From positions 2,914,001 to 2,978,000 of the forward strand of contig NZ_CP043568.1 of the NCBI RefSeq assembly GCF_014076415.1: 64,000 nucleotides of DNA, read 5' to 3'. Each line of letters begins with the position of its first letter. Position 1 is the first letter of the stretch. The notes below the pieces were generated by a model that was not told the DNA's origin, made no database searches, and worked only from the letters and a program-made list of their open reading frames with translations. Shown one piece after another: positions 1-64,000 of this stretch. The position numbers and the translations under genes are program-made. Source of the DNA: Comamonas testosteroni. Lineage in GTDB: Bacteria > Pseudomonadota > Gammaproteobacteria > Burkholderiales > Burkholderiaceae_C.

Positions 1-270
1 GGCGAGGATTCACCGATGGCGAACCTGATGCTGTCGGTCATGGGGGCATTCGCCGAATTCGAGCGGGCCTTGATCCGTGAGCGGCAGCGCGAAGGCATCG
101 CGCTCGCTAAGCAACGCGGAGCCTACCGAGGCCGAAAGAAGTCTCTGAGCGGTGAACAGATTGCTGAACTGAAACGGCGCGTCACGGCGGGCGAGCAAAA
201 AGCGAAGCTGGCCCGTGAATTTGGTGTCAGCCGGGAGACCCTGTATCAATACTTGAAATTGGATCAATAA
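1..270 (+). CDS. tnpR: Tn3-family resolvase, C-terminal part
   Basis: The reading frame is open from the first base of the window, so the start lies to the left and only about 89 residues are visible. They contain the end of the serine-recombinase domain, with an [14 protein letters not shown] stretch typical of the long E helix of Tn3-type resolvases. A DNA-binding helix-turn-helix follows ([22 protein letters not shown]). The protein would resolve transposition cointegrates at res. It ends 2 bp before tnpA. The catalytic serine would be in the missing part. Confidence 0.93.
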
Positions 271-272
271 AT

Positions 273-3241
273 ATGCCTCGTCGTTCCATACTGTCCGCCG
301 CCGAGCGGGAAAGCCTGTTGGCGTTGCCGGACACCAAGGACGACCTAATTCGACATTACACGTTCAGCGATACCGATCTCTCCATCATCCGCCAGCGGCG
401 CGGGCCTGCGAATCGCTTGGGCTTTGCCGTGCAGCTCTGCTACCTGCGCTTTCCCGGAATCTTCCTTGGTGTCGATCAGGCGCCGTCTTTGCCCCTACTG
501 AAACTGGTCGCCGACCAGCTCAAGGTCGGCGTCGAAAGCTGGGACGACTACGGGCAGCGGGAGCAGACCCGGCGCGAGCACCTGGTCGAGCTGCAAACGG
601 TGTTTTGCTTCCAGCCGTTCACCATGAGCCACTACCGGCAGGCCGTGCACACGCTGACCGACCTGGCCATGCAAACCGACAAAGGCATCGTGCTGGCTAG
701 AACCTTGGTTGAGCATCTGCGGCGACAGTCGATCATCCTGCCCGCGCTCAACGCCATCGAGCGCGCTAGCGCCGAGGCCATCACTCGCGCCAACCGGCGC
801 ATCTATGATGCCTTGGCCGAACCACTGTCGGACACGCATCGCCGCCGCCTCGACGATCTGCTCAGGCGCCGGGACAACGGCAAGACGACCTGGCTGGCCT
901 GGCTGCGCCAGTCGCCGGTTAAACCGAACTCGCGGCACATGCTGGAACACATCGAACGCCTCAAGGCGTGGCAGGCGCTCGATCTGCCTTCCGGTATCGA
1001 GCGGTCGGTGCACCAGAACCGCCTGCTCAAGATCGCCCGTGAGGGTGGCCAGATGACGCCCGCCGACTTAGCCAAGTTCGAGCCGCAACGGCGCTACGCC
1101 ACCCTCGTGGCGCTGGCCATCGAGGGCATGGCCACGGTCACCGACGAAATCATCGACTTGCACGACCGCATCCTGGGCAAGCTGTTCAACGCCGCCAAGA
1201 ACAAGCATCAGCAGCAGTTTCAGGCATCCGGCAAGGCGATCAACGCCAAGGTGCGGCTGTTCGGGCGCATCGGCCAGGCGCTGATCGAGGCCAAGCAAGC
1301 TGGCCGCGATCCGTTCGCCGCCATCGAGGCCGTCATGTCCTGGGATGCCTTCGCCGAAAGCGTCACCGAGGCGCAGAAGCTCGCTCAGCCCGATGACTTC
1401 GATTTCCTGCACCGCATCGGCGAAAGTTACGCCACCTTGCGCCGCTACGCGCCGGAATTCCTTGCCGTGCTCAAGCTGCGGGCCGCACCCGCCGCCAAGA
1501 ACGTGCTCGATGCCATCGAGGTACTGCGTGGCATGAACACCGACAACGCCCGCAAAGTGCCTGCCGATGCCCCGACCGACTTCATCAAGCCGCGCTGGCA
1601 GAAGCTGGTGATGACTGACGCGGGTATCGACCGGCGCTACTACGAGCTGTGCGCGCTGTCCGAGCTGAAGAACTCGCTGCGCTCGGGCGACATCTGGGTG
1701 CAGGGATCGCGCCAGTTCAAGGACTTCGAGGACTACCTGGTGCCGCCCGCGAAGTTCGCCAGCCTCAAGCAGTCCAGCGCATTGCCGCTGGCCGTGGCCA
1801 CCGACTGCGACCGGTACCTGCACGACCGCCTGACGCTGCTTGAAGCGCAGCTTGCCACGGTCAACCGCATGGCAGCGGCCAACGACCTGCCGAATGCGAT
1901 CATCACCGAGTCGGGCCTGAAGATCACGCCGCTGGATGCGGCGGTACCCGACACCGCGCAGGCGCTGATCGACCAGACAGCCATGATCCTGCCACACGTC
2001 AAGATCACCGAACTGCTGCTCGAAGTCGATGAGTGGACGGGCTTCACCCGCCACTTCACGCACCTGAAATCGGGCGATCTGGCCAAGGACAAAATCTGCT
2101 GTTGACCACCATCCTGGCCGACGCGATCAACCTGGGCCTGACCAAGATGGCCGAGTCCTGCCCCGGCACGACCTACGCCAAGCTCGCCTGGCTAAAAGCC
2201 TGGCATACCCGCGACGAAACCTATTCGACAGCGCTGGCCGAGTTGGTGAACGCCCAATTCCGGCATCCCTTCGCCGAACACTGGGGCGACGGCACCACGT
2301 CATCGTCGGACGGCCAGAACTTCCGAACCGGGAGCAAGGCCGAGAGTACCGGTCACATCAACCCGAAATATGGCAGCAGCCCTGGGCGAACCTTCTACAC
2401 CCATATATCCGACCAGTACGCGCCGTTCCACACCAAGGTGGTCAATGTCGGCGTGCGCGACTCGACCTATGTACTTGACGGCCTGCTGTACCACGAGTCC
2501 GACCTGCGCATCGAGGAACACTACACCGACACGGCAGGCTTCACCGATCACGTCTTTGCCCTGATGCATCTCCTGGGCTTCCGCTTTGCGCCGCGCATCC
2601 GTGACCTGGGCGACACCAAGCTGTTCATCCCCAAGGGGGATACCGCCTATGACGCGCTCAAACCGATGATTAGCAGCGACAGGCTGAACATCAAGGCTAT
2701 TCGTGCCCACTGGGATGAAATTCTGCGGCTGGCGACCTCGATCAAGCAGGGCACGGTGACAGCCTCGCTGATGCTTCGGAAACTCGGCAGCTATCCGCGC
2801 CAGAACGGCTTAGCCATCGCCCTGCGCGAGCTGGGGCGCATCGAACGCACGCTGTTCATCCTGGACTGGTTGCAAAGCGTGGAGCTGCGCCGCCGCGTCC
2901 ACGCTGGACTGAACAAGGGCGAAGCGCGCAACGCGCTGGCCCGCGCCGTATTCTTCAACCGTCTGGGCGAAATCCGCGACCGCAGCTTCGAGCAGCAGCG
3001 CTACCGGGCCAGCGGCCTCAACCTGGTTACGGCGGCCGTCGTGTTGTGGAACACGGTCTATCTGGAGCGCGCAGCACATGCGTTGCGTGGCAACGGGCAT
3101 GCTGTCGATGACGCGCTATTGCAATACCTGTCGCCGCTCGGCTGGGAACACATCAACCTGACCGGCGATTACCTCTGGCGCAGCAGCGCCAAGATCGGCG
3201 CGGGCAAGTTCAGGCCGCTACGACCGTTGCAACCGGCTTAG
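273..3241 (+). pseudogene. tnpA: Tn3-family transposase TnpA, one-base frameshift
   Basis: The gene is split between two frames. The first 610 codons from 273 match the N-terminal and middle parts of Tn21/Tn501-type TnpA (start [16 protein letters not shown], later [17 protein letters not shown]). The second frame takes over near 2090 and carries the catalytic C-terminal part ([28 protein letters not shown], ending LRPLQPA). Intact relatives read AKDKNLLLTT at the junction. Here the A run at 2091-2094 has four bases where five would restore the frame, giving about 989 codons. The cause is a one-base deletion or a homopolymer sequencing error. If real, no full-length transposase is made unless ribosomes or polymerase slip on the A run. 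Confidence 0.9.
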
Positions 3242-3274
3242 CGTGCTTTATTTTCCGTTTTCTGAGGCGACCCC
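3237..3274 (+). repeat. Right terminal inverted repeat (38 bp) of the Tn21-type transposon
   Basis: The sequence begins CTTAGCGTGCTTTATTTTCC and ends GACCCC. Read in reverse complement it is the standard GGGG...CTCAGAAAACGGAAAATAAAG...TAAG repeat of the Tn21/Tn501 group. It overlaps the last codons of tnpA. The next five bases (3275-3279) would be one copy of the target duplication; the other copy is outside the window. Confidence 0.92.
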
Positions 3275-3293
3275 GAGAAGGGCTTCCCGACTC

Positions 3294-3680
3294 TCAATGC
3301 GTTGGTATGGCATAGGCCACGCCAAGCTGAGCGGCCAACTCAGCAAGGCGTCGATCTGCAGTCCAAAGCAAAGCGCCTGGTGTGATTAGCGTCGAGGCGA
3401 GCAGCGATAGATCGACCAAGCCGCAGCCCTTACCGAATAGCTTGTTCTTCTCAAGGAAGGCCAAAGTCTCGGGAATTGAAGCTTCCTGGCTCGGCCGCAG
3501 CATGGCCAGGGCTGCGAGCGTATCGGCACGCGGCGCTGGCGGCGTGCCGCAGGCCAACTCTGCATGCACCATGGGATGCATCAGCACGCTGTCTTGCAAC
3601 AGGAGCTCCTGCAGGTGAATGTCGGCCTCCCGAAAATGCCTCACCCACACCGATGTATCGACTAGAACGGACACCGGCAT
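3294..3680 (-). CDS. vapC: VapC-type PIN-domain toxin
   Basis: This 128-residue protein has the PIN-domain layout. The N-terminal VLVDTSVWVRHF carries the first acidic residue, HAELACGT the second, and GLVDLSLLASTL and LWTADRRL the later conserved acidic positions. PIN toxins of this group are Mg-dependent endoribonucleases, often cutting tRNA. The start at 3680 overlaps the vapB stop codon (TGATG), so the pair is translationally coupled. It lies immediately beside the transposon end, so the insertion just missed the toxin. A role in maintaining the mobile element is inferred. Confidence 0.85.
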   Translation of the reverse strand: MPVSVLVDTSVWVRHFREADIHLQELLLQDSVLMHPMVHAELACGTPPAPRADTLAALAMLRPSQEASIPETLAFLEKNKLFGKGCGLVDLSLLASTLITPGALLWTADRRLAELAAQLGVAYAIPTH

Positions 3681-3895
3681 CAGCGAGAGCCTTCTGCCTC
3701 TGCCGCGCTGCCACGGCGTGGCACGTCAGGCATGTCTGGCGCGCTTCCGCCCAGGGCAGCCAAGCGCTTGCCTGCCTCGACGCGAGTGAAGGTCTCAAGT
3801 GCCAGGCGTACCAGTTCAGGCACAGCAATACCGGGCGCTGCAACAGCGCGGGCACGGTTCACGACTTCGTCGTCGATCGTAAAGGTCGATCTCAT
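3680..3895 (-). CDS. vapB: VapB-type antitoxin
   Basis: This is a 71-residue protein (MRSTFTIDDEVVNRARAVA...). Its short N-terminus looks like a ribbon-helix-helix DNA-binding segment of the type II antitoxin family that accompanies PIN toxins; the C-terminus would wrap the toxin. I chose the start at 3895 because a strong AAAGGAG site lies 6 nt upstream; a longer in-frame start would run through the promoter region. It overlaps vapC by one base. Autorepression is expected, and an inverted repeat sits just upstream. Confidence 0.82.
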   Translation of the reverse strand: MRSTFTIDDEVVNRARAVAAPGIAVPELVRLALETFTRVEAGKRLAALGGSAPDMPDVPRRGSAAEAEGSR

Positions 3896-3909
3896 GGCTA
3901 CTCCTTTAA

Positions 3910-3923
3910 CATCAAGTTTGATG
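3910..3923. promoter_or_regulatory. Inverted repeat upstream of vapB, possible operator
   Basis: CATCAA-GT-TTGATG is a perfect 6-bp dyad with a 2-nt centre. It lies 15-28 bp before the vapB start, and a further GCATCAAATG half-site lies at about 3931. Position and symmetry fit a VapBC operator. This is inferred only. Confidence 0.45.
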
Positions 3924-3960
3924 CATTGTCGCATCAAATGGGATGTTTGCGAATGATAAT

Positions 3961-3978
3961 TTGTATTGCACAATACAA
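3961..3978. promoter_or_regulatory. Perfect 18-bp palindrome before the SprT-like gene
   Basis: TTGTATTG-CA-CAATACAA is a perfect 8-bp dyad. It ends 2 bp before the chosen start codon of the SprT-like gene and also lies in the vapBC divergent region, so a bound protein would block translation start or transcription. Which regulator binds it is unknown. Confidence 0.5.
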
Positions 3979-3980
3979 AT

Positions 3981-4805
3981 ATGACCCAGCAGCCAAACCA
4001 GCTTGACCTTGTGCCCACGCCCTCACCCCGCTTGGCACCTACGCAGGAAACCTACAACGAGCTGCAGATGGCCTACGACCATTTCAACGAGCGGCTGTTT
4101 GGGGGGCAGCTCCCGAGTTGCTTGATTACGCTGCAGCGGGAAAAGCGGACTTTCGGCTACTTCTCTGCAGCTCGCTTTGCCTCGTTGGACGGCTCAACCA
4201 CAGATGAGATCGCGATGAATCCGACCTACTTTGCGGTCGTACCGATCATCGAAACACTCCAGACCCAAGTCCATGAAATGACGCACTTGTGGCAGCACCA
4301 CTTTGGCAAGCCAGGCCGAGGCCGCTATCACAACGAGGAATGGGCACGAAAGATGGAAAGCATTGGGCTCATGCCCTCTTCTACCGGGCAACCTGGTGGT
4401 GCGCGAACCGGTGATAGCATGGCGGACTACGCCGTCGAGGGTGGCCGCTTCCTGGCTGCATGCGACGAGCTGCTGACCGCGAATTTCACACTCAGCTGGT
4501 ACGACCGATTCCCCTCTGCAGATCATGTAATCGCTGGCCAAGCCAGCATGGCCAACCACATTCAAGGCATCGAAGGGACCAAGCCTCCAATGGCCAGCAT
4601 CCCTGCCCTCGCCGAGGCAGTGAAGCCCACGGGCTTAGCTGTTGCCGCCACTGCAGGGGAAGACGGAGTGCTTACTACGCCCGCCAACAGATCCAATCGG
4701 GTGAAATACAGCTGCAGCGGATGCAAGAATCCGGTCTCAGTGTGGGGAAAGCCGGGCATTAAGCTGATATGTGGTGAGTGCAGAAAAAGTTTTGACGTTC
4801 AATAA
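3981..4805 (+). CDS. SprT-like zinc metallopeptidase domain protein
   Basis: This 274-residue protein carries the zinc-binding signature HEMTHLWQHH, in which the two histidines and the glutamate give an HExxH motif. A second part, RYHNEEWARKMESIGL, resembles the downstream zinc ligand region of SprT/Spartan-type peptidases. A C-terminal zinc ribbon follows (CSGCKNPV...CGEC). Spartan relatives cut proteins cross-linked to DNA; copies on mobile elements are common but poorly understood. I prefer the start at 3981 to one at 3966, which would lie inside the palindrome. It is divergent from vapBC. The DNA-binding role is inferred from the ribbon. Confidence 0.8.
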   Translation: MTQQPNQLDLVPTPSPRLAPTQETYNELQMAYDHFNERLFGGQLPSCLITLQREKRTFGYFSAARFASLDGSTTDEIAMNPTYFAVVPIIETLQTQVHEMTHLWQHHFGKPGRGRYHNEEWARKMESIGLMPSSTGQPGGARTGDSMADYAVEGGRFLAACDELLTANFTLSWYDRFPSADHVIAGQASMANHIQGIEGTKPPMASIPALAEAVKPTGLAVAATAGEDGVLTTPANRSNRVKYSCSGCKNPVSVWGKPGIKLICGECRKSFDVQ

Positions 4806-5119
4806 ATCATCAACGACTGGAGATTCATCGAGCGCGCACATAAACTTCGCTCGTTTGACCGGACTGGCTAACATCTGCCTGCATTCCATTCTGGCTTGCC
4901 TTAGAAAGAACAACTGACAATCATTCGGTTTCCTGTATGGGGACCGACTGGACTGCCCCGCTACAGTAGATAATTCCCAGCCTCTTGCCCAGGCACGCTC
5001 AAACGTTTTGAGAGCAGTCCGGCACCATCAAGCTCAGTGCTTGTATTCACCCGATGAATGACCCCGAGGCATTGAGCGAAACGGCCGCGTAAGTAGACTG
5101 AAAATCACCAATGCAACCG
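4806..5119. other. Intergenic stretch between SprT-like gene and copper ATPase
   Basis: I see no convincing gene here. A small hairpin CTCAAA-CGT-TTTGAG at about 4999-5013 may end transcription from one side, but it has no T run. The two flanking genes converge on this stretch. Confidence 0.5.
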
Positions 5120-7624
5120 CTACCTTCTTAAACGCAGTGCATTGAAGATTACAGACGCCGAACTCAGGCTCATAGCGAGTGCTGCGATCATTGGCGACAG
5201 AAGCCACCCTGTGAACGGATACAGAACTCCCGCAGCAATCGGTACACCAATTCCGTTGTAGACGAAGGCAAATAGCAAGTTCTGACGCATGTTCCGTACT
5301 GTGTCAGTTGAAATTTCACGTGACTGTGCAATGCCACGCAAATCACCCTTGACCAGCGTGATCTGACCGCTGTTCATTGCTACGTCAGTCCCTGTTCCCA
5401 TGGCTACACCTACATCAGCTTTTGCCAAGGCCGGCGCATCGTTGATCCCGTCACCAGCCATGGCAACCACATGGCCTTCACTTTGCAATCGCTCCACGAG
5501 AGCTAGCTTGTCGGCGGGCTTGACTTCGCCATGGACTTCATCAATTCCAAGCTTGGCACCAACAGCCTTGGCTGTGGTCAGACCATCTCCCGTTGCCATG
5601 ACAATTCGCAAGCCGCTTGCATGAAGCGTTTGAATAGCATCCAAAGTGCTAGCTTTGATAGGGTCTGTTACTGCCAGGATGCCTGCGAACTTCCCATCAG
5701 CCGCTAAATGCATGATGCTTGCACCCTCTCCTCGCAGGCGTTCTCCGTCCGCTTGCAAGGAAGATACAGAAACGCCTTCTTGAGCCATCAGTGCGGTGTT
5801 GCCTAATGCCAAGCGCCGCCCCTCAACGGTTCCACGTACACCAATACCGCTGGCGGAATCGAAGTCCACAGGTTTAGCGAGTTGCAAGCCTTGTTCGCGT
5901 GCAGCTCGGACGATGGCATCCGCAAGCGGATGCTCGCTACCCTGATCCAAGCTAGCGGCAAGCCTCAAAACTTCGTCAGCCGTGAAATCTGGAGCAGGAA
6001 TCGCTTTATCGAATGCAGGCCGACCTTCTGTCAGGGTGCCCGTTTTATCTACGATGAGCGTATCCACTTCACGCATTTTTTCGATGGCGCCTGCGTCACG
6101 GAACAAAACGCCTTGTTCTGCAGCGCGCCCTGTGGCCACCATTACTGACATGGGTGTGGCCAAACCTAGCGCGCATGGGCAGGCGATGATGAGTACCGCG
6201 ACGGCATTGATCAACCCAAACACCCAACTGGGCTCTGGGCCAAAAATTCCCCAGACGAAGAAGGTGACTACAGCGACTAGCACGACAACCATAACGAACT
6301 TTCCAGCCACTACGTCGGCCATTCGCTGCATCGGTGCCTTCGACCGTTGGGCCGATGCAACCATCTGAACGATCTGGGAAAGCATGGTGGCAGCCCCCAC
6401 CTTTTCTGACCTCATGACCAGAGCTCCACTCGTATTGAGTGTGGCGCCGATCAGTTTGTCGTCAACGCGCTTTGTCACAGGTATTGGCTCGCCCGTGAGC
6501 ATCGATTCATCAACGGCGCTTTGACCTTCCGTGACAATGCCATCCACGGGTACTTTCTCGCCTGGACGTACGCGCAGCAGGTCTCCGACATGCACGTGGC
6601 TGAGGGGAACATCTTCCTCACTGCCATCTGCATTGATACGCCTTGCCGTCTTAGGAGCTAGGCTAAGCAATGATTTGATAGCGGCCGAGGTCTGAGAGCG
6701 AGCCTTCAGCTCAATGATCTGCCCCAACATGGTCAAAGAAATGATGACCACCGCTGCCTCGAAATAAACAGCTACACGGCCCATGGATACGAACGAGTCG
6801 GGAAACACACCAGGTGCCAGCGTCGCTACGAGGCTGTAGACAAAGGCGGCTCCCGATCCCAAGCTGATCAACGTCCACATGTTCGGACTGCGGTGGATGA
6901 TTGACTGCCAGCCTCGAACAAAAAAGGGCCAGCCCGTCCATAGCACCACGGGCAGGGAAAGAGTCAACTCGACCCATGTTTGGGTCTGCATAGTGAACCA
7001 GCCGAACTTGTGTCCGAACATGGCCAGAGTGGTAACAATCAGGGTGAGTGGTAGCGTCCACCAGAATCGCCGTTGAAAGTCTTGCAACTCGCTGTTGTCC
7101 TCTTCTCCAACCGGGATCAGTGGCTCCAGAGTCATTCCGCATTTAGGGCAGTTTCCGGGATGATCTTGCCGGACCTCCGGATGCATCGGGCAGGTATAGA
7201 TCGTTCCGGCGGGAACCACGCCCGAGTCATCAAACGATTTCTGATCTGAATGACTTGCAGCCACATGAGCATGTTCGTGCGAGCTGAGCAACTGGGCCTC
7301 AGGCACTAAATGCATTTGGCATTTAGGACAACGCCCCGGATGATCTTGATGGACTTCAGGATGCATTGGGCATACATAGACTGAGCCCTCTACTGCGTGA
7401 TCCGCCTGCCCGCTACTCGATATGAATTGCGCAGGGGCATGAGCAAATTTTTGCTGGCAATCGGCACTACAGAAGCGATAGGTCCGTCCCTCGTGAACTA
7501 TCTGATGGGCCGACTGTGGAGAGACAGTCATGCCGCAAACAGGATCTTGCAAAGGCTCGGCGTCAGTTTTGGTGTTTTCCAACTCTACTGATTCTGAAGA
7601 AGATCGATGCTGATGATGTTGCAT
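5120..7624 (-). CDS. copA/copF-type: Copper-exporting P1B-type ATPase with YHS and two heavy-metal-binding domains
   Basis: This is an 834-residue inner-membrane pump. N-terminal cytosolic modules are a YHS domain (DPVCGM, about 27-67) and two copies of the CPMHPE...CPKC heavy-metal-binding domain (about 83-108 and 143-168). The core has the TGEP actuator motif (377-380), the CPC metal-binding membrane motif (482-484) and the phosphorylated aspartate of DKTGT (D526), then the GDGINDAP hinge. CPC with these features fits Cu(I)/Ag(I) export from the cytoplasm. It lacks a classical CxxC HMA domain; the separate HMA protein at 14753 might deliver copper. Transcription is probably from the CueR-like promoter at 7653-7683. 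Confidence 0.93.
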
Positions 7625-7652
7625 GCAGATGGCCCTTCGCGATGTTGGATCG

Positions 7653-7683
7653 ATTCTTGGCTCTTACACCATGTGAATGTCAA
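7653..7683 (-). promoter_or_regulatory. MerR/CueR-type promoter of the copper ATPase gene
   Basis: On the minus strand a TTGACA -35 (7678-7683) is followed after 19 bp by AAGAAT (-10, 7653-7658). The long spacer holds the partial dyad TTCACATGGTGTAA. An over-long 19-bp spacer with a dyad is the signature of promoters activated by MerR-family metal sensors such as CueR. A GAAGGG ribosome site lies just before the ATG. No merR-family gene is in the window. Confidence 0.6.
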
Positions 7684-7908
7684 GCCAGAATCTGCTTGAG
7701 AAATAACTCTGTCCACCTCTTCTGAGGTACCGCAACCTGAGTACGGTGCTTGTGGCCATCTCAATCCAAGAAATGATTCTGGGGTTGAGGTGGCCTTTGT
7801 CATGACTACATGGCACGGAGATCATCCAAGCATGAATCCTCCGAAGCGATGCACCCTTCCTCTCCGTGTGCAGTCCCCGTGTCAGCTGTCGGTGGGTGAT
7901 CTAAAGGT

Positions 7909-8835
7909 TCAAATTCCTTTTGGCGAAAGAATCCCTAACCAAGCCACACTCGCCAAAACCAGAACTGCCAGTGTTGCTTCCATGAACAGGCTCTGGCGTA
8001 GCTTAGAGACTGCTTGCGCGCGATTCCCTGAGCCCAATGATGCCTCCAGACTTGGACTAAGCCGGAATCGATTTGCTGCTGCCAATGCAAGCATTCCGAG
8101 AACCAGCATTAGCTTGCCTAGCAGCAACTGACCATAGAGTGTTGAAACAAGCGGATCAAGCGAAGGCCCTGCGATCAATACATAGTTGACTACGCCACTG
8201 GCTGCAAGAACGAAAACGATCAGAGTTCCGACATGGGCAAAGCCGTTTGATGTGCGGCTCAATATGGCTACGGTGTCCTGTGTCGCATTTGCCCTACTTG
8301 TGGCTAAGATCAAAAAAGCAAGCAACGCGCCGACCCATGCACCTGCTGCCCAGAGGTGGGAGATGTCTGAAGCAAGGTGGATGTATCCACGCATTCCGTC
8401 GTCCATCGCTCCATGACCAGCCCAGGCCAGTGTCGCCAGCGCTACACCGCTAGATACGGACATGGCAACGAAGCGAAACGTTGGATTGAACTTCACTAGG
8501 GCAATCAAGATGCAAAGCGCTAGCGCAAGAATACGAATGCACCAAGCAAGGCCCATGTGAGTGCCGGTGATGAGCATCTCGAAGATATGCGTTGACAACT
8601 CGGAGTAAGTTTGCGCACCGGACATGGCCTTGGCAAGGACTGTCATGCCAATCACTGACAGTCCAATCCCGATTACTGCACATACACCAACGCAAACGCG
8701 ATAGCGACGCGCAATTGCCAAGGATCGCTCGTCGTGGCCAAGGGCATAGACGCTGAACATGGCGACGCCAAAACCTGCAGCCATGTCCAGATACAGCGCA
8801 AGGCGCAATACGATGGTGAACCAATCCTCGGCCAT
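7909..8835 (-). CDS. copD: Copper resistance membrane protein CopD
   Basis: This 308-residue protein has about eight predicted membrane helices and matches the CopD family, inner-membrane partners of periplasmic CopC in copper uptake or handling. Conserved histidines and aromatic residues lie at helix ends (for example WAGHGAMDDGMRGYIHLASDISHLWAAGAW). It starts 4 bp after the copC stop, so the two are coupled. It is the last gene of the copABCD group; a 284-bp gap with no gene separates it from the ATPase. Confidence 0.9.
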   Translation of the reverse strand: MAEDWFTIVLRLALYLDMAAGFGVAMFSVYALGHDERSLAIARRYRVCVGVCAVIGIGLSVIGMTVLAKAMSGAQTYSELSTHIFEMLITGTHMGLAWCIRILALALCILIALVKFNPTFRFVAMSVSSGVALATLAWAGHGAMDDGMRGYIHLASDISHLWAAGAWVGALLAFLILATSRANATQDTVAILSRTSNGFAHVGTLIVFVLAASGVVNYVLIAGPSLDPLVSTLYGQLLLGKLMLVLGMLALAAANRFRLSPSLEASLGSGNRAQAVSKLRQSLFMEATLAVLVLASVAWLGILSPKGI

Positions 8836-8839
8836 TTGC

Positions 8840-9226
8840 TTACTTCACCTGGAATGTGACGTTGCCATTGATAGGGTGTGTGTCTGACGACACTGCACGC
8901 CAATCCACGCGATAGGCACCGGGTTGAAGCGTCTGAGCGGGAGTAATGACCATGGTTTTGCCATCGCTAGCGCCAGAGACGCTTGCGCTGACCTTCATTG
9001 CGCCGTGGTTCGGCATTCCGGGCATCCCCGTCATGATCAAGTTCGCTGCCGAGAACTGAGGAACCAGCGTTTCCGAGAACTTCAACTCAATCGTGGCAGG
9101 TGCCGCGACCTGCGACTTATCCGCAGGAGAGGAGGAAACTAACGAAGGATGTGCAAATGCTGCGGAAGCGAACAGTGTTGCGGCAATTGGCGCGATGAAC
9201 TTAGCGACCAGGTTTGAGCGGTTCAT
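8840..9226 (-). CDS. copC: Periplasmic copper-binding protein CopC
   Basis: This is a 128-residue secreted protein. A signal peptide (ending ASAAFA) leads to a mature N-terminus HPSLVSSSPAD, where the first histidine is the known Cu(II) ligand of CopC proteins. A Met-rich stretch (MTGMPGMPNHGAMKV) is the likely Cu(I) site, and VDWRAVSSDTHPINGNVTF is the family C-terminal signature. It hands copper to CopD or CopA in the periplasm. A good AGGAG site lies 6 nt before the ATG. Confidence 0.93.
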   Translation of the reverse strand: MNRSNLVAKFIAPIAATLFASAAFAHPSLVSSSPADKSQVAAPATIELKFSETLVPQFSAANLIMTGMPGMPNHGAMKVSASVSGASDGKTMVITPAQTLQPGAYRVDWRAVSSDTHPINGNVTFQVK

Positions 9227-9287
9227 GAGAGACTCCTATCTAAGTGTGATGGTGGTTTGAAAACAGATGTCGAATCTAGGTCTGTAG

Positions 9288-9315
9288 AGTTGGCGCTCCC
9301 AAGGACGCGCCAACT
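9288..9315 (-). terminator. Hairpin between copB and copC
   Basis: AGTTGGCGC at 9288-9296 pairs perfectly with GCGCCAACT at 9307-9315 around a 10-nt loop. There is no T run. Placed between copB and copC it could stabilise the copAB message end or partly terminate, lowering copCD expression. Confidence 0.5.
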
Positions 9316-9336
9316 AGGAAGGGGACATTGGTCTGG

Positions 9337-10308
9337 CTAGAACCAGAAGCGGACACCGGCCACCCAACGTGTTTGCTGAGCACGGCCACCGTCGGCACGA
9401 ACGAGATCAGCGGTTCGCCCGAAACTTCCCGCACGTTCCACTCCGATATATGGAGCGAACTGACGGCTGAACTCGTAGCGCAGTCGCAGGCCCGCAGATG
9501 CTTCGGCTAGGCCCTTGCCGATATGCCGCTCTGGATCATCCTTGCCGTAAAACTGCATTTCAGCTCTTGGCTCAAGGATCAGGCGCTGAGTCAGCAATAG
9601 TTCGTAGCTTGCATTTAGGCGAAGCGCAGTTCTGCCGCCACTGCCAACATAGGCTGTGGCCTCCAGCTCGAACCAGTAAGGGGCCAGGCCCTGCACACCA
9701 AATGCCAGCCATTGACGGCTAGGTCCCACGCCGTTGTCTAAGCGCAGACCCAACTGTGTATCCCAATAGGTTGTGGCAGCACGGCTCCAAAGCAGTTCGG
9801 TGCGAGACTCTTCGAGCTTTCCTTTGGCGACGTCACCTTCTGCCTTCAAGACAGCTTTGTTGTATGAGGTCCCGTACCATGCTTGCAAGTCATAGGCCGT
9901 TGAATCATCACCTCTGCGTGAAAAACGGCGTTCCAGGGTCTCACCACGCAGCGAGGCAAAGGTATGCTCGTCCGCAAGCATCAAGCGCGGGACGCCAGGC
10001 ACCGCGTAATCGCCCGATCCCAAGGTCAACCCATTGGAATACCCATGTGGGTCGCGAGCATCTGGAGGTGCGGATCCCCCTTGCATCTGCATGCTGCCGT
10101 GATCCATCGCAGGGCCGCTTGCAGCGCTGCCAGTCATAGCACCATGACCTGCATGTGGATCAGCTGCAGTTGTGGCAGGGCTTGCCGGTGCTTCCATTTG
10201 CATATTCGCTTGGCCATGCGATGAATGGTCGCTTTGCGCCTGGGCCGCAATACTCACCAGAGCGAGGAGCGCAGTGGACAATGCACGAATAGGGAGTGCT
10301 TTGGACAT
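9337..10308 (-). CDS. copB: Outer-membrane copper resistance protein CopB
   Basis: This is a 323-residue protein with a signal peptide (ALVSIAAQAQ). A His/Met-rich N-terminal region follows (SDHSSHGQ, DPHAGHGAMTG, MDHGSMQMQG), then a beta-barrel-like C-terminal half ending in an aromatic residue (WVAGVRFWF), the usual outer-membrane signal. CopB proteins bind copper at the outer membrane. An AAGGAAG ribosome site precedes the start. It follows copA by 25 bp. Confidence 0.93.
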   Translation of the reverse strand: MSKALPIRALSTALLALVSIAAQAQSDHSSHGQANMQMEAPASPATTAADPHAGHGAMTGSAASGPAMDHGSMQMQGGSAPPDARDPHGYSNGLTLGSGDYAVPGVPRLMLADEHTFASLRGETLERRFSRRGDDSTAYDLQAWYGTSYNKAVLKAEGDVAKGKLEESRTELLWSRAATTYWDTQLGLRLDNGVGPSRQWLAFGVQGLAPYWFELEATAYVGSGGRTALRLNASYELLLTQRLILEPRAEMQFYGKDDPERHIGKGLAEASAGLRLRYEFSRQFAPYIGVERAGSFGRTADLVRADGGRAQQTRWVAGVRFWF

Positions 10309-10333
10309 TTTTGATCTTCCTTGTGAGGTTTGT

Positions 10334-12259
10334 TCAAGACACTACGACTTCGCGGAACATGCCTGCATCCATGTGGAACATCAGGTGGCAATGCCATGCC
10401 CAGCGCCCCAGAGCATCTGCCGTCACCAAGAAGCTGATGCGTTGTGCAGGCTGTACTGGCAAGGTGTGTCGACGGGCGAGGAATCGACCATCAGGGCTCT
10501 CCAGTTCACTCCACATCCCATGCAAGTGCATAGGGTGAGTCATCATCGTGTCGTTGTGCAGGATGACTCGCAAACGCTCGCCGTGACGGAAGTGAACAGG
10601 CGTTGATTGCCCGAACTCCAATCCATCAAGAGACCAGGAATATCGCTCCATATTCCCCGTCAGGTGCAACTCCACCTCTCGTCCAGGACCGCGCGAGTCC
10701 ATCGGACCTGAAGGTGTATGCAGATCTGCCAAGGTCAGCACCCGTCTGCCGTTATTGCGCAGACCGATACCGGGATCGTCAAGATTGGTGCGGGCCATAT
10801 CGACTCGCATATCTGTTCTTGCGCCATATTCAGTGCGAGCATGGCGTGCGGTGGTGCTGGGCACTGCCAAGCTCCCAGCAGGCTTGACATGCTGACTATG
10901 GTCCATCGCCATACCACCGTGATTCATGCCGGCCATCGCACCATGATCCATGCCGGCCATTGCCCCCGACATACCAGCCATCCCGGCCATACCCGTCATC
11001 CCAGACATGCCGGTCATCCCAGACATGCCGGTCATCCCAGACATGCCGGTCATCCCAGACATGCCGGTCATGTCCATGTCGGCTCCAGAACTGCCATGGC
11101 TCATGGCGCCCATCATGTCGCTCATACCCAGCCATTCGACGGGATCGAGTGCGGGGACTGGAGCCTGCAGGCCTTCGCGCACTGCTAACGTAGCGCGTGC
11201 GTAGCCTGTTCGGTCCATCGACTGGGCAAAAATCGTATAGGCGTCATCACGTGGCTCGACAATCACGTCTATGGTTTCGCCAGGGCCGAATCGGAATTCA
11301 TCGACAGTCACAGGCTCTACGTCGACACCGTCAACATGAACCACCGTGAGCTTCAGGCCCGGTATACGTACGTCATAGAAGGTATTGCCCGCGCCGTTGA
11401 CCATGCGCAGCCGGACACGCTCGCCCGGACGGAAAAGAGCAGTCCAATTGCCTGCAGGTGTGACGCCATTTGCGAGGTAGGTCAGGGTCGCAGAAGAGAG
11501 GTCGGCTAAATCCGTTGGATTCATGCGCATCTCGTTCCACATCTTGCGCTTGTCTAATGCCGCTGACACGCCATCACGCGATGCATCACGGAAGAAATCA
11601 AAGACCGTGGGCTGGTTGTAATTGTAGTAGTCGCCCTGAACCTTGAGCTTTGCGAAAACGCGCATGGGGTCTTCGTCAGTCCAGTCAGAGAAGAGCACGA
11701 CATGATCACGATCTGCACGGATAGTCTCAGGTCCTGCGGGATCAATGATGATCGCTCCATACATGCCGGTGAGTTCCTGCATGCCTGAATGTGAGTGATA
11801 CCAGTAGGAACCGCTTTGCTGAACCTTGAAACGGTAGGTAAACGTCTCTCCAGGAGGAATGCCCGCAAAGCTGATGCCTGGAACTCCGTCCATCTGGTAG
11901 GGCAAGATAATGCCGTGCCAATGAATAGAAGTGGCCTCGCGCAGCTTGTTCGTGACGCGAATCGTCACCGTCTCCCCCTCTCGCCAGCGCAGGGTTGGTG
12001 CAGGAAGCGATCCATTGATCGTTGTCGCCATCCCTGGCTTGCCCGTAAAGTTCACGGCGGACTCGGCGATCACCAAATCGAACTCGTTACCCTTCAGCAC
12101 CGGAGCGGCCCCGCGGACTGTGGAGCTCTGCTGTGCGAATGCCATGAGCGACTGCGTTGACAGGCCCGCCAGAACGCCTCCTGCGGCCAGCCCCTGAACG
12201 AAGCGCCGACGAGAGAACCCTTGAGTGGGAGTGACAAAAAATGGCGAATGACGCGGCAT
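10334..12259 (-). CDS. copA: Multicopper oxidase CopA (PcoA type)
   Basis: This is a 641-residue periplasmic oxidase. The twin-arginine signal SRRRFVQGL is at about 16-24. Cupredoxin domains carry the copper ligands HWHG, HSH, HPMHLHG and the type 1/3 site HCHLMFHMDAGM near the C-terminus. A long Met-rich insert (MSGMTG repeats) precedes the last domain and would bind or oxidise Cu(I). I chose the start at 12259 because GGAGGA lies 9 nt upstream; an earlier in-frame start at 12319 would add 20 residues before the Tat signal. It is the first gene of copABCD, and its promoter holds the cop box. Confidence 0.94.
   Translation of the reverse strand: MPRHSPFFVTPTQGFSRRRFVQGLAAGGVLAGLSTQSLMAFAQQSSTVRGAAPVLKGNEFDLVIAESAVNFTGKPGMATTINGSLPAPTLRWREGETVTIRVTNKLREATSIHWHGIILPYQMDGVPGISFAGIPPGETFTYRFKVQQSGSYWYHSHSGMQELTGMYGAIIIDPAGPETIRADRDHVVLFSDWTDEDPMRVFAKLKVQGDYYNYNQPTVFDFFRDASRDGVSAALDKRKMWNEMRMNPTDLADLSSATLTYLANGVTPAGNWTALFRPGERVRLRMVNGAGNTFYDVRIPGLKLTVVHVDGVDVEPVTVDEFRFGPGETIDVIVEPRDDAYTIFAQSMDRTGYARATLAVREGLQAPVPALDPVEWLGMSDMMGAMSHGSSGADMDMTGMSGMTGMSGMTGMSGMTGMSGMTGMAGMAGMSGAMAGMDHGAMAGMNHGGMAMDHSQHVKPAGSLAVPSTTARHARTEYGARTDMRVDMARTNLDDPGIGLRNNGRRVLTLADLHTPSGPMDSRGPGREVELHLTGNMERYSWSLDGLEFGQSTPVHFRHGERLRVILHNDTMMTHPMHLHGMWSELESPDGRFLARRHTLPVQPAQRISFLVTADALGRWAWHCHLMFHMDAGMFREVVVS
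10995..11066. repeat. Four exact 18-bp tandem repeats in copA
   Basis: The unit GTCATCCCAGACATGCCG occurs four times without a mismatch (10995, 11013, 11031, 11049). Each codes for six residues of the copper-binding MTGMSG array. Because the unit is a multiple of three, slippage would change the number of Met motifs without breaking the frame. Confidence 0.95.
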
Positions 12260-12378
12260 AAGGTGAAATCCTCCAGAGCTTCCAAGAAATTCGTTTTCGG
12301 CGACGCTTGCCTGATGCAATGAGCGCTCGATATGTTCAGTATGCTAGGGCGTGCTGAATTTCGGAGGAGTGACTCATT

Positions 12379-12396
12379 CATTACATTCATGTAATG
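12379..12396. promoter_or_regulatory. Cop box (CopR operator) in the copA-copR intergenic region
   Basis: CATTACAT-TC-ATGTAATG is a perfect 8-bp dyad lying 120 bp upstream of copA. It resembles the cop box bound by CopR/PcoR-type regulators. A second partial copy, CATTACATTTTTC, is at 12545, upstream of copR, suggesting control of both divergent units. Confidence 0.65.
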
Positions 12397-12624
12397 CTCG
12401 CGTCATGTTTGGTGCGACGGAGGGCTTCTATCCAGAAATGCCTTCGATGCAGTCAAAAGGTTCACTCTGCTAGCCACGCTTGATGACTTCCCAGGAAGGA
12501 ACAACGAGGCAGTGTTGGCCTTTCTATCGCCAGGATTTCAGGAACATTACATTTTTCTTATCTTCATGTCAGAGGGCTTCAAACTCGGCACACTCTTGAT
12601 CGTCCACTGCAGCGGAGCGAGTAC

Positions 12625-13308
12625 ATGAGGATTTTGATTGTTGAAGATGAGCCTAAAACAGGTGAGTACCTGCGCCAGGGATTGACCGAGGCTGGCTACA
12701 TTGCTGACCTCGTCCCAAATGGCTCAGACGGCTTACATCTGGCTTTGCAAGGGGAGTACTCCTTGGTGATCTTGGATGTTATGCTGCCGGGCCTCAATGG
12801 TTGGCAGGTGCTCCAGTCTTTGCGTGATCGAGGACTACATATGCCGGTCCTGTTTCTTACTGCACGGGACCATGTCGAGGACCGTGTCAAAGGACTAGAG
12901 CTCGGCGCTGATGATTACCTGGTAAAGCCGTTTTCTTTCGCAGAACTACTCGCCAGAGTTCGCATCATTCTTAGACGTGGACATCCGGCCAACGAAGGTA
13001 CTACTCTGACTGTTGCAGATCTCGAGCTAGACCTGCTGCGTCGTCGCGTATCTCGCAATGGCAAACGTGTTGACCTCACAGCCAAAGAGTTCGGACTCTT
13101 AGAGTTGCTGATGCGCCGACATGGTGAAGTGCTGCCACGTTCATTGATCGCATCGCAGGTATGGGACATGAATTTCGACAGCGACACCAACGTCATTGAG
13201 GTGGCCATGCGCCGTCTGCGAGCCAAAATTGACGAAGGCCACTCGATCAAACTGATCCAGACCGTACGGGGAATGGGCTATGTGCTTGATGTCCCCGAGG
13301 AGGAATAG
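12625..13308 (+). CDS. copR: Copper response regulator CopR (OmpR family)
   Basis: This is a 227-residue two-component regulator. The receiver domain has acidic residues at 8-9, the phosphorylated Asp at 51 (VILDVMLPG) and Lys in LVKPFSF. The C-terminal winged helix contains [20 protein letters not shown] and the closing VRGMGYVLD. It is 227 residues long, as usual for CopR/CusR. A GGAG ribosome site lies just before the ATG. It is divergent from copABCD and adjacent to copS, and probably activates both through cop boxes. Confidence 0.95.
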
Positions 13309-14712
13309 GTGCAGCGTCTCACTCGCAAGGTAAAGCTTTCTTTAACGAGTCGCTTGGCCCTCTGTTTCACGGTTGTTGCGGCAGCCGTAGTGCTAGGTTT
13401 AGGCGGCCTATTCCTAGTCGTTACAGAAGAGCATTTCGTGGAATTGGACCGAATGACGCTTCAGGACAAGCGCCATTTGATCGAGAAAATTCTCCAGAAC
13501 ACGAAGTCGGTCGATGATGCTCGTTGGCGTTTAAATGAGGCACTGAACTATCACGAGGATCTTCAAGTCCAGGTGAAAGATGCCCAAGGAGAAACCGTAT
13601 TTCAATCGCCCGCATCCGGCTTTGCAGTGCCGGATCGCAACTCGGCTTCTATCGACAAGGAAGGATCGTTTGGGGTGTGGCGGCATGCAGACGCAGAATT
13701 CCACATCTTGAGCTTTGAGACGCTACCGGCCTACGCACCGTCACCATTAAAGGTACTGATCGCAGCAGACACCAAGCATCACATTCAATTCCTCAACGGA
13801 ATTCGCACAAGCTTTGCCATTTATGTGATCGCAGCAATTTTGCTGTGCTCACTTCTGTCTTGGCTCGCCGCTCGACAAGGGCTGGCACCGCTGCGAGAGA
13901 TGAAATCACGTGCGGCCGTTGTGACGGGACAGAAGATGAGTGAACGCATGCCGGTCCAGGCTGTACCCGTAGAAATGGCCGATTTGGCGCATGAGCTCAA
14001 TCGCATGCTGGATCGGTTGCAGGACGATTTTCAGCGACTGACAGATTTCGCGTCTGATCTGGCCCATGAACTACGCACGCCCATCAGCAACCTGTTGACG
14101 CAGACTCAGGTTGTGCTGGCATCCAAGCGTGACGCCGCGACATACCGAGACATTCTTGCCTCTAATGCCGAAGAGTTTCAGCGTTTGGCTCGTATGGTGT
14201 CAGACATGCTTTTTCTGGCCAAAACTGAACGGGGCGTAAGCCTGCCGCGCAAGGAGCAATTTTCGGCACAGCAAGAATCGTATGCATTGCTGGAGTTCTA
14301 CGAGGCTGTCGCTGAAGAAAAGCAAATTCATTTGAAGTTAAAAGGCGATGGACTCGTTGATGGTGATCGACTGATGTTCCATCGTGCTGTGAGTAATTTG
14401 CTATCTAATGCTTTGCGCTACACGCCGCATGCAGGCATGGTCACCATCGACATTGAGACCGCAGCTTCCTGGACACTTGTCACTGTGGAAAATACAGGGC
14501 AGGACATTGATCCCAAAGTCCTGCCCAGGTTATTTGACCGCTTCTACCGAGCTGACCCTTCCAGGGCTCATCCGGACTCAGACGGTAGCGGATTGGGTTT
14601 GGCCATCACCCGAGCAATTGCCGAAGCTCATGGAGGCTCCATTACCGCCACTTCAGCCGATGGACGAACTCGCTTCACCTTGAAATTCCCCACTCCGCAG
14701 CCGACTTCCTAA
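13309..14712 (+). CDS. copS: Copper sensor histidine kinase CopS
   Basis: This 467-residue kinase starts with GTG directly after copR. It has two membrane helices (about 16-38 and 168-187) around a periplasmic sensor loop, then a HAMP segment. The HisKA box has the phospho-His at 253 (LAHELRTPISNL), the N box is VSNLLSNALRYT and the G box DGSGLGLAIT. This is the family layout of CusS/CopS, which sense periplasmic Cu(I)/Ag(I). Confidence 0.94.
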   Translation: MQRLTRKVKLSLTSRLALCFTVVAAAVVLGLGGLFLVVTEEHFVELDRMTLQDKRHLIEKILQNTKSVDDARWRLNEALNYHEDLQVQVKDAQGETVFQSPASGFAVPDRNSASIDKEGSFGVWRHADAEFHILSFETLPAYAPSPLKVLIAADTKHHIQFLNGIRTSFAIYVIAAILLCSLLSWLAARQGLAPLREMKSRAAVVTGQKMSERMPVQAVPVEMADLAHELNRMLDRLQDDFQRLTDFASDLAHELRTPISNLLTQTQVVLASKRDAATYRDILASNAEEFQRLARMVSDMLFLAKTERGVSLPRKEQFSAQQESYALLEFYEAVAEEKQIHLKLKGDGLVDGDRLMFHRAVSNLLSNALRYTPHAGMVTIDIETAASWTLVTVENTGQDIDPKVLPRLFDRFYRADPSRAHPDSDGSGLGLAITRAIAEAHGGSITATSADGRTRFTLKFPTPQPTS

Positions 14713-14752
14713 GCAGATCAGAAAACAGGCTTTTCTTGAAAGCAAGAAGACA

Positions 14753-15037
14753 CTATCCGCAGCAAGATGTCTTTGCTGAAGTTGAGCCGCAGCATTTCGT
14801 CTGCGGCTTCTCAGCATTTGCCTGCTCGGCTTCGGCTAACGCCAATAATTCTGGAGTGTATCCAGCGGTCTGGATGGCCAACATGTAGTCGGCGTCGCTC
14901 AGATCGCCAGAGACTTGCACCGTTTTATCTCGCGCATTCACTCCGATCTTTGCTTCATCATCGATCGCCAAAATGGAGCGCTGAATCCGCGCGGCACAGG
15001 CACCACATTTCATGTCATTGATGCGAAAAATAGCCAT
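14753..15037 (-). CDS. copZ-like: Small heavy-metal-associated (HMA) copper-binding protein
   Basis: This is a 94-residue cytosolic protein. It has an HMA fold with the metal site MKCGACAAR at 9-17 (CxxC) and an extra Cys-rich tail (KCCGSTSAKTSCCG) not found in plain CopZ. It probably carries Cu(I) to the ATPase, which lacks its own HMA domain. The tail may serve as a metal sponge. AAAGGAG lies 7 nt before the ATG. It points towards copS and is transcribed from its own CueR-like promoter. Confidence 0.88.
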   Translation of the reverse strand: MAIFRINDMKCGACAARIQRSILAIDDEAKIGVNARDKTVQVSGDLSDADYMLAIQTAGYTPELLALAEAEQANAEKPQTKCCGSTSAKTSCCG

Positions 15038-15065
15038 TACGTACTCCTTTAAAGCTTGTGGCTAA

Positions 15066-15096
15066 AGTTTCATCCTTCACATGATGTGAATGTCAA
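15066..15096 (-). promoter_or_regulatory. MerR/CueR-type promoter of the HMA protein gene
   Basis: The minus strand shows TTGACA (15091-15096), a 19-bp spacer holding the perfect dyad TTCACAT-C-ATGTGAA (15076-15090), and a weak -10 GAAACT (15066-15071). It matches the ATPase promoter in its first 13 bases (TTGACATTCACAT), so both genes are probably activated by the same unlinked MerR-family sensor. Confidence 0.6.
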
Positions 15097-15211
15097 GTAT
15101 CTGTCTGCACATGCACTGGAGCACGCTGTGTACGTCAACTACGTTGGTCTTCGCTTTTCGCTTTGGGTTTATTGGTATGCAGATTTGGGGTAAGAGCTGC
15201 CGCGAAAAAGC

Positions 15212-15225
15212 TGACAACAATGTCA
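15212..15225. promoter_or_regulatory. CusR/CopR-like box upstream of the DUF4148 gene
   Basis: TGACA-ACAA-TGTCA is an inverted repeat like the CusR/CopR-type box. It lies about 110 bp before the DUF4148 start. A second perfect palindrome, ACCTTGATCAAGGT, is at 15283-15296. This suggests copper control of the gene. Confidence 0.45.
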
Positions 15226-15334
15226 CCGGACAGACCTGATTTTGTTGGGCTCCGACTCCTAAGATCAACCCATCTTCTCCTCACCTTGATCAAGGTCCAG
15301 GAGATGTGTTCATCAACTGTCTTAGGAGCCAACC

Positions 15335-15679
15335 ATGTCTCAAAACCGCATCTCCATTTCCTCCGTACTCGCAAGCGTTGCTGCCGTTGTCACCCTGGCT
15401 CTTCCTGGAATGGCCTCTGCAGCCTACGAGCATCCAGCCAACAATGAACAAGGCGTGATCGTGCATCCGCAGCACTTTGAAAGCCAGAAAACCCGAGCTC
15501 AAGTCAAGGCAGAGACTGAAGCCGCCATGAAGCAGGGCCGCCTTTCTTACGGTGAAAGCAATTTCCCACGTGGAACTCCCGAGACAGGATCGAGCAAAAC
15601 CCGCGAGCAAGTGATCAACGAAATGCGTAATGAAACGCCAACTGAGCGAGATGCTCGCCTCCAATCATTTGCAGGCTGA
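15335..15679 (+). CDS. Secreted DUF4148 protein
   Basis: This is a 114-residue protein with a clear signal peptide (LALPGMASA). Two copies of a KTRAQVKAE/KTREQVINE motif are typical of DUF4148, a family found mostly in Burkholderiales and of unknown function. A His-containing stretch (EHPANNEQGVIVHPQHFES) might bind metal. Its place in the copper island with a CusR-like box upstream suggests a copper-induced periplasmic role. TAGGAG precedes the ATG. Confidence 0.82.
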   Translation: MSQNRISISSVLASVAAVVTLALPGMASAAYEHPANNEQGVIVHPQHFESQKTRAQVKAETEAAMKQGRLSYGESNFPRGTPETGSSKTREQVINEMRNETPTERDARLQSFAG

Positions 15680-15742
15680 TCTCCATCAAAGACGCATGCA
15701 TCGCGGATGCAGCTCTTTCCTGCATTTTTGTTCCGATCTACC

Positions 15743-15772
15743 GCAGAGGCCTCAAGCAACAGAGGCCTCTGC
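15743..15772. terminator. Strong hairpin after the DUF4148 gene
   Basis: GCAGAGGCCTC (15743-15753) pairs perfectly with GAGGCCTCTGC (15762-15772), with an 8-nt loop and no T run. It lies about 65 bp after the DUF4148 stop and probably ends or stabilises that message. Confidence 0.55.
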
Positions 15773-16139
15773 ATGTAGAACATCAGCTTGAGCGAACTAC
15801 AAATTTCCCGGAAGAATTTCGGCCCAGATGATCGCAATCATCACTTAGGCGGGCGACACTGGGTTCAACGATGCGCGGACTCACCGAGGCGGATATCGCT
15901 ACCGAGCATCACATTGCATGTTTCCTCATCCATTAACTTGAGGATGGGACAGGACACCGCCTTCTTCAGAACTGAGTTGTGCATACGGTGTCGCGCTTCC
16001 TTCAGACACAGCTGTAGCGTTTGCTCCTAGGATGCGAGTTAACCACTGGCTTGCCGAAGATCTGTAGCATTTAAAGATCGGTAGCAACGTATGGCCTTCA
16101 CCGCGTACCCCTGGTAGATTGACTACACTAACTGCTGCC
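15773..16139. other. Leader region of the cus operon, no gene seen
   Basis: About 370 bp without a supported gene. It should hold the cus operon promoter. I found no clear cop box in it. Confidence 0.4.
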
Positions 16140-16523
16140 ATGCTACGAAGTCGCATTCACCGCCTATCCACCGCAGTCCTTGTGGTGCTTTCGCTGCTGT
16201 TCGCACAGCTGGCGTTGGCGGGTTACGTCTGCCCACAGGAGGAAGGCGTTGATGCAATGACGGCCAGGATGGAGGCCGGCATACCATGCGAAGGTATGGA
16301 CCAACAGCAACCGGTTCTGTGTCATCAGTACACCAATGCCCCGGATGTGACCTTCGAAGCAGTCAAACTGCCCGTGGCGTCATTACCTGCCATCGTGCAG
16401 GTGTTGGAGCTGCCGCTAGTGCTCGAATTTGATGCTGCACTTGCAGTGTCCTGGCCCATCACCTTGGAGGTTCGACCGCCTCCGGACCCTCTTTTTCTCT
16501 CTACTCTCAGACTCAGAGTCTGA
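16140..16523 (+). CDS. Small secreted protein of the cus operon, function unknown
   Basis: This is a 127-residue protein. A hydrophobic signal segment (VLVVLSLLFAQLALA) leads to a mature part with spaced cysteines (YVCPQEEG, IPCEGMDQ, VLCHQYTN), then a hydrophobic C-terminal half. I prefer the ATG at 16140 to a TTG at 16119. It lies 76 bp before cusC, in the same direction. Small proteins at this position are common in beta-proteobacterial cus operons, but I do not recognise a named family. Three Cys and one His suggest periplasmic copper binding. Confidence 0.65.
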   Translation: MLRSRIHRLSTAVLVVLSLLFAQLALAGYVCPQEEGVDAMTARMEAGIPCEGMDQQQPVLCHQYTNAPDVTFEAVKLPVASLPAIVQVLELPLVLEFDAALAVSWPITLEVRPPPDPLFLSTLRLRV

Positions 16524-16599
16524 TCACTCCGTCGACTGACTGGTGCTGGCGTGGCTTGTCCATACGCCGGCAATGCCCTCGTTCGTCCACGGAGTTTCC

Positions 16600-17832
16600 A
16601 TGTCCCCTATTTTTTTGCGAGCAGCCTCCTTGGCTGCCGTATTTCTGCCGGCCGTTGCTGCTGCAGAATCGATTTCATTCGACCAGGCAATAAGCTTGGC
16701 CGTCCAACGCTCCGAAGCAGCCCGCGCAGCCCAGGCGGCGATGCAAGGCTCTGTCCATTCCATACAGGCTGCGGGTCAGTTGCCAGATCCCATGCTGCGG
16801 GCCGGCATCGACAATTTGCCGGTTACCGGCTCAGACCGCTTCAGCGGTACCCGTGAGTCCATGACGATGAAGCGCATCGGTATCAGCCAAGAGTGGCTCT
16901 CCGCCGATAAACGAGCCGCACGCGAAGGTGCGGCTCGTGCACGGGCCGACCGCGATGCCGTACAAAAAGACATTGCCGAAGCCGAGGCTCGCCTGCAGGT
17001 CAGCATGGCGTATGTCGATGCTTGGTTCGCCACTGAAGCACTCAAGCTAACCACACAAACCGAGCATCACTTGCACGAGGAGCTGAATGCGGCAAAAAGC
17101 CGCATAGCAGCTGCCACAGGCAACAGCGCAGAAGCGTTGCAGCTCCTATCCGCCAAAGGGATTGCAGAGGATGAAAGCGAAGAGGTTCGCCAACAACAGT
17201 CTGCAGCCATGGTCAGTCTGCAACGCTGGATCGGCATTCTTCCCGATGCCCTCAACAAGCCACCTGCCTTCCCTGCTCCCGAGGAATGGGACTACGTGGC
17301 GAGATATCCAGCCGTCGCAGGCTTAAAAAGCGACGTCGAAATTGCTCGCCAGAGTGCAAACGTCGCAGCCAAGGAGCGCTCTCCCAACTGGACCTGGGAA
17401 GTGTCCTACGGCCAGCGCACTGGCTATTCCGATTTGGTTTCAGTCGGCGTCAGCATCCCGCTCCAAATCGCACCAAGCCAGCGCCAAGACCGCGAAACCT
17501 CGGCCAAGCTGGCCATGGTCGACAAAGCAGAGGCTGACCTGACGGAGGGAATGCGCGCAGCCATGGCCGATTACCGCACCTTGACTAGCGACGCCGCGCG
17601 CCTGCAGCAGCGTATCGAGAGATACCAAGGCTCCGTAGTGACTCCGGCCAGACAGCGCACTTCCGCCGCCCTGGCCGCCTACCGCTCAAATCAATTGGCC
17701 CTGACCGCCGTGTTTGAGGCACGACATGCCGAGGTCGAAGCTCAGAGAAAACTCCTCGCACTGCAGCGTGATTTGGTACGTACGCAGGCCCAACTAAACC
17801 TCAAACCCATCGCTCAGGGAGGTGCCCAATGA
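16600..17832 (+). CDS. cusC: Outer-membrane efflux channel CusC (TolC family)
   Basis: This is a 410-residue protein with a signal peptide (LAAVFLPAVAAAES), followed by the two long alpha-helical repeats typical of TolC/CusC channels (ARVQ-like heptads, GQLPDPMLRAGIDNLP). It lacks a lipobox. The start at 16600 is supported by GGAG 5 nt upstream; a GTG 19 codons earlier would place the signal peptide internally. The stop overlaps the cusB start (ATGA). It forms the outer-membrane exit of the CusCBA pump. Confidence 0.9.
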   Translation: MSPIFLRAASLAAVFLPAVAAAESISFDQAISLAVQRSEAARAAQAAMQGSVHSIQAAGQLPDPMLRAGIDNLPVTGSDRFSGTRESMTMKRIGISQEWLSADKRAAREGAARARADRDAVQKDIAEAEARLQVSMAYVDAWFATEALKLTTQTEHHLHEELNAAKSRIAAATGNSAEALQLLSAKGIAEDESEEVRQQQSAAMVSLQRWIGILPDALNKPPAFPAPEEWDYVARYPAVAGLKSDVEIARQSANVAAKERSPNWTWEVSYGQRTGYSDLVSVGVSIPLQIAPSQRQDRETSAKLAMVDKAEADLTEGMRAAMADYRTLTSDAARLQQRIERYQGSVVTPARQRTSAALAAYRSNQLALTAVFEARHAEVEAQRKLLALQRDLVRTQAQLNLKPIAQGGAQ

Positions 17833-19349
17833 AGCGCACAGCACTGGTCACTTCATTGGTTACGGCAGGCGTACTGCTGGCAGCCGGTGGCTTCTTTATT
17901 GGCCGCTTGACCTCCGAAGGCGCTGCCCCCCAGGCCGTAGCCGCCTCGGAATCCAAGGCTCCCACAGGCGAGCGCAAGGTCCTCTACTGGCATGACCCCA
18001 TGGTGCCGGGACCACGCTTTGACAAACCGGGCAAGTCGCCATTCATGGACATGCAATTGGTGCCCGTCTATGCGGACGATGCCAATGACACAGGTGTCAA
18101 AGTCAGTCCAACGGTGCAGCAGAACCTCGGCATTCGGACCGCGACGGTCAAGCGAGCCGACATCGGCGCGTCGTTCGACGCCGTTGGAACGGTGCAGTTC
18201 GATGAGCGTCTGAGTGTCGCCGTTCAGACCCGTGTTGCCGGTTATGTCGAGCATTTGGCTGTGCGCGCTCCCATGGAGCAGGTTCGCAAAGGTCAGGCTT
18301 TGGCCACCATTTTTGCGCCCGAGTGGCTGGGGCCACAAAACGAACTGCTCGCACTCAAGCGTTCAGGTGTACCTCAGGAGCTTATTACGGCAACCCGTGA
18401 GCGCATGCGCGCCATGTCCATCCCCGCAGAACTGGTACGCAAGAGTGAGGAAACCGGGGTCGCCCAAGCTCGCTATACCTTGCAGGCTCCGGTAAATGGC
18501 GTGGTGACGGAACTTGGTGTGCGAGATGGAGCCCAGGTGTCACCTGGCCTTACGTTGTTCCGTATCTCCGGCCTAGAGAAGGTCTGGGCCGTGGCTGAAG
18601 TGCCGGAAGCACAAGCCGTACGTCTGACGCGTGGCCAGAAGGTCAAGGCCGTTCTGCAAGCCGATGCATCCCAAACCTTCGAAGGCGAGTTGAAGGAAAT
18701 CCTGCCACAGGTCAACGCCAGCACACGCACCCTGCAAGCGCGATTCGAGGTCGTTAACCGCAGCGGCAAACTGATACCCGGGTTGCTGCTGCGCCTGCAG
18801 GTCGGCGACGCTCCAGCCTCGCGCCTAGTCCTGCCTTCCGAAGCCGTCATCCGTACCGGCACCCGTGCATTGGTCATCGTCCGCAAGGAGTCTGGCAACT
18901 TCGAGCCTCGGGAAATCAAACTTGGCGAGGACTTGGGTGATCAATTGGAGGTGCTGCAAGGCTTGCGCGAAGGCGAAGAGGTGATTGCCAGCGGCCAATT
19001 CCTAGTGGACTCGGAAGCGCGGCTCAAGTCAGCTCTGGGAGCCATGGAGGCCGGGCAATCCCAGCCTGTGCCCGCTACGGCCACCGAAGCCCCCGACATC
19101 TTCCGCGCCGAGGGCAAGGTGGAAAGCATGGATGACGACGGGATCACGATCTCGCATGGCCCTGTGCCGGCTCTCAAGTGGCCCGCCATGACAATGAGCT
19201 TTGGCAAGGCCGACTCGATGACGCTCACGGGCTTGAAGCCAGGAGATCTGGTGCGCTTCGAGTTCCGAAAAGGCGGGCCCATGGATTGGGAAGTCATCTC
19301 CGTGCAGAAAAGCGGCAGCGCCGCTGGAACCACCGGAGGCGCCAAGTGA
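17829..19349 (+). CDS. cusB: Membrane-fusion protein CusB with N-terminal metal-binding and C-terminal CusF-like domains
   Basis: This is a 506-residue periplasmic adaptor. After the N-terminal membrane anchor comes a heavy-metal-binding motif ([20 protein letters not shown], with MDMQLVPVY after it). The biotinyl/lipoyl hairpin and beta-barrel regions of RND adaptors follow. The last 75 residues form a CusF-like domain with [16 protein letters not shown], including the His, Trp and two Met of the Cu(I)/Ag(I) site. The fusion may load the pump directly. It is coupled to cusC and cusA by overlapping stop/start codons. Confidence 0.93.
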
Positions 19350-22300
19350 TTGCTGCTCTGATCCGTTGGTCCATCACCAACCGCTTTCTAGTGCTGATTG
19401 CCACCGCGTTCCTCGTGGCGGTAGGCATCTGGTCGGCATCTCGCACCCCGGTCGATGCATTGCCGGACCTCAGCGACGTACAGGTGATCGTTCGCACCAC
19501 CTACCCAGGCAAGCCGCCCCAGGTGGTGGAGGACCTCGTGACCTACCCGCTGACCACAACCATGCTGAGCGTACCTGGGGCTAAAACCGTCCGAGGCTAT
19601 TCGTTCTTTGGCGACTCCTTCGTCTATATCCTGTTTGACGACAAGACCGATCCATACTGGGCACGGTCACGGGTGGTGGAGTATCTGAACCAGGTGCAAA
19701 GCCGCTTACCAGTAGGTGCGACAGCCGCGCTAGGCCCGGATGCCACTGGTGTGGGCTGGGTCTACGAGTACGCGCTGGTCGACCGCAGCGGCCATAACGA
19801 TATTGGACAGCTGAGAGCCCTCAACGACTGGTTTCTGAAATTCGAGCTGAAAACCGTTCCGGATGTGGCGGAAGTCGCCAGCATCGGCGGCATGGTCCGC
19901 CAATACCAGGTGGTGCTCGACCCGGACCGCATGCGAACGCTCGCCATCACACAGTCCATGGTCGTGCAGGCCCTGCAGAAGGCCAATCAGTCGTCTGGCG
20001 GCTCGGTAGTGGAAATGGCCGAGACCGAGTACATGGTGCGCTCGCGCGGATTCCTTCAATCACTGGAGGACTTCCGTACCATCCCGATCACCCTCAGCGG
20101 AGCGACACCCGTGCTGCTGAGAGATGTGGCCATAGTCCAGATAGGCCCGGAAATGCGACGGGGCATCGCCGAACTAGATGGTGAGGGTGAAGTCACGGGA
20201 GGGGTAGTAGTCATGCGCTCCGGCAAGAATGCCCGAGCCACTATCGAAGCCGTCAAAGCCAGGCTGGAGACGCTCAAACCCAGTCTGCCCAAAGGCGTTG
20301 AGGTGGTGGAAACCTATGACCGCTCCAAACTCATTGATCGTGCAGTCGACAACCTGCGTGTCAAGCTTCTGGAGGAGTTCGCCGTCGTCGCCGTCGTCTG
20401 TGCCATCTTCCTATTCCACCTGCGCTCCGCGCTGGTGGCAGTTGTAACACTGCCTATTGGGGTGCTAGCGGCTTTTGGCGTGATGCACTGGCAAGGCGTG
20501 AGCGCGAACATTCTCTCGTTGGGCGGTGTGGCCATTGCTCTAGGGGCTATGGTCGATGCCTCGGTGGTCCTGGTCGAAGCTGCGCACAAGCATCTGGAGC
20601 ACTTTGAAGAACGACATGGACGCCCATCGTCCGTGGCCGAGCGCTGGGAACTGATCGCGCAATCAGCCGTGGAGGTCGGTCCTGCGCTGTTCTTCTCGCT
20701 GCTGGTCATCACGCTGTCGTTCCTGCCCGTGTTCACCCTGGAGGCCCAGGAAGGACGGCTGTTCTCGCCACTGGCCTTCACCAAGACCTATGCGATGGCG
20801 GCTGCTGCTGGCTTGTCGGTGACTCTGGTTCCAGTGCTGATGGGATACCTCATTCGAGGACGCATTCCAAAGGAAACTGCGAACCCTATCAACAGAAGCC
20901 TTATCGCCATTTACCGGCCTGCTTTGGAGTTGGTTTTGCGTTTTCCTAAGTTCACGCTGCTGGCAGCGACGTTGGCCCTGGCCATCACCGCAATTCCGGT
21001 CATGCGGCTGGGCGGTGAGTTCATGCCGCCGCTGGACGAAGGCGATCTGTTGTACATGCCCTCGGCGTTACCTGGTATTTCGGTCTCAAAGGCCGCAGAG
21101 TTGTTGCAACAGACAGACCGGCTTATCAAAACAGTGCCCGAGGTTCAGCGTGTGTTCGGCAAGGCGGGACGGGCAGATACTGCGACCGATCCTGCGCCGC
21201 TGGAGATGTTCGAGACCACGATCCAGTTCAAGCCACGTGAGCAATGGCGTCCTGGCATGACCCCGGAGAAGCTGGTTGAAGAACTGGACCGGGTGGTCAA
21301 GGTTCCGGGTCTATCAAACGTGTGGGTGCCCCCGATCCGCAACCGCATCGACATGCTGGCCACCGGCATCAAGAGCCCCGTCGGCATCAAGGTCGCCGGA
21401 CCAGACCTCGCCACCATCGACAAGCTCGCGGCACAGATTGAATCCGCCGTGCGCGGAGTGCCTGGTGTTTCTTCCGCGTTAGCCGAACGCTTGACAGGGG
21501 GCCGGTACATTGACGTGGATGTGGACCGACAAGCCGCTGCGCGGTTCGGACTTTCTGTGGCAGACGTGCAGGCGGTCATATCCACAGCCATCGGTGGTGA
21601 GAATGTCGGAGAAGTCATTCAGGGTCGAGAGCGTTTTCCAGTGAACGTCCGCTACCCGCGCGAAATCCGCGATTCGCTGGAACGCCTGCGCAAGCTGCCT
21701 TTCGTGACAGACAAGGGTGCCACTGTGCTCCTGCAGGACGTTGCCAAGATCGTCATCGCAGAAGGCCCACCCATGATCCGCAGCGAAAACGCAAGGCTCT
21801 CGGGCTGGGTCTATGTCGATGTACGTGGCCGGGACTTGCGCTCCGTCGTCCATGACATGCAAGCCATTGTTGCCAAGCAGGTGGCCATGCCTGCCGGCTA
21901 TGCCTTGTCGTGGTCTGGCCAGTTCGAGTACTTGGAGCGGGCTACGGAACGCCTGAAAGTCGTCGTACCACTCACTCTGGCTGTCATCTTCATGCTGCTC
22001 TACGTCCTGTTTCGCAGTGCAGGCGATGCCGCATTGGTCATGGCAGCAGTTCCATTCTCGCTTGTCGGTGGATTCTGGTTCATCTGGGCGCTCGGTCACG
22101 CGGTGTCGGTGGCCTCTGCCGTGGGGTTCATTGCCCTGGCCGGCGTTGCCGCCGAGTTTGGCGTCGTGATGCTGGTCTACCTGCAGAACGCCTGGAGACA
22201 GCATCTAGCCTCAGGCGAGCCGGACAATGAAGAAACGTTGCTGGCTGCCATTCGCGAGGGAGCCGTCATGCGCGTGCGGCCAAAGGCCATGACCGTGGCT

Positions 22301-22528
22301 GTAGTCATGGCGGGTCTGCTTCCTATTCTGGTCGGACATGGCACGGGCTCGGAAGTCATGACCCGCATCGCCGCACCGATGGTCGGCGGTATGGTCACGG
22401 CCCCCCTCCTAAGCATGCTGGTCATCCCAGCTGCCTGGTACTTGATCCATCGCAGGCGTCCATCAACTGGGCGCCACGCTCCAAACCAGACCCCTCCCGC
22501 AATCGAAGCTTCCAAACCGCATTTTTGA
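19346..22528 (+). CDS. cusA: Heavy-metal RND transporter CusA
   Basis: This is a 1060-residue inner-membrane pump of the HME-RND family. It starts with GTG inside the cusB stop (GTGA), with GGAGG 8 nt upstream. It has 12 membrane helices in two halves. The proton-relay acidic residue is in [19 protein letters not shown], and [18 protein letters not shown] is the CusA/SilA signature. The length agrees with CusA. With CusB and CusC it spans the envelope and exports Cu(I)/Ag(I). Confidence 0.95.
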
Positions 22529-22539
22529 AAGACAGACTC

Positions 22540-22878
22540 ATGAAGGCAAACCACATTCTTGCCACAGTTCTCGCTCTGGTCGCGTTCGCGGTAGTCCACG
22601 CCCAGGACTTGAAAATGCAGATGGCGCCTGGAACTGGAGCCTCTGCAGCCACCATGCCCCTCGTTGATGGCGAAGTCCGCAAGATCGACGTCCAAAAGAA
22701 CCTTATCGTCTTGCGTCATGGAGATATCCCGAACCTGGCTATGCCCGCCATGACCATGGGGTTTGAGGTGGCCGACAAAAAGATGCTCGACGGCCTGCAG
22801 GTCGGTGACAAGGTGAAGTTCCAGGCCAAGGTCATCAAGGGTAAGGCCATAGTTACGGAATTGAAACCGAGCCGCTAA
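22540..22878 (+). CDS. cusF: Periplasmic copper chaperone CusF, Trp site replaced
   Basis: This is a 112-residue protein with a signal peptide (ALVAFAVVHAQ) and a CusF domain. The metal site reads HGDIPNLAMPAMTMGF. The His and the two Met of CusF are present, but the Trp that caps copper in E. coli CusF is Met here. The CusF domain fused to CusB keeps the Trp. I chose the ATG at 22540; a TTG 15 bases earlier overlaps the cusA stop. It is the last gene of the operon. Confidence 0.9.
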   Translation: MKANHILATVLALVAFAVVHAQDLKMQMAPGTGASAATMPLVDGEVRKIDVQKNLIVLRHGDIPNLAMPAMTMGFEVADKKMLDGLQVGDKVKFQAKVIKGKAIVTELKPSR

Positions 22879-22881
22879 TAA

Positions 22882-22915
22882 AAAATAGACTGCCCTACCC
22901 ATGACAGTCTATTTT
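22882..22915 (+). terminator. Terminator of the cus operon
   Basis: AAAATAGACTG (22882-22892) pairs with CAGTCTATTTT (22905-22915), giving an 11-bp stem with a T-rich end on both strands. It starts 4 bp after the cusF stop. Confidence 0.8.
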
Positions 22916-23109
22916 CTGAAAAGCCTCGTTTATACCGCAAGACACAGCAGATACGCTGCATTGCCACAAATTGGAAGAATGGCGCTACACATGCTGATTT
23001 GCTGACAGTGCAGCGGGTAGTGCTTTGAGACAATGGCTCTGCGATATTCAAAAGCTCAGGCGCGTAGAAAACGCGGAAATGCTACCGATTCAGCCTCAAC
23101 GGGACAAGA

Positions 23110-24078
23110 CTACCAACGCACATAGCGCTCGAAATTCGCGCCACGTGGATGGTGCTGATCCGCCATGGCACGAATATCCTCATGCAAGATAGAGACATAG
23201 TGTGCAGTCGTCTCTTGACGCTCATGACCCAGCAGTAACTGGATAGTGTGAAGAGACGCTTTTCCCTGGTGCAGATGCGACGCAAAGGCGTGTCGCAATG
23301 CATGGGGTGTCAAGCGAAGGCCGCATTCGCGGCCGTAACGGCTGACCATTCTGCGCAACTGGTAGTAACGGTAGTCTGGATAGCGTCCGCTACTAACAAA
23401 CAGTTTGGATGTGGATCTTTTGCCATGGCCTCCGGCTGCAAGGATCGCTTGTCGCGCCGCTTTGTATTGAGCAAGCCAATACCTAGCATGTTCTCCAACG
23501 ACAACCAAACGCTCTTTGCTCCCCTTTCCCCATATCTGCATGGGCTTGCCGCTGGCGGGGACCTGATCGAGCGTGATGTTCAGCAGCTCTCCTGCACGTA
23601 GTCCAGATCCATAAAGCAGCTCCAAAGCTGCGCGATCTCGCATGCCGTTGGCAGTTTTCGTGTCCGGTAGCTCCATCAGCTTAGCGATCGCGTTACTCGA
23701 TGGTGGGCGACGTGGGCGGCGCAAGCCTCCGCGCAGTGGTAGCAGCGCGCGGTGAACGCCAAGGTCCACGATGCCGGACTCTTTCGCCCAACGGTACAGC
23801 CGCTGCAGCATCCATTGTTTGAGTCGTAGCGCCGACACTGATCTGGTGTCTTTCCAGCTAAGTAGGAATACCTGCAAGTCGTCGACCGTAGCATGTTCCC
23901 AAGAGCGGCCGGTCGCTTCAAACAGCCATGCGTTGAAAGCTCGCAACTGGATCTGGAGCACCTGAAGAGTGCTATCTGCCAGGCCCTCTTGAAAAAATAG
24001 ATCGGTTAGAAAATCTCCAAAACGGAAATCCCAGCCGGCGGGAACATCCATCGTGCCGGCAACAAGCAAATTATTCAT
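23110..24078 (-). CDS. XerC/D-like tyrosine recombinase
   Basis: This is a 322-residue integrase-family protein. An N-terminal SAM-like DNA-binding domain (about 20-105) is followed by a catalytic domain with all active-site residues: Arg161 (GSGLRAGELL), Lys in GKGSKER, HALRHAF with His259 and Arg262, His285 in LLLGHE, and Tyr294 in TAHYV. It is therefore probably active. It lies between the cus operon and the pilus operon and diverges from the latter. It could be the integrase of the island, a resolvase, or a pilus-switching enzyme. The inverted repeat upstream is a possible site. Confidence 0.9.
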   Translation of the reverse strand: MNNLLVAGTMDVPAGWDFRFGDFLTDLFFQEGLADSTLQVLQIQLRAFNAWLFEATGRSWEHATVDDLQVFLLSWKDTRSVSALRLKQWMLQRLYRWAKESGIVDLGVHRALLPLRGGLRRPRRPPSSNAIAKLMELPDTKTANGMRDRAALELLYGSGLRAGELLNITLDQVPASGKPMQIWGKGSKERLVVVGEHARYWLAQYKAARQAILAAGGHGKRSTSKLFVSSGRYPDYRYYQLRRMVSRYGRECGLRLTPHALRHAFASHLHQGKASLHTIQLLLGHERQETTAHYVSILHEDIRAMADQHHPRGANFERYVRW

Positions 24079-24105
24079 TCATCTACCCGTGTGAATGCCC
24101 GCACG

Positions 24106-24132
24106 AAGAAGCCGCCTCATCGGCGCCTTCTT
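24106..24132. repeat. Hairpin in the leader of the tyrosine recombinase gene
   Basis: AAGAAGcCGCC pairs with GGCGcCTTCTT, 10 of 11 positions, around a 5-nt loop. It lies about 30 bp before the recombinase start and could lower its expression, or be a recombinase arm site. Confidence 0.5.
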
Positions 24133-24194
24133 TGGCTGGCGAGACACACACCTCGACAGTTCAAAATATAGATCAATTCGGGTTTGATATGTCA

Positions 24195-24232
24195 AGCGGA
24201 AACCGTGATGTATGTAACGCACGGTTTCCGCT
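24195..24232. repeat. Perfect 13-bp inverted repeat between recombinase and pilus operon
   Basis: AGCGGAAACCGTG at 24195-24207 is repeated inverted at 24220-24232 around a 12-nt centre (ATGTATGTAACG). Two arms flanking a short AT-rich centre match the layout of tyrosine recombinase core sites. The alternative is a bidirectional terminator without T runs. It lies 117 bp from the recombinase start. Confidence 0.6.
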
Positions 24233-24267
24233 GGAGGCAACGCCGACCGCTCCCTACAGTGCGGTCC

Positions 24268-25056
24268 ATGCAAAAGCAATCACATATCAAAGCAATGCCT
24301 CGCGTAGTGAGAGGCAGGCTTGCCGCAGCCGCGGCTTTGTTCGTTAGCCTGACGGCTGGAGCAATAGCTGCAGACGTATCAGAGAAGGTTGCGGCGCAGA
24401 TCAAGGCTGGCGTCAACGCAAACACGAACGGAGCGGTGCGTGTAGAGCAAATCAATACAACACCACTCACCAACATTTATGAGGTGATTTCCGAAGGGGA
24501 GATATTCTATGTGAATGAAACGGGTCGTTACAGTTTTGTTGGCGGCTCGTTGATGGATTTGAAGAGCAAAACAGACCTGACCGCCTTGCAACAAGACAAG
24601 AGGATGGTCATCCCATTCAACAAGCTTCCCCTGCAGCACGCGATTAAGGAAGTGCACGGAGATGGAAGCCGTGTGATGGCGCTCTTCGAAGACCCGTTCT
24701 GCCCCATCTGCCGAGTCTTCACAAAGTTCGTCGACCAGATCGACAACGTGACGATCTATCGTTTCATCTTCCCTATCACTGACCGGCGAAGTCAATCTCT
24801 TGCACGTATGGCCTGGTGCTCACGCGACCGTGCCGGCGTGTGGAAAGCCATCATGGACGGCGCACGGCCGCAATTGCCCGAGTCGTGCAACACCGATGGT
24901 TTGGTTGAGATCCTCAAGCTCGGCGAGCGCTATGGCATGAACAACACGCCCACCGTGGTGCTGGCAAGCGGCAAGCGCTTGGTTGGCGCCACACCGCCCG
25001 AGCAATTCATGGATGAGTTGGAGCGTGGCGGTCGTTTGAAGGCGGACCAACGATGA
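24268..25056 (+). CDS. dsbC-like: DsbC-like thiol:disulfide isomerase of the pilus operon
   Basis: This is a 262-residue secreted protein. A signal segment (LAAAAALFVSLTAGAIAA) is followed by a DsbC-type N-terminal dimerisation domain and a thioredoxin fold with the active site CPIC at 145-148, plus the cis-Pro loop NTPTVV. DsbC isomerases correct disulfides in the periplasm; the PilS and PilV proteins of this operon carry paired cysteines and are plausible clients. I chose the ATG at 24268; 24298 is an alternative. Its stop overlaps the next start (ATGA). Confidence 0.88.
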   Translation: MQKQSHIKAMPRVVRGRLAAAAALFVSLTAGAIAADVSEKVAAQIKAGVNANTNGAVRVEQINTTPLTNIYEVISEGEIFYVNETGRYSFVGGSLMDLKSKTDLTALQQDKRMVIPFNKLPLQHAIKEVHGDGSRVMALFEDPFCPICRVFTKFVDQIDNVTIYRFIFPITDRRSQSLARMAWCSRDRAGVWKAIMDGARPQLPESCNTDGLVEILKLGERYGMNNTPTVVLASGKRLVGATPPEQFMDELERGGRLKADQR

Positions 25057-25625
25057 TCGCGCCCGCCTCCGTTCGCCCCCTCATTTCTGCCCTATTCCCT
25101 GCGCTTGCCATTGCCATGGCGACAAGCTCTCACGCGCAGTCCTGGGAGATCATGCGAGAAGTCGTCTTCGACAGCTCGGTGTTTTCGTCCACGGGTACAG
25201 CGGAGGACCGGGAGATCCTCAAGACAGTTTGGGCAACAGAGCTTTCCGCTCCACGACTGGGCAGTGCAGGAAAGCGCATGCCTGCGTTCGCGCTGCTGGG
25301 TGACGCCGCAACCGCTGAGGGCAAAGTCATCTTCAGCATGTTCGCCGCTGCGGGCAACACACTTTGCCTGGATGCACCAAATGGCGCGGCAGCCATGGAC
25401 ATCTACAGTGTCTGCACCATGCGTGTCATCGCTTGGCCGCCTCGGCCTGGACTGCGCGCCATTGAACTCCCCGGCTACTGCATGTTGTACGCCAATACCG
25501 ACCGATCGCAGAACCGCGTCGAGTACCGCATAGAGCAGACCCAGCCAGCCCTGACGATTCGATTCCGCGCATGGCAGTTCGGCAAAGTCATTCCCGCATG
25601 CAATCGCGCCATGCGCCTGAGCTAG
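25053..25625 (+). CDS. Secreted protein of unknown function in the pilus operon
   Basis: This is a 190-residue protein with a signal peptide (LAIAMATSSHAQ). The mature part has four cysteines (NTLCLDA, YSVCTMR, PGYCMLY, IPACNRA), probably forming two disulfides, and no motif I recognise. It is coupled to the DsbC-like gene by an ATGA overlap and is followed after 2 bp by the next gene, so it belongs to the pilus operon. It could be a minor pilus or assembly protein. Confidence 0.7.
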   Translation: MIAPASVRPLISALFPALAIAMATSSHAQSWEIMREVVFDSSVFSSTGTAEDREILKTVWATELSAPRLGSAGKRMPAFALLGDAATAEGKVIFSMFAAAGNTLCLDAPNGAAAMDIYSVCTMRVIAWPPRPGLRAIELPGYCMLYANTDRSQNRVEYRIEQTQPALTIRFRAWQFGKVIPACNRAMRLS

Positions 25626-25627
25626 AC

Positions 25628-26524
25628 ATGAGCTGCCGCTTTTTCCCGCGACTATCCAAGCTTGTGTGGCTATTGCCAGCCGTGGCTCTGGCCGCCATCG
25701 TCAGCTCTGCAGACATTACCCAAGCCATTCAAAACTCGCCAAATGCGAGTGCCTGGCTAAAGCAGAACGCGCAGGCTGTGGCCAACCTCGCTATCAACGT
25801 TGAATCGGGCGGCAACACCAGCGCGTTCAACGGCAGCTGCTGCTATGGCGTCCTGCAGATGAACAGGACAAACATCGCCAAGTATGCAGGGGTGACGCCT
25901 GAACAGTATCGCCAGCTGCCCCTGCAGGCCCAGATCGATGCTTGGTCCCAACTGACCGCCGACGCCATGCGTTCCGGGGTGGTCCGCCAATTGATTGGCT
26001 TGGGCACTTTTGATGGGCGCGCCGTCGACGGGAATCTGGTGCTCGCTTGCGTGCAGCTTGGCATCGGCAACTGCCAGCGAATGATTAACTCAGGGTCTTG
26101 CCGTGGCTTTGCCGACAGCAATGGCACATCTATATGCGACATGGCCGCCAGGATGGCCAATGGACGACCTACCAACCCAGGCAACACCAACCCGCCCGGA
26201 AACGGCTCTGGAAGCACGGGTGGCAACGGTGGCACAGGGTTGAGTGGCAACAGCTGCCCGCGAGACGTCACCGGCGCATGCATGGAAGTTTCGGCGGCAA
26301 TGCAGCAAGGCTTCCTGCAGGGCTCCGGGATACAGATGCCCAGCCTCAAGCAAATGCTGCTTGCAGGAAGCGGCGCGTTTTTCTTTCTTGTCACAGCCAG
26401 TGCCTTCAGCGGCCTTTACGGTCGCTACACCTCGGGACGTGTTGCCACGGGCGAGCTTGTGCACTATCTCGTGAAAGGCACAACAACCTTGCTCATTGGG
26501 CTGTTGGCCCTCTCGATGCTGTGA
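25628..26524 (+). CDS. Lysozyme/transglycosylase-like domain protein with C-terminal membrane helices
   Basis: This is a 298-residue protein. A signal segment is followed by a lysozyme-like domain with a candidate catalytic Glu in INVESGGNTSAFNG and the GVLQMN motif of SLT-type folds. A Gly/Asn-rich linker (NPPGNGSGSTGGNGGTG) leads to a C-terminal part with two hydrophobic helices (AGSGAFFFLVTASAFSGLYG and TTTLLIGLLALSML), resembling small conjugation-pore membrane proteins. The combination of wall opening and membrane anchoring suits a pilus passage protein. The start at 25628 is chosen because it follows the previous stop directly; 25571 is possible. Confidence 0.7.
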   Translation: MSCRFFPRLSKLVWLLPAVALAAIVSSADITQAIQNSPNASAWLKQNAQAVANLAINVESGGNTSAFNGSCCYGVLQMNRTNIAKYAGVTPEQYRQLPLQAQIDAWSQLTADAMRSGVVRQLIGLGTFDGRAVDGNLVLACVQLGIGNCQRMINSGSCRGFADSNGTSICDMAARMANGRPTNPGNTNPPGNGSGSTGGNGGTGLSGNSCPRDVTGACMEVSAAMQQGFLQGSGIQMPSLKQMLLAGSGAFFFLVTASAFSGLYGRYTSGRVATGELVHYLVKGTTTLLIGLLALSML

Positions 26525-26531
26525 GGCGCGG

Positions 26532-27113
26532 ATGTTTAGCCTAGCCCACATCACTCGCAATCTGCTATTAGCAGCCCTCGTCGCCGCACCTGGCCTGTCC
26601 CTGGCCCAGGTGCCGCCGAAAAAGCTCCCGACCTACGACTGCCTTCGCGGAAATTCCAGGTCTGCCCACTGTGAGCAACTGCTCCGCAACTATTGGCAGC
26701 ACGAGCCGGCCATTCGCGCGATCGCTGTTCACTACGGACTGGAACCTGCGCTGCTAATGGCTCTCGTGGCTATCGAGAGCCAATTCAACTCGCGTGCGAG
26801 ATCGCCTGCAGGTGCTCTCGGTCTCACTCAAGTCATGCCAGATACAGCCCGTGGCGAAGGCTTGCAGGACCCAAAGGTGAACCTGTATCAGCCCGAGCTT
26901 GGGCTGGCCACCGGCGCAGCTTACCTGCGAAAGATGTGGTTCGAGTTTAGAGACTGGGAGCTGGCACTCGCCGCATACAACGCCGGCCCTGGCGCCGTGC
27001 GTAAGCACAAAGGCATTCCGCCGTACCGCGAAACACAAGCCTACGTCCCCATGGTTCTCGCTTTGTACCGCGAGTTTGCCTGGGCAGACGCCATGGCCCG
27101 AGCAAGCAAATGA
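26532..27113 (+). CDS. pilT: Lytic transglycosylase PilT (R64 type)
   Basis: This is a 193-residue secreted protein with a signal peptide (AALVAAPGLSLAQ). The SLT domain has the catalytic Glu82 in ALVAIESQFNSRARS, then GALGLTQVMPDTA and AAYNAGPGAV, the classical lytic transglycosylase motifs. In R64-type pilus operons PilT opens peptidoglycan for the thin pilus; it is unrelated to the retraction ATPase of the same name. The ATG at 26532 has GAGG upstream. The stop is followed by pilL after 8 bp. Confidence 0.88.
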   Translation: MFSLAHITRNLLLAALVAAPGLSLAQVPPKKLPTYDCLRGNSRSAHCEQLLRNYWQHEPAIRAIAVHYGLEPALLMALVAIESQFNSRARSPAGALGLTQVMPDTARGEGLQDPKVNLYQPELGLATGAAYLRKMWFEFRDWELALAAYNAGPGAVRKHKGIPPYRETQAYVPMVLALYREFAWADAMARASK

Positions 27114-27121
27114 GGAACGCA

Positions 27122-27925
27122 ATGAAATTTCATCACCTAGGACGATGCGTGGCAGCTGTCGCTGTTGCGCTTACTGCCTGGCCGACCATGGCACAGGAAG
27201 CTGAAGGCACCAGCGCCAAATCAACGCTCCTGCAATCAGAAATCGAAGTCACATGGCAGGACAAGGCGCAAGGCCTGGCTCAACTCTTGGCAGATCGGCT
27301 GGGCGTTCCCTTCAGCAGCCCAGTACCACTGGACACTCAGGTGTCCGTCAAACAGGCAGGCGGCTCCACGGTCGCCAATCTGATCTCGACGGTCAACAGC
27401 CAACTCCCTCCAGGGATCAAGCTTCAGCTCACCGAAACTGCTGCTGGCACCAAGCTGGAAGCAGTAGCAGCGAGCGCACCGACTACAGCGGTGGCCACTG
27501 CAGTGGTACAGGGAAGCGCACCATCGCGCGCGCAGATTGAGGGACTGTTCACAACCAGCGCAGTTCCAGGCTCGGGCTCGTGGGTGGACCAGGCGCGCCA
27601 ACACTGGAAAGCCTCCTTCACTGACGGCTCTGGACAGCCTGCACGTCGCTGGGAGCTCAAGCTCCAGGACGTAACGCTGAACAAGGCCTTCACACGCTGG
27701 GCCGCAGAAGCCGGCTATCGCGTGCGCTGGGATGCGCGCAAGCATGTCGTGATCGGAAGCCCCGAGACCTACGAAATGCCATTCGAGCAGGCCGTGACCG
27801 CCGCCCTGTCGTCACCAGGCATTCAAGCGAGCGAATACCCGCTCGATGTCTGCTTCTACCCCAATAACCCGCCCTTGGCCCGTATCACCCGCCGTGGCGA
27901 GCAAGACAAGGAATGCACCCAATGA
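27122..27925 (+). CDS. pilL: PilL-like type IVB pilus protein with TcpQ-type C-terminus
   Basis: This is a 267-residue secreted protein with a signal peptide (VALTAWPTMAQ). The C-terminal about 90 residues (WELKLQDVTLNKAFTRWAAE...) resemble the TcpQ/PilL domain, which helps the outer-membrane secretin assemble. It sits directly before the secretin gene and overlaps it (ATGA), as in R64 and PAPI-1. The start at 27122 has GAGGA 5 nt upstream. Confidence 0.8.
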   Translation: MKFHHLGRCVAAVAVALTAWPTMAQEAEGTSAKSTLLQSEIEVTWQDKAQGLAQLLADRLGVPFSSPVPLDTQVSVKQAGGSTVANLISTVNSQLPPGIKLQLTETAAGTKLEAVAASAPTTAVATAVVQGSAPSRAQIEGLFTTSAVPGSGSWVDQARQHWKASFTDGSGQPARRWELKLQDVTLNKAFTRWAAEAGYRVRWDARKHVVIGSPETYEMPFEQAVTAALSSPGIQASEYPLDVCFYPNNPPLARITRRGEQDKECTQ

Positions 27926-29712
27926 TTCTGGCCAACCTAAAGCACAGCGTCGTACCCACGGCCCTCGTTTCTGCTCTGCTGCTCGCAGGATGTGTCTCGC
28001 CCGCAGTCACCCAGCAAGTTCGTGGCCACATTGACAGCTCCATGGAGGCCGCAGGTGTCATGAATCGGAGCCTGCGCGTAGAAGAGTCCACACAGGGCCA
28101 CAAGACTGCCACAAATGCAGCGGCAGCCCGTCAGCTCTCGCCCATCGTTGCGCGCCGTGCATCGCGTCCATGGATCGGCTCGGAGATGATCGAGATCAGC
28201 TCCGAAGACTCCCTTCCCGCCATCTTCGATGAAACCTTCAAGCTCATCAGCTTTGAAGACAAAAGCACTGGCGGCAAGGTCAGCCTCGCAGTTTGGGCCG
28301 AACGCATGTCCCGCATAACTGGCGTTCCGTTTCGCATCAAGCAGGACGTATACAGCTCGGCGTCATCGGCAGTCGCCTCTAGCCCAAGCACCGCCCAGCC
28401 GGCCAAGCCCGCGACCGCCACAGTTGCAGGAATGAGCATGCCTGCACCTCTGGCCGCTGCTGGCCAGGCGAGCGTCGAGGTCATACGCCCTGGTCCAAAC
28501 CTCCTGCTCGACACGGTTGAGATGGACTGGAAGAACAACACGCCGCGCGGCATCACTGAGTTCGTGACAGCCAGGCTGGGACTGTCCTATGCGTATCGCG
28601 ATGGCGTGATCATTATTGAGCGCTACGTCACAGAAACCTTCGAGATCGCCGCTCTTGAAGGAAGCAAGGACTTTGCTATGAATTTGCAAGGTGGCTCAAC
28701 CTCGGGCGCAAGCAGCACCACCGGCGCCACCGGCAATTCCCAGTCAAATTTCCGCATCGACGAAGCTGGATCACTGGACATCTTCAATTCATTCATGAAT
28801 AGCCTGCAGCAGATGGTGGCTGCGGTGCCCGGATCATCCATCGCTATCAACCAGGGTACCGGTAGGTTCGCGGTGACGACGACCAAGGAAGCCATGCAGC
28901 GCATCCGCCAAGTGGTCAAGTCCGAGAACGAGTCGCTGACACGCCAGGTCCGCATTCAGATGGACATCTACTCCATCACGACGAAAGACGGCGACGAGAA
29001 AGGCGTGAACTGGGGCGTGGTGCTCAATTCGCTGACCTCCAAATGGGGCGCCACCATTGATTCGCCCACTTCGCTGGTGGGCGACACGGCTGGCCAATTC
29101 GGGATGACGATCCTCTCTTTGGCAAATGGAGGCAACCCGAACAGCGGCACGGTAGCACGCTGGGGAGGCTCACAGGCGGCCATTCAGGCGCTGAACGAGT
29201 ATGGCACCAACATCCAGCATCGCCCCATTGAAATGCAGGCGATGAACCGCCAATGGGCTCGAAAGACCAACCTCAACGACCGTTCATACGTGTCTGAGAC
29301 GCTGCCTTCAACCTCCACTGCAGCCGGCTCAGGGTCAGTGGGCATGAAGACTGCCAATGTCACTACGGGCGATCGCTTCATGATCCAACCCGCGATCTTG
29401 GACAACGGCTCAGTGCAGTTGAGATTCGGCATCAGCATGACCAACCTGGTGGCGATGACTGAGACGACCTCGGGCCAGGGTACTTCGATCTCAAGGGTCC
29501 AAAACCCCGAAAGGTCAGGCATCGACGATCAATCGACGGTCATGCTCAAAGCTGGCCAAGTCATGGTCCTCACCGGCATGGCCCGCTACAAAGCCAAAGA
29601 CAACCGCCGCCGTCTGGCTGAAGGTTGGAGTTTGCTCGCTGGCGGCTCTGACGCGCAAAGCCTGGAACGTGAGGAATTCCTCGTTGTGGTTCGTCCTGTG
29701 CTCATGAACTGA
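27922..29712 (+). CDS. pilN: Type IVB pilus secretin PilN (lipoprotein)
   Basis: This is a 596-residue outer-membrane protein. The signal ends with a lipobox (SALLLAGC), so it is a lipoprotein. N-terminal N domains lead to the C-terminal secretin domain, which includes DRFMIQPAILDNGSVQLRFG and MLKAGQVMVLTGMARYKAK. It forms the pilus exit channel. I prefer the start at 27922, inside the pilL stop (ATGA), with AAGGA 9 nt upstream. Confidence 0.9.
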   Translation: MILANLKHSVVPTALVSALLLAGCVSPAVTQQVRGHIDSSMEAAGVMNRSLRVEESTQGHKTATNAAAARQLSPIVARRASRPWIGSEMIEISSEDSLPAIFDETFKLISFEDKSTGGKVSLAVWAERMSRITGVPFRIKQDVYSSASSAVASSPSTAQPAKPATATVAGMSMPAPLAAAGQASVEVIRPGPNLLLDTVEMDWKNNTPRGITEFVTARLGLSYAYRDGVIIIERYVTETFEIAALEGSKDFAMNLQGGSTSGASSTTGATGNSQSNFRIDEAGSLDIFNSFMNSLQQMVAAVPGSSIAINQGTGRFAVTTTKEAMQRIRQVVKSENESLTRQVRIQMDIYSITTKDGDEKGVNWGVVLNSLTSKWGATIDSPTSLVGDTAGQFGMTILSLANGGNPNSGTVARWGGSQAAIQALNEYGTNIQHRPIEMQAMNRQWARKTNLNDRSYVSETLPSTSTAAGSGSVGMKTANVTTGDRFMIQPAILDNGSVQLRFGISMTNLVAMTETTSGQGTSISRVQNPERSGIDDQSTVMLKAGQVMVLTGMARYKAKDNRRRLAEGWSLLAGGSDAQSLEREEFLVVVRPVLMN

Positions 29713-29719
29713 GGCCACC

Positions 29720-31063
29720 ATGAGCGCATACCTCATTGAGCGGCGCTATGTGATCGGCGTGACTTGGCAGCAGACTGTCCAAGCCGTGAATCTCAAGAAG
29801 CACGCACAACAACTTGCCCGCAAGGGGAAGGCGGACTACTACTGTACGGTAGCACCAGCCACCGTGGGCACCGCGAAACTCAAAGTCTCCAACCAGGGGG
29901 AAAAGCTCATCGCCTTGGCTACCGGCGTGGCCGCCTTCGCCAATGGCCATGTGTTTGCAGCCATCAGGCTCCCACAAGGGATCTGGATCTGCGCCGCAAT
30001 CGACGGAGCACCAGCGACTGGCTTCGATGCGCTGGTGACGGACGAAGAAGCGGCTCGCGCGCGGCTGGCTGCATTTGAGCGCTTGGCCACCTCGTCCATC
30101 TCACTGTTCACGAGTGAGCCAGATTTACTTTACCCTGCCCCACAGGTTCAGCCCGTAACGCTGAGCCAGGTCATCAGCGCAGCAGCCAGTAATGAGGCAA
30201 GCGAGCCCTTGGCCAAGGTCGGCACCAGCATCCCTCCAGCTGTGCTCTACACCGTCGCCGGCGCGATCCTTTTGCTCGGGGGAGTTCGTGCTTGGGACTA
30301 TTGGCAACTGGAGCAAAAACGCCAAGCAGAGCTCTTGGCCAACGCCAATGAGCTGGACCCCAAGACAGCATGGACTCAAGCCTTCCAAGCATATGCACAG
30401 GAAAAGTCTACCTACGGGCACGAAGCGCTACGCGCATTGCGCGAAGCCACTGAAAAACTACCCACCAGCATCGCGGGGTGGCGCCTAAAGGAGACCGACT
30501 GCAAGCCAAGCGCTGGCAGCACTTGGGGCTGCACGCTGAAATTCGAGCGCACCGCAGACGTGGGTCTCGACCCCACCAACGAGGACTTCGACCGCTTGCG
30601 CCCACGCGAGTGGACGGTCCGCTATTCCACAGTGGATGAAATAGAGGCTGTGATGCAAGTGTCAGCGCCTGCACGCCGCCTCAATTTCGATGAACTAACC
30701 CCACTGGCCACCCAGCAAGTACGTGGTCTCAGCTCGTTGCAGCTCATCTTGCGCGCTTTCAGCGGAAAAACCATCGGGCCATTCCAGCCGGAAGCAGTTC
30801 CTGCACCGCTCAACAAGGTCGGAGAGCCCGTGTCCATGCCTGCCGAGCTAGGGCTGGCCATCTACAAAGCTGCGTTGACCAACCTTAGCGGCCCCTTGCT
30901 CAGCGTGGATCTGCTGATCGCTCCAGAGGTGCCAGTGGCATGGACCTCATTCAAGGTTGACTTTGCCCGCCTGCCAAACGACTGGCAGGCCAACGGCGAA
31001 GCGTCTCTCAAGAAAAGCCTCATGACGGCCACATTGGCCGGAGAAATCTATGCAAAGAACTAA
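29720..31063 (+). CDS. pilO: Pilus assembly protein PilO (PilO2 family)
   Basis: This is a 447-residue bitopic protein. The N-terminal about 170 residues are cytoplasmic, followed by one membrane helix (PPAVLYTVAGAILLLGGVRAW) and a periplasmic domain with one likely disulfide (TDCKPSAGSTWGCTL). It matches the R64 PilO2 type, which links the inner-membrane platform to the secretin. It starts 7 bp after pilN and overlaps pilP. Confidence 0.85.
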   Translation: MSAYLIERRYVIGVTWQQTVQAVNLKKHAQQLARKGKADYYCTVAPATVGTAKLKVSNQGEKLIALATGVAAFANGHVFAAIRLPQGIWICAAIDGAPATGFDALVTDEEAARARLAAFERLATSSISLFTSEPDLLYPAPQVQPVTLSQVISAAASNEASEPLAKVGTSIPPAVLYTVAGAILLLGGVRAWDYWQLEQKRQAELLANANELDPKTAWTQAFQAYAQEKSTYGHEALRALREATEKLPTSIAGWRLKETDCKPSAGSTWGCTLKFERTADVGLDPTNEDFDRLRPREWTVRYSTVDEIEAVMQVSAPARRLNFDELTPLATQQVRGLSSLQLILRAFSGKTIGPFQPEAVPAPLNKVGEPVSMPAELGLAIYKAALTNLSGPLLSVDLLIAPEVPVAWTSFKVDFARLPNDWQANGEASLKKSLMTATLAGEIYAKN

Positions 31064-31502
31064 GCCCGCCGTTGCAGCCGCGCTGATTGGCTTCGCTATG
31101 CACGCTGCCGCCCAGGATCTCGCTGCGGCCGCATCGCAGCCACAGCCAGGCTATGGCTTTGCTCCAACCGTGAAGAAGCTCATGCAACTCGAAGCCGATA
31201 AAGCCGTTGAGGCTGCGCTCGGCCAAACGGGCGGCTCCGCTCCTTCAGCCGCGGCTCCACAAGCACCTGCACCAACGGTGCAGCCAGCCGTAGAAGTCCC
31301 GCCAGAGCCTCGCCCACTTCTTACCCTCGATGGCATCTACGGGCGCGGAGGCCGCTGGACGGCCGAGGTCGCTATCGACGGTCGAATCTACGCCTTTATG
31401 CCTGCAGAGACGAAGGCAGGCTACACAGCGAAGCGCATTGATGCGCGGTGCATCGAACTGCAGCACAACAAGTTCCCGCAGAAGCTCTGCAGCGACCGCT
31501 GA
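31050..31502 (+). CDS. pilP: Pilus protein PilP
   Basis: This is a 150-residue protein with a signal segment (VAAALIGFAMHAAAQ), an Ala/Pro-rich linker (APQAPAPTVQPAVEV) and a C-terminal small beta domain (LTLDGIYGRGGRWTAEVAIDG). This is the layout of the PilP family, periplasmic partner of PilO and the secretin. It overlaps the end of pilO by 14 bases. Confidence 0.82.
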   Translation: MQRTKPAVAAALIGFAMHAAAQDLAAAASQPQPGYGFAPTVKKLMQLEADKAVEAALGQTGGSAPSAAAPQAPAPTVQPAVEVPPEPRPLLTLDGIYGRGGRWTAEVAIDGRIYAFMPAETKAGYTAKRIDARCIELQHNKFPQKLCSDR

Positions 31503-31512
31503 GGAACCAAAG

Positions 31513-33303
31513 ATGCAGTGGCCATTCTTCTCACGTCAACGCTCAACAGTCCCAGCTCCACCGACTGCGACCACTTTCGTCCTCAGTCAACGTGTCATAA
31601 AGACCGAGACCGAGCTGCTCAAGGAAGTGAGCTTCCATCGCCCGCTCGGGAAGGACAAGGACATCAACCTGGCGGGAAGTCTGGCCCAGCACATCTGTCC
31701 TCTCGAAACACGAAAAGACAGCAAACAGTTCATTTTGCTCGTGAGCAACCGCCACCGAAGCTCGCAAGAACTACGGGCTACGACCGAGCTCCTCCTGTCC
31801 AAAAACTACCGTCTCGCACCAGGCGCCAACGTCTATCTGGTCGAGAGTGAAACCATCATCCATGCCGTCTCGCGTGGCCACATCGACGGGACCCAGGGGG
31901 AGCGCCTTCGCAACATCTTGGGCGACAGGGCAAAAGCCGGCTACTACCAGTCGTTCGAGGAACTGGTGCGTTACGGCGTAACCAACCGCGCCTCTGACAT
32001 TCACCTGAACATCTTCACTGCCCAAGCACGCAGCGAGGTCCGGTTCACCATCGAGGGCAAGTACGTGGCCCCACCACGCTTCCACTTGCCAACTGCCACG
32101 CTTCTGTCCATCGCTGGAGTCGCGTACCAAACTGCCAAGGGCGTCAAAGACCCCGTTTTCAATGGCACTGTCGAATCCCAGTGCCGGATCTTCATCGATC
32201 TGGCCGAGTTTGGACAGTTCATGCTGCGCTGGGCGTCGATGGCCTGTGACGAAGGCCCGCAGATAACAATGCGGATCACGCCCATTAATGCCAAGAAAGA
32301 ACCGCTGACGCTGGAGCAACTGGGCTACCTCCCTACACAGATCGCCATGCTGATGCGAGCCATGCGATCCGAGGGCGGTGCAATCATCCTCTCGGGGGTC
32401 GTTGACTCGGGCAAATCGACAACGATATCGACACTACTCAGTGGAGTTCCAAGCACGCGCAAAGTGATGACAGTGGAAGACCCGCGAGAAAACATCTTGC
32501 CTGGCAGTCACTTCCACCAGAACACAGTGAGTCGCGACCTTGAAAGCGATGAGGACCCTTTCAAGCCAAAGAAGAGAACATTAAAGCGAACCGCTCTTAA
32601 CGATCTATTCATCGGCGAGATTCGTGACCAGCAAACCGCAGCACTGCTTCAAGATGCTATCGAATCGGGTACTAACTGCTACACGACTGTGCACGCTCGT
32701 AATTGCATGGGTATACCAGCACGCTTGATATCGCCAGGTATTGGCATTGACATCGATGTCGTTTCCACACCAGGGAACCTCAAGCTGCTGGGATATCAGG
32801 CGCTACTTCCGAAAAACTGCCCAGGCTGCAAGCTAAAGGCCACAAAGCTCCTCCAAGGTGAAGACGCAATAGAGTGGGAAGATTACTTCTCACGCATCAA
32901 ACGTCTCTACGGCATTGAACCAGAGAAAATATATGTCAGAAACCCCGATGGATGCGATAAATGCCGGCGTGATGGATTGCCTGAACTGAATGGGCTACTT
33001 GGTCGCACCGTGGTCGCCGAGTTGGTCGAGCCTGACGACCATTTCCTAGAATGTATCCGCGACTCCAAAACAATTGAACTGAGCCGGTATCTGGCGTCAT
33101 TGCGCACCTCACGATATGACGATCCAGATATGACCGGAAAATCTGCAATGGACTGTGCCATATACAAAATGAGCAAAGGTGAAATAGACCCTAGAGAGAT
33201 CGAGCCTCGATTCATGTCATTCGTCACCGTAGAAAGACGCCGTGAAATGGCTGCAGCTCACACAAAGAATCTTCAATCAATTAAGAAGCTGCAGGCTGTG
33301 TGA
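31513..33303 (+). CDS. pilQ: Type IVB pilus extension ATPase PilQ
   Basis: This is a 596-residue cytoplasmic GspE/PilB-type ATPase. It has a Walker A GVVDSGKST (295-303), an Asp box RKVMTVEDPREN, a Walker B-like GEIRDQQTA (368-376), a His box TTVHARNC and a zinc-binding pair CPGCK...CDKCRR. It powers pilin polymerisation. The start at 31513 lies 10 bp after pilP. Base composition becomes clearly more AT-rich in its last 700 bases. Confidence 0.92.
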   Translation: MQWPFFSRQRSTVPAPPTATTFVLSQRVIKTETELLKEVSFHRPLGKDKDINLAGSLAQHICPLETRKDSKQFILLVSNRHRSSQELRATTELLLSKNYRLAPGANVYLVESETIIHAVSRGHIDGTQGERLRNILGDRAKAGYYQSFEELVRYGVTNRASDIHLNIFTAQARSEVRFTIEGKYVAPPRFHLPTATLLSIAGVAYQTAKGVKDPVFNGTVESQCRIFIDLAEFGQFMLRWASMACDEGPQITMRITPINAKKEPLTLEQLGYLPTQIAMLMRAMRSEGGAIILSGVVDSGKSTTISTLLSGVPSTRKVMTVEDPRENILPGSHFHQNTVSRDLESDEDPFKPKKRTLKRTALNDLFIGEIRDQQTAALLQDAIESGTNCYTTVHARNCMGIPARLISPGIGIDIDVVSTPGNLKLLGYQALLPKNCPGCKLKATKLLQGEDAIEWEDYFSRIKRLYGIEPEKIYVRNPDGCDKCRRDGLPELNGLLGRTVVAELVEPDDHFLECIRDSKTIELSRYLASLRTSRYDDPDMTGKSAMDCAIYKMSKGEIDPREIEPRFMSFVTVERRREMAAAHTKNLQSIKKLQAV

Positions 33304-34427
33304 TGCGATCCATAATTGATTTTTTCTCGCCATTAAAACGCGCGGCACGACAATTTAGAAGGCATCGTGCCGACTATTACGAGTATCTCGCTGACGTGCT
33401 TTCAGATTCCGATGGGCGAATCCTTATGCACGACATATTCGTAAAGGATGCTCAACGCTACGCACCAAAGAACCGTTGGCAGAAGCTCCGTCCCCATCCC
33501 CGAGCAGTGCTTTCCGAATACTGGGCAGGCAAGTTTCTGGACACTGGCACAGACATCGGCGCAACTTGGCGAGGCACGCTGCCCGATGCAGACATGCTGA
33601 TTATTGCGTCAGCAGCTAACCACGGAGGCACTGGATCAGTACCGGATGCATTGAAAGAGGCTGCGCGCTTGGTGAGAGTGGTTGATGAGGCCCGCAGCCT
33701 ATTTCTCTCCATCATTGCTGTAGCAATATTCGCAATTATTGTTGTCCTTGCAACTCTCACAAGCGTGCCAGCTTTTGTGTGGCCACAAATTAAGGCTACC
33801 TTCGATTTTGTACCTGAAACACTTTATGGTCCGCATGCATTAGATCTGAACCATTTCTCCAAGGTCTTCGCCTCATACATCATTCCTCTAGCAATAGGAA
33901 TACTAATACTTTGCATCGCATTTAGTTGGTCTTTGACACGTTGGAGCGGACGCTCTCGTCAATGGGCGGAAAAGCTCATTATCTACCGTGTCTACCGAAA
34001 TTATCGCGGTGCGATGTTTCTTTCGACCTTATCTACCCTGGTGAAGCGAGGCTCAGGTCTCAACCTTCGAGAAGGCATACAGGCAATCTCATTGCAGGCT
34101 GAGCCTTGGCTGCAATGGTATTGCCAACGCATTCAAGAAAATATCGAACTCGGCATTGTGGACGGTAGGCTTTTCGATGTAGGTCTAATGGAGCCGGATG
34201 CTCTATATTACTTGTTTGATATTTCTGAAGCAAAGTCTTTAGAAGCCGGCCTTCAATTAACCGGTCGTCGCACAGAGCGCGATATGGGAAAGAGCATCAA
34301 AAAGCGTGCATTCATCCTTCGATGGGGCATTCTGTTTGTATCGTTAGCAATAGTCGGCTGGGTTGTTTTCAACACATTTTCTGCCATTCAAGAAATGACC
34401 GATGCCGCAAAAATGGTTTTCCTGTAA
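33303..34427 (+). CDS. pilR: Inner-membrane platform protein PilR (GspF/PilC-like)
   Basis: This is a 374-residue protein with three to four membrane helices (for example LFLSIIAVAIFAIIVVLATL, ASYIIPLAIGILILCIAFSW, WGILFVSLAIVGWVVF). The GspF repeats are the cytoplasmic segments between them. It anchors the ATPase and pilin assembly. The start overlaps the pilQ stop (TGATG). Codon use is more AT-rich than in its neighbours, suggesting the operon is a patchwork. Confidence 0.87.
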   Translation: MRSIIDFFSPLKRAARQFRRHRADYYEYLADVLSDSDGRILMHDIFVKDAQRYAPKNRWQKLRPHPRAVLSEYWAGKFLDTGTDIGATWRGTLPDADMLIIASAANHGGTGSVPDALKEAARLVRVVDEARSLFLSIIAVAIFAIIVVLATLTSVPAFVWPQIKATFDFVPETLYGPHALDLNHFSKVFASYIIPLAIGILILCIAFSWSLTRWSGRSRQWAEKLIIYRVYRNYRGAMFLSTLSTLVKRGSGLNLREGIQAISLQAEPWLQWYCQRIQENIELGIVDGRLFDVGLMEPDALYYLFDISEAKSLEAGLQLTGRRTERDMGKSIKKRAFILRWGILFVSLAIVGWVVFNTFSAIQEMTDAAKMVFL

Positions 34428-34464
34428 GTCTATTTCAACCTGCTTTATCAAGGAGCAAAAAACT

Positions 34465-35046
34465 ATGCAAAGCTTTATTAATCAATCTCGTCGCCTGCGC
34501 AATACATTTCGACGTAAAGGAAAAGAAGACGGCTTCACGCTGATCGAATTGATGGTCGTTGCGGGCATTATCGTGATCCTCGCAGTGCTGGCATTTCCCG
34601 CGCTGCAAGGCCTATATCGTGAATATCGTGCGCCGTACTTTGCGCGAGACCTTGCCAAGGCCGTAGCGTCGATCCAGGGCGCAGCAAACACGGTGGCCAC
34701 CGCGACGCCATATACAGGCGTGACAACGGCCACGCTGGCCAGCGCACTGAAAGACTCAGCTTTCAGCGTTTCCGGCGCTACTGCGACCCACTCCATACAA
34801 GCAACCGGATTGAACCCCCAGGCAATTGCCGTAACCGGCACGCCTGGCGCCAACCTGCTGGTCACGGTCTCAAAGGTGCACGAGAAGGCCTGCATGCCGA
34901 TGATTACGCAGATGGTGCGAGCAGCTGAGAGCATCAAGGTTGGAACGGTCGTCGTAAAGGCCGCTGGTGGCCAACCTGCTATCGCGACGCTGCAAAGCAG
35001 CTGCGCGGTGCCGGCGGGCGTCGACATTGAGTACACCTTCCAATAA
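34465..35046 (+). CDS. pilS: Major type IVB prepilin PilS
   Basis: This is a 193-residue prepilin. The prepilin leader ends at Gly23 (KEDG), followed by FTLIELMVVAGIIVILAV, the hydrophobic helix with Glu at mature position 5. Two cysteines (KACMP and QSSCAVP) flank the C-terminal D-region and should form a disulfide. The start at 34465 has AAGGAG upstream. No prepilin peptidase gene is in the window, so processing depends on another locus. Confidence 0.92.
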   Translation: MQSFINQSRRLRNTFRRKGKEDGFTLIELMVVAGIIVILAVLAFPALQGLYREYRAPYFARDLAKAVASIQGAANTVATATPYTGVTTATLASALKDSAFSVSGATATHSIQATGLNPQAIAVTGTPGANLLVTVSKVHEKACMPMITQMVRAAESIKVGTVVVKAAGGQPAIATLQSSCAVPAGVDIEYTFQ

Positions 35047-35090
35047 CTCCCCCGCACGCCGTGCCACATCTGGCACGGCCAAAGGACACT

Positions 35091-36461
35091 ATGCTGCGCA
35101 AGCGCCCTCATCGCAAACAACAGGCTGGCTTCCTCCTGCTTGAGCTCATCGCTGTGCTTGGCTTGACCGCTGTTCTCGGCGTCTATGCATCCAAGGAGGC
35201 AATCGACAAGATCAACAGCGGCCGCGCAGAAGCTACCGGCGTCTACCTCTCGACGCTCAAGGATGGACTGGACAAGTTCCTTAACCTCAATGCCCAGGCC
35301 CTTGCCATGGGATCGGTTGTGGCCGGCTTCTCCGACCCCCTCGCCCCCACGGTCGACGAGTTGCGCACTGCCAAGTATTTGCCTGTCTCATTTCCGCTCA
35401 TCGACCCTATGAGACGCCGGCAACTCATCACGGTGGATCGATCTGGCTGCCCAGGATCGACATGCTCGCTGACCGCCTATTCGTATAGCCACCTACCACT
35501 GACTGCCAGCTGCAACGGATATGCAACCGATGGAGCCTGCGCGGCTGCTGCAACGGGCTCCGTTTGGCATGTGCAAGCTGAAGAGATCAGATCCGCTAGC
35601 CAGGGGTATGGCACTACGGTGACCTTGCTTGCCCCCAGTCGCCTGCGTGGGAGCAGCTGTGACTATCCAACTCCAGGGGGCGCAGGCCCAGCCACTTATG
35701 GCGTTTGCACGACCAGAACTGCAGCGATCTATTCTCAATTTGTACGCATCCGAGACGACCGCGATCCCGATCTGCAAGGCGACTTGAGCGTGGTGGGGAA
35801 AGTGAAGTCAGGCTCGCTCGTGTCTCAGTCGTTGTCGATCAGCAATGGACCAACCGAGATCACCAGCATCAACAGCAGCGGCGACGTGACGGTTAAGAAC
35901 GGCTCTGGCATCCCAACAGCTGGCATATCGATGAGCGATGGATCTGGTCGAGCCTATGGCCAAGTCATCAAGCCAACTAGCATTCAAATCAAGGGTAACT
36001 GGTGCGCAGGAACAAATCAACAAGGCGATATTGCCCAAGACGCAAATGGCCAGGGGCTCGTGATGTGTATCGGCGGCTACTGGAAGGGAATATCGCCTCA
36101 GAAGGATGCAGTATCAGGCGGGTGGTGCCCACAGAATGGTGGAGTGGCGTGGAATACCCAGGACGTAGCCCTCTACTGTTCAGGCAATCAATGGGTGACT
36201 CTCGCAGATCGATTTGGGAAAAAGGTTTTCTCTGATTCCTACTCTGCATCGAACGGAAGCTGGATACCCAAACCGACATGCCAATCGGGTACTAGCGGAT
36301 CAATGATTATGTTACTCCCAAAAAATCAGAGCACCGATGCAGTAAAACTAAACCATTATGCAGCTGATTATGGAAGTGCATGGGTAGTGTCAATTGTTGA
36401 TAATGCTGGCAATGGTGCTGCCGGCGAGGCCATCGCCCAAACATACTGCATCTATTATTAG
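35091..36461 (+). CDS. pilV: Tip adhesin / minor pilin PilV
   Basis: This is a 456-residue protein. It has a prepilin-like leader ending at Gly13, then FLLLELIAVLGLTAVLGVY, a long Ser/Gly-rich middle, and many cysteines (GCPGSTCS, CNGY...GACA). Near the C-terminus, WIPKPTCQSGT is the point at which R64-type shufflons switch the adhesin tip. Here one fixed C-terminus of about 60 residues follows. It would mediate recipient recognition in mating. AAAGGAC lies upstream of the start. Confidence 0.87.
   Translation: MLRKRPHRKQQAGFLLLELIAVLGLTAVLGVYASKEAIDKINSGRAEATGVYLSTLKDGLDKFLNLNAQALAMGSVVAGFSDPLAPTVDELRTAKYLPVSFPLIDPMRRRQLITVDRSGCPGSTCSLTAYSYSHLPLTASCNGYATDGACAAAATGSVWHVQAEEIRSASQGYGTTVTLLAPSRLRGSSCDYPTPGGAGPATYGVCTTRTAAIYSQFVRIRDDRDPDLQGDLSVVGKVKSGSLVSQSLSISNGPTEITSINSSGDVTVKNGSGIPTAGISMSDGSGRAYGQVIKPTSIQIKGNWCAGTNQQGDIAQDANGQGLVMCIGGYWKGISPQKDAVSGGWCPQNGGVAWNTQDVALYCSGNQWVTLADRFGKKVFSDSYSASNGSWIPKPTCQSGTSGSMIMLLPKNQSTDAVKLNHYAADYGSAWVVSIVDNAGNGAAGEAIAQTYCIYY
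36278..36290 (+). repeat. Single shufflon-like (sfx) core in pilV
   Basis: ATGCCAATCGGGT in pilV differs at two positions from the R64 sfx core GTGCCAATCCGGT as I recall it. It codes for CQSG at the same place in the protein. I found no inverted second copy within 36.2-38.2 kb, so a switch cannot operate here. Confidence 0.45.
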
Positions 36462-36469
36462 GAGAGATT

Positions 36470-36826
36470 ATGATAGCCAAGAATATTCTAGCCTTCTATC
36501 TGGGCTTGCTCGTGGTGTCTGCAAGTGCTCAGACATATGACTCTACTGGTCCTGTAAGACTTTGGGCACCAAATAATTCCGGCGCTGGTGCGACTGAGAT
36601 TGTTCAAGTCCCAGGATACGGATCATTCACTGAAGGAGGGGTAGTGAAGGGCTACGATATAGTTGAAAGCAACGCCGGTAACTGTTCCGCAAGTCAATAT
36701 ATTGGTGTCTGCTCCGCCAAAAAAGGCGCTCCTGGGTATAGATACTACCAATGGGAGGTTTGCCCGGTTGAAACTGTTAAAGTCCAGATTCATGTGGTAG
36801 GTACTTGGCATACCTGCGGAGATTAA
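36470..36826 (+). CDS. Small secreted protein after pilV
   Basis: This is a 118-residue protein with a signal peptide (LGLLVVSASAQ) and four cysteines (GNCSAS, GVCSAK, EVCPVE, HTCGD) spaced for two disulfides. I recognise no family. It starts 8 bp after the pilV stop, with GGAGAG upstream, and ends at the operon terminator, so it is the last gene of the pilus operon. It could be a pilus tip accessory or a second adhesin. Confidence 0.65.
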   Translation: MIAKNILAFYLGLLVVSASAQTYDSTGPVRLWAPNNSGAGATEIVQVPGYGSFTEGGVVKGYDIVESNAGNCSASQYIGVCSAKKGAPGYRYYQWEVCPVETVKVQIHVVGTWHTCGD

Positions 36827-36852
36827 AAAAGGGAGCTTAGGCTCCCTTTTTT
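36825..36852. terminator. Two-sided terminator between the pilus operon and the CAP lipoprotein gene
   Basis: AAAAAAGGGAGC-TTAG-GCTCCCTTTTTT is a perfect stem with A and T runs at both ends. It serves the pilus operon (+) and the CAP lipoprotein gene (-), which converge here. Confidence 0.92.
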
Positions 36853-36862
36853 ATCTGTCTAC

Positions 36863-37939
36863 TTAATTTTGCTTCCCTGTTTTGAAAGTGAAGCTGGTGG
36901 TAAACGGTTTAGCATCTGCAGTCCCACTAATTGCTACAGAGTAGCTTGTATCTTCTGCCAAAGGCAGATCAGGAATAGCGAAGGCTTCAGAGTTGGCAAC
37001 CAGTTTATGTACGTCATCCGCTGAATTCAGGATCTTCACAGCCACGGATGTGCTTGCTCCAACTGCCGTAATAGATGCTTTGGAAATTTCAATGCTGCCT
37101 CCAGCTGCCGACGCAAGCATGATAGGGGTTCCCATGGGCGAAGCATTGAAATCACGAGCAGGATATGGGCTAGGAATCTCTGTTGTGAAAATTGGAGATA
37201 CGCCGTCGATACCGTCGCAAGGGAAGCTGCGGATCTTCCCCCCCGTGTAAACCGGAGCATTGCTGCCTGCAGGCACTCCAAAGTTAACGACAGCAGCCGC
37301 ATAGTACATGGTCTCACCGGGCAACGGTGTGAGATTTCCTGACGCGGAATATCCAATCCCCATTTCTGACCATTCTTTTGTAGCGCCGCTGAGATGATAA
37401 ACAGTAGAAAACAAACTGTTGATCAACGCTTGTCCCGTTGGGGCATCTTTAGATATTTTGATACCTGACGGGCTTGTTCCGGCCAACAATGTTCCGCCGT
37501 TATTAGACCCTGCTATTTCGGCGAGCACAGAAGGCTGATAGCCAGCTGCATTAGCGCGATTGAGCAACGTCGCGCCCGTGAAATTAATGTTTCCGCTGTT
37601 CTGGGTGTGTCCGATCGTGCTATTTGATTGAAGATAAATAGCATGTCCATTAGCAGCGGTGTCAAGCAGGCTATTCTGCTTAATGGAGCTAAAGCCGCAT
37701 GTCGTGCGGAAATTATTAATCGTCGAGTAAATATCAACCTTGTCTTTTTCGGTATAGGTTGACTTCTCAATTGCCGTCGGATAGGCACTATTAGACGGAG
37801 GAATGACCTCGGCCGGAGGTGTAGAACCGCCGTTGTTGTTGCTACCACCTCCACTGCTGCTGTCGCCGCCACCGCCACCGCCACATGCGGCGAGTACACA
37901 GGCAATTGCCACAATAGAAAGGGTGCTAGAAATCTTCAT
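36863..37939 (-). CDS. CAP/SCP-domain lipoprotein
   Basis: This is a 358-residue lipoprotein. The lipobox VLAAC is followed by a poly-Gly/Ser/Asn linker (GGGGGGDSSSGGG). A CAP-type domain (about 65-200) contains GHAIYLQSN and STIGHTQNSG, with a candidate His pair, and later YYAAAVVNFG. A C-terminal beta-rich domain completes the chain. CAP proteins are secreted and often sit near cell-surface or mating functions. The start at 37939 has AGAGG 7 nt upstream. It converges on the pilus operon. Confidence 0.72.
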   Translation of the reverse strand: MKISSTLSIVAIACVLAACGGGGGGDSSSGGGSNNNGGSTPPAEVIPPSNSAYPTAIEKSTYTEKDKVDIYSTINNFRTTCGFSSIKQNSLLDTAANGHAIYLQSNSTIGHTQNSGNINFTGATLLNRANAAGYQPSVLAEIAGSNNGGTLLAGTSPSGIKISKDAPTGQALINSLFSTVYHLSGATKEWSEMGIGYSASGNLTPLPGETMYYAAAVVNFGVPAGSNAPVYTGGKIRSFPCDGIDGVSPIFTTEIPSPYPARDFNASPMGTPIMLASAAGGSIEISKASITAVGASTSVAVKILNSADDVHKLVANSEAFAIPDLPLAEDTSYSVAISGTADAKPFTTSFTFKTGKQN

Positions 37940-38189
37940 ATGGAACCTCTGTTTCAAATATGGAGCCGCGCTCGATGTTTCAAGTAATCGAGGGCTAAGA
38001 ACTTATGGGAGTCTTTGAAGTGATGCGACAGCCTGTATGGACTGTGCTTGGAAGAATATGGCGTTATTTCATTGGTACTCCGCGTGGGACATATCTTGTG
38101 GGCTTCTCACAAGGGGTGACGCGAAGATTTCCAACGAAGCCTTGTGTAACTGTGCGTGACAATTGTATGTCTGTCAAGTGCCTCCAAAA

Positions 38190-38230
38190 TAAAAAAAATG
38201 ACCACAAGCTGTGAAAACAGCTTGTGGTCA
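38190..38230 (-). terminator. Terminator of the helicase gene
   Basis: TGACCACAAGCTGT (38199-38212) pairs perfectly with ACAGCTTGTGGTCA (38217-38230), giving 14 bp with a GAAA-type loop. An eight-A run follows, read as a T run on the minus strand. It lies 8 bp after the helicase stop. Confidence 0.92.
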
Positions 38231-38237
38231 AAATGGG

Positions 38238-40631
38238 CTACATCGTCAAAAGGTCTCTCGCGAGAGCCATCTCAATGCTTTCGCCCTCGTTGTCATTGAG
38301 AACGTCCAGTCCACTTTCAGGCATATCTCCGGAGGTGGACTGCGATACCGCGATTTTCTTGGCCATGAGGCGCAGGCATTCCATTTGCGAAGTGCCGGCG
38401 TAGCCAAGGAAGATCACGCGAACATCATGCTTCTGACCAATGCGCCAGGAGCGCCTGGCCGCCTGAAGCATCGTGTAGACATTGAATCCCGATTGCATGA
38501 AAGCGATCGTTGGGAACTCAAGCAAATCCAGGCCAGTCTTCACCAGTTCGGGATTGGTGATGAGCACATCGATGCCTCGCTCTACCTGGTCTGCTACCCA
38601 GTCTTCACGCTTGGCCGCATCTACGCTGGCACGCAGCACAGCTACCTTGAACCCCCTGGCTTCGAGCAGCATGCGCAACCGGGCCGTGGTGTCGCGGGTG
38701 CCTGAATAGATTGAATAGACCAGGACCTTGCGGCCGAGGGCTTTCTCATCCATGCAGAGCTCAATGAGCTTGGCCTCTTTCGGAGTGCATTCCACATCAT
38801 CGAACAGAGCCGGCTGCATGTGCAGCAGCTCCTTGCTTCTTGGATGCCTCACCGTTTCCGAACGAAAGCAGCATTCTGGCCATGCAAGCAATACGTTCAT
38901 GACCACACCCAACAGCGTGCTGTCCTTCATGGCCAAGGCCTGCTTAAGGATCTGCACCAGTTTCATCGACATAGCGACGTATGCCTCGGCTTGGTCATCG
39001 CGCATTTGCACGTCAACAAAGGACTCGTCATACGCCGGCAGCACCTTCTGCCCAATGTCCCGCAGCTTTAGGAATACCGTAATGGGAAGCACGTAACGCA
39101 AGATACCCACAGGGCCGAACCCTGGAGCCTTGCTTGTGCGAACAGTCACGCCTTTGCCCTTGGCCGTGCGGTGGGAAGTAGTTGAGGTCTCTTTGTAGAT
39201 GTCCTTAAGCACTCCATGCACGCGCATGAAGCCCATGGTCGCGGCAGCCATGGAGCCGGTCTTGGATGGCTTGAAGCCGTCCTCGATCAGCACCCTGGGA
39301 TTGACGCGCCAGAGCAGGTGAAAAAGATCATCCGCATAGCCGCCCATGAGTGTGCCCGTCAGCAGCAGCACTTTTTCGCACTGGCTGGCCAACACGCCCA
39401 TTGCCTGACCCTGGGCCGAGCCCTCGTTTTTGTACTCGTGTCCTTCATCGACCACCAGCAAACCAAAGTAGTTGGTCGGCAGATAGCGCTTGATGAACTC
39501 CGTGGGCTGATAGCCGCCCTGCCCGATTGAAAACTCGAACGTGGCCAGGCTTCGCTCCATGCGCTTCGCCTGCTTGTCGCTGAATACCAGCTCCCCGTTC
39601 TCGTCCATCAAGTTCAAGAACTCGTAGACGTTGTCCTCCAGCATCGCAGCCAGTGTTTTCTCTCCAAATTTGCTGAGCAGCCGCTTCGCAGAAACCGGGC
39701 CGATGGTTGGCATCTGCTGAAGTGCGTTGACCACCAGATCGGACATGGAGTCGATGGGCCGCCCATTGCGAATCAGCGTCCACAGCGTCGAGTTGCAGTG
39801 TTCGCACTTTCGCCGGCGGTCACTGAGGACCTGCTTGGCCAAGGGCACGGACATGGGCAAGGTCTCGTCGTCATCGCCCTTCGATTCGAGCGGCCGCATG
39901 CAGCAGGGGCAGCATGCAGCCACGAAACGCTGGCCACCAACGAGGATGGTGCGTTCGATAAAGGACGGACGCCAATGAAACCCCATACGCATCCGCACAC
40001 GGCCCAGCACGAAGAACTCCGGCTGGCTCGTTGTGATGCCCAAGCGGGCACGCATCTGCAGCAGCTTGCGCAGTGTGTCCGGGCCATTCAAGATCCAGAC
40101 CCGAGCGCCGGGTACCGTGTCAAGAATCTCGCGCCGCCACTTGTAGACAAGGTGCGGCGGTGAGATCACAAGCGTGCGCGGATTACGTCGCTGCAGCTGC
40201 TGAAGCAGCACAGACACGCAGATGGCCATCATGGTCTTGCCCGTGCCCATCTCCGCGTTTAACACCGCAGCCGGCTCGCCTCGATCAGCCAGGAGCTTTA
40301 CGATGGCCTGAACCGCTTCGGATTGCTCTTTGAATGGCTTGCGCTTCAAATTGTCGAGGATCTGCTGGCGGGCCAGCCAGGCCTCGGACAGTTGGTCGCG
40401 CTGCGGTAAATAGACAGGCGGGTTCTGTGACCGGACCTGATCGAGCAGCCCTTGGCCAAACTCGCGTATGAAATCTCCAAGGGGCAGGGTTTCATCAATC
40501 ACTTCGGCCAGGAAATCTGCGCCTTCGATCGTGCCAAGTTCATCTGCGACTTCCTGTACCACCAGGGCGGCCTTGGCCGCAGTAGTCGATGCCTCTGTCA
40601 CAGCGGGCTCAGCAATTGCCAAATCGTTCAT
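38238..40631 (-). CDS. SNF2-like superfamily 2 helicase of the ICE backbone
   Basis: This is a 797-residue protein. The Walker A is NAEMGTGKT (125-133), motif II DEGH (395-398), motif III LTGT (424-427), and the late motif VI region RRSWRIGQ. A zinc cluster is inserted between the lobes (CCPCC at 240-244 and CEHC at 276-279). It is probably a DNA translocase acting on the ICE or its transfer intermediate; the exact role is unknown. The start at 40631 is fixed by GGAG 6 nt upstream within the shared leader type. It is the last gene of the leftward backbone run. Confidence 0.87.
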   Translation of the reverse strand: MNDLAIAEPAVTEASTTAAKAALVVQEVADELGTIEGADFLAEVIDETLPLGDFIREFGQGLLDQVRSQNPPVYLPQRDQLSEAWLARQQILDNLKRKPFKEQSEAVQAIVKLLADRGEPAAVLNAEMGTGKTMMAICVSVLLQQLQRRNPRTLVISPPHLVYKWRREILDTVPGARVWILNGPDTLRKLLQMRARLGITTSQPEFFVLGRVRMRMGFHWRPSFIERTILVGGQRFVAACCPCCMRPLESKGDDDETLPMSVPLAKQVLSDRRRKCEHCNSTLWTLIRNGRPIDSMSDLVVNALQQMPTIGPVSAKRLLSKFGEKTLAAMLEDNVYEFLNLMDENGELVFSDKQAKRMERSLATFEFSIGQGGYQPTEFIKRYLPTNYFGLLVVDEGHEYKNEGSAQGQAMGVLASQCEKVLLLTGTLMGGYADDLFHLLWRVNPRVLIEDGFKPSKTGSMAAATMGFMRVHGVLKDIYKETSTTSHRTAKGKGVTVRTSKAPGFGPVGILRYVLPITVFLKLRDIGQKVLPAYDESFVDVQMRDDQAEAYVAMSMKLVQILKQALAMKDSTLLGVVMNVLLAWPECCFRSETVRHPRSKELLHMQPALFDDVECTPKEAKLIELCMDEKALGRKVLVYSIYSGTRDTTARLRMLLEARGFKVAVLRASVDAAKREDWVADQVERGIDVLITNPELVKTGLDLLEFPTIAFMQSGFNVYTMLQAARRSWRIGQKHDVRVIFLGYAGTSQMECLRLMAKKIAVSQSTSGDMPESGLDVLNDNEGESIEMALARDLLTM

Positions 40632-40690
40632 TGTTTGCTCCAAAAAAATGAGCGCACACCCCACAAAGGAGTGCGCGCCCAACGGTTAGA
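40632..40690 (-). promoter_or_regulatory. Backbone leader element 1 (helicase)
   Basis: CUAACC anchor at 40684-40689. A GC hairpin pairs GCGCAC (40652-40657) with GTGCGC (40671-40676). The ribosome site at 40638-40641 sits in a 4-bp GCTC/GAGC hairpin (40637-40640 with 40650-40653). Spacing to the start codon is 6 nt. The terminator-like stem 40706-40725 lies just upstream. Confidence 0.5.
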
Positions 40691-40705
40691 TGAATGAAGG
40701 TGAGA

Positions 40706-40725
40706 AAGGCCTCTGGCGAGGCCTT
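40706..40725 (-). terminator. Hairpin after the 198-residue backbone gene
   Basis: AAGGCCTC (40706-40713) pairs with GAGGCCTT (40718-40725), with a 4-nt loop and little T run. It lies 8 bp downstream of the stop of the gene at 40733. Confidence 0.6.
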
Positions 40726-40732
40726 GATGGAG

Positions 40733-41329
40733 TTAAGGAAGGAGAACGCGGTTGCGAACGCCCTCACTTACATGCCGAATGAAGTGATCAGAAATACTTA
40801 CACGCAGCGCGCGAAGATTTCCGATGCGCGGATAGAGGCCACCCCCGAGCTCGTGGACAGCGCCCTTCTCTCGACACCAGGCAATCAAGGGTCCTTGCCA
40901 GTGATCGAGCAGCGCGATGGGAGCCAAGGTTTTCACCAGAGCCCACACCTTCGCCTCGATGCCGGCGTCGACGTTGGACACCACCCAGCCAATGCGGTTG
41001 GGCTTGTCGATCTCCTGTAAGCGTTTGTCGTAGACGAACAGATGGTTCAAAGATCCAAAGAGGTTCTGACGCGGTAGACGGCCGGTGAACTTTCCCAGGC
41101 GCTCCGCAGATCCAACCTGGACATGGTTACGCGTTCCTTCAGGGCTCACCAACGTGAAATCCGTGATTCCGTGGTCAGTCCTGCCCAGCTCCATAGCCGC
41201 GATGAACTGCATGGCAGAAGCATCGCGCCCATAGAACGAGAGAAACATGAGCTCGCCCTCATCGTTCCGCAGGCAAGCGTCGGCCCATAGATCCGCGAAA
41301 CCCTCTATACGGTGAAGCGCTCTTTGCAT
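40733..41329 (-). CDS. ICE backbone protein of unknown function (198 aa)
   Basis: This is a 198-residue soluble protein with no motif I recognise. Segments such as EGFADLWADACLRNDEGELMF, an acidic N-terminal region and a basic C-terminus (RNLRALRVSISDHFIRHV) are seen. It has no signal peptide. GGAG lies 6 nt before the ATG and is sealed in the hairpin GCTCC-ATAAAA-GGAGC. It is located in the leftward backbone run just upstream of the helicase. Confidence 0.7.
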   Translation of the reverse strand: MQRALHRIEGFADLWADACLRNDEGELMFLSFYGRDASAMQFIAAMELGRTDHGITDFTLVSPEGTRNHVQVGSAERLGKFTGRLPRQNLFGSLNHLFVYDKRLQEIDKPNRIGWVVSNVDAGIEAKVWALVKTLAPIALLDHWQGPLIAWCREKGAVHELGGGLYPRIGNLRALRVSISDHFIRHVSEGVRNRVLLP

Positions 41330-41385
41330 GAAATGCTCCTTTTATGGAGCAGCCCACAAGGGGCGTGCCCCGTGTGGGTGGATGA
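41330..41385 (-). promoter_or_regulatory. Backbone leader element 2
   Basis: The anchor reads CAUCCACCC instead of AACC. The GC hairpin is CCCACA (41353-41358) with TGTGGG (41373-41378) plus an inner GGGG/CCCC. The ribosome site is closed by GCTCC (41346-41350 read on minus) with GGAGC (41335-41339). Spacing 6 nt. Confidence 0.55.
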
Positions 41386-41389
41386 AAGA

Positions 41390-41641
41390 CTATGGATTCG
41401 GTATCCAGAGCCAGGCGGCGACGTAGGTACCGTCTTCCGCCGGCGCAACCAGCGGCAAGGGATCGATGACGCAATGGTCATCGGAGTGGATCTCCCTGGC
41501 ACGGGCGATTGCATCGGCGCACTCAGCGCGATTCAGATCCTGGTTGTTGAGAAGCCTGCCGAGCTGCGTGACAGCACCGGCAAGGTCGCCCGACTCCCAG
41601 GAGTCAACGACATCCCGCGCTGCTTCCTCCAGCTCATGCAT
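41390..41641 (-). CDS. Small ICE backbone protein of unknown function (83 aa)
   Basis: This is an 83-residue acidic protein (MHELEEAARDVVDSWESGDL...) with a C-terminal hydrophobic patch (TYVAAWLWIPNP). It overlaps the stop of the preceding gene by 8 bases, so it is translationally coupled and has no leader of its own. No family recognised. Confidence 0.6.
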   Translation of the reverse strand: MHELEEAARDVVDSWESGDLAGAVTQLGRLLNNQDLNRAECADAIARAREIHSDDHCVIDPLPLVAPAEDGTYVAAWLWIPNP

Positions 41642-41981
41642 GGGCAGCCGCCTTGCGTTTTTCCAAGGCGTCGTAGTGCATCTCGACCTGCAGTTTGAGG
41701 TCCTCGATCTGGGTCAGCGCCTGCGTATGCTGTTCGCGGACAACCTTCTCAGTCACACGCTTAGGCTTTGAAGCCACGAGCGTCTTGCTGAAATCGCCAT
41801 CGCCGCCGAAACCCATTACAAAGCGCTTGAAACCTCCCTCCACCAATGACACAGAGGCCGATGTGACGAGGGAGCTATTTAACTTACGTGTTAAGACGGT
41901 GAGCACACGCCGGTCGCCGAGATCAATCTCAGTGTTCCCGCGGTGGCCATCACGGATGTTGTTAGAGAAAGATGTGTTCAT
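41634..41981 (-). CDS. Small ICE backbone protein of unknown function (115 aa)
   Basis: This is a 115-residue protein. It has a beta-rich N-terminal half (TEIDLGDRRVLTVLTRKLNS) and a C-terminal coiled-coil-like helix (KVVREQHTQALTQIEDLKLQ). The start at 41981 is fixed by AGGAG 6 nt upstream; the longer frame from 42143 would read through the leader element. No family recognised. Confidence 0.68.
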   Translation of the reverse strand: MNTSFSNNIRDGHRGNTEIDLGDRRVLTVLTRKLNSSLVTSASVSLVEGGFKRFVMGFGGDGDFSKTLVASKPKRVTEKVVREQHTQALTQIEDLKLQVEMHYDALEKRKAAAHA

Positions 41982-42050
41982 GGATCGCTCCTGGTTGAAG
42001 TGGATAGAGCGAGCCCCTCCCCTGCGGGAAAGGCCCGCACGGGTGGTTGA
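41982..42050 (-). promoter_or_regulatory. Backbone leader element 3
   Basis: UCAACCACC anchor at 42042-42050. The hairpin pairs TGCGGG (42023-42028) with CCCGCA (42034-42039), extended by CCC/GGG. The ribosome site (41988-41991) is closed by TCGCTC (41985-41990) pairing with GAGCGA (42007-42012). Spacing 6 nt. Confidence 0.55.
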
Positions 42051-42203
42051 AGAAATGCCAAGGTCTCTCGACCTGGTGCGCTTTCGTGGCTCAGCGCGCC
42101 TTAAAACCGCTTCTGATAGGTCAAACGGTTTTCCGCAGCTCACCCTATAGGTAGGCTGGGGAAAACCGGCTGTAGCCGGTTCTCATGGGTTTAATGGGTC
42201 GTA

Positions 42204-42512
42204 TCAGAATCCATCACTGATGCATGGCTTGCTGCTGGAAGCAAGCAGGCCAAGCGCCAGTGACAGATCGAGTGAAACCAGATTGCGAAACGTCCGGTCC
42301 GATTCCGTCATGCGCTCCCCGAGATGAAGCATGACGTTCTCAAGACTGGCTGATGCATCACATGCCTTGTTGAGCGCATCCAGGATCTGGGGGATCTTGG
42401 CGGGCAACTCTGCAAGCGCTTCGAGCATGAGCTCGTCCTGCGTCGTCAGCCCCTGCAGATGGAGGCTGAGGATGTGTTCAAGCAGCTGGACGGTATTCAT
42501 CGAGCTCGCCAT
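42204..42512 (-). CDS. Small ICE backbone protein of unknown function (102 aa)
   Basis: This is a 102-residue helical protein (MASSMNTVQLLEHILSLHLQ...) with a Leu-rich N-terminal part. The start at 42512 overlaps the stop of the preceding paralog gene (TGATG), so the two are coupled; no own leader is needed. No family recognised. Confidence 0.6.
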   Translation of the reverse strand: MASSMNTVQLLEHILSLHLQGLTTQDELMLEALAELPAKIPQILDALNKACDASASLENVMLHLGERMTESDRTFRNLVSLDLSLALGLLASSSKPCISDGF

Positions 42513-42811
42513 CAATATTCCGAGGGCAGCAAAATGGTCGTGACCGCCCAATCTGCGTCGGTTATGACCCATACCTTCTTATCGCCTACCGAGTAGGAAG
42601 ACATGAGACGGCTTCTGTCTAAAAGCGCCCGTCGATTCAATGACTTATCTGACTCGTCTAAGTCCCCCCAATCCCCGCGCACATGCCTAGAGAGCAAGTC
42701 GTACGGATTGAGGGCGAGACGACGAAGTAGATCGTCGACTCCAACTGTGGCCACACAGCGGCCCAACTGAAAAAGTGGAGCTGCCGCCGTAGTAGGTGAT
42801 TGTGTTTGCAT
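42512..42811 (-). CDS. Plasmid/ICE-related small protein, paralog A
   Basis: This is a 99-residue protein of a small uncharacterised family frequent on beta- and gamma-proteobacterial plasmids and ICEs. Family features visible here are QLGRCVATVGVDDLL, NPYDLLSRHVRGDWGDLDES, and a closing VWVITDADWAVTTILLPSEY. The next upstream gene (42904-43242) is a clear paralog. Cellular role unknown. Confidence 0.75.
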   Translation of the reverse strand: MQTQSPTTAAAPLFQLGRCVATVGVDDLLRRLALNPYDLLSRHVRGDWGDLDESDKSLNRRALLDRSRLMSSYSVGDKKVWVITDADWAVTTILLPSEY

Positions 42812-42878
42812 GATGGTCCTCGTTTAAGAAATCGGGGACCACCGGCCCTAGGGGCTAGTGCCCCCAAGGGTGGTTAGA
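42812..42878 (-). promoter_or_regulatory. Backbone leader element 4
   Basis: UCUAACCACC anchor at 42869-42878. The hairpin pairs CCCT..GGGGC with GCCCC..AGGG (42846-42870). The GAGG ribosome site (42818-42821) is closed by GGTCC (42836-42840 on minus) with GGACC (42815-42819). Spacing 6 nt. Confidence 0.55.
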
Positions 42879-42903
42879 TTTACAGCGTGTTTCCCGTAAG
42901 GAA

Positions 42904-43242
42904 CTACGTTGCGCGTGCTTCAGCGCTCCATTCGGATGGAAGCATCAGCTTCGTCACCGACCAGTCAGCACTTGTCAGTACCCATACATACTCGCTGTTG
43001 ACGAGAAATGCAGATAGTCGCTGGCCACGCGCCGCTTCCAAGTCGCGCGCAAGCATGACCAACTTCGTGTTGGCCAGCTCGCCTGGATCGCCACAGATGT
43101 GCCGCTGCAGGAGCTCGTGGGGATTGATGGTCCCCTGGCAAATTAGGTTGTCTAGGCCCAGCGTTGCTACGCATCGGCCCGGTCGAAACAGCGGTGTGTC
43201 ATAACGCTGCGCTGGTTGTGCTGGCTTCACAGCATTTCTCAA
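42904..43242 (-). CDS. Plasmid/ICE-related small protein, paralog B
   Basis: This is a 112-residue paralog of the protein at 42512-42811, sharing FRPGRCVATLGLDNLI, NPHELLQRHICGDPGEL and VWVLTSADWSVTKLMLPSEW. I choose the TTG at 43242 as start because GGAG lies exactly 6 nt before it, as in sister genes; an in-frame ATG at 43248 would leave no spacing between GGAG and start. Role unknown. Confidence 0.7.
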   Translation of the reverse strand: MRNAVKPAQPAQRYDTPLFRPGRCVATLGLDNLICQGTINPHELLQRHICGDPGELANTKLVMLARDLEAARGQRLSAFLVNSEYVWVLTSADWSVTKLMLPSEWSAEARAT

Positions 43243-43340
43243 GGTCATCTCCAATCAAGTGAATGAACGAGGACGACCTTCCCTGGGAAAGTGTCCCCAG
43301 GGGGTTGCGGTTCGCTGGCCGAGGCCAGCAGTGGTTAAAG
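43243..43340 (-). promoter_or_regulatory. Backbone leader element 5
   Basis: UUUAACCAC anchor at 43331-43339. Two GC hairpins: GCTGGCC (43314-43320) with GGCCAGC (43323-43329), and CCCTGGG (43281-43287) with CCCAGGG (43296-43302). The ribosome site is enclosed by AAGGTC (43275-43280 on minus) with GACCTT (43241-43246). Spacing 6 nt to the TTG. Confidence 0.5.
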
Positions 43341-43345
43341 AAAAA

Positions 43346-44473
43346 CTATGCGACGTTGACGATCCGACCCAGCCGGTGGTCGGGTGTGAACTCGATGGCA
43401 TTGATGACGGGGACGAATCGGTCCAGCATCACCGTGGTTTGCGATGCTTGACCTTTCTCGTCAAAGTCAACGGACACCTTGCGCTCCTTGCGCTTGTAGG
43501 TATCCCCCTTTATCAGGAGCGTTCTGCCGCCGGCGCCGTGGATCATTCCGACCACCTGGCCAGCCGCAAGGGCAAGCGCAAGGTGCCATGGCGTCAGATC
43601 GCGCAACGGCGGTCGACAAGCGCCGCCGACCTGACTGAACTGCGATGAAAGCCCGCTCCAAAGCAGACTCGATTCATACTTGTCCAGCTCGTCGCCGAGC
43701 TGCTCGGCATCGATCTGCACAGCGTGGAAGTCGAACTCCTGATCGACCTGCAGCGCAGGAATGACATATGGCTCCAACTCCCAGGAGTCTGGAATGACAG
43801 GGGCGCCCTCTTCCGAGGCCTGGGCCTCAGTCAGTGGCTGCAGGGCCGCCTTGGTGGCATGGGTTGCCCGGCAGCGCTTGCCAATCACAATGCATTGTCG
43901 AAACTGCTGCACTGGCGCCATGAAGATCCGCAGATCCTCAAAGTTGCGCACCAGGTAGCTGCGTATTTCGTCGTCGAGCGCGTAGTGCGGAATGATGTAG
44001 ACAAGCACTCCGCCATAGGCGAGATATGGCAAGGTTTTCCGAAGAAAGGTTCGCTCCAGGCGCTCGGCCTTATCAGCCTCCGCCAACAGCGAGCGCTGGG
44101 CTGATTGATCGGCTACGCCGAAGCCATAAGGCGGATTTAGAAACAGCAGGCCCATGCTTCTCGGCTTGAGCACGACATCGTGCACGTCCGAATGAATCAC
44201 ACGGTCGAGGATTCCCTTTGCATGACGCGCTCTGTCACGGTCGAGCTCGATGCCAAAGGCCTCGGCACCGCCGATTCGCCCTCGATCGACGGTCAGTAGC
44301 TGCCGTAAATCGGCGAGCGCGCTGCCCTCGCCGCAGCAAGGGTCAAACATGCGTATACCCCCCTTCTCGGGCATCTGCAGCAGGTTTGAGATCCGGCGTA
44401 TGGATTCCTCGTCCGTGGGGTAGTAGCCGTTTTTGACATAGTTGTGCGCCAGGCGCGAGAACATTAAGGCCAT
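43346..44473 (-). CDS. SAM-dependent DNA adenine-type methyltransferase (DUF6094-like)
   Basis: This is a 375-residue protein. The SAM-binding motif DPCCGEG is at 44-50 and the catalytic NPPY at 113-116 (FLNPPYG), with an acidic partner in FGIELDRDRA. A large C-terminal part has no motif I know. NPPY enzymes modify adenine N6 or similar amino groups. No restriction partner is nearby, so it is an orphan, perhaps for host restriction evasion or ICE control. Its leader shows two mutually exclusive hairpins. Confidence 0.88.
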   Translation of the reverse strand: MALMFSRLAHNYVKNGYYPTDEESIRRISNLLQMPEKGGIRMFDPCCGEGSALADLRQLLTVDRGRIGGAEAFGIELDRDRARHAKGILDRVIHSDVHDVVLKPRSMGLLFLNPPYGFGVADQSAQRSLLAEADKAERLERTFLRKTLPYLAYGGVLVYIIPHYALDDEIRSYLVRNFEDLRIFMAPVQQFRQCIVIGKRCRATHATKAALQPLTEAQASEEGAPVIPDSWELEPYVIPALQVDQEFDFHAVQIDAEQLGDELDKYESSLLWSGLSSQFSQVGGACRPPLRDLTPWHLALALAAGQVVGMIHGAGGRTLLIKGDTYKRKERKVSVDFDEKGQASQTTVMLDRFVPVINAIEFTPDHRLGRIVNVA

Positions 44474-44530
44474 GGGCAGCTCCAGAAATAGAAAAGCCAG
44501 TCTCCTTATGGAGAGCTGGCTTGGTTAAAG
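44474..44530 (-). promoter_or_regulatory. Backbone leader element 6 (methyltransferase), two exclusive folds
   Basis: UUUAACC anchor at 44522-44528. Fold 1 pairs AAGCCAG (44516-44522 on minus) with CTGGCTT (44494-44500) and is followed by TTTTC. Fold 2 pairs CAGCTC (44513-44518 on minus) with GAGCTG (44477-44482), closing the ribosome site at 44480-44483. The folds share 44516-44518. Spacing 6 nt. Confidence 0.55.
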
Positions 44531-44550
44531 AGGTGGTACGTCAGTACCGC

Positions 44551-45111
44551 TTAGAACGGGATCTCGTCAGGATCAAGACCCACGCCGGTAAGTTCTTGAA
44601 CCTTTCCGTAGATGTCGAGGCGCGGCAATGCCCGCTTCAAGGCTTCTCGGTAGAGAGGGTTAGAGCGTGCATGCACCGCGATGACGGACGCTGCTGACTG
44701 CTGAGCAGGCAAGTCTTGAATGCGGCGAAAGGCCACGGTATCGGCAAGCGCCATTACGTCTTCAACGTCTGGCGACTGCAGCTCCTCAATCTCAGCACGC
44801 ATCTCTAGGCGACGCATGATGTGAAAGAGCGCCTCATGATCGAACAGCCTCTGCACGGTCGACAGCATGCTGCCGCCTTCATGCATCCATATGCCATTGA
44901 CATACCGGATCTGCTCCACGGTGCGGTCCATGAGACGACACTGGAAGGCTGTCAAGCCCAGCTCAGTTGCCTTAGCAATAGCGTCCTTCGCGATATAGAG
45001 CCGGTATTTCACCTCCATATGCGTGTCGTAGACCTCGTAGCGATGCGCGGGCTCATTCTGAGTCCACAGGAGAAGCTCTTTGAACGCAGCTTCATTTGCA
45101 CTAATAGACAT
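44551..45111 (-). CDS. ICE backbone protein of unknown function (186 aa)
   Basis: This is a 186-residue soluble, mostly helical protein with no recognised motif. Start at 45111, with GGAGGA upstream at a spacing of 6. The N-terminal part contains ELLLWTQNEPAHRYEVYDTH; the C-terminus is acidic (LTGVGLDPDEIPF). It is located in the leftward backbone run before the methyltransferase. Confidence 0.68.
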   Translation of the reverse strand: MSISANEAAFKELLLWTQNEPAHRYEVYDTHMEVKYRLYIAKDAIAKATELGLTAFQCRLMDRTVEQIRYVNGIWMHEGGSMLSTVQRLFDHEALFHIMRRLEMRAEIEELQSPDVEDVMALADTVAFRRIQDLPAQQSAASVIAVHARSNPLYREALKRALPRLDIYGKVQELTGVGLDPDEIPF

Positions 45112-45218
45112 AGAGTCCTCCAAACAAGGCTCAGGGAACTCCAGCCCATAGGGACCAAAGCCCCATAGGGAAAGAAAATGCCAGCCCTGATTTCTCAGGG
45201 ACTGGCACGGGTTTAAAG
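45112..45218 (-). promoter_or_regulatory. Backbone leader element 7
   Basis: UUUAAACCC anchor at 45208-45216, overlapping the stop codon of the upstream gene. A strong hairpin, TGCCAGtCCCTG (45196-45207 on minus) with CAGGGcTGGCA (45179-45189), is followed by TTTTCTTT and looks like a terminator. A second hairpin, GAGTtCC with GGAGGACTC, encloses the ribosome site. Spacing 6 nt. Confidence 0.5.
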
Positions 45219-45446
45219 GTGGTCCTTCTGGGACCAGTGACCCTTCGCCCAGGCCTTTTCAGCCTTGGCTTGGGTATTCCAAGTCTCCAGAGATTCACGA
45301 GTGAACGGGCCACGCTCGGTACAAGTACCGAGGTAGAAGCCGCCTCCACTACGCAGAACCTGCATCGGCAGAACCTCGCCACATTGAGCAGCGAGAACGC
45401 CGTAAGTCACACCAGTAGTTGCTTGCGATTGAACGATTTGCGTCAT
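45213..45446 (-). CDS. Small ICE backbone protein of unknown function (77 aa)
   Basis: This is a 77-residue protein (MTQIVQSQATTGVTYGVLAA...) with a Gly-rich centre (RSGGGFYLGTCTERGPF) and a Lys/Trp-rich end (KAEKAWAKGHWSQKDHL). AGGAG is 7 nt before the ATG. Small size and a full leader element support it. Family unknown. Confidence 0.68.
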   Translation of the reverse strand: MTQIVQSQATTGVTYGVLAAQCGEVLPMQVLRSGGGFYLGTCTERGPFTRESLETWNTQAKAEKAWAKGHWSQKDHL

Positions 45447-45516
45447 GTCTTTTCTCCTGTTGATGGGGGAAAAGGACGAGCGCGCCCGAATGGGACACGG
45501 CCCATCCGGGGTTGAG
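45447..45516 (-). promoter_or_regulatory. Backbone leader element 8
   Basis: CUCAACCCC anchor at 45508-45516. The hairpin CCCGgATGGG/CCCATtCGGG (45485-45494 with 45501-45510) is a 10-bp stem with one wobble. The ribosome site lies in the stem formed by GTCcTTTTC (on minus) and GAAAAGAC (45447-45477). Spacing 7 nt. Confidence 0.55.
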
Positions 45517-45660
45517 AGAGGTTGAAAACGTGAGACACTTTCCAGATGACTGAAAAGCGTCCCCAGTTGAGAGTGATAACAGGGACTCCTCGTCTTGAGG
45601 AGCCTCTGGACCTAGTGCATCTTTTCGAGGAAATGGATGCGCGCGATGCGCTACCTATTC

Positions 45661-45945
45661 TTAGAAAGAGGATGCGTCAGCAGACGGCGGCGGCAAATTC
45701 CGCTCTTTCAATAGTTGAACCAAGCTCGACGGCATGCCGTCAAGCAGCTCCGGCTTTTGATAGCAAGAACTGATCAGCGTCACGATCGAACAAACCTGCC
45801 CTGGTGCAACCTGCTCGCGCAGTCGCATCAGTGCTTCGTAGTCCTGCTCGGTACACATCGCCACGAACTTGCGATAGGCGTCATGCATTTGCATGCGCTG
45901 GTCCTCAGACCAAGCAATGAGCTTAAGGCTGGAAGGTGTGCCCAT
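45661..45945 (-). CDS. Small ICE backbone protein of unknown function (94 aa)
   Basis: This is a 94-residue protein, mainly helical (MHDAYRKFVAMCTEQDYEALMRLREQ), with no recognised motif. GGGAGGAG lies 5 nt before the ATG. It has the shared leader element. It is followed by a 214-bp gap to the next gene at 45446. Confidence 0.65.
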   Translation of the reverse strand: MGTPSSLKLIAWSEDQRMQMHDAYRKFVAMCTEQDYEALMRLREQVAPGQVCSIVTLISSCYQKPELLDGMPSSLVQLLKERNLPPPSADASSF

Positions 45946-46013
45946 GGAGACTCCTCCCGATAAGGAGCGGGCACGCCGGCCCTTGCGGACAGTTGTGCCC
46001 GCGAGGGTTATAG
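45946..46013 (-). promoter_or_regulatory. Backbone leader element 9
   Basis: UAUAACCCUC anchor at 46003-46012. The hairpin pairs CCCT-c-GCGG with CCGC-a-AGGG (45980-46007). The ribosome site is closed by CTCC (45964-45967 on minus) with GGAG (45954-45957). Spacing 5 nt from the nearer GGAG. Confidence 0.5.
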
Positions 46014-46395
46014 AAAAATGATGCCCATGGCATTGCTGCCTGCACTTTTCAAGGGCTCAAAGTGCGCGAAACCATATTGATGGTCAGATGGTTTCCCAGA
46101 AGATCCGCAATTGCTGCAGACACTCTGGGAACCCATCGGGCTCCCGGCATTGCCAGATTACAGTACCCAGGCCGCTAGGCTGGCCGGCTGTCACAACGGG
46201 CTCAGACAGCCAAGGAACGGCGCGGTCACGAGGCCGGCTTGGCTTTCACCGGACACGCACTATCGCAAAGCCGCTGCGCATCAGGTCGCAGCCACCCTAA
46301 TTCCACCTTCCCGCTGCCTGGCTACCAGGCAGTAGGCTGATCCATATACGCGCGTTCACGCATATGGATCAGCCCGCTGATGCGGGCGATGGGCT
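46014..46395. other. Gene-poor stretch with three stem-loops
   Basis: No convincing gene in about 380 bp. It holds GGCTGTC/GACAGCC near 46183-46210, CTGCCTGG-CTA-CCAGGCAG at 46314-46332, and a 13-bp perfect stem at 46335-46374. A plus-strand frame of about 75 codons (46111-46335) looks protein-like in places but has no ribosome site. It may be a gene remnant or a non-coding RNA. Confidence 0.45.
46335..46374. repeat. 13-bp perfect stem-loop after the DUF3275-like gene
   Basis: GGCTGATCCATAT (46335-46347) pairs with ATATGGATCAGCC (46362-46374) around a 14-nt GC-rich loop, without a T run. It lies 22 bp beyond the stop of the gene at 46396 and could protect the message end or be an attachment-type dyad. 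Confidence 0.65.
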
Positions 46396-47070
46396 TTATT
46401 TTGGATGCCAAGTTTGATCTTGGAACACAAATTTATAGGAGCCCAGTTGGCCGATGGCCTTGGTCTGCTCTCGCAACATCGAGCGATCGACAGTGGGATC
46501 GAGCTTCACTGGTTGAAGAGCGCGGATCTGATCCCAGTATTCCCGGAGCACTTCAGGAAGATCGGGCGTATCGACCTGACCTACATCTTCGACTGAGGAC
46601 GCTTGTGCAATTGCTTGGGCTGGTTGCCCAGGGTTTCGCTTTATTCTCTCAATGCGCTCTCGCATCTGTTCGCCCAACCGCCTGGACCCCTCGGTCTTCG
46701 ACTCGGTACTCGGCGCGGGCAGCGGAGCTGACCACACAGGCGTTTGAGACGCCAGGGATGGCGATTCAAGCAGTGGGTCGGGCTCGGCCAATTCCGTTTC
46801 GACAGGAGCGTCGGAGGCGCTATCGAGCTGCATGTCATGCAGCGTTGCTCTCATCTCCGTGACGGCTTTTCCAAACGCAATGTACTGGTGCAGAAAGATT
46901 CGGCTGATCCAAACAGTACCGTGATACTCGCCTTCTTCAAACTGATCCAGGAGTGAATCCTTGACCTTGAGTTCGCAGCACTGGTGGAATAGCTCCCCGA
47001 CGCAGAAATCGCCGTAGCGGCCCCCTCGAATTTGTTTGACACGCAACGTCACGTTTTCGAGCTTTATCAA
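46396..47070 (-). CDS. DUF3275-like ICE protein
   Basis: This is a 224-residue protein. Its N-terminal about 90 residues (VKQIRGGRYGDFCVGELF, VKDSLLDQFEEGEYHGTVWI, YIAFGKAVTEMRATLHDM) match the ICE-borne DUF3275 family of unknown function. The C-terminal half is Pro/Ser/Glu-rich and probably disordered, ending in a conserved-looking block (YKFVFQDQTWHPK). The start is TTG at 47070, with GGAG 7 nt upstream sealed by a TGCTCC/GGAGCA hairpin. It supports an SPI-7/PAPI-1-type ICE. Confidence 0.78.
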   Translation of the reverse strand: MIKLENVTLRVKQIRGGRYGDFCVGELFHQCCELKVKDSLLDQFEEGEYHGTVWISRIFLHQYIAFGKAVTEMRATLHDMQLDSASDAPVETELAEPDPLLESPSLASQTPVWSAPLPAPSTESKTEGSRRLGEQMRERIERIKRNPGQPAQAIAQASSVEDVGQVDTPDLPEVLREYWDQIRALQPVKLDPTVDRSMLREQTKAIGQLGSYKFVFQDQTWHPK

Positions 47071-47135
47071 GCTTTTGCTCCATCAGATTGCGGAGCACCA
47101 GTCCAACGCGGGGCCAGGCCCGCGTGGGTGAAAGA
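47071..47135 (-). promoter_or_regulatory. Backbone leader element 10 (DUF3275-like)
   Basis: UUUCACCC anchor at 47126-47134. The GC hairpin pairs CGCGGG (47107-47112) with CCCGCG (47119-47124). The ribosome site is closed by a perfect 6-bp TGCTCC (47092-47097 on minus) with GGAGCA (47076-47081). Spacing 7 nt to a TTG start. Confidence 0.6.
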
Positions 47136-47167
47136 AAAACACTCCACACGCATATGCCTGTGGAGTG
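47131..47167 (-). terminator. Terminator before leader element 10
   Basis: CACTCCACA (47140-47148) pairs with TGTGGAGTG (47159-47167); on the minus strand the stem is followed by TTTTTCTTT. It would end transcription arriving from the DUF3577-like gene side, just before the DUF3275-like leader. Confidence 0.75.
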
Positions 47168-47458
47168 CTGTTTGGAATCTCCAAAGGACTTCCGATCCTT
47201 TGGGAATGAGACAGAACACACCGGTTCGAGGTGTGCGTCAACGAGTGAAGTGTGTACCGTCTATAAGTGCCTCGGCCCGTAGGGCGCGCAAGTTTCAGAG
47301 GCTCACCTGCTTCGCTAGTTGCCTAGCATCCGGTTTGGTTTGAGTGATACCGGCAAACACTTGGAAAGGCTGAGAGCATAGCGCAATTCCAGGGAATTCG
47401 GGCCACAAATCACTCCCTGAATTGCTTTCGCAATTCAGGGGTGGGTGGCTACTGCTGA
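47168..47458. other. Intergenic stretch between DUF3577-like and DUF3275-like genes
   Basis: No gene seen. It contains CACACC-GGTTCGA-GGTGTG at about 47219-47237, a T-arm-like hairpin that lacks the rest of a tRNA, and the CCCTGAATTGC stem at 47415-47440 near the upstream gene's end. Confidence 0.45.
47415..47440 (-). terminator. Hairpin after the DUF3577-like gene
   Basis: CCCTGAATTGC (47415-47425) pairs perfectly with GCAATTCAGGG (47430-47440), 11 bp with a 4-nt loop. It is 18 bp past the stop. No T run. Confidence 0.65.
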
Positions 47459-48193
47459 TTACGCGTAATCATGTTCGCGTCGATCAGCATATCCGCCTTG
47501 CCGTTGATGGCCAGGCGTACTGCCGTACCCGCCAGAGCGGGCTGGCTGGCGCGTAGGCGCCGAAGGTGTACGGCCCTGCGGAGCAGGAGCACGATACTGA
47601 GGTTGCTGACGTGGAGCTGGAGCTTGTGCACGTTCCTGCGGTGCAGGTCCATGTGGTTGCTCATCCTGGCCGCCCTGCTCGGGACTGCCAACACCATGAT
47701 CATCGTAGAACGCTTCATCGCCCTGCGGTTGACTGCCGACATGAGCAGCCTCCGCATTCGACTCGGCACGTTGATACACGAGCTGACCATCGACCCTCAC
47801 CGAGTTCACAAGAATCAGACGGCCCTTGATGAGGCCGGCCAGTTCCTTCTTCCCGGTGGGGCGTCCCTTCTGATCACGCTCGTCTCGTTCATACGGGTGA
47901 GCATAGAGGTCAGCTATACGGAAAGAGATCAGCACCTTGCGGCGCTCATCAACTTCCTTTTGCAGACTTTCGATAAGCTCGATGGCCTCGGCAGAGGACA
48001 CGCGCAAATCGAAGTAGGTGTAGTCAGGAGAATCCGCTGCCCCACGCAGCGCACTGATAGCGCAAGCGAGGAACGGTTCAGCCTTGCGACCACGACCAGT
48101 GGGCGTAACCCAACGAACACGGGACAAATATCCAATGCCGTTAGCGTGCAGGTTGAAAAACTCACGTTGAGCAGGTGCTTGTTGTTGCTGCAT
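47459..48193 (-). CDS. DUF3577 / STY4534-type ICE protein
   Basis: This is a 244-residue protein. The N-terminal about 150 residues (REFFNLHANGIGYLSRVRWV, TYFDLRVSSAEAIELIESLQ, KGRLILVNSVRVDGQLVYQR) match the STY4534/DUF3577 family found on SPI-7-like ICEs and linked to ICE replication. The C-terminal 80 residues are Gln/Pro/Arg-rich and likely disordered, similar in layout to single-strand DNA-binding proteins. GGAG lies 5 nt before the ATG. It is adjacent to the arsenic cargo. Confidence 0.83.
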   Translation of the reverse strand: MQQQQAPAQREFFNLHANGIGYLSRVRWVTPTGRGRKAEPFLACAISALRGAADSPDYTYFDLRVSSAEAIELIESLQKEVDERRKVLISFRIADLYAHPYERDERDQKGRPTGKKELAGLIKGRLILVNSVRVDGQLVYQRAESNAEAAHVGSQPQGDEAFYDDHGVGSPEQGGQDEQPHGPAPQERAQAPAPRQQPQYRAPAPQGRTPSAPTRQPARSGGYGSTPGHQRQGGYADRREHDYA

Positions 48194-48281
48194 GATGACT
48201 CCAAATTTCCAATGTTTGGACGGAGCACAGCCACACCTGACCGCAAGGTCTGGATGGGGCGATGATCCCCATCCGGGTTGC
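48194..48281 (-). promoter_or_regulatory. Backbone leader element 11 (DUF3577-like)
   Basis: CGCAACCC anchor at 48275-48282. The hairpin pairs GGATGGGG (48252-48259) with CCCCATCC (48267-48274). The ribosome site is partly closed by CCAAA (48215-48219 on minus) with TTTGG (48201-48205). Spacing 5 nt. Another hairpin, CCGATCC/GGATCGG at 48297-48315, lies upstream after a second AACC. Confidence 0.5.
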
Positions 48282-48333
48282 GAGGTAATGCTTTGACCGA
48301 TCCTTGGGGGATCGGTTGACGACTCTCAAAAGC

Positions 48334-48513
48334 TCAGTCGTCTATGTGTGCCCAAGGGCGTTCACGTGCAGGAGAATAAACGGTAGATTTCTGCCCGTCA
48401 AACAGTGTTGACAGTTGGCGCGGCGAGTTTGCGGGCGCTGGCCTTAATTGACCATCATTCCGAGACGTGATGACCGGCCTGCTTGTACTGACCACCGGCA
48501 GCAATCGACCCAT
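48334..48513 (-). CDS. Possible small protein at the backbone-ars junction (59 aa)
   Basis: A 59-residue frame (MGRLLPVVSTSRPVITSRND...) ends just before the hairpin of leader element 11. A weak GGAAG lies 8 nt upstream. It has no recognised domain and could be a broken backbone gene at the ars insertion border. Low confidence. Confidence 0.3.
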   Translation of the reverse strand: MGRLLPVVSTSRPVITSRNDGQLRPAPANSPRQLSTLFDGQKSTVYSPARERPWAHIDD

Positions 48514-48541
48514 TGCGGTCTTCCGAAATAAGGAGAAGCAG

Positions 48542-49600
48542 TCATTCGCTCCGTGATAGATGCTGCGCGATTTCACTTGCAGTGTCGCGAGCGGTACGCA
48601 TGACGCCAATAAGCGTGGCAGATGCAGGTCCTGTCCATTCGCCATAGCCCACCAGCCACAGGCCGGGCCGGTCGCTTGCCCGCATGCCCTCCACGGCAAC
48701 TTTGGAATCATTCACGAGGCCCAGCGATTCCAAAGGCTGTAGAGCGGGTCGGAACCCAGTACACCAAATGATCGCATCAAAGGCCTTTGAGCTCCCATCG
48801 GCCCATTGAGCTCCTTCTGTGGAGAGGCGCGCGAACGGCCCCACAGAATGCAGCACGCCACGATTCCGTGCGTCGAGGACCGGAGGAACCATCACGATGT
48901 CACCAAAGCCACCCGGCAGATTCTCTGGATCTTTGCCTTCCTGCAAGGCCTGCCAACGTGCGGTGGCCCTCTCAAAGAGCACTCGCCCATCGACCTCATC
49001 CGGTAGAAAAGCTGGAGGCTCCAACGTGACCCAGGTTGTGGACTCCGCTACGAGTGAGACTTCCGCCAAGATCTGAGCGCCGGAGTTTCCTCCCCCGACC
49101 ACCATCACCCTCTTGCCTTTGAACGGCTCGGGAGATACGTACTGAGCTGAGTGCAGCTGTTGTCCTTTGAAGGACGCCATACCTTCAACTTCGGGCACAA
49201 ATGGGTTTCGCCATGTACCCGTGGCGCATACAACGGCACGTGAATGCCAGCTTCTCGCACCCGCGTTGACCTGGAAACCTTGCTCCGTTGGCTCAATACT
49301 CGTGACCAGCACCGGCCGCTCAATCAGGAACTCGTAGCGCGTTTCGTACTTTCGGAGATAGTCGACTACATGGTCACGACTTGGATACTGCTCGCCAGAA
49401 GGCGGCATAGGCCATCCTGCGATGGAACTCCAGGAAGCAGGAGAAAAAAGCCTCAGCGAGTCCCATCCATGTTGCCAAGCTCCTCCACCAGCCTCCTCCG
49501 CATCAAGTAGCAGCACCGATAAGTTGGTACGACGCAGGAAATACGCTACCGATAAGCCTGCCTGGCCCGCACCAATGATGATCACATCGTGGAAAGACAT
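48542..49600 (-). CDS. arsO: Flavin-dependent monooxygenase ArsO
   Basis: This is a 352-residue protein with an FAD-binding GAGQAG (about 10-15), an NADPH-binding GGGNSG (about 166-171) and the CTGFRP stretch of flavin monooxygenases. It fits ArsO, found at the end of ars operons and thought to help with arsenic oxidation or detoxification, exact reaction uncertain. It is the last gene of the ars run. Confidence 0.85.
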
Positions 49601-49662
49601 CGTTTGCTTCCTATTGTTGTCGTTGCCCCCAGGCGCTCCCTCTACGCGCCATGTGTAACCGC

Positions 49663-50379
49663 TTAGATGCTGCGCTGATTGACCCGTTTAGACAGCTCTT
49701 CGGCGCTTTCGCGACGCTCGCTGTAGCGATCCACCAGGTAGTCCGAACAGTCTCGCGTCAGCAGAGTGAACTTGACCAACTCTTCCATCACGTCCACGAC
49801 CCGTTCGTAATACGAAGAGGGCTTCATCCTGCCAGCCTCGTCGAACTCGGCAAATGCCTTGGCAACAGACGACTGATTCGGGATGGTGATCATGCGCATC
49901 CAGCGACCCAGCACCCGCATCTGGTTGACCGCATTGAAGGACTGCGAGCCACCCGAGACTTGCATTACTGCCAATGTCTTGCCTTGCGTCGGTCGCACGG
50001 CACCAGCGGACAATGGAATCCAGTCAATCTGCGCCTTGAGGATGCTGCTCATCGCACCATGACGCTCAGGAGACGTCCAGACCATGCCCTCGGCCCATAC
50101 AGCCAGCTCACGCAGTTCCTTGACCTTCGGGTGATCGTCGGGGGCACCATCGGGCTGCGGAAGGCCACGCGGATCGAAGATCCTGGTCTCGGCACCCATC
50201 TTGCGCAGCAGGCGCGCCGCCTCTTCGGTCAGCAGTCGGCTATAGGAGCGGTCACGAACCGAGCCATACAGCAGCAGTATGCGCGGCGCGTGCGTCGCAC
50301 GCTGTGCGGGCAGCAGGCCTTCCAGGCTGGGCTTTTCAAAGACTTGTTCGTCGAGGTTCGGTAGATCAGTGCTTGCCAA
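49663..50379 (-). CDS. arsH: NADPH-dependent FMN reductase ArsH
   Basis: This is a 238-residue protein from the TTG at 50379, which has AAAGGA 6 nt upstream; an ATG at 50415 lies inside arsC with poor spacing. Flavodoxin-like signature [16 protein letters not shown] and the ArsH block [20 protein letters not shown] are present. ArsH oxidises trivalent organoarsenicals, which fits the ArsI-type lyase in the same operon. It overlaps the arsC end slightly. Confidence 0.88.
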
Positions 50380-50797
50380 TTCGGTTTCCTTTCGAGTCAA
50401 TGACGGCTTCCCCATCCTCTTTGGAGAAGGCGGCCTGCTGAGGCTGCGGCAGGATGTCCAGCACGGCCTCCGAGGGACGGCACAAGCGGGCTCCCAGAGG
50501 GGTGACCACTATCGGGCGATTGATAAGAATGGGGTGCTGGAGCATGAAATCAATCAATTGCTCGTCCGTCCATTTGGGCTCGCCCAAGCCAAGCTCGTCA
50601 TACGGCGTCCCTTTTTGGCGCAACAGATCGCGCGCTGGCATGCCCATGGCCTGGATCAGGCCCGCCAGCGTGGCGCGATCAGGAGGCGTCTTGAGGTATT
50701 CAATGACCGTGGGCTCTTCCCCGCTGTTGCGGATCAGGGCCAGAACATTGCGAGAGGTACCGCAAGCAGGGTTGTGGTAGATCGTGATGTCGCTCAT
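50366..50797 (-). CDS. arsC: Arsenate reductase, glutaredoxin-dependent type
   Basis: This is a 143-residue protein with the active-site CGTSRN (Cys12) and the late RPSEAV and ...[18 protein letters not shown] motif of the ArsC family. It reduces As(V) to As(III) with glutathione and glutaredoxin. The start at 50797 is chosen so that the catalytic Cys is at residue 12, as in plasmid ArsC. It lies 25 bp after arsB. Confidence 0.93.
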
Positions 50798-50822
50798 AGC
50801 GCTAGATTCCCATTGCAAAGAT

Positions 50823-52112
50823 TCAAGACGCCACGCTGAGCCGCAAGGCCAGCGCTGCAAGTGTGATGAGCAGCACGGGCATGGTCAGCACCGAGCCGAC
50901 TTTGAAGTAGTAGCCCCAGCCAATGGTTGCGCCTTTCTTGGCGAGCACATGCAGCCACAGCAAGGTGGCCAAGCTGCCAATCGGCGTGATCTTGGGGCCG
51001 AGATCGCAGCCAATCACATTGGCATAGACCATGGCTTCCTTGACCGTCCCGCTGGCCGTGGATGCATCGATGGACAAGGCTCCGATCAAGACCGTGGGCA
51101 TGTTGTTCATGATGGAAGACAGCACCGCAGACAGCACGCCTGTGCCCAGTGAAGCGGTCCACACGCCACCGGCTGCAAACTGGTTCAGCAACATGGCGAT
51201 GTAATCCGTAAGCCCCGCGTTGCGCAGCCCATAGACCACCAGATACATACCCAGCGAGAACACCACGATCTGCCATGGAGCACCATGAAGCACCTTCCTG
51301 GTGCTGATGACATGGCCACGCGCAGCCACCGCCAACAAGATCGCAGCTCCCACGGCGGCCACGGCACTGACAGGGACGCCCAGGGGCTCCAGCGCGAAGA
51401 AGCCGACCAGCAGCAAGACCAGCACGACCCAGCCAGCCTGGAAGGTGGCCACATCCTTGATCGCAGCCGAGGGCTGTTTGAGCTGGGCCACGTCGTAGGT
51501 GGCAGGAATATCGCGTCGGAAAAACAGCAGCAGCACACCGAGGCTGGCCATAACCGAGACGATGTTGACCGGCACCATCACCGACGCGTAGTCGTTGAAG
51601 CCGATCTTGAAAAAGTCGGCGGAGACGATATTCACCAGATTGGAGACGATCAGCGGCAGGCTCGCTGTGTCGGCAATAAACCCGGCGGCCATGACAAACG
51701 CCAGCGTTGCTGCCGCAGAAAAGCCCAGCGCCACCAGCATGGCCATCACGATAGGCGTGAGAATCAGGGCTGCTCCGTCATTGGCGAACAAGGCCGAAAC
51801 GGCGGCCCCCAGCAGCACGATGAAAGCAAACAGCTTGACTCCGCTGCCGCCACCCCAGCGGGCAAAGTGCAATGCGGCCCATTCGAAGAAACCGGCCTCG
51901 TCCAGCAAAAGGCTGATGATGATGACGGCAACAAAGGTCGCCGTGGCATTCCAGACGATATGCCAGACAACTGGAATATCAGCTAAGTGCACGACCCCCA
52001 GCAGCAGCGCGACAGCGGCGCCAATCGAGGCGCTCCAGCCAATGCCAAGGCCGCGCGGTTGCCAGATGACTAGCGTCAGTGTGAAGATGAAAATCAGGAT
52101 GGCCGTCAACAT
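50823..52112 (-). CDS. arsB: Arsenite efflux pump ArsB
   Basis: This is a 429-residue inner-membrane protein with about 12 helices. It has the ArsB start ([20 protein letters not shown]), [17 protein letters not shown] and [17 protein letters not shown]. It is an As(III)/Sb(III)-proton antiporter, not the ACR3 type. It follows the low-molecular-weight arsC by 124 bp. Confidence 0.95.
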
Positions 52113-52236
52113 GACGCATGGGTCCTAGAAAAGCTTGGATGTGGCATCGGGGCGAGACGTGGGCGTTCCCCCTGGCTTGAGGCCTCGGACGTTGGCATGA
52201 AGGCCTACGTCCGGGTGGTGCAAAGGCTGCGTCGAT

Positions 52237-52743
52237 TCAGTGAGACGACAGCTCACGCGCTGTGGACTGGAGCATGGCCTGCTCCAGCTTTTGCGCGGGA
52301 AGATTGACCAACAACTCCAGACGGCGACGAATCATATGCATGGTCTGGCGGAAGGCTTCCAGCTTGGCTTCATCAGAGGCATCGCCTTCCGAGGGGTCCG
52401 GATAGCCCCAATGCGCCGTGGCGGGATGACCAGGCCAGAACGGACAGACTTCACCAGCGGCGTTGTCGCAGACCGTGATGATCAGATCCATGTGGGGTGC
52501 ACCAGGCACGGCAAATTCATCCCAGCTCTTGCTACGCAGACCTTCCACAGAAACGCCAGCCTTTTGCAGCACTTGCAGGCCTAGCGGGTTAGGTTGCTGG
52601 TTGGTGCGCGGACTGCTGCCCGCCGAATAGGCCTTGAAGCGGCCTTGTCCCATATCGTTGAGCAAGGCCTCAGCCAGGATGCTGCGCGCCGAGTTGTGGG
52701 TGCACAGGAACAGGACATTCAGGGGAGCTTTGTTGTCAGACAT
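52237..52743 (-). CDS. arsC: Arsenate reductase, low-molecular-weight phosphatase type
   Basis: This is a 168-residue protein with the P-loop CTHNSARS (Cys14) and further cysteines in VCDNAAGEVCPFWPG (92 and 100), the set used by thioredoxin- or mycothiol-type ArsC. It reduces As(V). Two unrelated reductases in one operon may use different electron donors. It is 6 bp after the arsI-like gene. Confidence 0.9.
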   Translation of the reverse strand: MSDNKAPLNVLFLCTHNSARSILAEALLNDMGQGRFKAYSAGSSPRTNQQPNPLGLQVLQKAGVSVEGLRSKSWDEFAVPGAPHMDLIITVCDNAAGEVCPFWPGHPATAHWGYPDPSEGDASDEAKLEAFRQTMHMIRRRLELLVNLPAQKLEQAMLQSTARELSSH

Positions 52744-52749
52744 GATGGA

Positions 52750-53235
52750 TCAGCAGCAGGACTTAGAGGAGGAACTGGGGGTGCAGCAAGACGAGGCTTG
52801 TACTGGCGCGATATGAGGCGTGCAGCAGGTCGCGCTTTGTGCAACGACTCGCTCTGGTTCATTGAAGACTGGGATGTTGTCCAGCGTGTGAAAGTGTTCC
52901 CAGGCCACTCCCTGTGGATCGGTAACCCAGTGCTTTTCGCTGCGGGCATAGCAGCAAGAGGTTTCGCCTTCGTCAAGAAGTGCCATATCAGCGGCCTGCG
53001 CGCGCTGCTTGAGTTCAGCCAACTCGGTTGCCTCATCGGCCTGGAAGCCCAAGTGGTCAAGCCCTGATGCTTGGTTACCGCGCGTAGAGATGGCGAAATT
53101 CACGCGTGGGTCGTCCAGCATCCACTTTGCATAGTCACATTCCACTCGAGAGGGCTCAGCCCCGAATAACTTGGAATAGAAGTCAATGTTCTTGTTCAGA
53201 TCGTCGACATGTAGGTGTACGTGAAAGCGTTTCAT
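52750..53235 (-). CDS. arsI-like: ArsI-like C-As lyase (CadI family), Cys-rich tail
   Basis: This is a 161-residue vicinal-oxygen-chelate protein. Iron ligands fit ArsI: His5, His61 (LDHLG) and Glu113 (AWEHF). The arsenic-binding cysteine pair is Cys94-Cys95 (ETSCCYA). Characterised ArsI has these at 5, 62, 115 and 96-97. The extra C-terminal tail holds three CC pairs (ATCCTP, SSCCTP, KSCC), unlike typical ArsI, and may bind arsenite. The start at 53235 is 13 bp after arsR. Confidence 0.8.
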   Translation of the reverse strand: MKRFHVHLHVDDLNKNIDFYSKLFGAEPSRVECDYAKWMLDDPRVNFAISTRGNQASGLDHLGFQADEATELAELKQRAQAADMALLDEGETSCCYARSEKHWVTDPQGVAWEHFHTLDNIPVFNEPERVVAQSATCCTPHIAPVQASSCCTPSSSSKSCC

Positions 53236-53248
53236 GATGAAGCTCCCT

Positions 53249-53572
53249 TTAGCAATGGCATGAAGTTGCCGTGTCAGAGGTGCAAACCACGCCTTGGCAG
53301 CAGTTCTCGGTGAGATACGCCAGCAGCTCATTCATGACAGGAAACGCTGCTCGATAGAGCACATTGCGCCCCTGCCGCTCCTGGCTTACCAGATCGGCAT
53401 GAAAAAGCTCTTTCAGATGAAAGGACAGTGCATTCGGTGCGATGCCGAGCTGCTCAGCTATTGCACTAGGTGTCAGGCCTTCAGGTCCTGCAACAACAAG
53501 CGCACGAAATACGCGTAGCCGAGCTTCGTGCGCTAGAGCGGAGAGTGAGCGGATGACATTTGCTTCTTTCAT
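53249..53572 (-). CDS. arsR: Arsenic-responsive repressor ArsR
   Basis: This is a 107-residue winged-helix repressor. The recognition helix contains IAPNALSFHLKELFHADLV. The metal site is C-terminal (Cys91-Cys92 and Cys97, then C105 and C107), so it is of the Cys-tail type rather than the E. coli N-helix CVC type. It is the first gene of the ars operon and represses it until As(III) binds. Confidence 0.92.
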   Translation of the reverse strand: MKEANVIRSLSALAHEARLRVFRALVVAGPEGLTPSAIAEQLGIAPNALSFHLKELFHADLVSQERQGRNVLYRAAFPVMNELLAYLTENCCQGVVCTSDTATSCHC

Positions 53573-53952
53573 AAATCAATAATACAACAAACATTGAATT
53601 AATGCATGAAGCTTCATTTCAGGCTAGTCGAAGTGACTTATCAATGTCGGCTTGTGATGAGACTTATGGAATGAAAACTCATGCCGCCGGTAGTAGCCAG
53701 TACCCAAGGACTGCTCGCAACCCAAAGCAGAAGTTCGAGAAAAGGCCTTCCAACGACCAGTTCGAAGTAGTGAAGCGCCCTCAGCCATCGGCACAAACCA
53801 AGGCCATTGGCACATTCAGCCTTCTACATCGTAGGAGAGAGCAATTTGCTCGTCACGCAAAACCCCAGGCGCTAACCGCCCTGGTCCTTCTGGGAGCCCA
53901 GGTCGCTCTAGAGGTCTCTAGACAGATAGACAAACACTACCTATTCTTTCAT
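53573..53952. other. ars promoter region and gene-free stretch
   Basis: The first 50 bp hold an AT-rich region with TCAAT...ATTGA half-sites and the palindrome ATGAAGCTTCAT (53606-53617), probably the ArsR operator. The rest to 53952 has no gene I can support. Confidence 0.5.
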
Positions 53953-55563
53953 TTACCGCAGCCGATTTATTCGCCGCAGTTCCACTGCATTGGCTTGCGA
54001 CAAAGGCGCTTCGCCGCGCTCGAGACGGAATAGGCGCATTGAGTTGCTCACACTGTTTACTTGACCTCGCAGCGATTGCGCGGCTGCGGCCAGTTCCTCC
54101 ACCATCGCAGCGTTTTGTTGGGTGATCGAGTCCATGTGCGCCACAGCAGCGTTGACCTGTGAGATACCGGTTTGCTGCTCTATGGCTGCGGTACTAATTT
54201 CACCCAGCACAGCACTTACGCGTTGCACCGCTGACAATGCTTCGGCCATGCGCTCGCGCGCTTCGCCTGTAGCGGTGGCGCCCGATGCCACGCGCTCGGC
54301 CGAGTCGCCGATGAGCTGCTTAATATCGCGCGCTGCCTGGGCGGTGCGTGCAGATAGCGTGCGCACCTCCGACGCCACCACAGCAAAGCCCCGCCCAGCC
54401 CCTCCCGCACGCGCAGCTTCTACGGCCGCGTTCAGCGCAAGAATATTCGTCTGGAAGGCCACGCCCTCGATGAGGTGCACGATGTCTTCAATGTGTCGTG
54501 ACGATTCAGCGATGCCCAGCATGGTCTGGCCCACGGCCTGCACGGCATCGTTGCTGCGTTGTGTGATGCTCGAAGCTTCTTCTGCAAAACAGGCGCCACG
54601 GCTGGCGGCTAGGGCGCTGTTATGCACTGTGCCATTAATCTGCTCCATGGATGCGGCAGTCTGCTCCAGGCTGCTGGCTTGAGTTTCGGTGCGGGACGAC
54701 AGGTTGTGGTTGCCGCTGGCGATTTCCTGCACGGCAATCTCCAGGTGCCCTACCTCCTGGCGCACGTCGCTCACCACAGTGCGCAAGTTCACACTCAGTT
54801 GAAACAGTGCGCGCTGAAGATTTCCGACACTGCCGCTGGCACCTGTACGCATTGCGTGCGACAGGTCTCCAGATGCCAGCTGATTGGCATCGTGCACAAG
54901 TTCTTGCAGCGGCGCGATAGCCAGCGAGTGAGTCAGAAAAGACGACACAGCCACGGCCAACAAGGCCGCACTGCCCGTGACTAGCCAGGGGACATTCAGC
55001 CAGGTGAGCAGTAGCGGAAGCATTACAGCTAGCGTCAGTACCAGCAGCAGGCGCACAAACGTAGAAGGAGCCAGTAGCCGCATCAAGCGTCCACTCAGGT
55101 TTTGGCGCAGTACGGTGCCATGGCGTAGCGTGTGGACCACACGTCCGACCTCTGCCTCAGCACGCATGGTGGCATACAGCCTTTCTGCGATCAATATCTG
55201 TTCGCGCGTGGGTAGCGTGCGCACCGACAGGAAGCCCGTGACCTGCTCGCCGTCACGCAATGGCGTGATGTTGGCTTGTACCCAGTAAAAATCTCCGTTC
55301 TTGCGACGGTTTTTCACGATGCCGGTCCAAGGAAGGCCTGCCGATATGGTTTGCCACAAATCGCGGAAAGCCTCGGCGGGCATTTCAGGGTGGCGGATCA
55401 GGTTGTGGGGCTGGCCCAGCAACTCCTCGTGTGCGAAGCCGCTCACGTGAACGAATGCGGGGTTGCAATAAGTGATACGGCCCTTGGTATCCGTGACCGA
55501 GACCAGAGTGTCTCGCTCCGGAAACGTGAACTCATTGGTAGTGACTGGCAAATTGATCCGCAT
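53953..55563 (-). CDS. aer-like: Aer-like chemoreceptor with PAS domain
   Basis: This is a 536-residue methyl-accepting protein. The N-terminal PAS domain (about 10-125) has [10 protein letters not shown] and [12 protein letters not shown]. One or two membrane helices follow (about 168-210), then HAMP, then a signalling domain with the conserved hairpin [20 protein letters not shown]. Aer-type receptors read redox through PAS-bound FAD and steer swimming. It lies 34 bp after the globin-GGDEF-EAL gene, in the same direction. The coupling of chemotaxis to c-di-GMP is inferred from the pair. Confidence 0.88.
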
Positions 55564-55597
55564 AGAATATTCTTTTTTATGGTGTTTTTGAGGAGGG

Positions 55598-58099
55598 TCA
55601 GAGGGACAGCCAGTCGCGTGTCAACTCGGCTGCGGGAACAGCTTTCGAGAAAAAGTAGCCTTGTACTTCGTCGCAGTGCAGGTCGCGAAGTTTGTCGAGT
55701 TGGCTTTGTGTTTCCACGCCTTCGGCCACCGTCCGCAGTTGCAGCGCATGGGCCAGGCCAATGACTGCTGTCACGATGGCGAGACTGCCAGGCTCGCTGA
55801 ACATGCCGCGTACGAAAGACATGTCGATCTTGAGCCGAGAAACGGGAAAGCTCTGTAGCCGCGCCAGCGAAGAGTAGCCAGTGCCAAAGTCGTCGATAGA
55901 TAGCGTGAAGCCCTGTTTCACTAACTGGGAAGCAACGCGCTTAGCCTTGGCAGGGTCATGCATCAGCGCCGACTCGGTGATCTCCAATTCGATGCATCGT
56001 GGGCTCACGCCGTGCGCGCGCATGATCGCCAAGGCACGCTCGGAGAAGGAGTCACTCATCATCTGCGCAGCCGATACGTTGACGGCAATCACAGGCGGCT
56101 GCGCTATGCCGGCAGAACTCCAGGCCCGCCACTGACGAGCTGCTGCGTCCAAGCTCCAGTCGCCGAGCGCGATGATGAGGCCGCGCTCCTCAGCAACGGA
56201 GATAAACTCGGCGGGGCTCACCCAGCCCCACTCTTCGTCGTGCCAACGTGCGAGCGCTTCTACGCCGTATAACGCATACGAATCTAAAGCTATCTTGGGC
56301 TGGAAGTGCAATTCCAAGCGTGATTGCGCGAGAGCCTCCTCCAGTTTTACACCAAGTGCAATGCGCCGCTGGAGCCGGTGGCCCATTTGTGCATCGTAGA
56401 GCTGGCAATTGCCGCCGCCTTGCGTTTTGGCTTGGTACATTGCGATATCGGCGCGCTGGAGCAACTCGTCTACGCTGTGACCGTGCGTGGGGTAAAGAGC
56501 TACTCCGACGCTTGCCCCCACTTCGAAGCAAAGATCGTCCACCCTCATGGGACTTGCCAATGTTGAGCAGACCTCATGGGCCAAGGCCATAGTATCGTTG
56601 CCTTCGGCGAGTGTGCGCACGAACATAAATTCATCGCCACCCAGGCGAGCCACCACACCCTCTCCCCCGAGCGTGCGTTCGCACCGCCTTGCCACTTCAG
56701 CAAGCAAGTCGTCTCCCACTAAATGGCCCTGCGAGTCGTTGATCTCCTTGAAGCGGTCGAGATCAACGAACAGCACCGTGGCCTGCTGACCTCGTTGGCC
56801 TGCGATGTCGAGCAGGCGTTGAGCCAAATCTATGCCGTGAAAGCGATTAGGTAACCCTGTGAGCGCATCGAAGAACGCCAGCTTCTCCATGCGCCGTTCG
56901 GTCCGTTTGCGCTCCGTGATGTCGAGTAGCGTGCCGTAGCCCCGGACCGGCTTGCCAGTCACGTCATGCTCGATCGTGCCAAGCGCATCCACCCAGCGGA
57001 CGCTGGTGCCGTCCTGGATGCGCATTTCGAACGCGTAATGGCCAGTGGCAAGCCCTTTTTTCCATTGTGCATCTGCGTATGCGCGGTCTTCTGCATGCAC
57101 GCAGCCAAGTAAATCAGCATATTTGAAAGGCTGGCCTACTGGCCAACCAAGGATACGTGCCGCTTGAGGCGTGAGGGAAGGCTTGCCGTCAAAGTATGAG
57201 AGCCAGGTACCGATGTTGGCCACCTCCTGGGCATTGAGCAAGTCACGATTGAGTTGCTCCTGTTTGCGCAGATCTTCAACGGTGATCAGCAACCGTGGCT
57301 GAGCGTGGCCGTCGGGCTGTTGCAGAGAGTGGACAGTGATGGAAACCGGGATCGCCAATGCTTGAGCGTGGAAATGCAGTTGCGACCTTCCCCTGGCATG
57401 TTGATGCTGTAGCGCTTGCTTCACCAATGCAGGTAAGCTGCCTACATCCATAAAGGCCGGTAGCGGGTCTCCTTTCGCTAGCGCCATTGGTGTTTGGCCT
57501 GCGAGTTGTGCGAAGGCCTGGTTGGCAAACACCACATTCAGCTCATCCGTGACCACAAGCGTGCCGTGCGGTAGGTGCGCGAAAGCTGCGCCATAGTCTC
57601 GAAGTTCGGCTATCAGCGTATCGCGATGTGTGATGTAGCTATCGATGGCCAGCCCGATATCCAGCAGGACCACCTTGATCAATGCCTGGATTGCGTCGTT
57701 ACGCTGCTCTGGCGTCAGTTCGGGCAGTCTAGTAATTCGCGGAAGGAGCTCAGTGAGGTAGTGACTGTAGGCACCCAGATACCAGCCGGGCGACAGTCCA
57801 ATACGAGCATGTGCCAAACCTACATGCTGACGCTCATCCCCATAGGCCTCGTCATAGGTACCTGCCGTGAGCCTGAGAAAGTAACGCATTTGTAGCGCCT
57901 TGAGCCGGTCCAGTGCCTCGTCGTCCGGCAGCAGTGCACGCATCTCAGGAAAGGAAAGCAGGTGACGGTAGAAGCCTTCCACGAAGCCATACGCCTGGTC
58001 GCCAAGAGCGTCGTCCAGGTTGCGCATAGCCTGCTCGTCCTCAACGGTGAGGCAGAGGAAATCCTTGCGACGTTGGAAGTTTTGGGAGATTTCTGTCAA
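55598..58099 (-). CDS. Globin-coupled diguanylate cyclase/phosphodiesterase (globin-PAS-PAS-GGDEF-EAL)
   Basis: This is an 833-residue protein. An N-terminal globin sensor (about 1-160) has proximal His in [12 protein letters not shown]. Two PAS-like modules (about 165-280 and 285-395) follow, then GGDEF ([10 protein letters not shown]) and EAL ([10 protein letters not shown], with [10 protein letters not shown]) domains. Both catalytic motifs are intact, so it may make and break c-di-GMP in response to O2. The start is TTG at 58099; a stop codon is three codons upstream, and an ATG at 58027 would cut the globin. An FNR-type box lies 80 bp upstream. Confidence 0.88.
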
Positions 58100-58178
58100 G
58101 GGTTTTACTTATTTTCTTTAAAGAAAAACAATGTTAATAGATGTAACTTTCAAGACTCTGACCGATGGATAAACGCTC

Positions 58179-58192
58179 TTGATGCACATCAA
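58179..58192. promoter_or_regulatory. FNR/ANR box upstream of the globin-GGDEF-EAL gene
   Basis: TTGAT-GCAC-ATCAA is a perfect match to the FNR consensus TTGATNNNNATCAA. It lies 80-93 bp before the start codon. It suggests low-oxygen control of the sensory pair. Confidence 0.75.
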
Positions 58193-58640
58193 GTTTTATG
58201 CAATCTGCTGCCGTTCCACGGCCATTACTCAGATCTATCGCTATTCTTCACCCGCACACCTCATCCACTTGCGGCTCTCGCGCACAAGCAGGAGAGAGAT
58301 CGTGAACCTGCACAGCCTTGGACTCTATAACGCCTTCTAACTGGCATAGGTGCTGTCGCTGGATACCCATTAAATGAGTCCGCGCTAATTGAAGACCGGA
58401 TTGGGGTAGGTCTCCAAATAGGTCCTGCTTCATCGTCTGACTGCTTCCTGACTTGGTTACATCGGCGTGAAGGGCCGCTCATGGCCGAACTCAGTCGGTC
58501 ACGACCAGCAGACTGGCCAGCAGCAACCGGCACAGGCGGTCAGTTCGACCGGAATACGCAGCATATCGAGGTAACGTACCTTCTGCGCATCTTTCCGTGA
58601 TCGACGGACGGCCAAGGAAACTAGGACAGCAGGCCCGGCA
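58193..58640. other. Gene-free stretch upstream of the sensory pair
   Basis: About 450 bp with no gene I can support on either strand. It separates the sensory cargo from the backbone genes and may contain the cargo border. Confidence 0.5.
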
Positions 58641-58649
58641 CCACCAATG

Positions 58650-58690
58650 AAAAAAGCCCAGTCACAAGAACTTGTGAGCTGGGCTTTTTG
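58650..58690 (-). terminator. Terminator of the 144-residue backbone gene
   Basis: AAAAAGCCCAG and CTGGGCTTTTT flank an inner CACAAG/CTTGTG stem with a 3-nt loop. On the minus strand it ends in TTTTTT. It lies 11 bp after the stop of the gene at 58701. Confidence 0.88.
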
Positions 58691-58700
58691 GGTGTGGCAA

Positions 58701-59135
58701 TTACATGCCAGGACTCAGAGAATCGTTAGTGACTTGCTTAAGCAATTGCTCGTGACGCAGGGTCACAAAGTCTGGGCATGTCAATGTAGCGATGTTGGCT
58801 TCAGCCTCGACGCCATCCCAACTATCGTTACACCAGGCACTGATGTCGAAGTCCGACGCAAGATCTGGGGAGTAGATGCCATTGGTTTCGTTGTAGAAGA
58901 AAACGACCTCTGGTTTTCCGTTGAACTCCGCTTTCAGGATCACATAGGGGCTATGTATCTCCTGAATGCCGGTCATCAAAGGCGCATCAGCGAGTAATGA
59001 TGACGCGGCTGCTATCCACCCCTTAAAGGTGCGGAGATCGTGGCCAGCGATGGCAATGGCGACCTGTTCAGCAGTCAGTGCGTAGCTCTGACGATCCGCA
59101 GTTGTGCAAAGCGGCTGATTGTTAGTTGCGGTCAT
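58701..59135 (-). CDS. ICE backbone protein of unknown function (144 aa)
   Basis: This is a 144-residue protein with no recognised motif. It contains VAIAIAGHDLRTFKGWIAAA and SPYVILKAEFNGKPEVVFFYN, and has one or two cysteines (PLCTTADR, TLTCPDF). I chose the start at 59135, with GAGAG 6 nt upstream in the leader. It is separated from the sensory cargo by a strong terminator. Confidence 0.68.
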   Translation of the reverse strand: MTATNNQPLCTTADRQSYALTAEQVAIAIAGHDLRTFKGWIAAASSLLADAPLMTGIQEIHSPYVILKAEFNGKPEVVFFYNETNGIYSPDLASDFDISAWCNDSWDGVEAEANIATLTCPDFVTLRHEQLLKQVTNDSLSPGM

Positions 59136-59197
59136 TTCCAACTCTCTAAATTGGAAAGGCGCGGCCCGACTGGGCGACAACGCCCGTCCGGGTTAAA
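59136..59197 (-). promoter_or_regulatory. Backbone leader element 12
   Basis: UUUAACCC anchor at 59189-59196. The hairpin GGGCG (59172-59176)/CGCCC (59181-59185) is flanked by CCCGG/TCGGG. A perfect 7-bp TTTCCAA (59151-59157 on minus) with TTGGAAA (59135-59141) closes the start region. Spacing 6 nt from GAGAG. Confidence 0.5.
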
Positions 59198-59220
59198 AAA
59201 TCGCTGGCCCTTGGCCAGCG
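59195..59220 (-). terminator. Terminator of the 328-residue backbone gene
   Basis: CGCTGGCC (59202-59209) pairs with GGCCAGCG (59213-59220); on the minus strand it is followed by ATTTTTT, which runs into leader element 12. It is 23 bp after the stop at 59243. Confidence 0.85.
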
Positions 59221-59242
59221 CGAGGTTCAAATAGCTTGCGCT

Positions 59243-60229
59243 TTAGATGGCGATAACGGACGCAAAGCACACCTTCAGATACCCATCGGAATCCTGGTAT
59301 CCAGGCCAGTCTTTACTGCAACTGCTCATATCACCTGGACGATAGTTGCAGTGGCCGCAAGATGCGCATAAGTCATCGTCAGCGATGCTTTTGACGCCAA
59401 ATGACTGGACCTTGAGCAATGCACCGCTCGCCAAGGCATATGCCTCGTGAATAGGGATGCAGTTCTCGCCCTCCTCTGCTGTCACTTCACACGGCCCGAA
59501 CACCTTTGCCGCGGAAAAGCCAGCCCAACTATCTCCAGCCCAAAAGCCCGTTTTATCTTGTACGAATTCGTGATCCGAGAAGACAACAAACAACTTGGAT
59601 TCGAGCTGCAGAATTGGCGGCACAAAGCCCAGAATGCGGTTCAGAACCGATCCTATGCCTTCGCCAGGATGCTTTTGGAAAGCGCCCTTCAAGAGCCGCG
59701 CATGCATCGTGTCAAGACGCTTGAGCACATCCTGTTCATCGAGTACCGGCCATTCACCTTCTTGTGGCAAGACATCACAGAGCAGAGATGGCACATAGGC
59801 TTGATAGTCCTTGGATTGCAGCAAAGCATATGTGCCAAGATCTTCCTCGCTGTCAGTGAACCAAGCCCACACAGGGTTATCGGTTGGCAGCACGGACGGC
59901 ATCTGTTGGCGAAAGCCCAGCTGTAGCAGTCGTCTGTCGGATTCCGTTTGCGTGTAAGGCTCGTGCTCGATGAAATCATTACTCCCATCGAACATTGCTT
60001 CGATAGCCAGGCGATCCATCATTTGGCGAGGGACTACTAAGCCATGCTCTGCAGTCACGGTGAGCAACCAGCCAGAGTCCTTCGACCCGAGCTCCACCAG
60101 TGAGGTGTAGTAAATGTCGCCTTCGGAATGAATATTGGCAAAGAATGAGCCTGTTGGGCGGTCGTAGCCGCATTCCAGAACCATTTCAATACCGTTCACG
60201 TTCGTTTGATTAATTAAGTGCTTGGACAT
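59243..60229 (-). CDS. ICE backbone protein of unknown function (328 aa)
   Basis: This is a 328-residue protein with no family I know. It has a Cys-rich C-terminal segment (DDLCASCGHCNYRPGDMSSC) that may bind zinc, and aromatic-rich blocks (FWAGDSWAGFSAAKVFG). The start at 60229 has AAAGGA 5 nt upstream, inside a CTTTC/GAAAG hairpin. It is one of the longest backbone genes without a name here. Confidence 0.7.
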   Translation of the reverse strand: MSKHLINQTNVNGIEMVLECGYDRPTGSFFANIHSEGDIYYTSLVELGSKDSGWLLTVTAEHGLVVPRQMMDRLAIEAMFDGSNDFIEHEPYTQTESDRRLLQLGFRQQMPSVLPTDNPVWAWFTDSEEDLGTYALLQSKDYQAYVPSLLCDVLPQEGEWPVLDEQDVLKRLDTMHARLLKGAFQKHPGEGIGSVLNRILGFVPPILQLESKLFVVFSDHEFVQDKTGFWAGDSWAGFSAAKVFGPCEVTAEEGENCIPIHEAYALASGALLKVQSFGVKSIADDDLCASCGHCNYRPGDMSSCSKDWPGYQDSDGYLKVCFASVIAI

Positions 60230-60300
60230 GGGATTCCTTTCGTTGAAAGCAGAAAGGGCACCGTCCCCCCCAGGGGCATGACGGCGCCCCAAGGGTAAAA
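60230..60300 (-). promoter_or_regulatory. Backbone leader element 13
   Basis: UUUUACCC anchor at 60293-60300. A 10-bp hairpin pairs GGGCACCGTC (60256-60265) with GACGGCGCCC (60280-60289); an alternative CCCTTGGGGC pairing competes. The AAAGGA ribosome site (60235-60240) is closed by CTTTC/GAAAG (60237-60249). Spacing 5 nt. Confidence 0.55.
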
Positions 60301-60340
60301 AGAGAGTTAGAAGAAGATTACCCAGTGAATACGGGACAAG

Positions 60341-60586
60341 TTACAGAACCCTGTCTTTCGCTGTGAGCGCTTTCTGGAGCATCGTGCGAAGATGATCCTG
60401 TTCCAGTACAACACGAGCCTTATATTTCTCTTTAGCAGATGGTTCCAAGGCATCGTTTGAAGCTAATGTCCAAATTGATGCAATCACCATTACCTGGTCC
60501 ATCAACAATTCAATGCTCGGGTTTTTCTCTGTATGCACCATGGATTTGTAATTCCTTGGACGTTCAAAGGTGTTTTCGAGGCTCAT
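60341..60586 (-). CDS. Small ICE backbone protein of unknown function (81 aa)
   Basis: This is an 81-residue protein (MSLENTFERPRNYKSMVHTE...), helical in its second half (SAKEKYKARVVLEQDHLRTM). I prefer the second of two close ATGs (60586) because GGAG lies exactly 6 nt before it; the first ATG (60592) abuts GGAG. No family recognised. Confidence 0.62.
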   Translation of the reverse strand: MSLENTFERPRNYKSMVHTEKNPSIELLMDQVMVIASIWTLASNDALEPSAKEKYKARVVLEQDHLRTMLQKALTAKDRVL

Positions 60587-60661
60587 ATTCATCTCCAGTA
60601 GATAAGGAAGATGGACACTTGCCCCAGGGCATCTAGTGCCCATCAGGGATTTATAGGTTGA
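60587..60661 (-). promoter_or_regulatory. Backbone leader element 14
   Basis: UCAACC anchor at 60655-60660, overlapping the last codons of the upstream gene. The hairpin pairs GGGC (60627-60630) with GCCC (60638-60641) and outer CCC/GGG. The ribosome site (60593-60596) is closed by CATCTtCC pairing with GGAGATG (60590-60613). Spacing 6 nt. Confidence 0.5.
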
Positions 60662-61394
60662 CACCCAACTTGCTCATTGCCGCAGACGCCGAAGCCTGCA
60701 CATTTGCTTTTCGGTATGCCAGGTACGCATCAATGTCTTTGGTACCCACGTACACGGACTTTTGATTGCTCATCAACTCAGAATGGTCCCTGCGACAATC
60801 GGAGGCGTAAACAAATGAATAGGCTACTGCCCGCATCCGTTCCTTCACGCTTTGTTTCTCATGAAAGGTCAGATATAGCGACAGGATAAATTCATTGGCT
60901 GGTACGTTGAGATACCGCTTATTCAAATGAAACCAATCACCAACGCAACTGCGCGTTTTGAAGTTGTCAGCCTCAAGCAATAACTCAAGCTCTAGCTGAA
61001 ACTCCACTTCATCGCCATGCCAGCGTGCTTGCGCAAACGCATCGCATTCTTCATTCTGATCGGCAAGAACCGTCTTATCGTAGAACTCCTTATAGCTCTT
61101 AGCCCAATTTTCTAGCGGAACCAGCGACTCGGCGAGATCGCGCATCATCGTTGAGGCATCCTTCAATTGCTTCAATTGAGTTGGATTGAGGTTCTCGAAA
61201 TTACTTTGAGCTTTCACCAATGAGGTGGCGGTTCGCTTCGCATGGGCAATCTGATGTTTGATCTTCGCAACGCCTCGGAGCTGAATTTCAAAGTACCAAC
61301 GTTCAATGAGCTCCATATCCAATGACGCGCCACGCCTTGAAGCCTTCAATGGATGCAATTCGAGATAGCGTTCAAGGACTGATTTCTTATTCAT
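60651..61394 (-). CDS. ICE backbone protein of unknown function (247 aa)
   Basis: This is a 247-residue, mostly helical protein (QLRGVAKIKHQIAHAKRTAT, TQLKQLKDASTMMRDLAESL). It has no recognised motif and no signal peptide. GGAGG is 5 nt before the ATG. The stop overlaps leader element 14 of the next gene. A structural or regulatory role cannot be assigned. Confidence 0.7.
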   Translation of the reverse strand: MNKKSVLERYLELHPLKASRRGASLDMELIERWYFEIQLRGVAKIKHQIAHAKRTATSLVKAQSNFENLNPTQLKQLKDASTMMRDLAESLVPLENWAKSYKEFYDKTVLADQNEECDAFAQARWHGDEVEFQLELELLLEADNFKTRSCVGDWFHLNKRYLNVPANEFILSLYLTFHEKQSVKERMRAVAYSFVYASDCRRDHSELMSNQKSVYVGTKDIDAYLAYRKANVQASASAAMSKLGVNL

Positions 61395-61463
61395 ATGGCC
61401 TCCAAATATTCGAACAAAGAAAAACCCACTACCCGACGAATTTCGGGTAATGGGTTGGTTAGA
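61395..61463 (-). promoter_or_regulatory. Backbone leader element 15
   Basis: CUAACCAACCC anchor at 61452-61462. A strong stem pairs AACCCA..ACCCG with CGGGTA..TGGGTT (61423-61456) and is followed on the minus strand by TTTCTTT, terminator-like. No clear pairing to the ribosome site. Spacing 5 nt. Confidence 0.45.
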
Positions 61464-61471
61464 GCCTCTGC

Positions 61472-61909
61472 TTAGTTATCTGTGCCAGTTGCCTTGCGAG
61501 ACAACGGGAGCATGATGACATTGGCAGAAGGAGCCGGTGGCTTAGGCGATTTATGGGACTTTTGCAGCTTGTACTCATTGAGAGCCACACGGGTCCAACG
61601 AGCAAAGCAAACGCTAAGCGACCAAAGGGCACGAAGCAACTCCAAACACTTTCGCTTGATTCGCGCAGTAGCCTGACCCACGTCATGAGCCTTTGCATAT
61701 CGAATCTGCGAGCGCTTGACCGTCTCTTCCGCCATCAGATAGGCACCTAGGAACTGAAGTTTCAGATCCGGGTACATATCCAACGTGTTGAGAAATATGC
61801 GTGCTACGACAGGGTCGTTGACGCGAGAGATCATCTTCACCAGCAGCTGGCGATCCACGTCAAAAGGCGAGGATGCCGGCTTCTTGGCAGAACGTTGAGA
61901 TTGATGCAT
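61472..61909 (-). CDS. ICE backbone protein of unknown function (145 aa)
   Basis: This is a 145-residue basic, helical protein (VDRQLLVKMISRVNDPVVAR, YAKAHDVGQATARIKRKCLE) with a Lys/Pro-rich tail. It is the first leftward gene next to the divergent H-NS gene and has a strongly closed leader. A DNA-binding role is possible but not shown. Confidence 0.66.
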   Translation of the reverse strand: MHQSQRSAKKPASSPFDVDRQLLVKMISRVNDPVVARIFLNTLDMYPDLKLQFLGAYLMAEETVKRSQIRYAKAHDVGQATARIKRKCLELLRALWSLSVCFARWTRVALNEYKLQKSHKSPKPPAPSANVIMLPLSRKATGTDN

Positions 61910-61974
61910 GTGTTGCTCCTAGATGTTGGGCAACACGGTCCCCGACGGGATTGTGTTATCCCGTGGGGTTGAAG
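61910..61974 (-). promoter_or_regulatory. Backbone leader element 16
   Basis: UUCAACCCC anchor at 61964-61973. The hairpin pairs CCCC..CGGGAT with ATCCCG..GGGG (61940-61968). A perfect 7-bp GTGTTGC (61930-61936 on minus) with GCAACAC (61910-61916) closes the ribosome site at 61916-61919. Spacing 6 nt. This is the clearest example. Confidence 0.62.
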
Positions 61975-62054
61975 AATGTCCTCGCCAGCGTGAGCTGATG
62001 CGCATCTCTCAAGGACTCAGATGCTACAAAGCTCCGAAGAGCCAATGTGCGTCG

Positions 62055-62084
62055 ATTTTAGCGCCGAAACTGAGTGCAACGCAA
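62055..62084 (-). promoter_or_regulatory. Possible promoter of the leftward backbone run
   Basis: On the minus strand TTGCGT (62079-62084), an 18-bp spacer and TAAAAT (62055-62060) resemble a sigma-70 promoter reading into the gene at 61909. The -35 is weak. It is divergent from the H-NS gene. Confidence 0.45.
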
Positions 62085-62161
62085 TCCTTGCTTCCAGCAA
62101 AGCAACCATCATCTCTTAAAATGCCTCATAATATTTTCTGTCATTTTAATGGAGCATATTG

Positions 62162-62458
62162 ATGTCTAACTCTGCGGTGTCGTACAAGGATCTGCTGGCC
62201 CAACGCGCAACACTCGAAGCCCAGATTGAAGCAGCACGTAAAAGCGAAATCGGCACAGCCGTGCAACAGATTAAGGGTTTGATCGCGACATATGGATTGA
62301 CCCAAGACGATATATTCCCCCAAGCGAAAGCAAAAGCAATTCGCGGCTCTGTTGACCCCAAGTATCGTGACCCTGAGACTGGTCAAACTTGGACAGGCCG
62401 TGGCAAGCCTCCTGTCTGGATCAAAGATAAGGATCGCTCGCAATTCGAAATCAAATGA
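62162..62458 (+). CDS. hns-like: H-NS-like nucleoid protein
   Basis: This is a 98-residue protein. It has an N-terminal coiled coil (YKDLLAQRATLEAQIEAARK) for dimerisation and the C-terminal H-NS DNA-binding motif DPKYRDPETGQTWTGRGKPP, with the GRGKP AT-hook-like loop. Its length matches the short H-NS proteins of beta-proteobacteria. Mobile-element H-NS copies silence AT-rich genes and lower the cost of carriage. GGAG lies 7 nt before the ATG. It is divergent from the backbone run. Confidence 0.92.
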   Translation: MSNSAVSYKDLLAQRATLEAQIEAARKSEIGTAVQQIKGLIATYGLTQDDIFPQAKAKAIRGSVDPKYRDPETGQTWTGRGKPPVWIKDKDRSQFEIK

Positions 62459-62512
62459 TTGCAGCAGGTTTGATATTAGATGGCCACTAAGGAACCTCTG
62501 CATAAATCCCCA

Positions 62513-62534
62513 ACGCATGTGCTTGCACATGCGT
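62513..62534. repeat. 22-bp palindrome inside the IS5 left end
   Basis: ACGCATGTGC-TT-GCACATGCGT is a perfect 10-bp dyad. It lies just inside the left repeat and before the transposase start, where such stems often block transcription or translation entering from outside the IS. Confidence 0.8.
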
Positions 62535-62559
62535 GCCGGGTGCGGCAGCATCCCGGCCT

Positions 62560-63555
62560 ATGCAGCAATTTGATCTTGGCCTGAACCTTTCCACCAAAAA
62601 AACACGTAAACGCGAATTCCTGGAGCAGATGCAGCAAGTCGTTCCATGGCAAGAGTTGGTGGACTTGATTGCGCCATATGCACCTGAAGGTCGCAAAGGG
62701 CGGCCTCCATTTCCTGTGGAGATGCTGCTGCGCATTCACTTTATGCAGCAGTGGTTCAACCTCAGTGATCCAGCGATGGAAGAAGCGCTGCATGACATGC
62801 CCTTGTTTCGGGAATTCGTTGGCCTGTCATGGGGCAGTGCCACGCCTGATGAGAGCACTATCCTGCGGTTTCGTCATCTATTGGAAAGACACAAACTGGC
62901 CGAGCAAATTCTGAAGACGGTCACGGACTTGCTGGAGCGTAAAAAGCTGCTGCTTCGCACGGGAACCATTGTGGATGCGACGCTGATTGCAGCGCCCAGT
63001 TCAACCAAAAACAGCACCAAATCTCGTGATCCTGAAATGCACCAGACCAAGAAGGGCAATCAGTGGTACTTCGGCATGAAGGCCCATATTGGCGTGGATG
63101 CTGATTCTGGTCTGGTGCACACAGTGCGAGGCACATCGGCCAACGTCAGTGATGTCGTTGAAGCCAACAGCCTGCTGCATGGAAAAGAGGTTGATGGCTA
63201 TGGCGATGCAGGCTACCAAGGTGCAGATAAACGCCCCGACATGCCGACGCCAGAACCTGAGCGCAAATTCCAATGGCATATCGCCATGAAGCGCAGCCAG
63301 CGCAAGGCTCTAGACCTTCAGCACCCGGTATCGGCCATGCAAGAGCAGCTTGAGCAGGTGAAGTCCAAAATCCGGGCCAAGGTCGAACACCCATTCAGAG
63401 TCATCAAGCGTCAGTTTGGCCACGTCAAAGTTCGCTACCGAGGCTTGAGAAAGAACACGCAGCAATTGCATACCCTGTTTGCCTTGGCGAACTTGTGGAT
63501 GGCCCGTGGCCGTTTGCTGAAAAACAGCCAATCCAAGCCTGGTGTGGGTGCATAA
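62560..63555 (+). CDS. IS5-family transposase
   Basis: This is a 331-residue DDE transposase, with FPVEMLLRIHFMQQWFNLSD, DESTILRFRHLLE, TGTIVDATLI carrying the first Asp, GYGDAGYQGADKR the second, and the RAKVEHPFRVIKRQFG block with the Glu. It is complete and its coding frame is intact, but the element has lost its right end. The start at 62560 gives MQQFDLGLNL, the usual IS5 start; an earlier start at 62533 would lie in the palindrome. Confidence 0.92.
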   Translation: MQQFDLGLNLSTKKTRKREFLEQMQQVVPWQELVDLIAPYAPEGRKGRPPFPVEMLLRIHFMQQWFNLSDPAMEEALHDMPLFREFVGLSWGSATPDESTILRFRHLLERHKLAEQILKTVTDLLERKKLLLRTGTIVDATLIAAPSSTKNSTKSRDPEMHQTKKGNQWYFGMKAHIGVDADSGLVHTVRGTSANVSDVVEANSLLHGKEVDGYGDAGYQGADKRPDMPTPEPERKFQWHIAMKRSQRKALDLQHPVSAMQEQLEQVKSKIRAKVEHPFRVIKRQFGHVKVRYRGLRKNTQQLHTLFALANLWMARGRLLKNSQSKPGVGA

Positions 63556-63575
63556 AAAGCAAGATGCCCGCGAAA

Positions 63576-64000
63576 TGAACTGACCCCTTAAAGTTGGACA
63601 GTTAAATTACGGGCACATGGCCTGAGTTCGGTATTGCACCGGGCTCAGGCCTTTTAACTTCATCTTGATTCGATGATGGTTGTAGTAACGGATGTAGTTC
63701 ACCAACTCACCGCGCAGATGCTCGGCGCTTGTGAACTTCTGCATGTAAAACAACTCCGTCTTCACTGTCGCAAAGAAGCTCTCCATCGCAGCGTTGTCCA
63801 GGCAATTGCCCTTGCGTGACATGCTTTGGACCACACCTTTGGTGGCCAGGTGGCGGCGATAGGCCGGCATCTGGTATTGCCATCCCTGATCGGAATGCAG
63901 CACAGGCGCAGTCTGGCCTTTGAGTTTGCCAAGCGCCTTTTTCAGCATGTTGCCCACCAGTTGGAAGTCTGGCTTGTCACGCATCTCATAGGCCACGATC
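63576..64000 (-). mobile_element. IS3-family element, one end, running off the window
   Basis: It begins with TGAACTGACCCC, the usual start of IS3-group terminal repeats, and carries the 3' part of an orfB read towards that end. The rest lies beyond 64000. Confidence 0.82.
63607..64000 (-). CDS. IS3-family transposase OrfB, C-terminal part
   Basis: About 131 residues of an rve-type integrase core are visible, open to the window edge. The second Asp is in VLHSDQGWQYQ and the catalytic Glu in NAAMESFFATVKTEL. The closing YNHHRIKMKLKGLSPVQYR is typical of IS3/IS150 OrfB. The first Asp and OrfA are outside the window. Confidence 0.9.
   Translation of the reverse strand, partial: IVAYEMRDKPDFQLVGNMLKKALGKLKGQTAPVLHSDQGWQYQMPAYRRHLATKGVVQSMSRKGNCLDNAAMESFFATVKTELFYMQKFTSAEHLRGELVNYIRYYNHHRIKMKLKGLSPVQYRTQAMCP

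Follow-up and report, generated by a model that had tools for sequence, protein, structure and literature searches.

A family of structured leaders with a candidate bistable Shine-Dalgarno switch on a Comamonas testosteroni mobile element

Results

Structured leaders in the window

The window analyzed here is a 64,000-nt stretch of Comamonas testosteroni DNA (NZ_CP043568.1, 2,914,001-2,978,000, forward strand; GCF_014076415.1); leader coordinates are window positions, all on the minus strand, and leaders are named by the start position of their gene. A sequence-only reading had proposed that sixteen genes share a leader comprising an AACC-like anchor, a GC-rich hairpin, and a GGAG-type Shine-Dalgarno (SD) site. 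The start positions and quoted arms (GCTCC/GGAGC at 41335-41350, GTGTTGC/GCAACAC at 61910-61936) are as described, and a GC-rich hairpin was found in 16/16. Fold energies of all sixteen lie below their own dinucleotide-shuffle means (z -1.5 to -6.5), and eight leaders fold better than all 200 shuffles. The sequence signals proved looser: the anchor occurs, but ATCCACCC, TTTCCC, TTTCACCC, TTTACCC, and AAATCCC are also present, while GGAG is missing at 59135 and 60229 and replaced by GAGG at 42811.

The sixteen do not all belong to one set. Covariance model R2 recovered thirteen (40631, 41329, 41981, 42811, 43242, 45111, 45446, 45945, 47070, 59135, 60229, 60586, and 61909) at E<=0.28 in a search space of 191 kb, whereas 44473, 61394, and 48193 were not found at E<=10. 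The R2 training alignment contained seven of these thirteen; 40631, 45945, 47070, 59135, 60229, and 60586 lay outside it. The earlier model, R1, was seeded with seven loop-trimmed leaders; a sequence-only MAFFT alignment of 18 leaders was not structure-consistent and was dropped as a seed. Across the 5.9 Mb genome, all nine R2 matches at E<=0.05 fall inside the window.

Members typically form an upstream hairpin (H1) and a second hairpin (H2) that contains the SD arm. The highest score in the genome (50.9 bits) belongs to the leader at 42809..42877 (gene 42512-42811), with H1 at about 42846-42870, H2 at about 42812-42843, and a C.A mismatch at the SD. High scores were also obtained for 61907..61975 (gene 61472-61909; 46.7 bits, fold z -6.5), where the H2 5' arm GTGTT is complementary to the H1 loop AACAC, and for 41979..42050 (gene 41634-41981; 45.8 bits). 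The leader at 41327..41383 (gene 40733-41329; 38.7 bits) combines H1 CCCACA/TGTGGG with H2 GCTCC/GGAGC and reached 26.5 bits with R1, though outside the R1 seed. Further members are 45444..45517 (gene 45213-45446; 39.0 bits), 43240..43310 (gene 42904-43242, TTG start; 37.3 bits), 45109..45177 (gene 44551-45111; 35.4 bits), 45943..46014 (gene 45661-45945; 32.2 bits), and 60227..60302 (gene 59243-60229; 31.8 bits). The leader of a SNF2/DEAD helicase gene (38238-40631) at 40629..40693 is a member by score (23.8 bits, E 0.014), yet folds as one long hairpin. The leader at 47068..47135 precedes a DUF3275 gene (46396-47070, TTG start; Pfam) and scored 23.6 bits; a terminator-like hairpin lies ahead of it. 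Lower scores were found at 60584..60655 (gene 60341-60586; 19.7 bits, E 0.087) and at 59133..59199 (gene 58701-59135; 17.2 bits, E 0.28), the latter a weak member. As for the non-members, 44471..44542 (DUF6094 gene 43346-44473; R1 7.8 bits, E 9) and 61392..61463 (gene 60651-61394) each form one terminator-like hairpin, and 48191..48285 (DUF3577 gene 47459-48193) is a three-hairpin variant whose Comamonas counterpart (L006 20021-20099) scored 11.8 bits, E 3.4.

Covariation, spread, and neighboring RNAs

The sequence-only reading had noted that arms differ between genes while pairing is kept, and both hairpins do covary strongly. In alignment A6 (114 rows), which was fitted to the structure, 93.8% of model pairs are standard, 15/17 pairs show changes on both sides, and covariation is 0.522 versus 0.142 when shuffled and at most 0.060 when slid. 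The corresponding value for 98 family matches (12 from Paraburkholderia xenovorans LB400) was 0.494 versus 0.149. Swapping arms between 50 leaders of <62% identity gave z -11.9 for H1 and -17.1 for H2 (0/5000 each), and 49 leaders of nine genomes gave z -13.6 and -14.1; this second set was outside R2 training and had no 20-mer in common with A6, although 8/49 share one with the 50-leader set. Controls ranged from z -1.4 to +0.7 (three in the 50-leader set) and were -0.4 and -1.2 in the 49-leader set, while one control of another swap test, H1 3' arm against H2 3' arm, reached z -2.9. Among the sixteen unselected window leaders, the SD arm paired better with its own upstream arm than with reshuffled partners (-11.8 vs -9.4 kcal/mol; 4/20000) once the test was restricted to the H2 region. 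An earlier, cruder test that swapped whole upstream segments of the same leaders was not significant (1669/20000), which we would ascribe to the ability of the SD arm to pair with any C-rich part of H1. One leader was aligned with its orthologs (A10), but these were too similar to be informative, and conservation of CAACCC is partly favored by the seed model.

Elements of other beta- and gammaproteobacteria carry similar leaders, often arrayed, as do LB400 and two sampled genomes of another class. The model element ICEclc, of which LB400 carries a copy, presumably lies within this leader-carrying group. Of the 98 family matches, 79 end on a start codon that opens a frame of at least 45 codons, a count to be read knowing that ATG is built into the end of the model and that at least 3 of the 79 are antisense. 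The genes led are of DNA-metabolism and establishment type (RadC, ArdC, SSB, RecT, DUF3275). Proteins encoded by the elements offered no common factor: none occurred in every one of the 18 element groups (partial sequences), with DUF6094, DUF3275, the helicase, and the 40733-41329 protein each in 10-12/18 and RadC in 8 of these partial elements. The plus strand of the window has four TCAACCC sites beyond the leaders, and these gave no small RNA lead.

No Rfam 15 family covers the leaders at or above its gathering threshold. Below threshold, CRISPR-DR35 (E 0.27) lay mostly on a terminator-like hairpin that precedes the 45111 leader, and MEG8_1 (E 2.8) matched the opposite strand of an L106 leader. 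We recognized no description of the leader in the CC-licensed literature searched, and an earlier description may exist; the main-text portions of two surveys of new bacterial RNAs (PMC8632094, PMC11109978) are without "radC," "conjugat-," and "integrative."

Kinship with the radC motif had also been suggested. The leaders are distinct from radC RNA, yet on other elements they frequently follow it directly. Among the radC loci examined, 26/36 have such a leader just downstream, and RF01754 matches end 6-16 nt ahead of the leader in 6/6 other loci. Since the window has no RF01754 match at gathering, and none at E<=5 in 38000-64000, the leader also occurs without radC RNA. The two adjoin, and radC RNA is likewise a cis-regulatory RNA (Rfam type) of Proteobacteria, but it has 149 model positions and another structure, and its match stops before the leader. 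Although catalogued, its role is to our knowledge unexplained so far. STAXI RNA (RF01728), which passages of PMC2864571 place close to ssb, topoisomerase, and antirestriction genes, has one copy 41 nt upstream of a leader (L111); it differs in being a tandem pseudoknot motif, and the window holds no match.

A conserved third helix

The H1 5' arm and loop can pair with the anti-SD arm of H2, forming a helix (ALT) that excludes both H1 and H2. The first reading of the leaders did not include it. In swap tests, ALT scored z -11.8 in the 50-leader set and z -5.9 with loop letters only (0/5000 each), and z -14.1 and -7.3 among the 49 leaders outside training; because neither R1 nor R2 models ALT, the leaders were not selected for it. 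ALT is therefore about as well supported as H1 and H2, also outside training. The H2 base opposite the SD A is C in 83/150 leaders and U in 52, and within ALT the position of this C.A mismatch gives 88 C-G and 41 U.G pairs among 146. A fixed column register showed ALT less strongly than the duplex tests: on alignment A7, paired cells and covariation exceeded all 500 shuffles, but neither double-change pairs (3 vs 3.7) nor pair types (15 vs 15.9) did so.

When the SD was forced open, ALT became the best fold in 35/49 and 38/49 leaders of two sets, compared with 284/967 and 274/960 chimeras, and opening cost 9.1 and 8.8 kcal/mol rather than the 10.6 and 10.8 of chimeras. The window is less uniform, with ALT the best open-SD fold in only 6/13 members (41981, 45111, 45446, 45945, 60229, and 60586; 59135 unscored). 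Unconstrained minimum free energy (MFE) folds already include ALT at 45945 (GCGGGCAC:GTGCCCGC), 60229 (GGGCGCCGTC:GACGGTGCCC), and 60586 (GATGGGCACT:AGTGTCCATC), and at 45446 ALT coexists with a shortened H2. The predicted barrier from H1 to ALT is about 18 kcal/mol, a rough upper estimate like all barriers computed here with findpath, which would require an opener for H1.

Discussion

Because H1 and H2 covary strongly, significant matches in the genome are confined to the element, similar leaders occur in other elements, and Rfam holds no match, the element-wide translational-control RNA family proposed by the sequence-only reading is the best one, with control of translation itself being what we infer. 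By computation, the leaders form a family with conserved pairs and a third conserved helix exclusive with both others, and they probably constitute one family of bistable translational switches. Each leader would consist of four segments in order: a, the upper H1 5' arm and loop, following the common (U)CAACCC-like stretch; the H1 3' arm, ending in GGG; a*, the anti-SD arm; and the SD arm to the start codon. In the putative OFF state (H1 and H2), the CCC of CAACCC would close H1 on GGG, a would pair with the second segment, and a* would hide the SD. In the ON state, a would pair with a* and the CCC of the second segment with GGG as one long hairpin (ALT), leaving CAACCC and the SD single-stranded and the SD exposed, with a corresponding effect on translation. 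A single factor, probably a protein or RNA of the host that reads the shared CAACCC/GGG, may open H1 in all leaders at the same time, such that the element's genes for establishment and DNA metabolism would be translated together.

Part of the folding evidence could also fit static SD-closing hairpins, in which H1 and H2 fix a low translation rate and ALT has no function. Most leaders are predicted to rest in H1 plus H2, at least five ALT pairs appear in the unconstrained MFE of only 3/49 and 1/49, and several window leaders retain H1 once the SD is opened. However, ALT is conserved to about the level of H1 in two sets with controls near zero, reaches loop letters that H1 does not use, and accounts for the C.A mismatch, which makes the static alternative improbable. 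A switch timed by transcription itself, without any factor, is a somewhat more credible minority view: ALT would form ahead of synthesis of the SD arm, translation would take place on nascent RNA, and older RNA would close. In transcripts cut before the SD arm, ALT was best in 27/50 and 28/49 leaders versus 9-16 of 46-50 for six sets of chimeras, the part of a* that emerges first can pair with the H1 loop, the ALT-to-OFF barrier is about 12 kcal/mol, and passages of PMC6733600 describe precedents of the MS2 and hok type. Against such self-timing, H1 forms first, and the predicted barrier from it to ALT is too slow for RNA lifetimes.

The other readings fared worse. Single-stranded DNA structures acting at entry into the recipient, such as the Frpo/ssi promoters (Frpo is described in passages of PMC11541004), would suit the leading-region type genes among those led (RadC, ArdC, SSB, RecT), but are very unlikely given that coding-strand G.U pairs far outnumber A.C mismatches (46 vs 8; 55 vs 5), as in RNA, and that the structure is locked onto the SD and start codon. 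It is similarly hard to credit terminators or processing sites of upstream genes that lie near start codons by chance: U-run terminator-like hairpins do precede 47070, 45111, and 59135, at 44473 and 61394 such a hairpin is the leader hairpin itself, and cleavage of ICEclc core transcripts has been suggested (passages of PMC2892462), yet the family H2 contains the SD arm, and 64 to 450 nt separate the 12 members with a close upstream open frame from it. An RNA thermometer or CsrA-controlled leader, which the SD inside a hairpin, the GGA motifs, and the csrA genes of some ICEs (passages of PMC7366521) might suggest, seems the most improbable, as the predicted pairing of the SD barely changes between 10 and 60 C (unpaired 0.15-0.18 across 47 leaders) and CsrA had no match in the window's genome (0/1) in a search whose controls found it in E. 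coli, B. subtilis, and Thermotoga maritima.

The expression platforms of translational riboswitches adopt two exclusive folds in which the SD is hidden or freed. The leaders would likewise have two exclusive folds around the SD, conserved by covariation and with one hiding the SD by prediction, but no conserved unpaired aptamer was seen in the leader rows inspected, apart from the (U)CAACCC flank, and their copies, with private arms, stand before many genes of a single element. In the aapA3 and hok toxin mRNAs, too, SD and anti-SD pairings compete within one leader (passages of PMC6733600); those are single toxin mRNAs, whereas the leaders serve a gene set of one element. In use, the leaders resemble EGeRS1 of plasmid pLS20, which is described as present in multiple structured copies ahead of establishment genes, ardC among them, on one conjugative element (abstract and passages of PMC8708921); the leaders too are multi-copy, structured, and upstream of establishment-type genes. 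EGeRS1, however, spans hundreds of nt on a Gram-positive plasmid, compared with about 70 nt, SD included, for the leader.

A broader model, which we advance tentatively and would rate somewhat short of even, is an RNA regulon of conjugative elements, with a bistable SD switch on each establishment or DNA-metabolism gene, private arms that prevent cross-pairing or recombination, a CAACCC/GGG lock through which one factor opens all, and radC RNA as an upstream sensor or booster module. If the switch is real, it would act over many genes of a widespread mobile-element group while appearing in neither Rfam 15 nor the literature searched, and radC RNA would gain a partner through which its role becomes testable. 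The leaders would also supply a natural set of toehold-like switches whose set points are graded (predicted cost of opening 2 to 14 kcal/mol in 12 scored window members), adding a translational layer to the establishment genes of Gram-negative elements.

Leaders of the window and their paired elements

The sequence-only reading had assigned 16 leftward genes between 40.6 and 61.9 kb a leader made of a pyrimidine run that carries an AACC-like anchor, followed by a GC-rich hairpin (H1) and a second hairpin (H2) that pairs the Shine-Dalgarno sequence (SD) with an anti-SD arm. This pattern was seen by eye in the 16 upstream regions. For each of the 16, the leader fold was superior to the average of its dinucleotide shuffles (z -1.5 to -6.5), and eight leaders beat all 200 shuffles. 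A seed covariance model (R1), built from seven leaders with trimmed loops (four of the window, three of the Comamonas aquatica plasmid locus L006), already detected the non-seed window leaders 41329, 41981 and 45111 (26.5 bits, E about 1e-4). The second model (R2), trained on 114 matches from 41 sources (two on the non-gene strand, 14 with short H2 arms), detected 13 of the 16 at E<=0.28, seven of these belonging to its training set. The remaining three escaped R2: 44473 and 61394, with one terminator-like hairpin each, and 48193, whose leader is a three-hairpin variant.

Within the 5.9 Mb genome, R2 matches were concentrated in the window (9/9 at E<=0.05; 13/16 at E<=10), while flanking loci L002-L004 gave no match and L005 two weak ones. 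R2 hits in a same-genus genome (G017) occupy the same positions as those in Comamonas testosteroni locus L007, which points to the genus Comamonas for the window. Led genes of the window include an SNF2/DEAD helicase, a DUF3275 gene and numerous genes of unknown function; the window also has DUF6094 and DUF3577 genes, whose own claimed leaders (44473 and 48193) are among the three unrecognised by R2. At E<=10, R2 had no match on either strand in the copper genes, in the DsbC and type IV pilus genes that run rightward at 24184-36826, or in the arsenic/MCP/GGDEF-EAL block (48542-58099). This last block of leaderless arsenic, chemoreceptor and globin-GGDEF-EAL genes splits the led gene cluster, and a DDE transposase gene (62533-63555) lies just past the last window leader.

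Pairing in H1 and H2 is maintained across sequence change. Standard pairs filled 93.8% of cells in the 114-row R2 alignment (A6), with changes on both sides in 15 of 17 pairs and a covariation score of 0.522 versus 0.142 shuffled; the corresponding values for 98 later matches (A8) were 94.0%, 15 of 17, and 0.494 versus 0.149. Both alignments were fitted to the structure; less dependent on fitting are the count of G.U against A.C pairs and the swap test, which compares native pairing with reshuffled partners. The swap test gave 4 of 20000 for the 16 unselected window leaders, a cruder earlier version having failed. G.U exceeded A.C on the coding strand (46:8 and 55:5), which points to RNA, not DNA.

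Distribution and relation to known RNAs

The leader family extends well beyond the window. DUF6094 homologues led to 80 loci, mostly from beta- and gammaproteobacteria; over 1.53 Mb of these, R1 gave 396 matches at E<=5, nearly all on the gene strand among the 300 listed. R2, run over 62 sources, gave 343 at E<=0.05 (300 listed). In relatives L015, L016 and L019, the DUF6094 gene start also coincides with a leader end. Nine of ten R2 matches at E<=1 in Paraburkholderia xenovorans LB400 fell at 3573583-3605193 of chromosome 1, presumably an ICEclc copy; the tenth lay elsewhere (E 0.39). With the own genome included in each sampling, 12 of 41 relatives were positive at E<=0.05. At E<=0.001, a phylum-wide sample of 398 genomes had 12 positives, two of them belonging to another class. 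Stretches fetched around such hits contained single-strand arrays at E<=2 (16 matches in L106, 13 in L102, 11 in L105, and nine each in L098 and L111) along with occasional antisense matches to those palindromes, and arrays also occur at G+C near 0.4. Of the 98 matches in these stretches (A8), 79 (at least three antisense) have their end at the start codon of an open reading frame with 45 or more codons, a coincidence partly built in because R2 ends in ATG.

No Rfam family matched the leaders at its gathering threshold, and only two chance-level matches lay below it. The radC motif, raised earlier as a possible relative, is a different RNA, but its copies (RF01754) often lie just upstream of the leader in other loci: 6-16 nt upstream in all six copies first met. 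Among 36 further radC loci, kept from longer lists and including one (L112) that duplicates a site of the first six, 26 had a same-strand R2 match 3-126 nt downstream; of the other ten, three (L118, L125, L146) seem by eye to have variant leaders and seven have another context. Those seven radC RNAs (L114, L117, L132, L133, L138, L140, L144) instead precede another conserved region; in the stretch viewed, six of them have a hairpin resembling a terminator, GTCTCTTT..AAAGAGAC. Nine radC RNAs (L113, L131, L135-L137, L141-L143, L145) lie a constant 122-126 nt from the leader, with further similar sequence between. In L111, three Rfam matches, two to STAXI and one to EFASI (6910-7067, 7539-7686, 9178-9332), share the stretch of the leader array, one STAXI RNA lying 41 nt upstream of a leader. 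Weinberg 2010 (PMC2864571) has radC among its tabulated motifs and a discussion of STAXI; neither of these two passages mentions this leader.

A third helix and a putative switch

A third helix (ALT), in which the H1 5' arm and loop pair with the anti-SD arm to the exclusion of H1 and H2, was first apparent in the minimum-energy folds of 45945, 60229 and 60586, where the H1 and H2 5' arms pair. ALT was leader-specific in the swap test: z was -15.7 in 100 leaders of A6, -11.8 in 50 leaders below 62% identity (-5.9 for loop letters alone), and -14.1 in 49 leaders from nine genomes used in no training (-7.3 for loop letters alone). The last set, the first 58 of the 98 later rows minus nine from LB400, has no 20-mer in common with A6, and eight of its members share one with the 50-leader set. 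R1 and R2 contain no ALT pairs, so ALT was not favoured by the searches. Other arm combinations, used as controls, gave z near zero (-1.4 to +0.7 in the 50- and 49-leader sets; -1.0 and +0.7 in A6), except for H1 3' arm versus H2 3' arm in A6 (-2.9) and one control in a 150-row set (+2.2). The frequent C of the anti-SD arm that faces the A of GGAG is likewise accounted for by ALT, in which it pairs with an H1 G.

When the SD was forced open, the best fold was often one long hairpin combining ALT with an inner CCC:GGG stem. Such ALT-type hairpins were best in 35/49 and 38/49 leaders versus 29% of chimeras, in which H1 and H2 are each kept but mixed between leaders; among window members the figure was 6/13. 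A strict column test supported ALT on some measures only.

The proposed mechanism is a switch in which H1 and H2 together would form the OFF state and ALT the ON state, with SD and (U)CAACCC free. The predicted opening cost averages about 9 kcal/mol (2 to 14 in 12 scored window members), part of which ribosome binding can probably cover. The H1 loop could serve as a toehold for the anti-SD arm as it emerges. Heuristically predicted barriers of about 18 (H1 to ALT) and 12 kcal/mol (ALT to OFF) suggest that H1 does not open unaided, so that a factor likely opens it; heat is an unlikely trigger of opening, as is CsrA an unlikely regulator of the leader. The shared CAACCC and GGG are the parts most common among leader copies and may be the natural recognition site. 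The leader at 45943-46014 has a further complementarity, between the H2 5' arm GTGCCC and the beginning of the gene that this leader precedes (ATGGGCAC); the closed form there may thus include the start codon. The Comamonas counterpart of this leader looks alike. Terminator-like hairpins with U runs stand directly 5' of the leaders at window 47070, 45111 and 59135 and near 21106 of L006, leaving little promoter space, a layout that points to read-through, processing or antitermination from one led gene to the next.

Genes behind the leaders

Among 56 led proteins chosen from the 79 start-codon matches, a set that omits short proteins and covers LB400 too, Pfam assigned RadC (5), ArdC N-domain (4), MPTase-PolyVal (4), DUF3577 (3), DUF3275 (3), RecT (3), YqaJ (2), SSB (1), Toprim_3 (1) and CbtA (1). 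The led genes resemble what PMC8708921 describes as establishment genes of conjugative plasmids. In that paper, EGeRS1 of plasmid pLS20 is a long structured sequence preceding several operons; it is the closest analogue of the leader in function, yet is a different and longer sequence.
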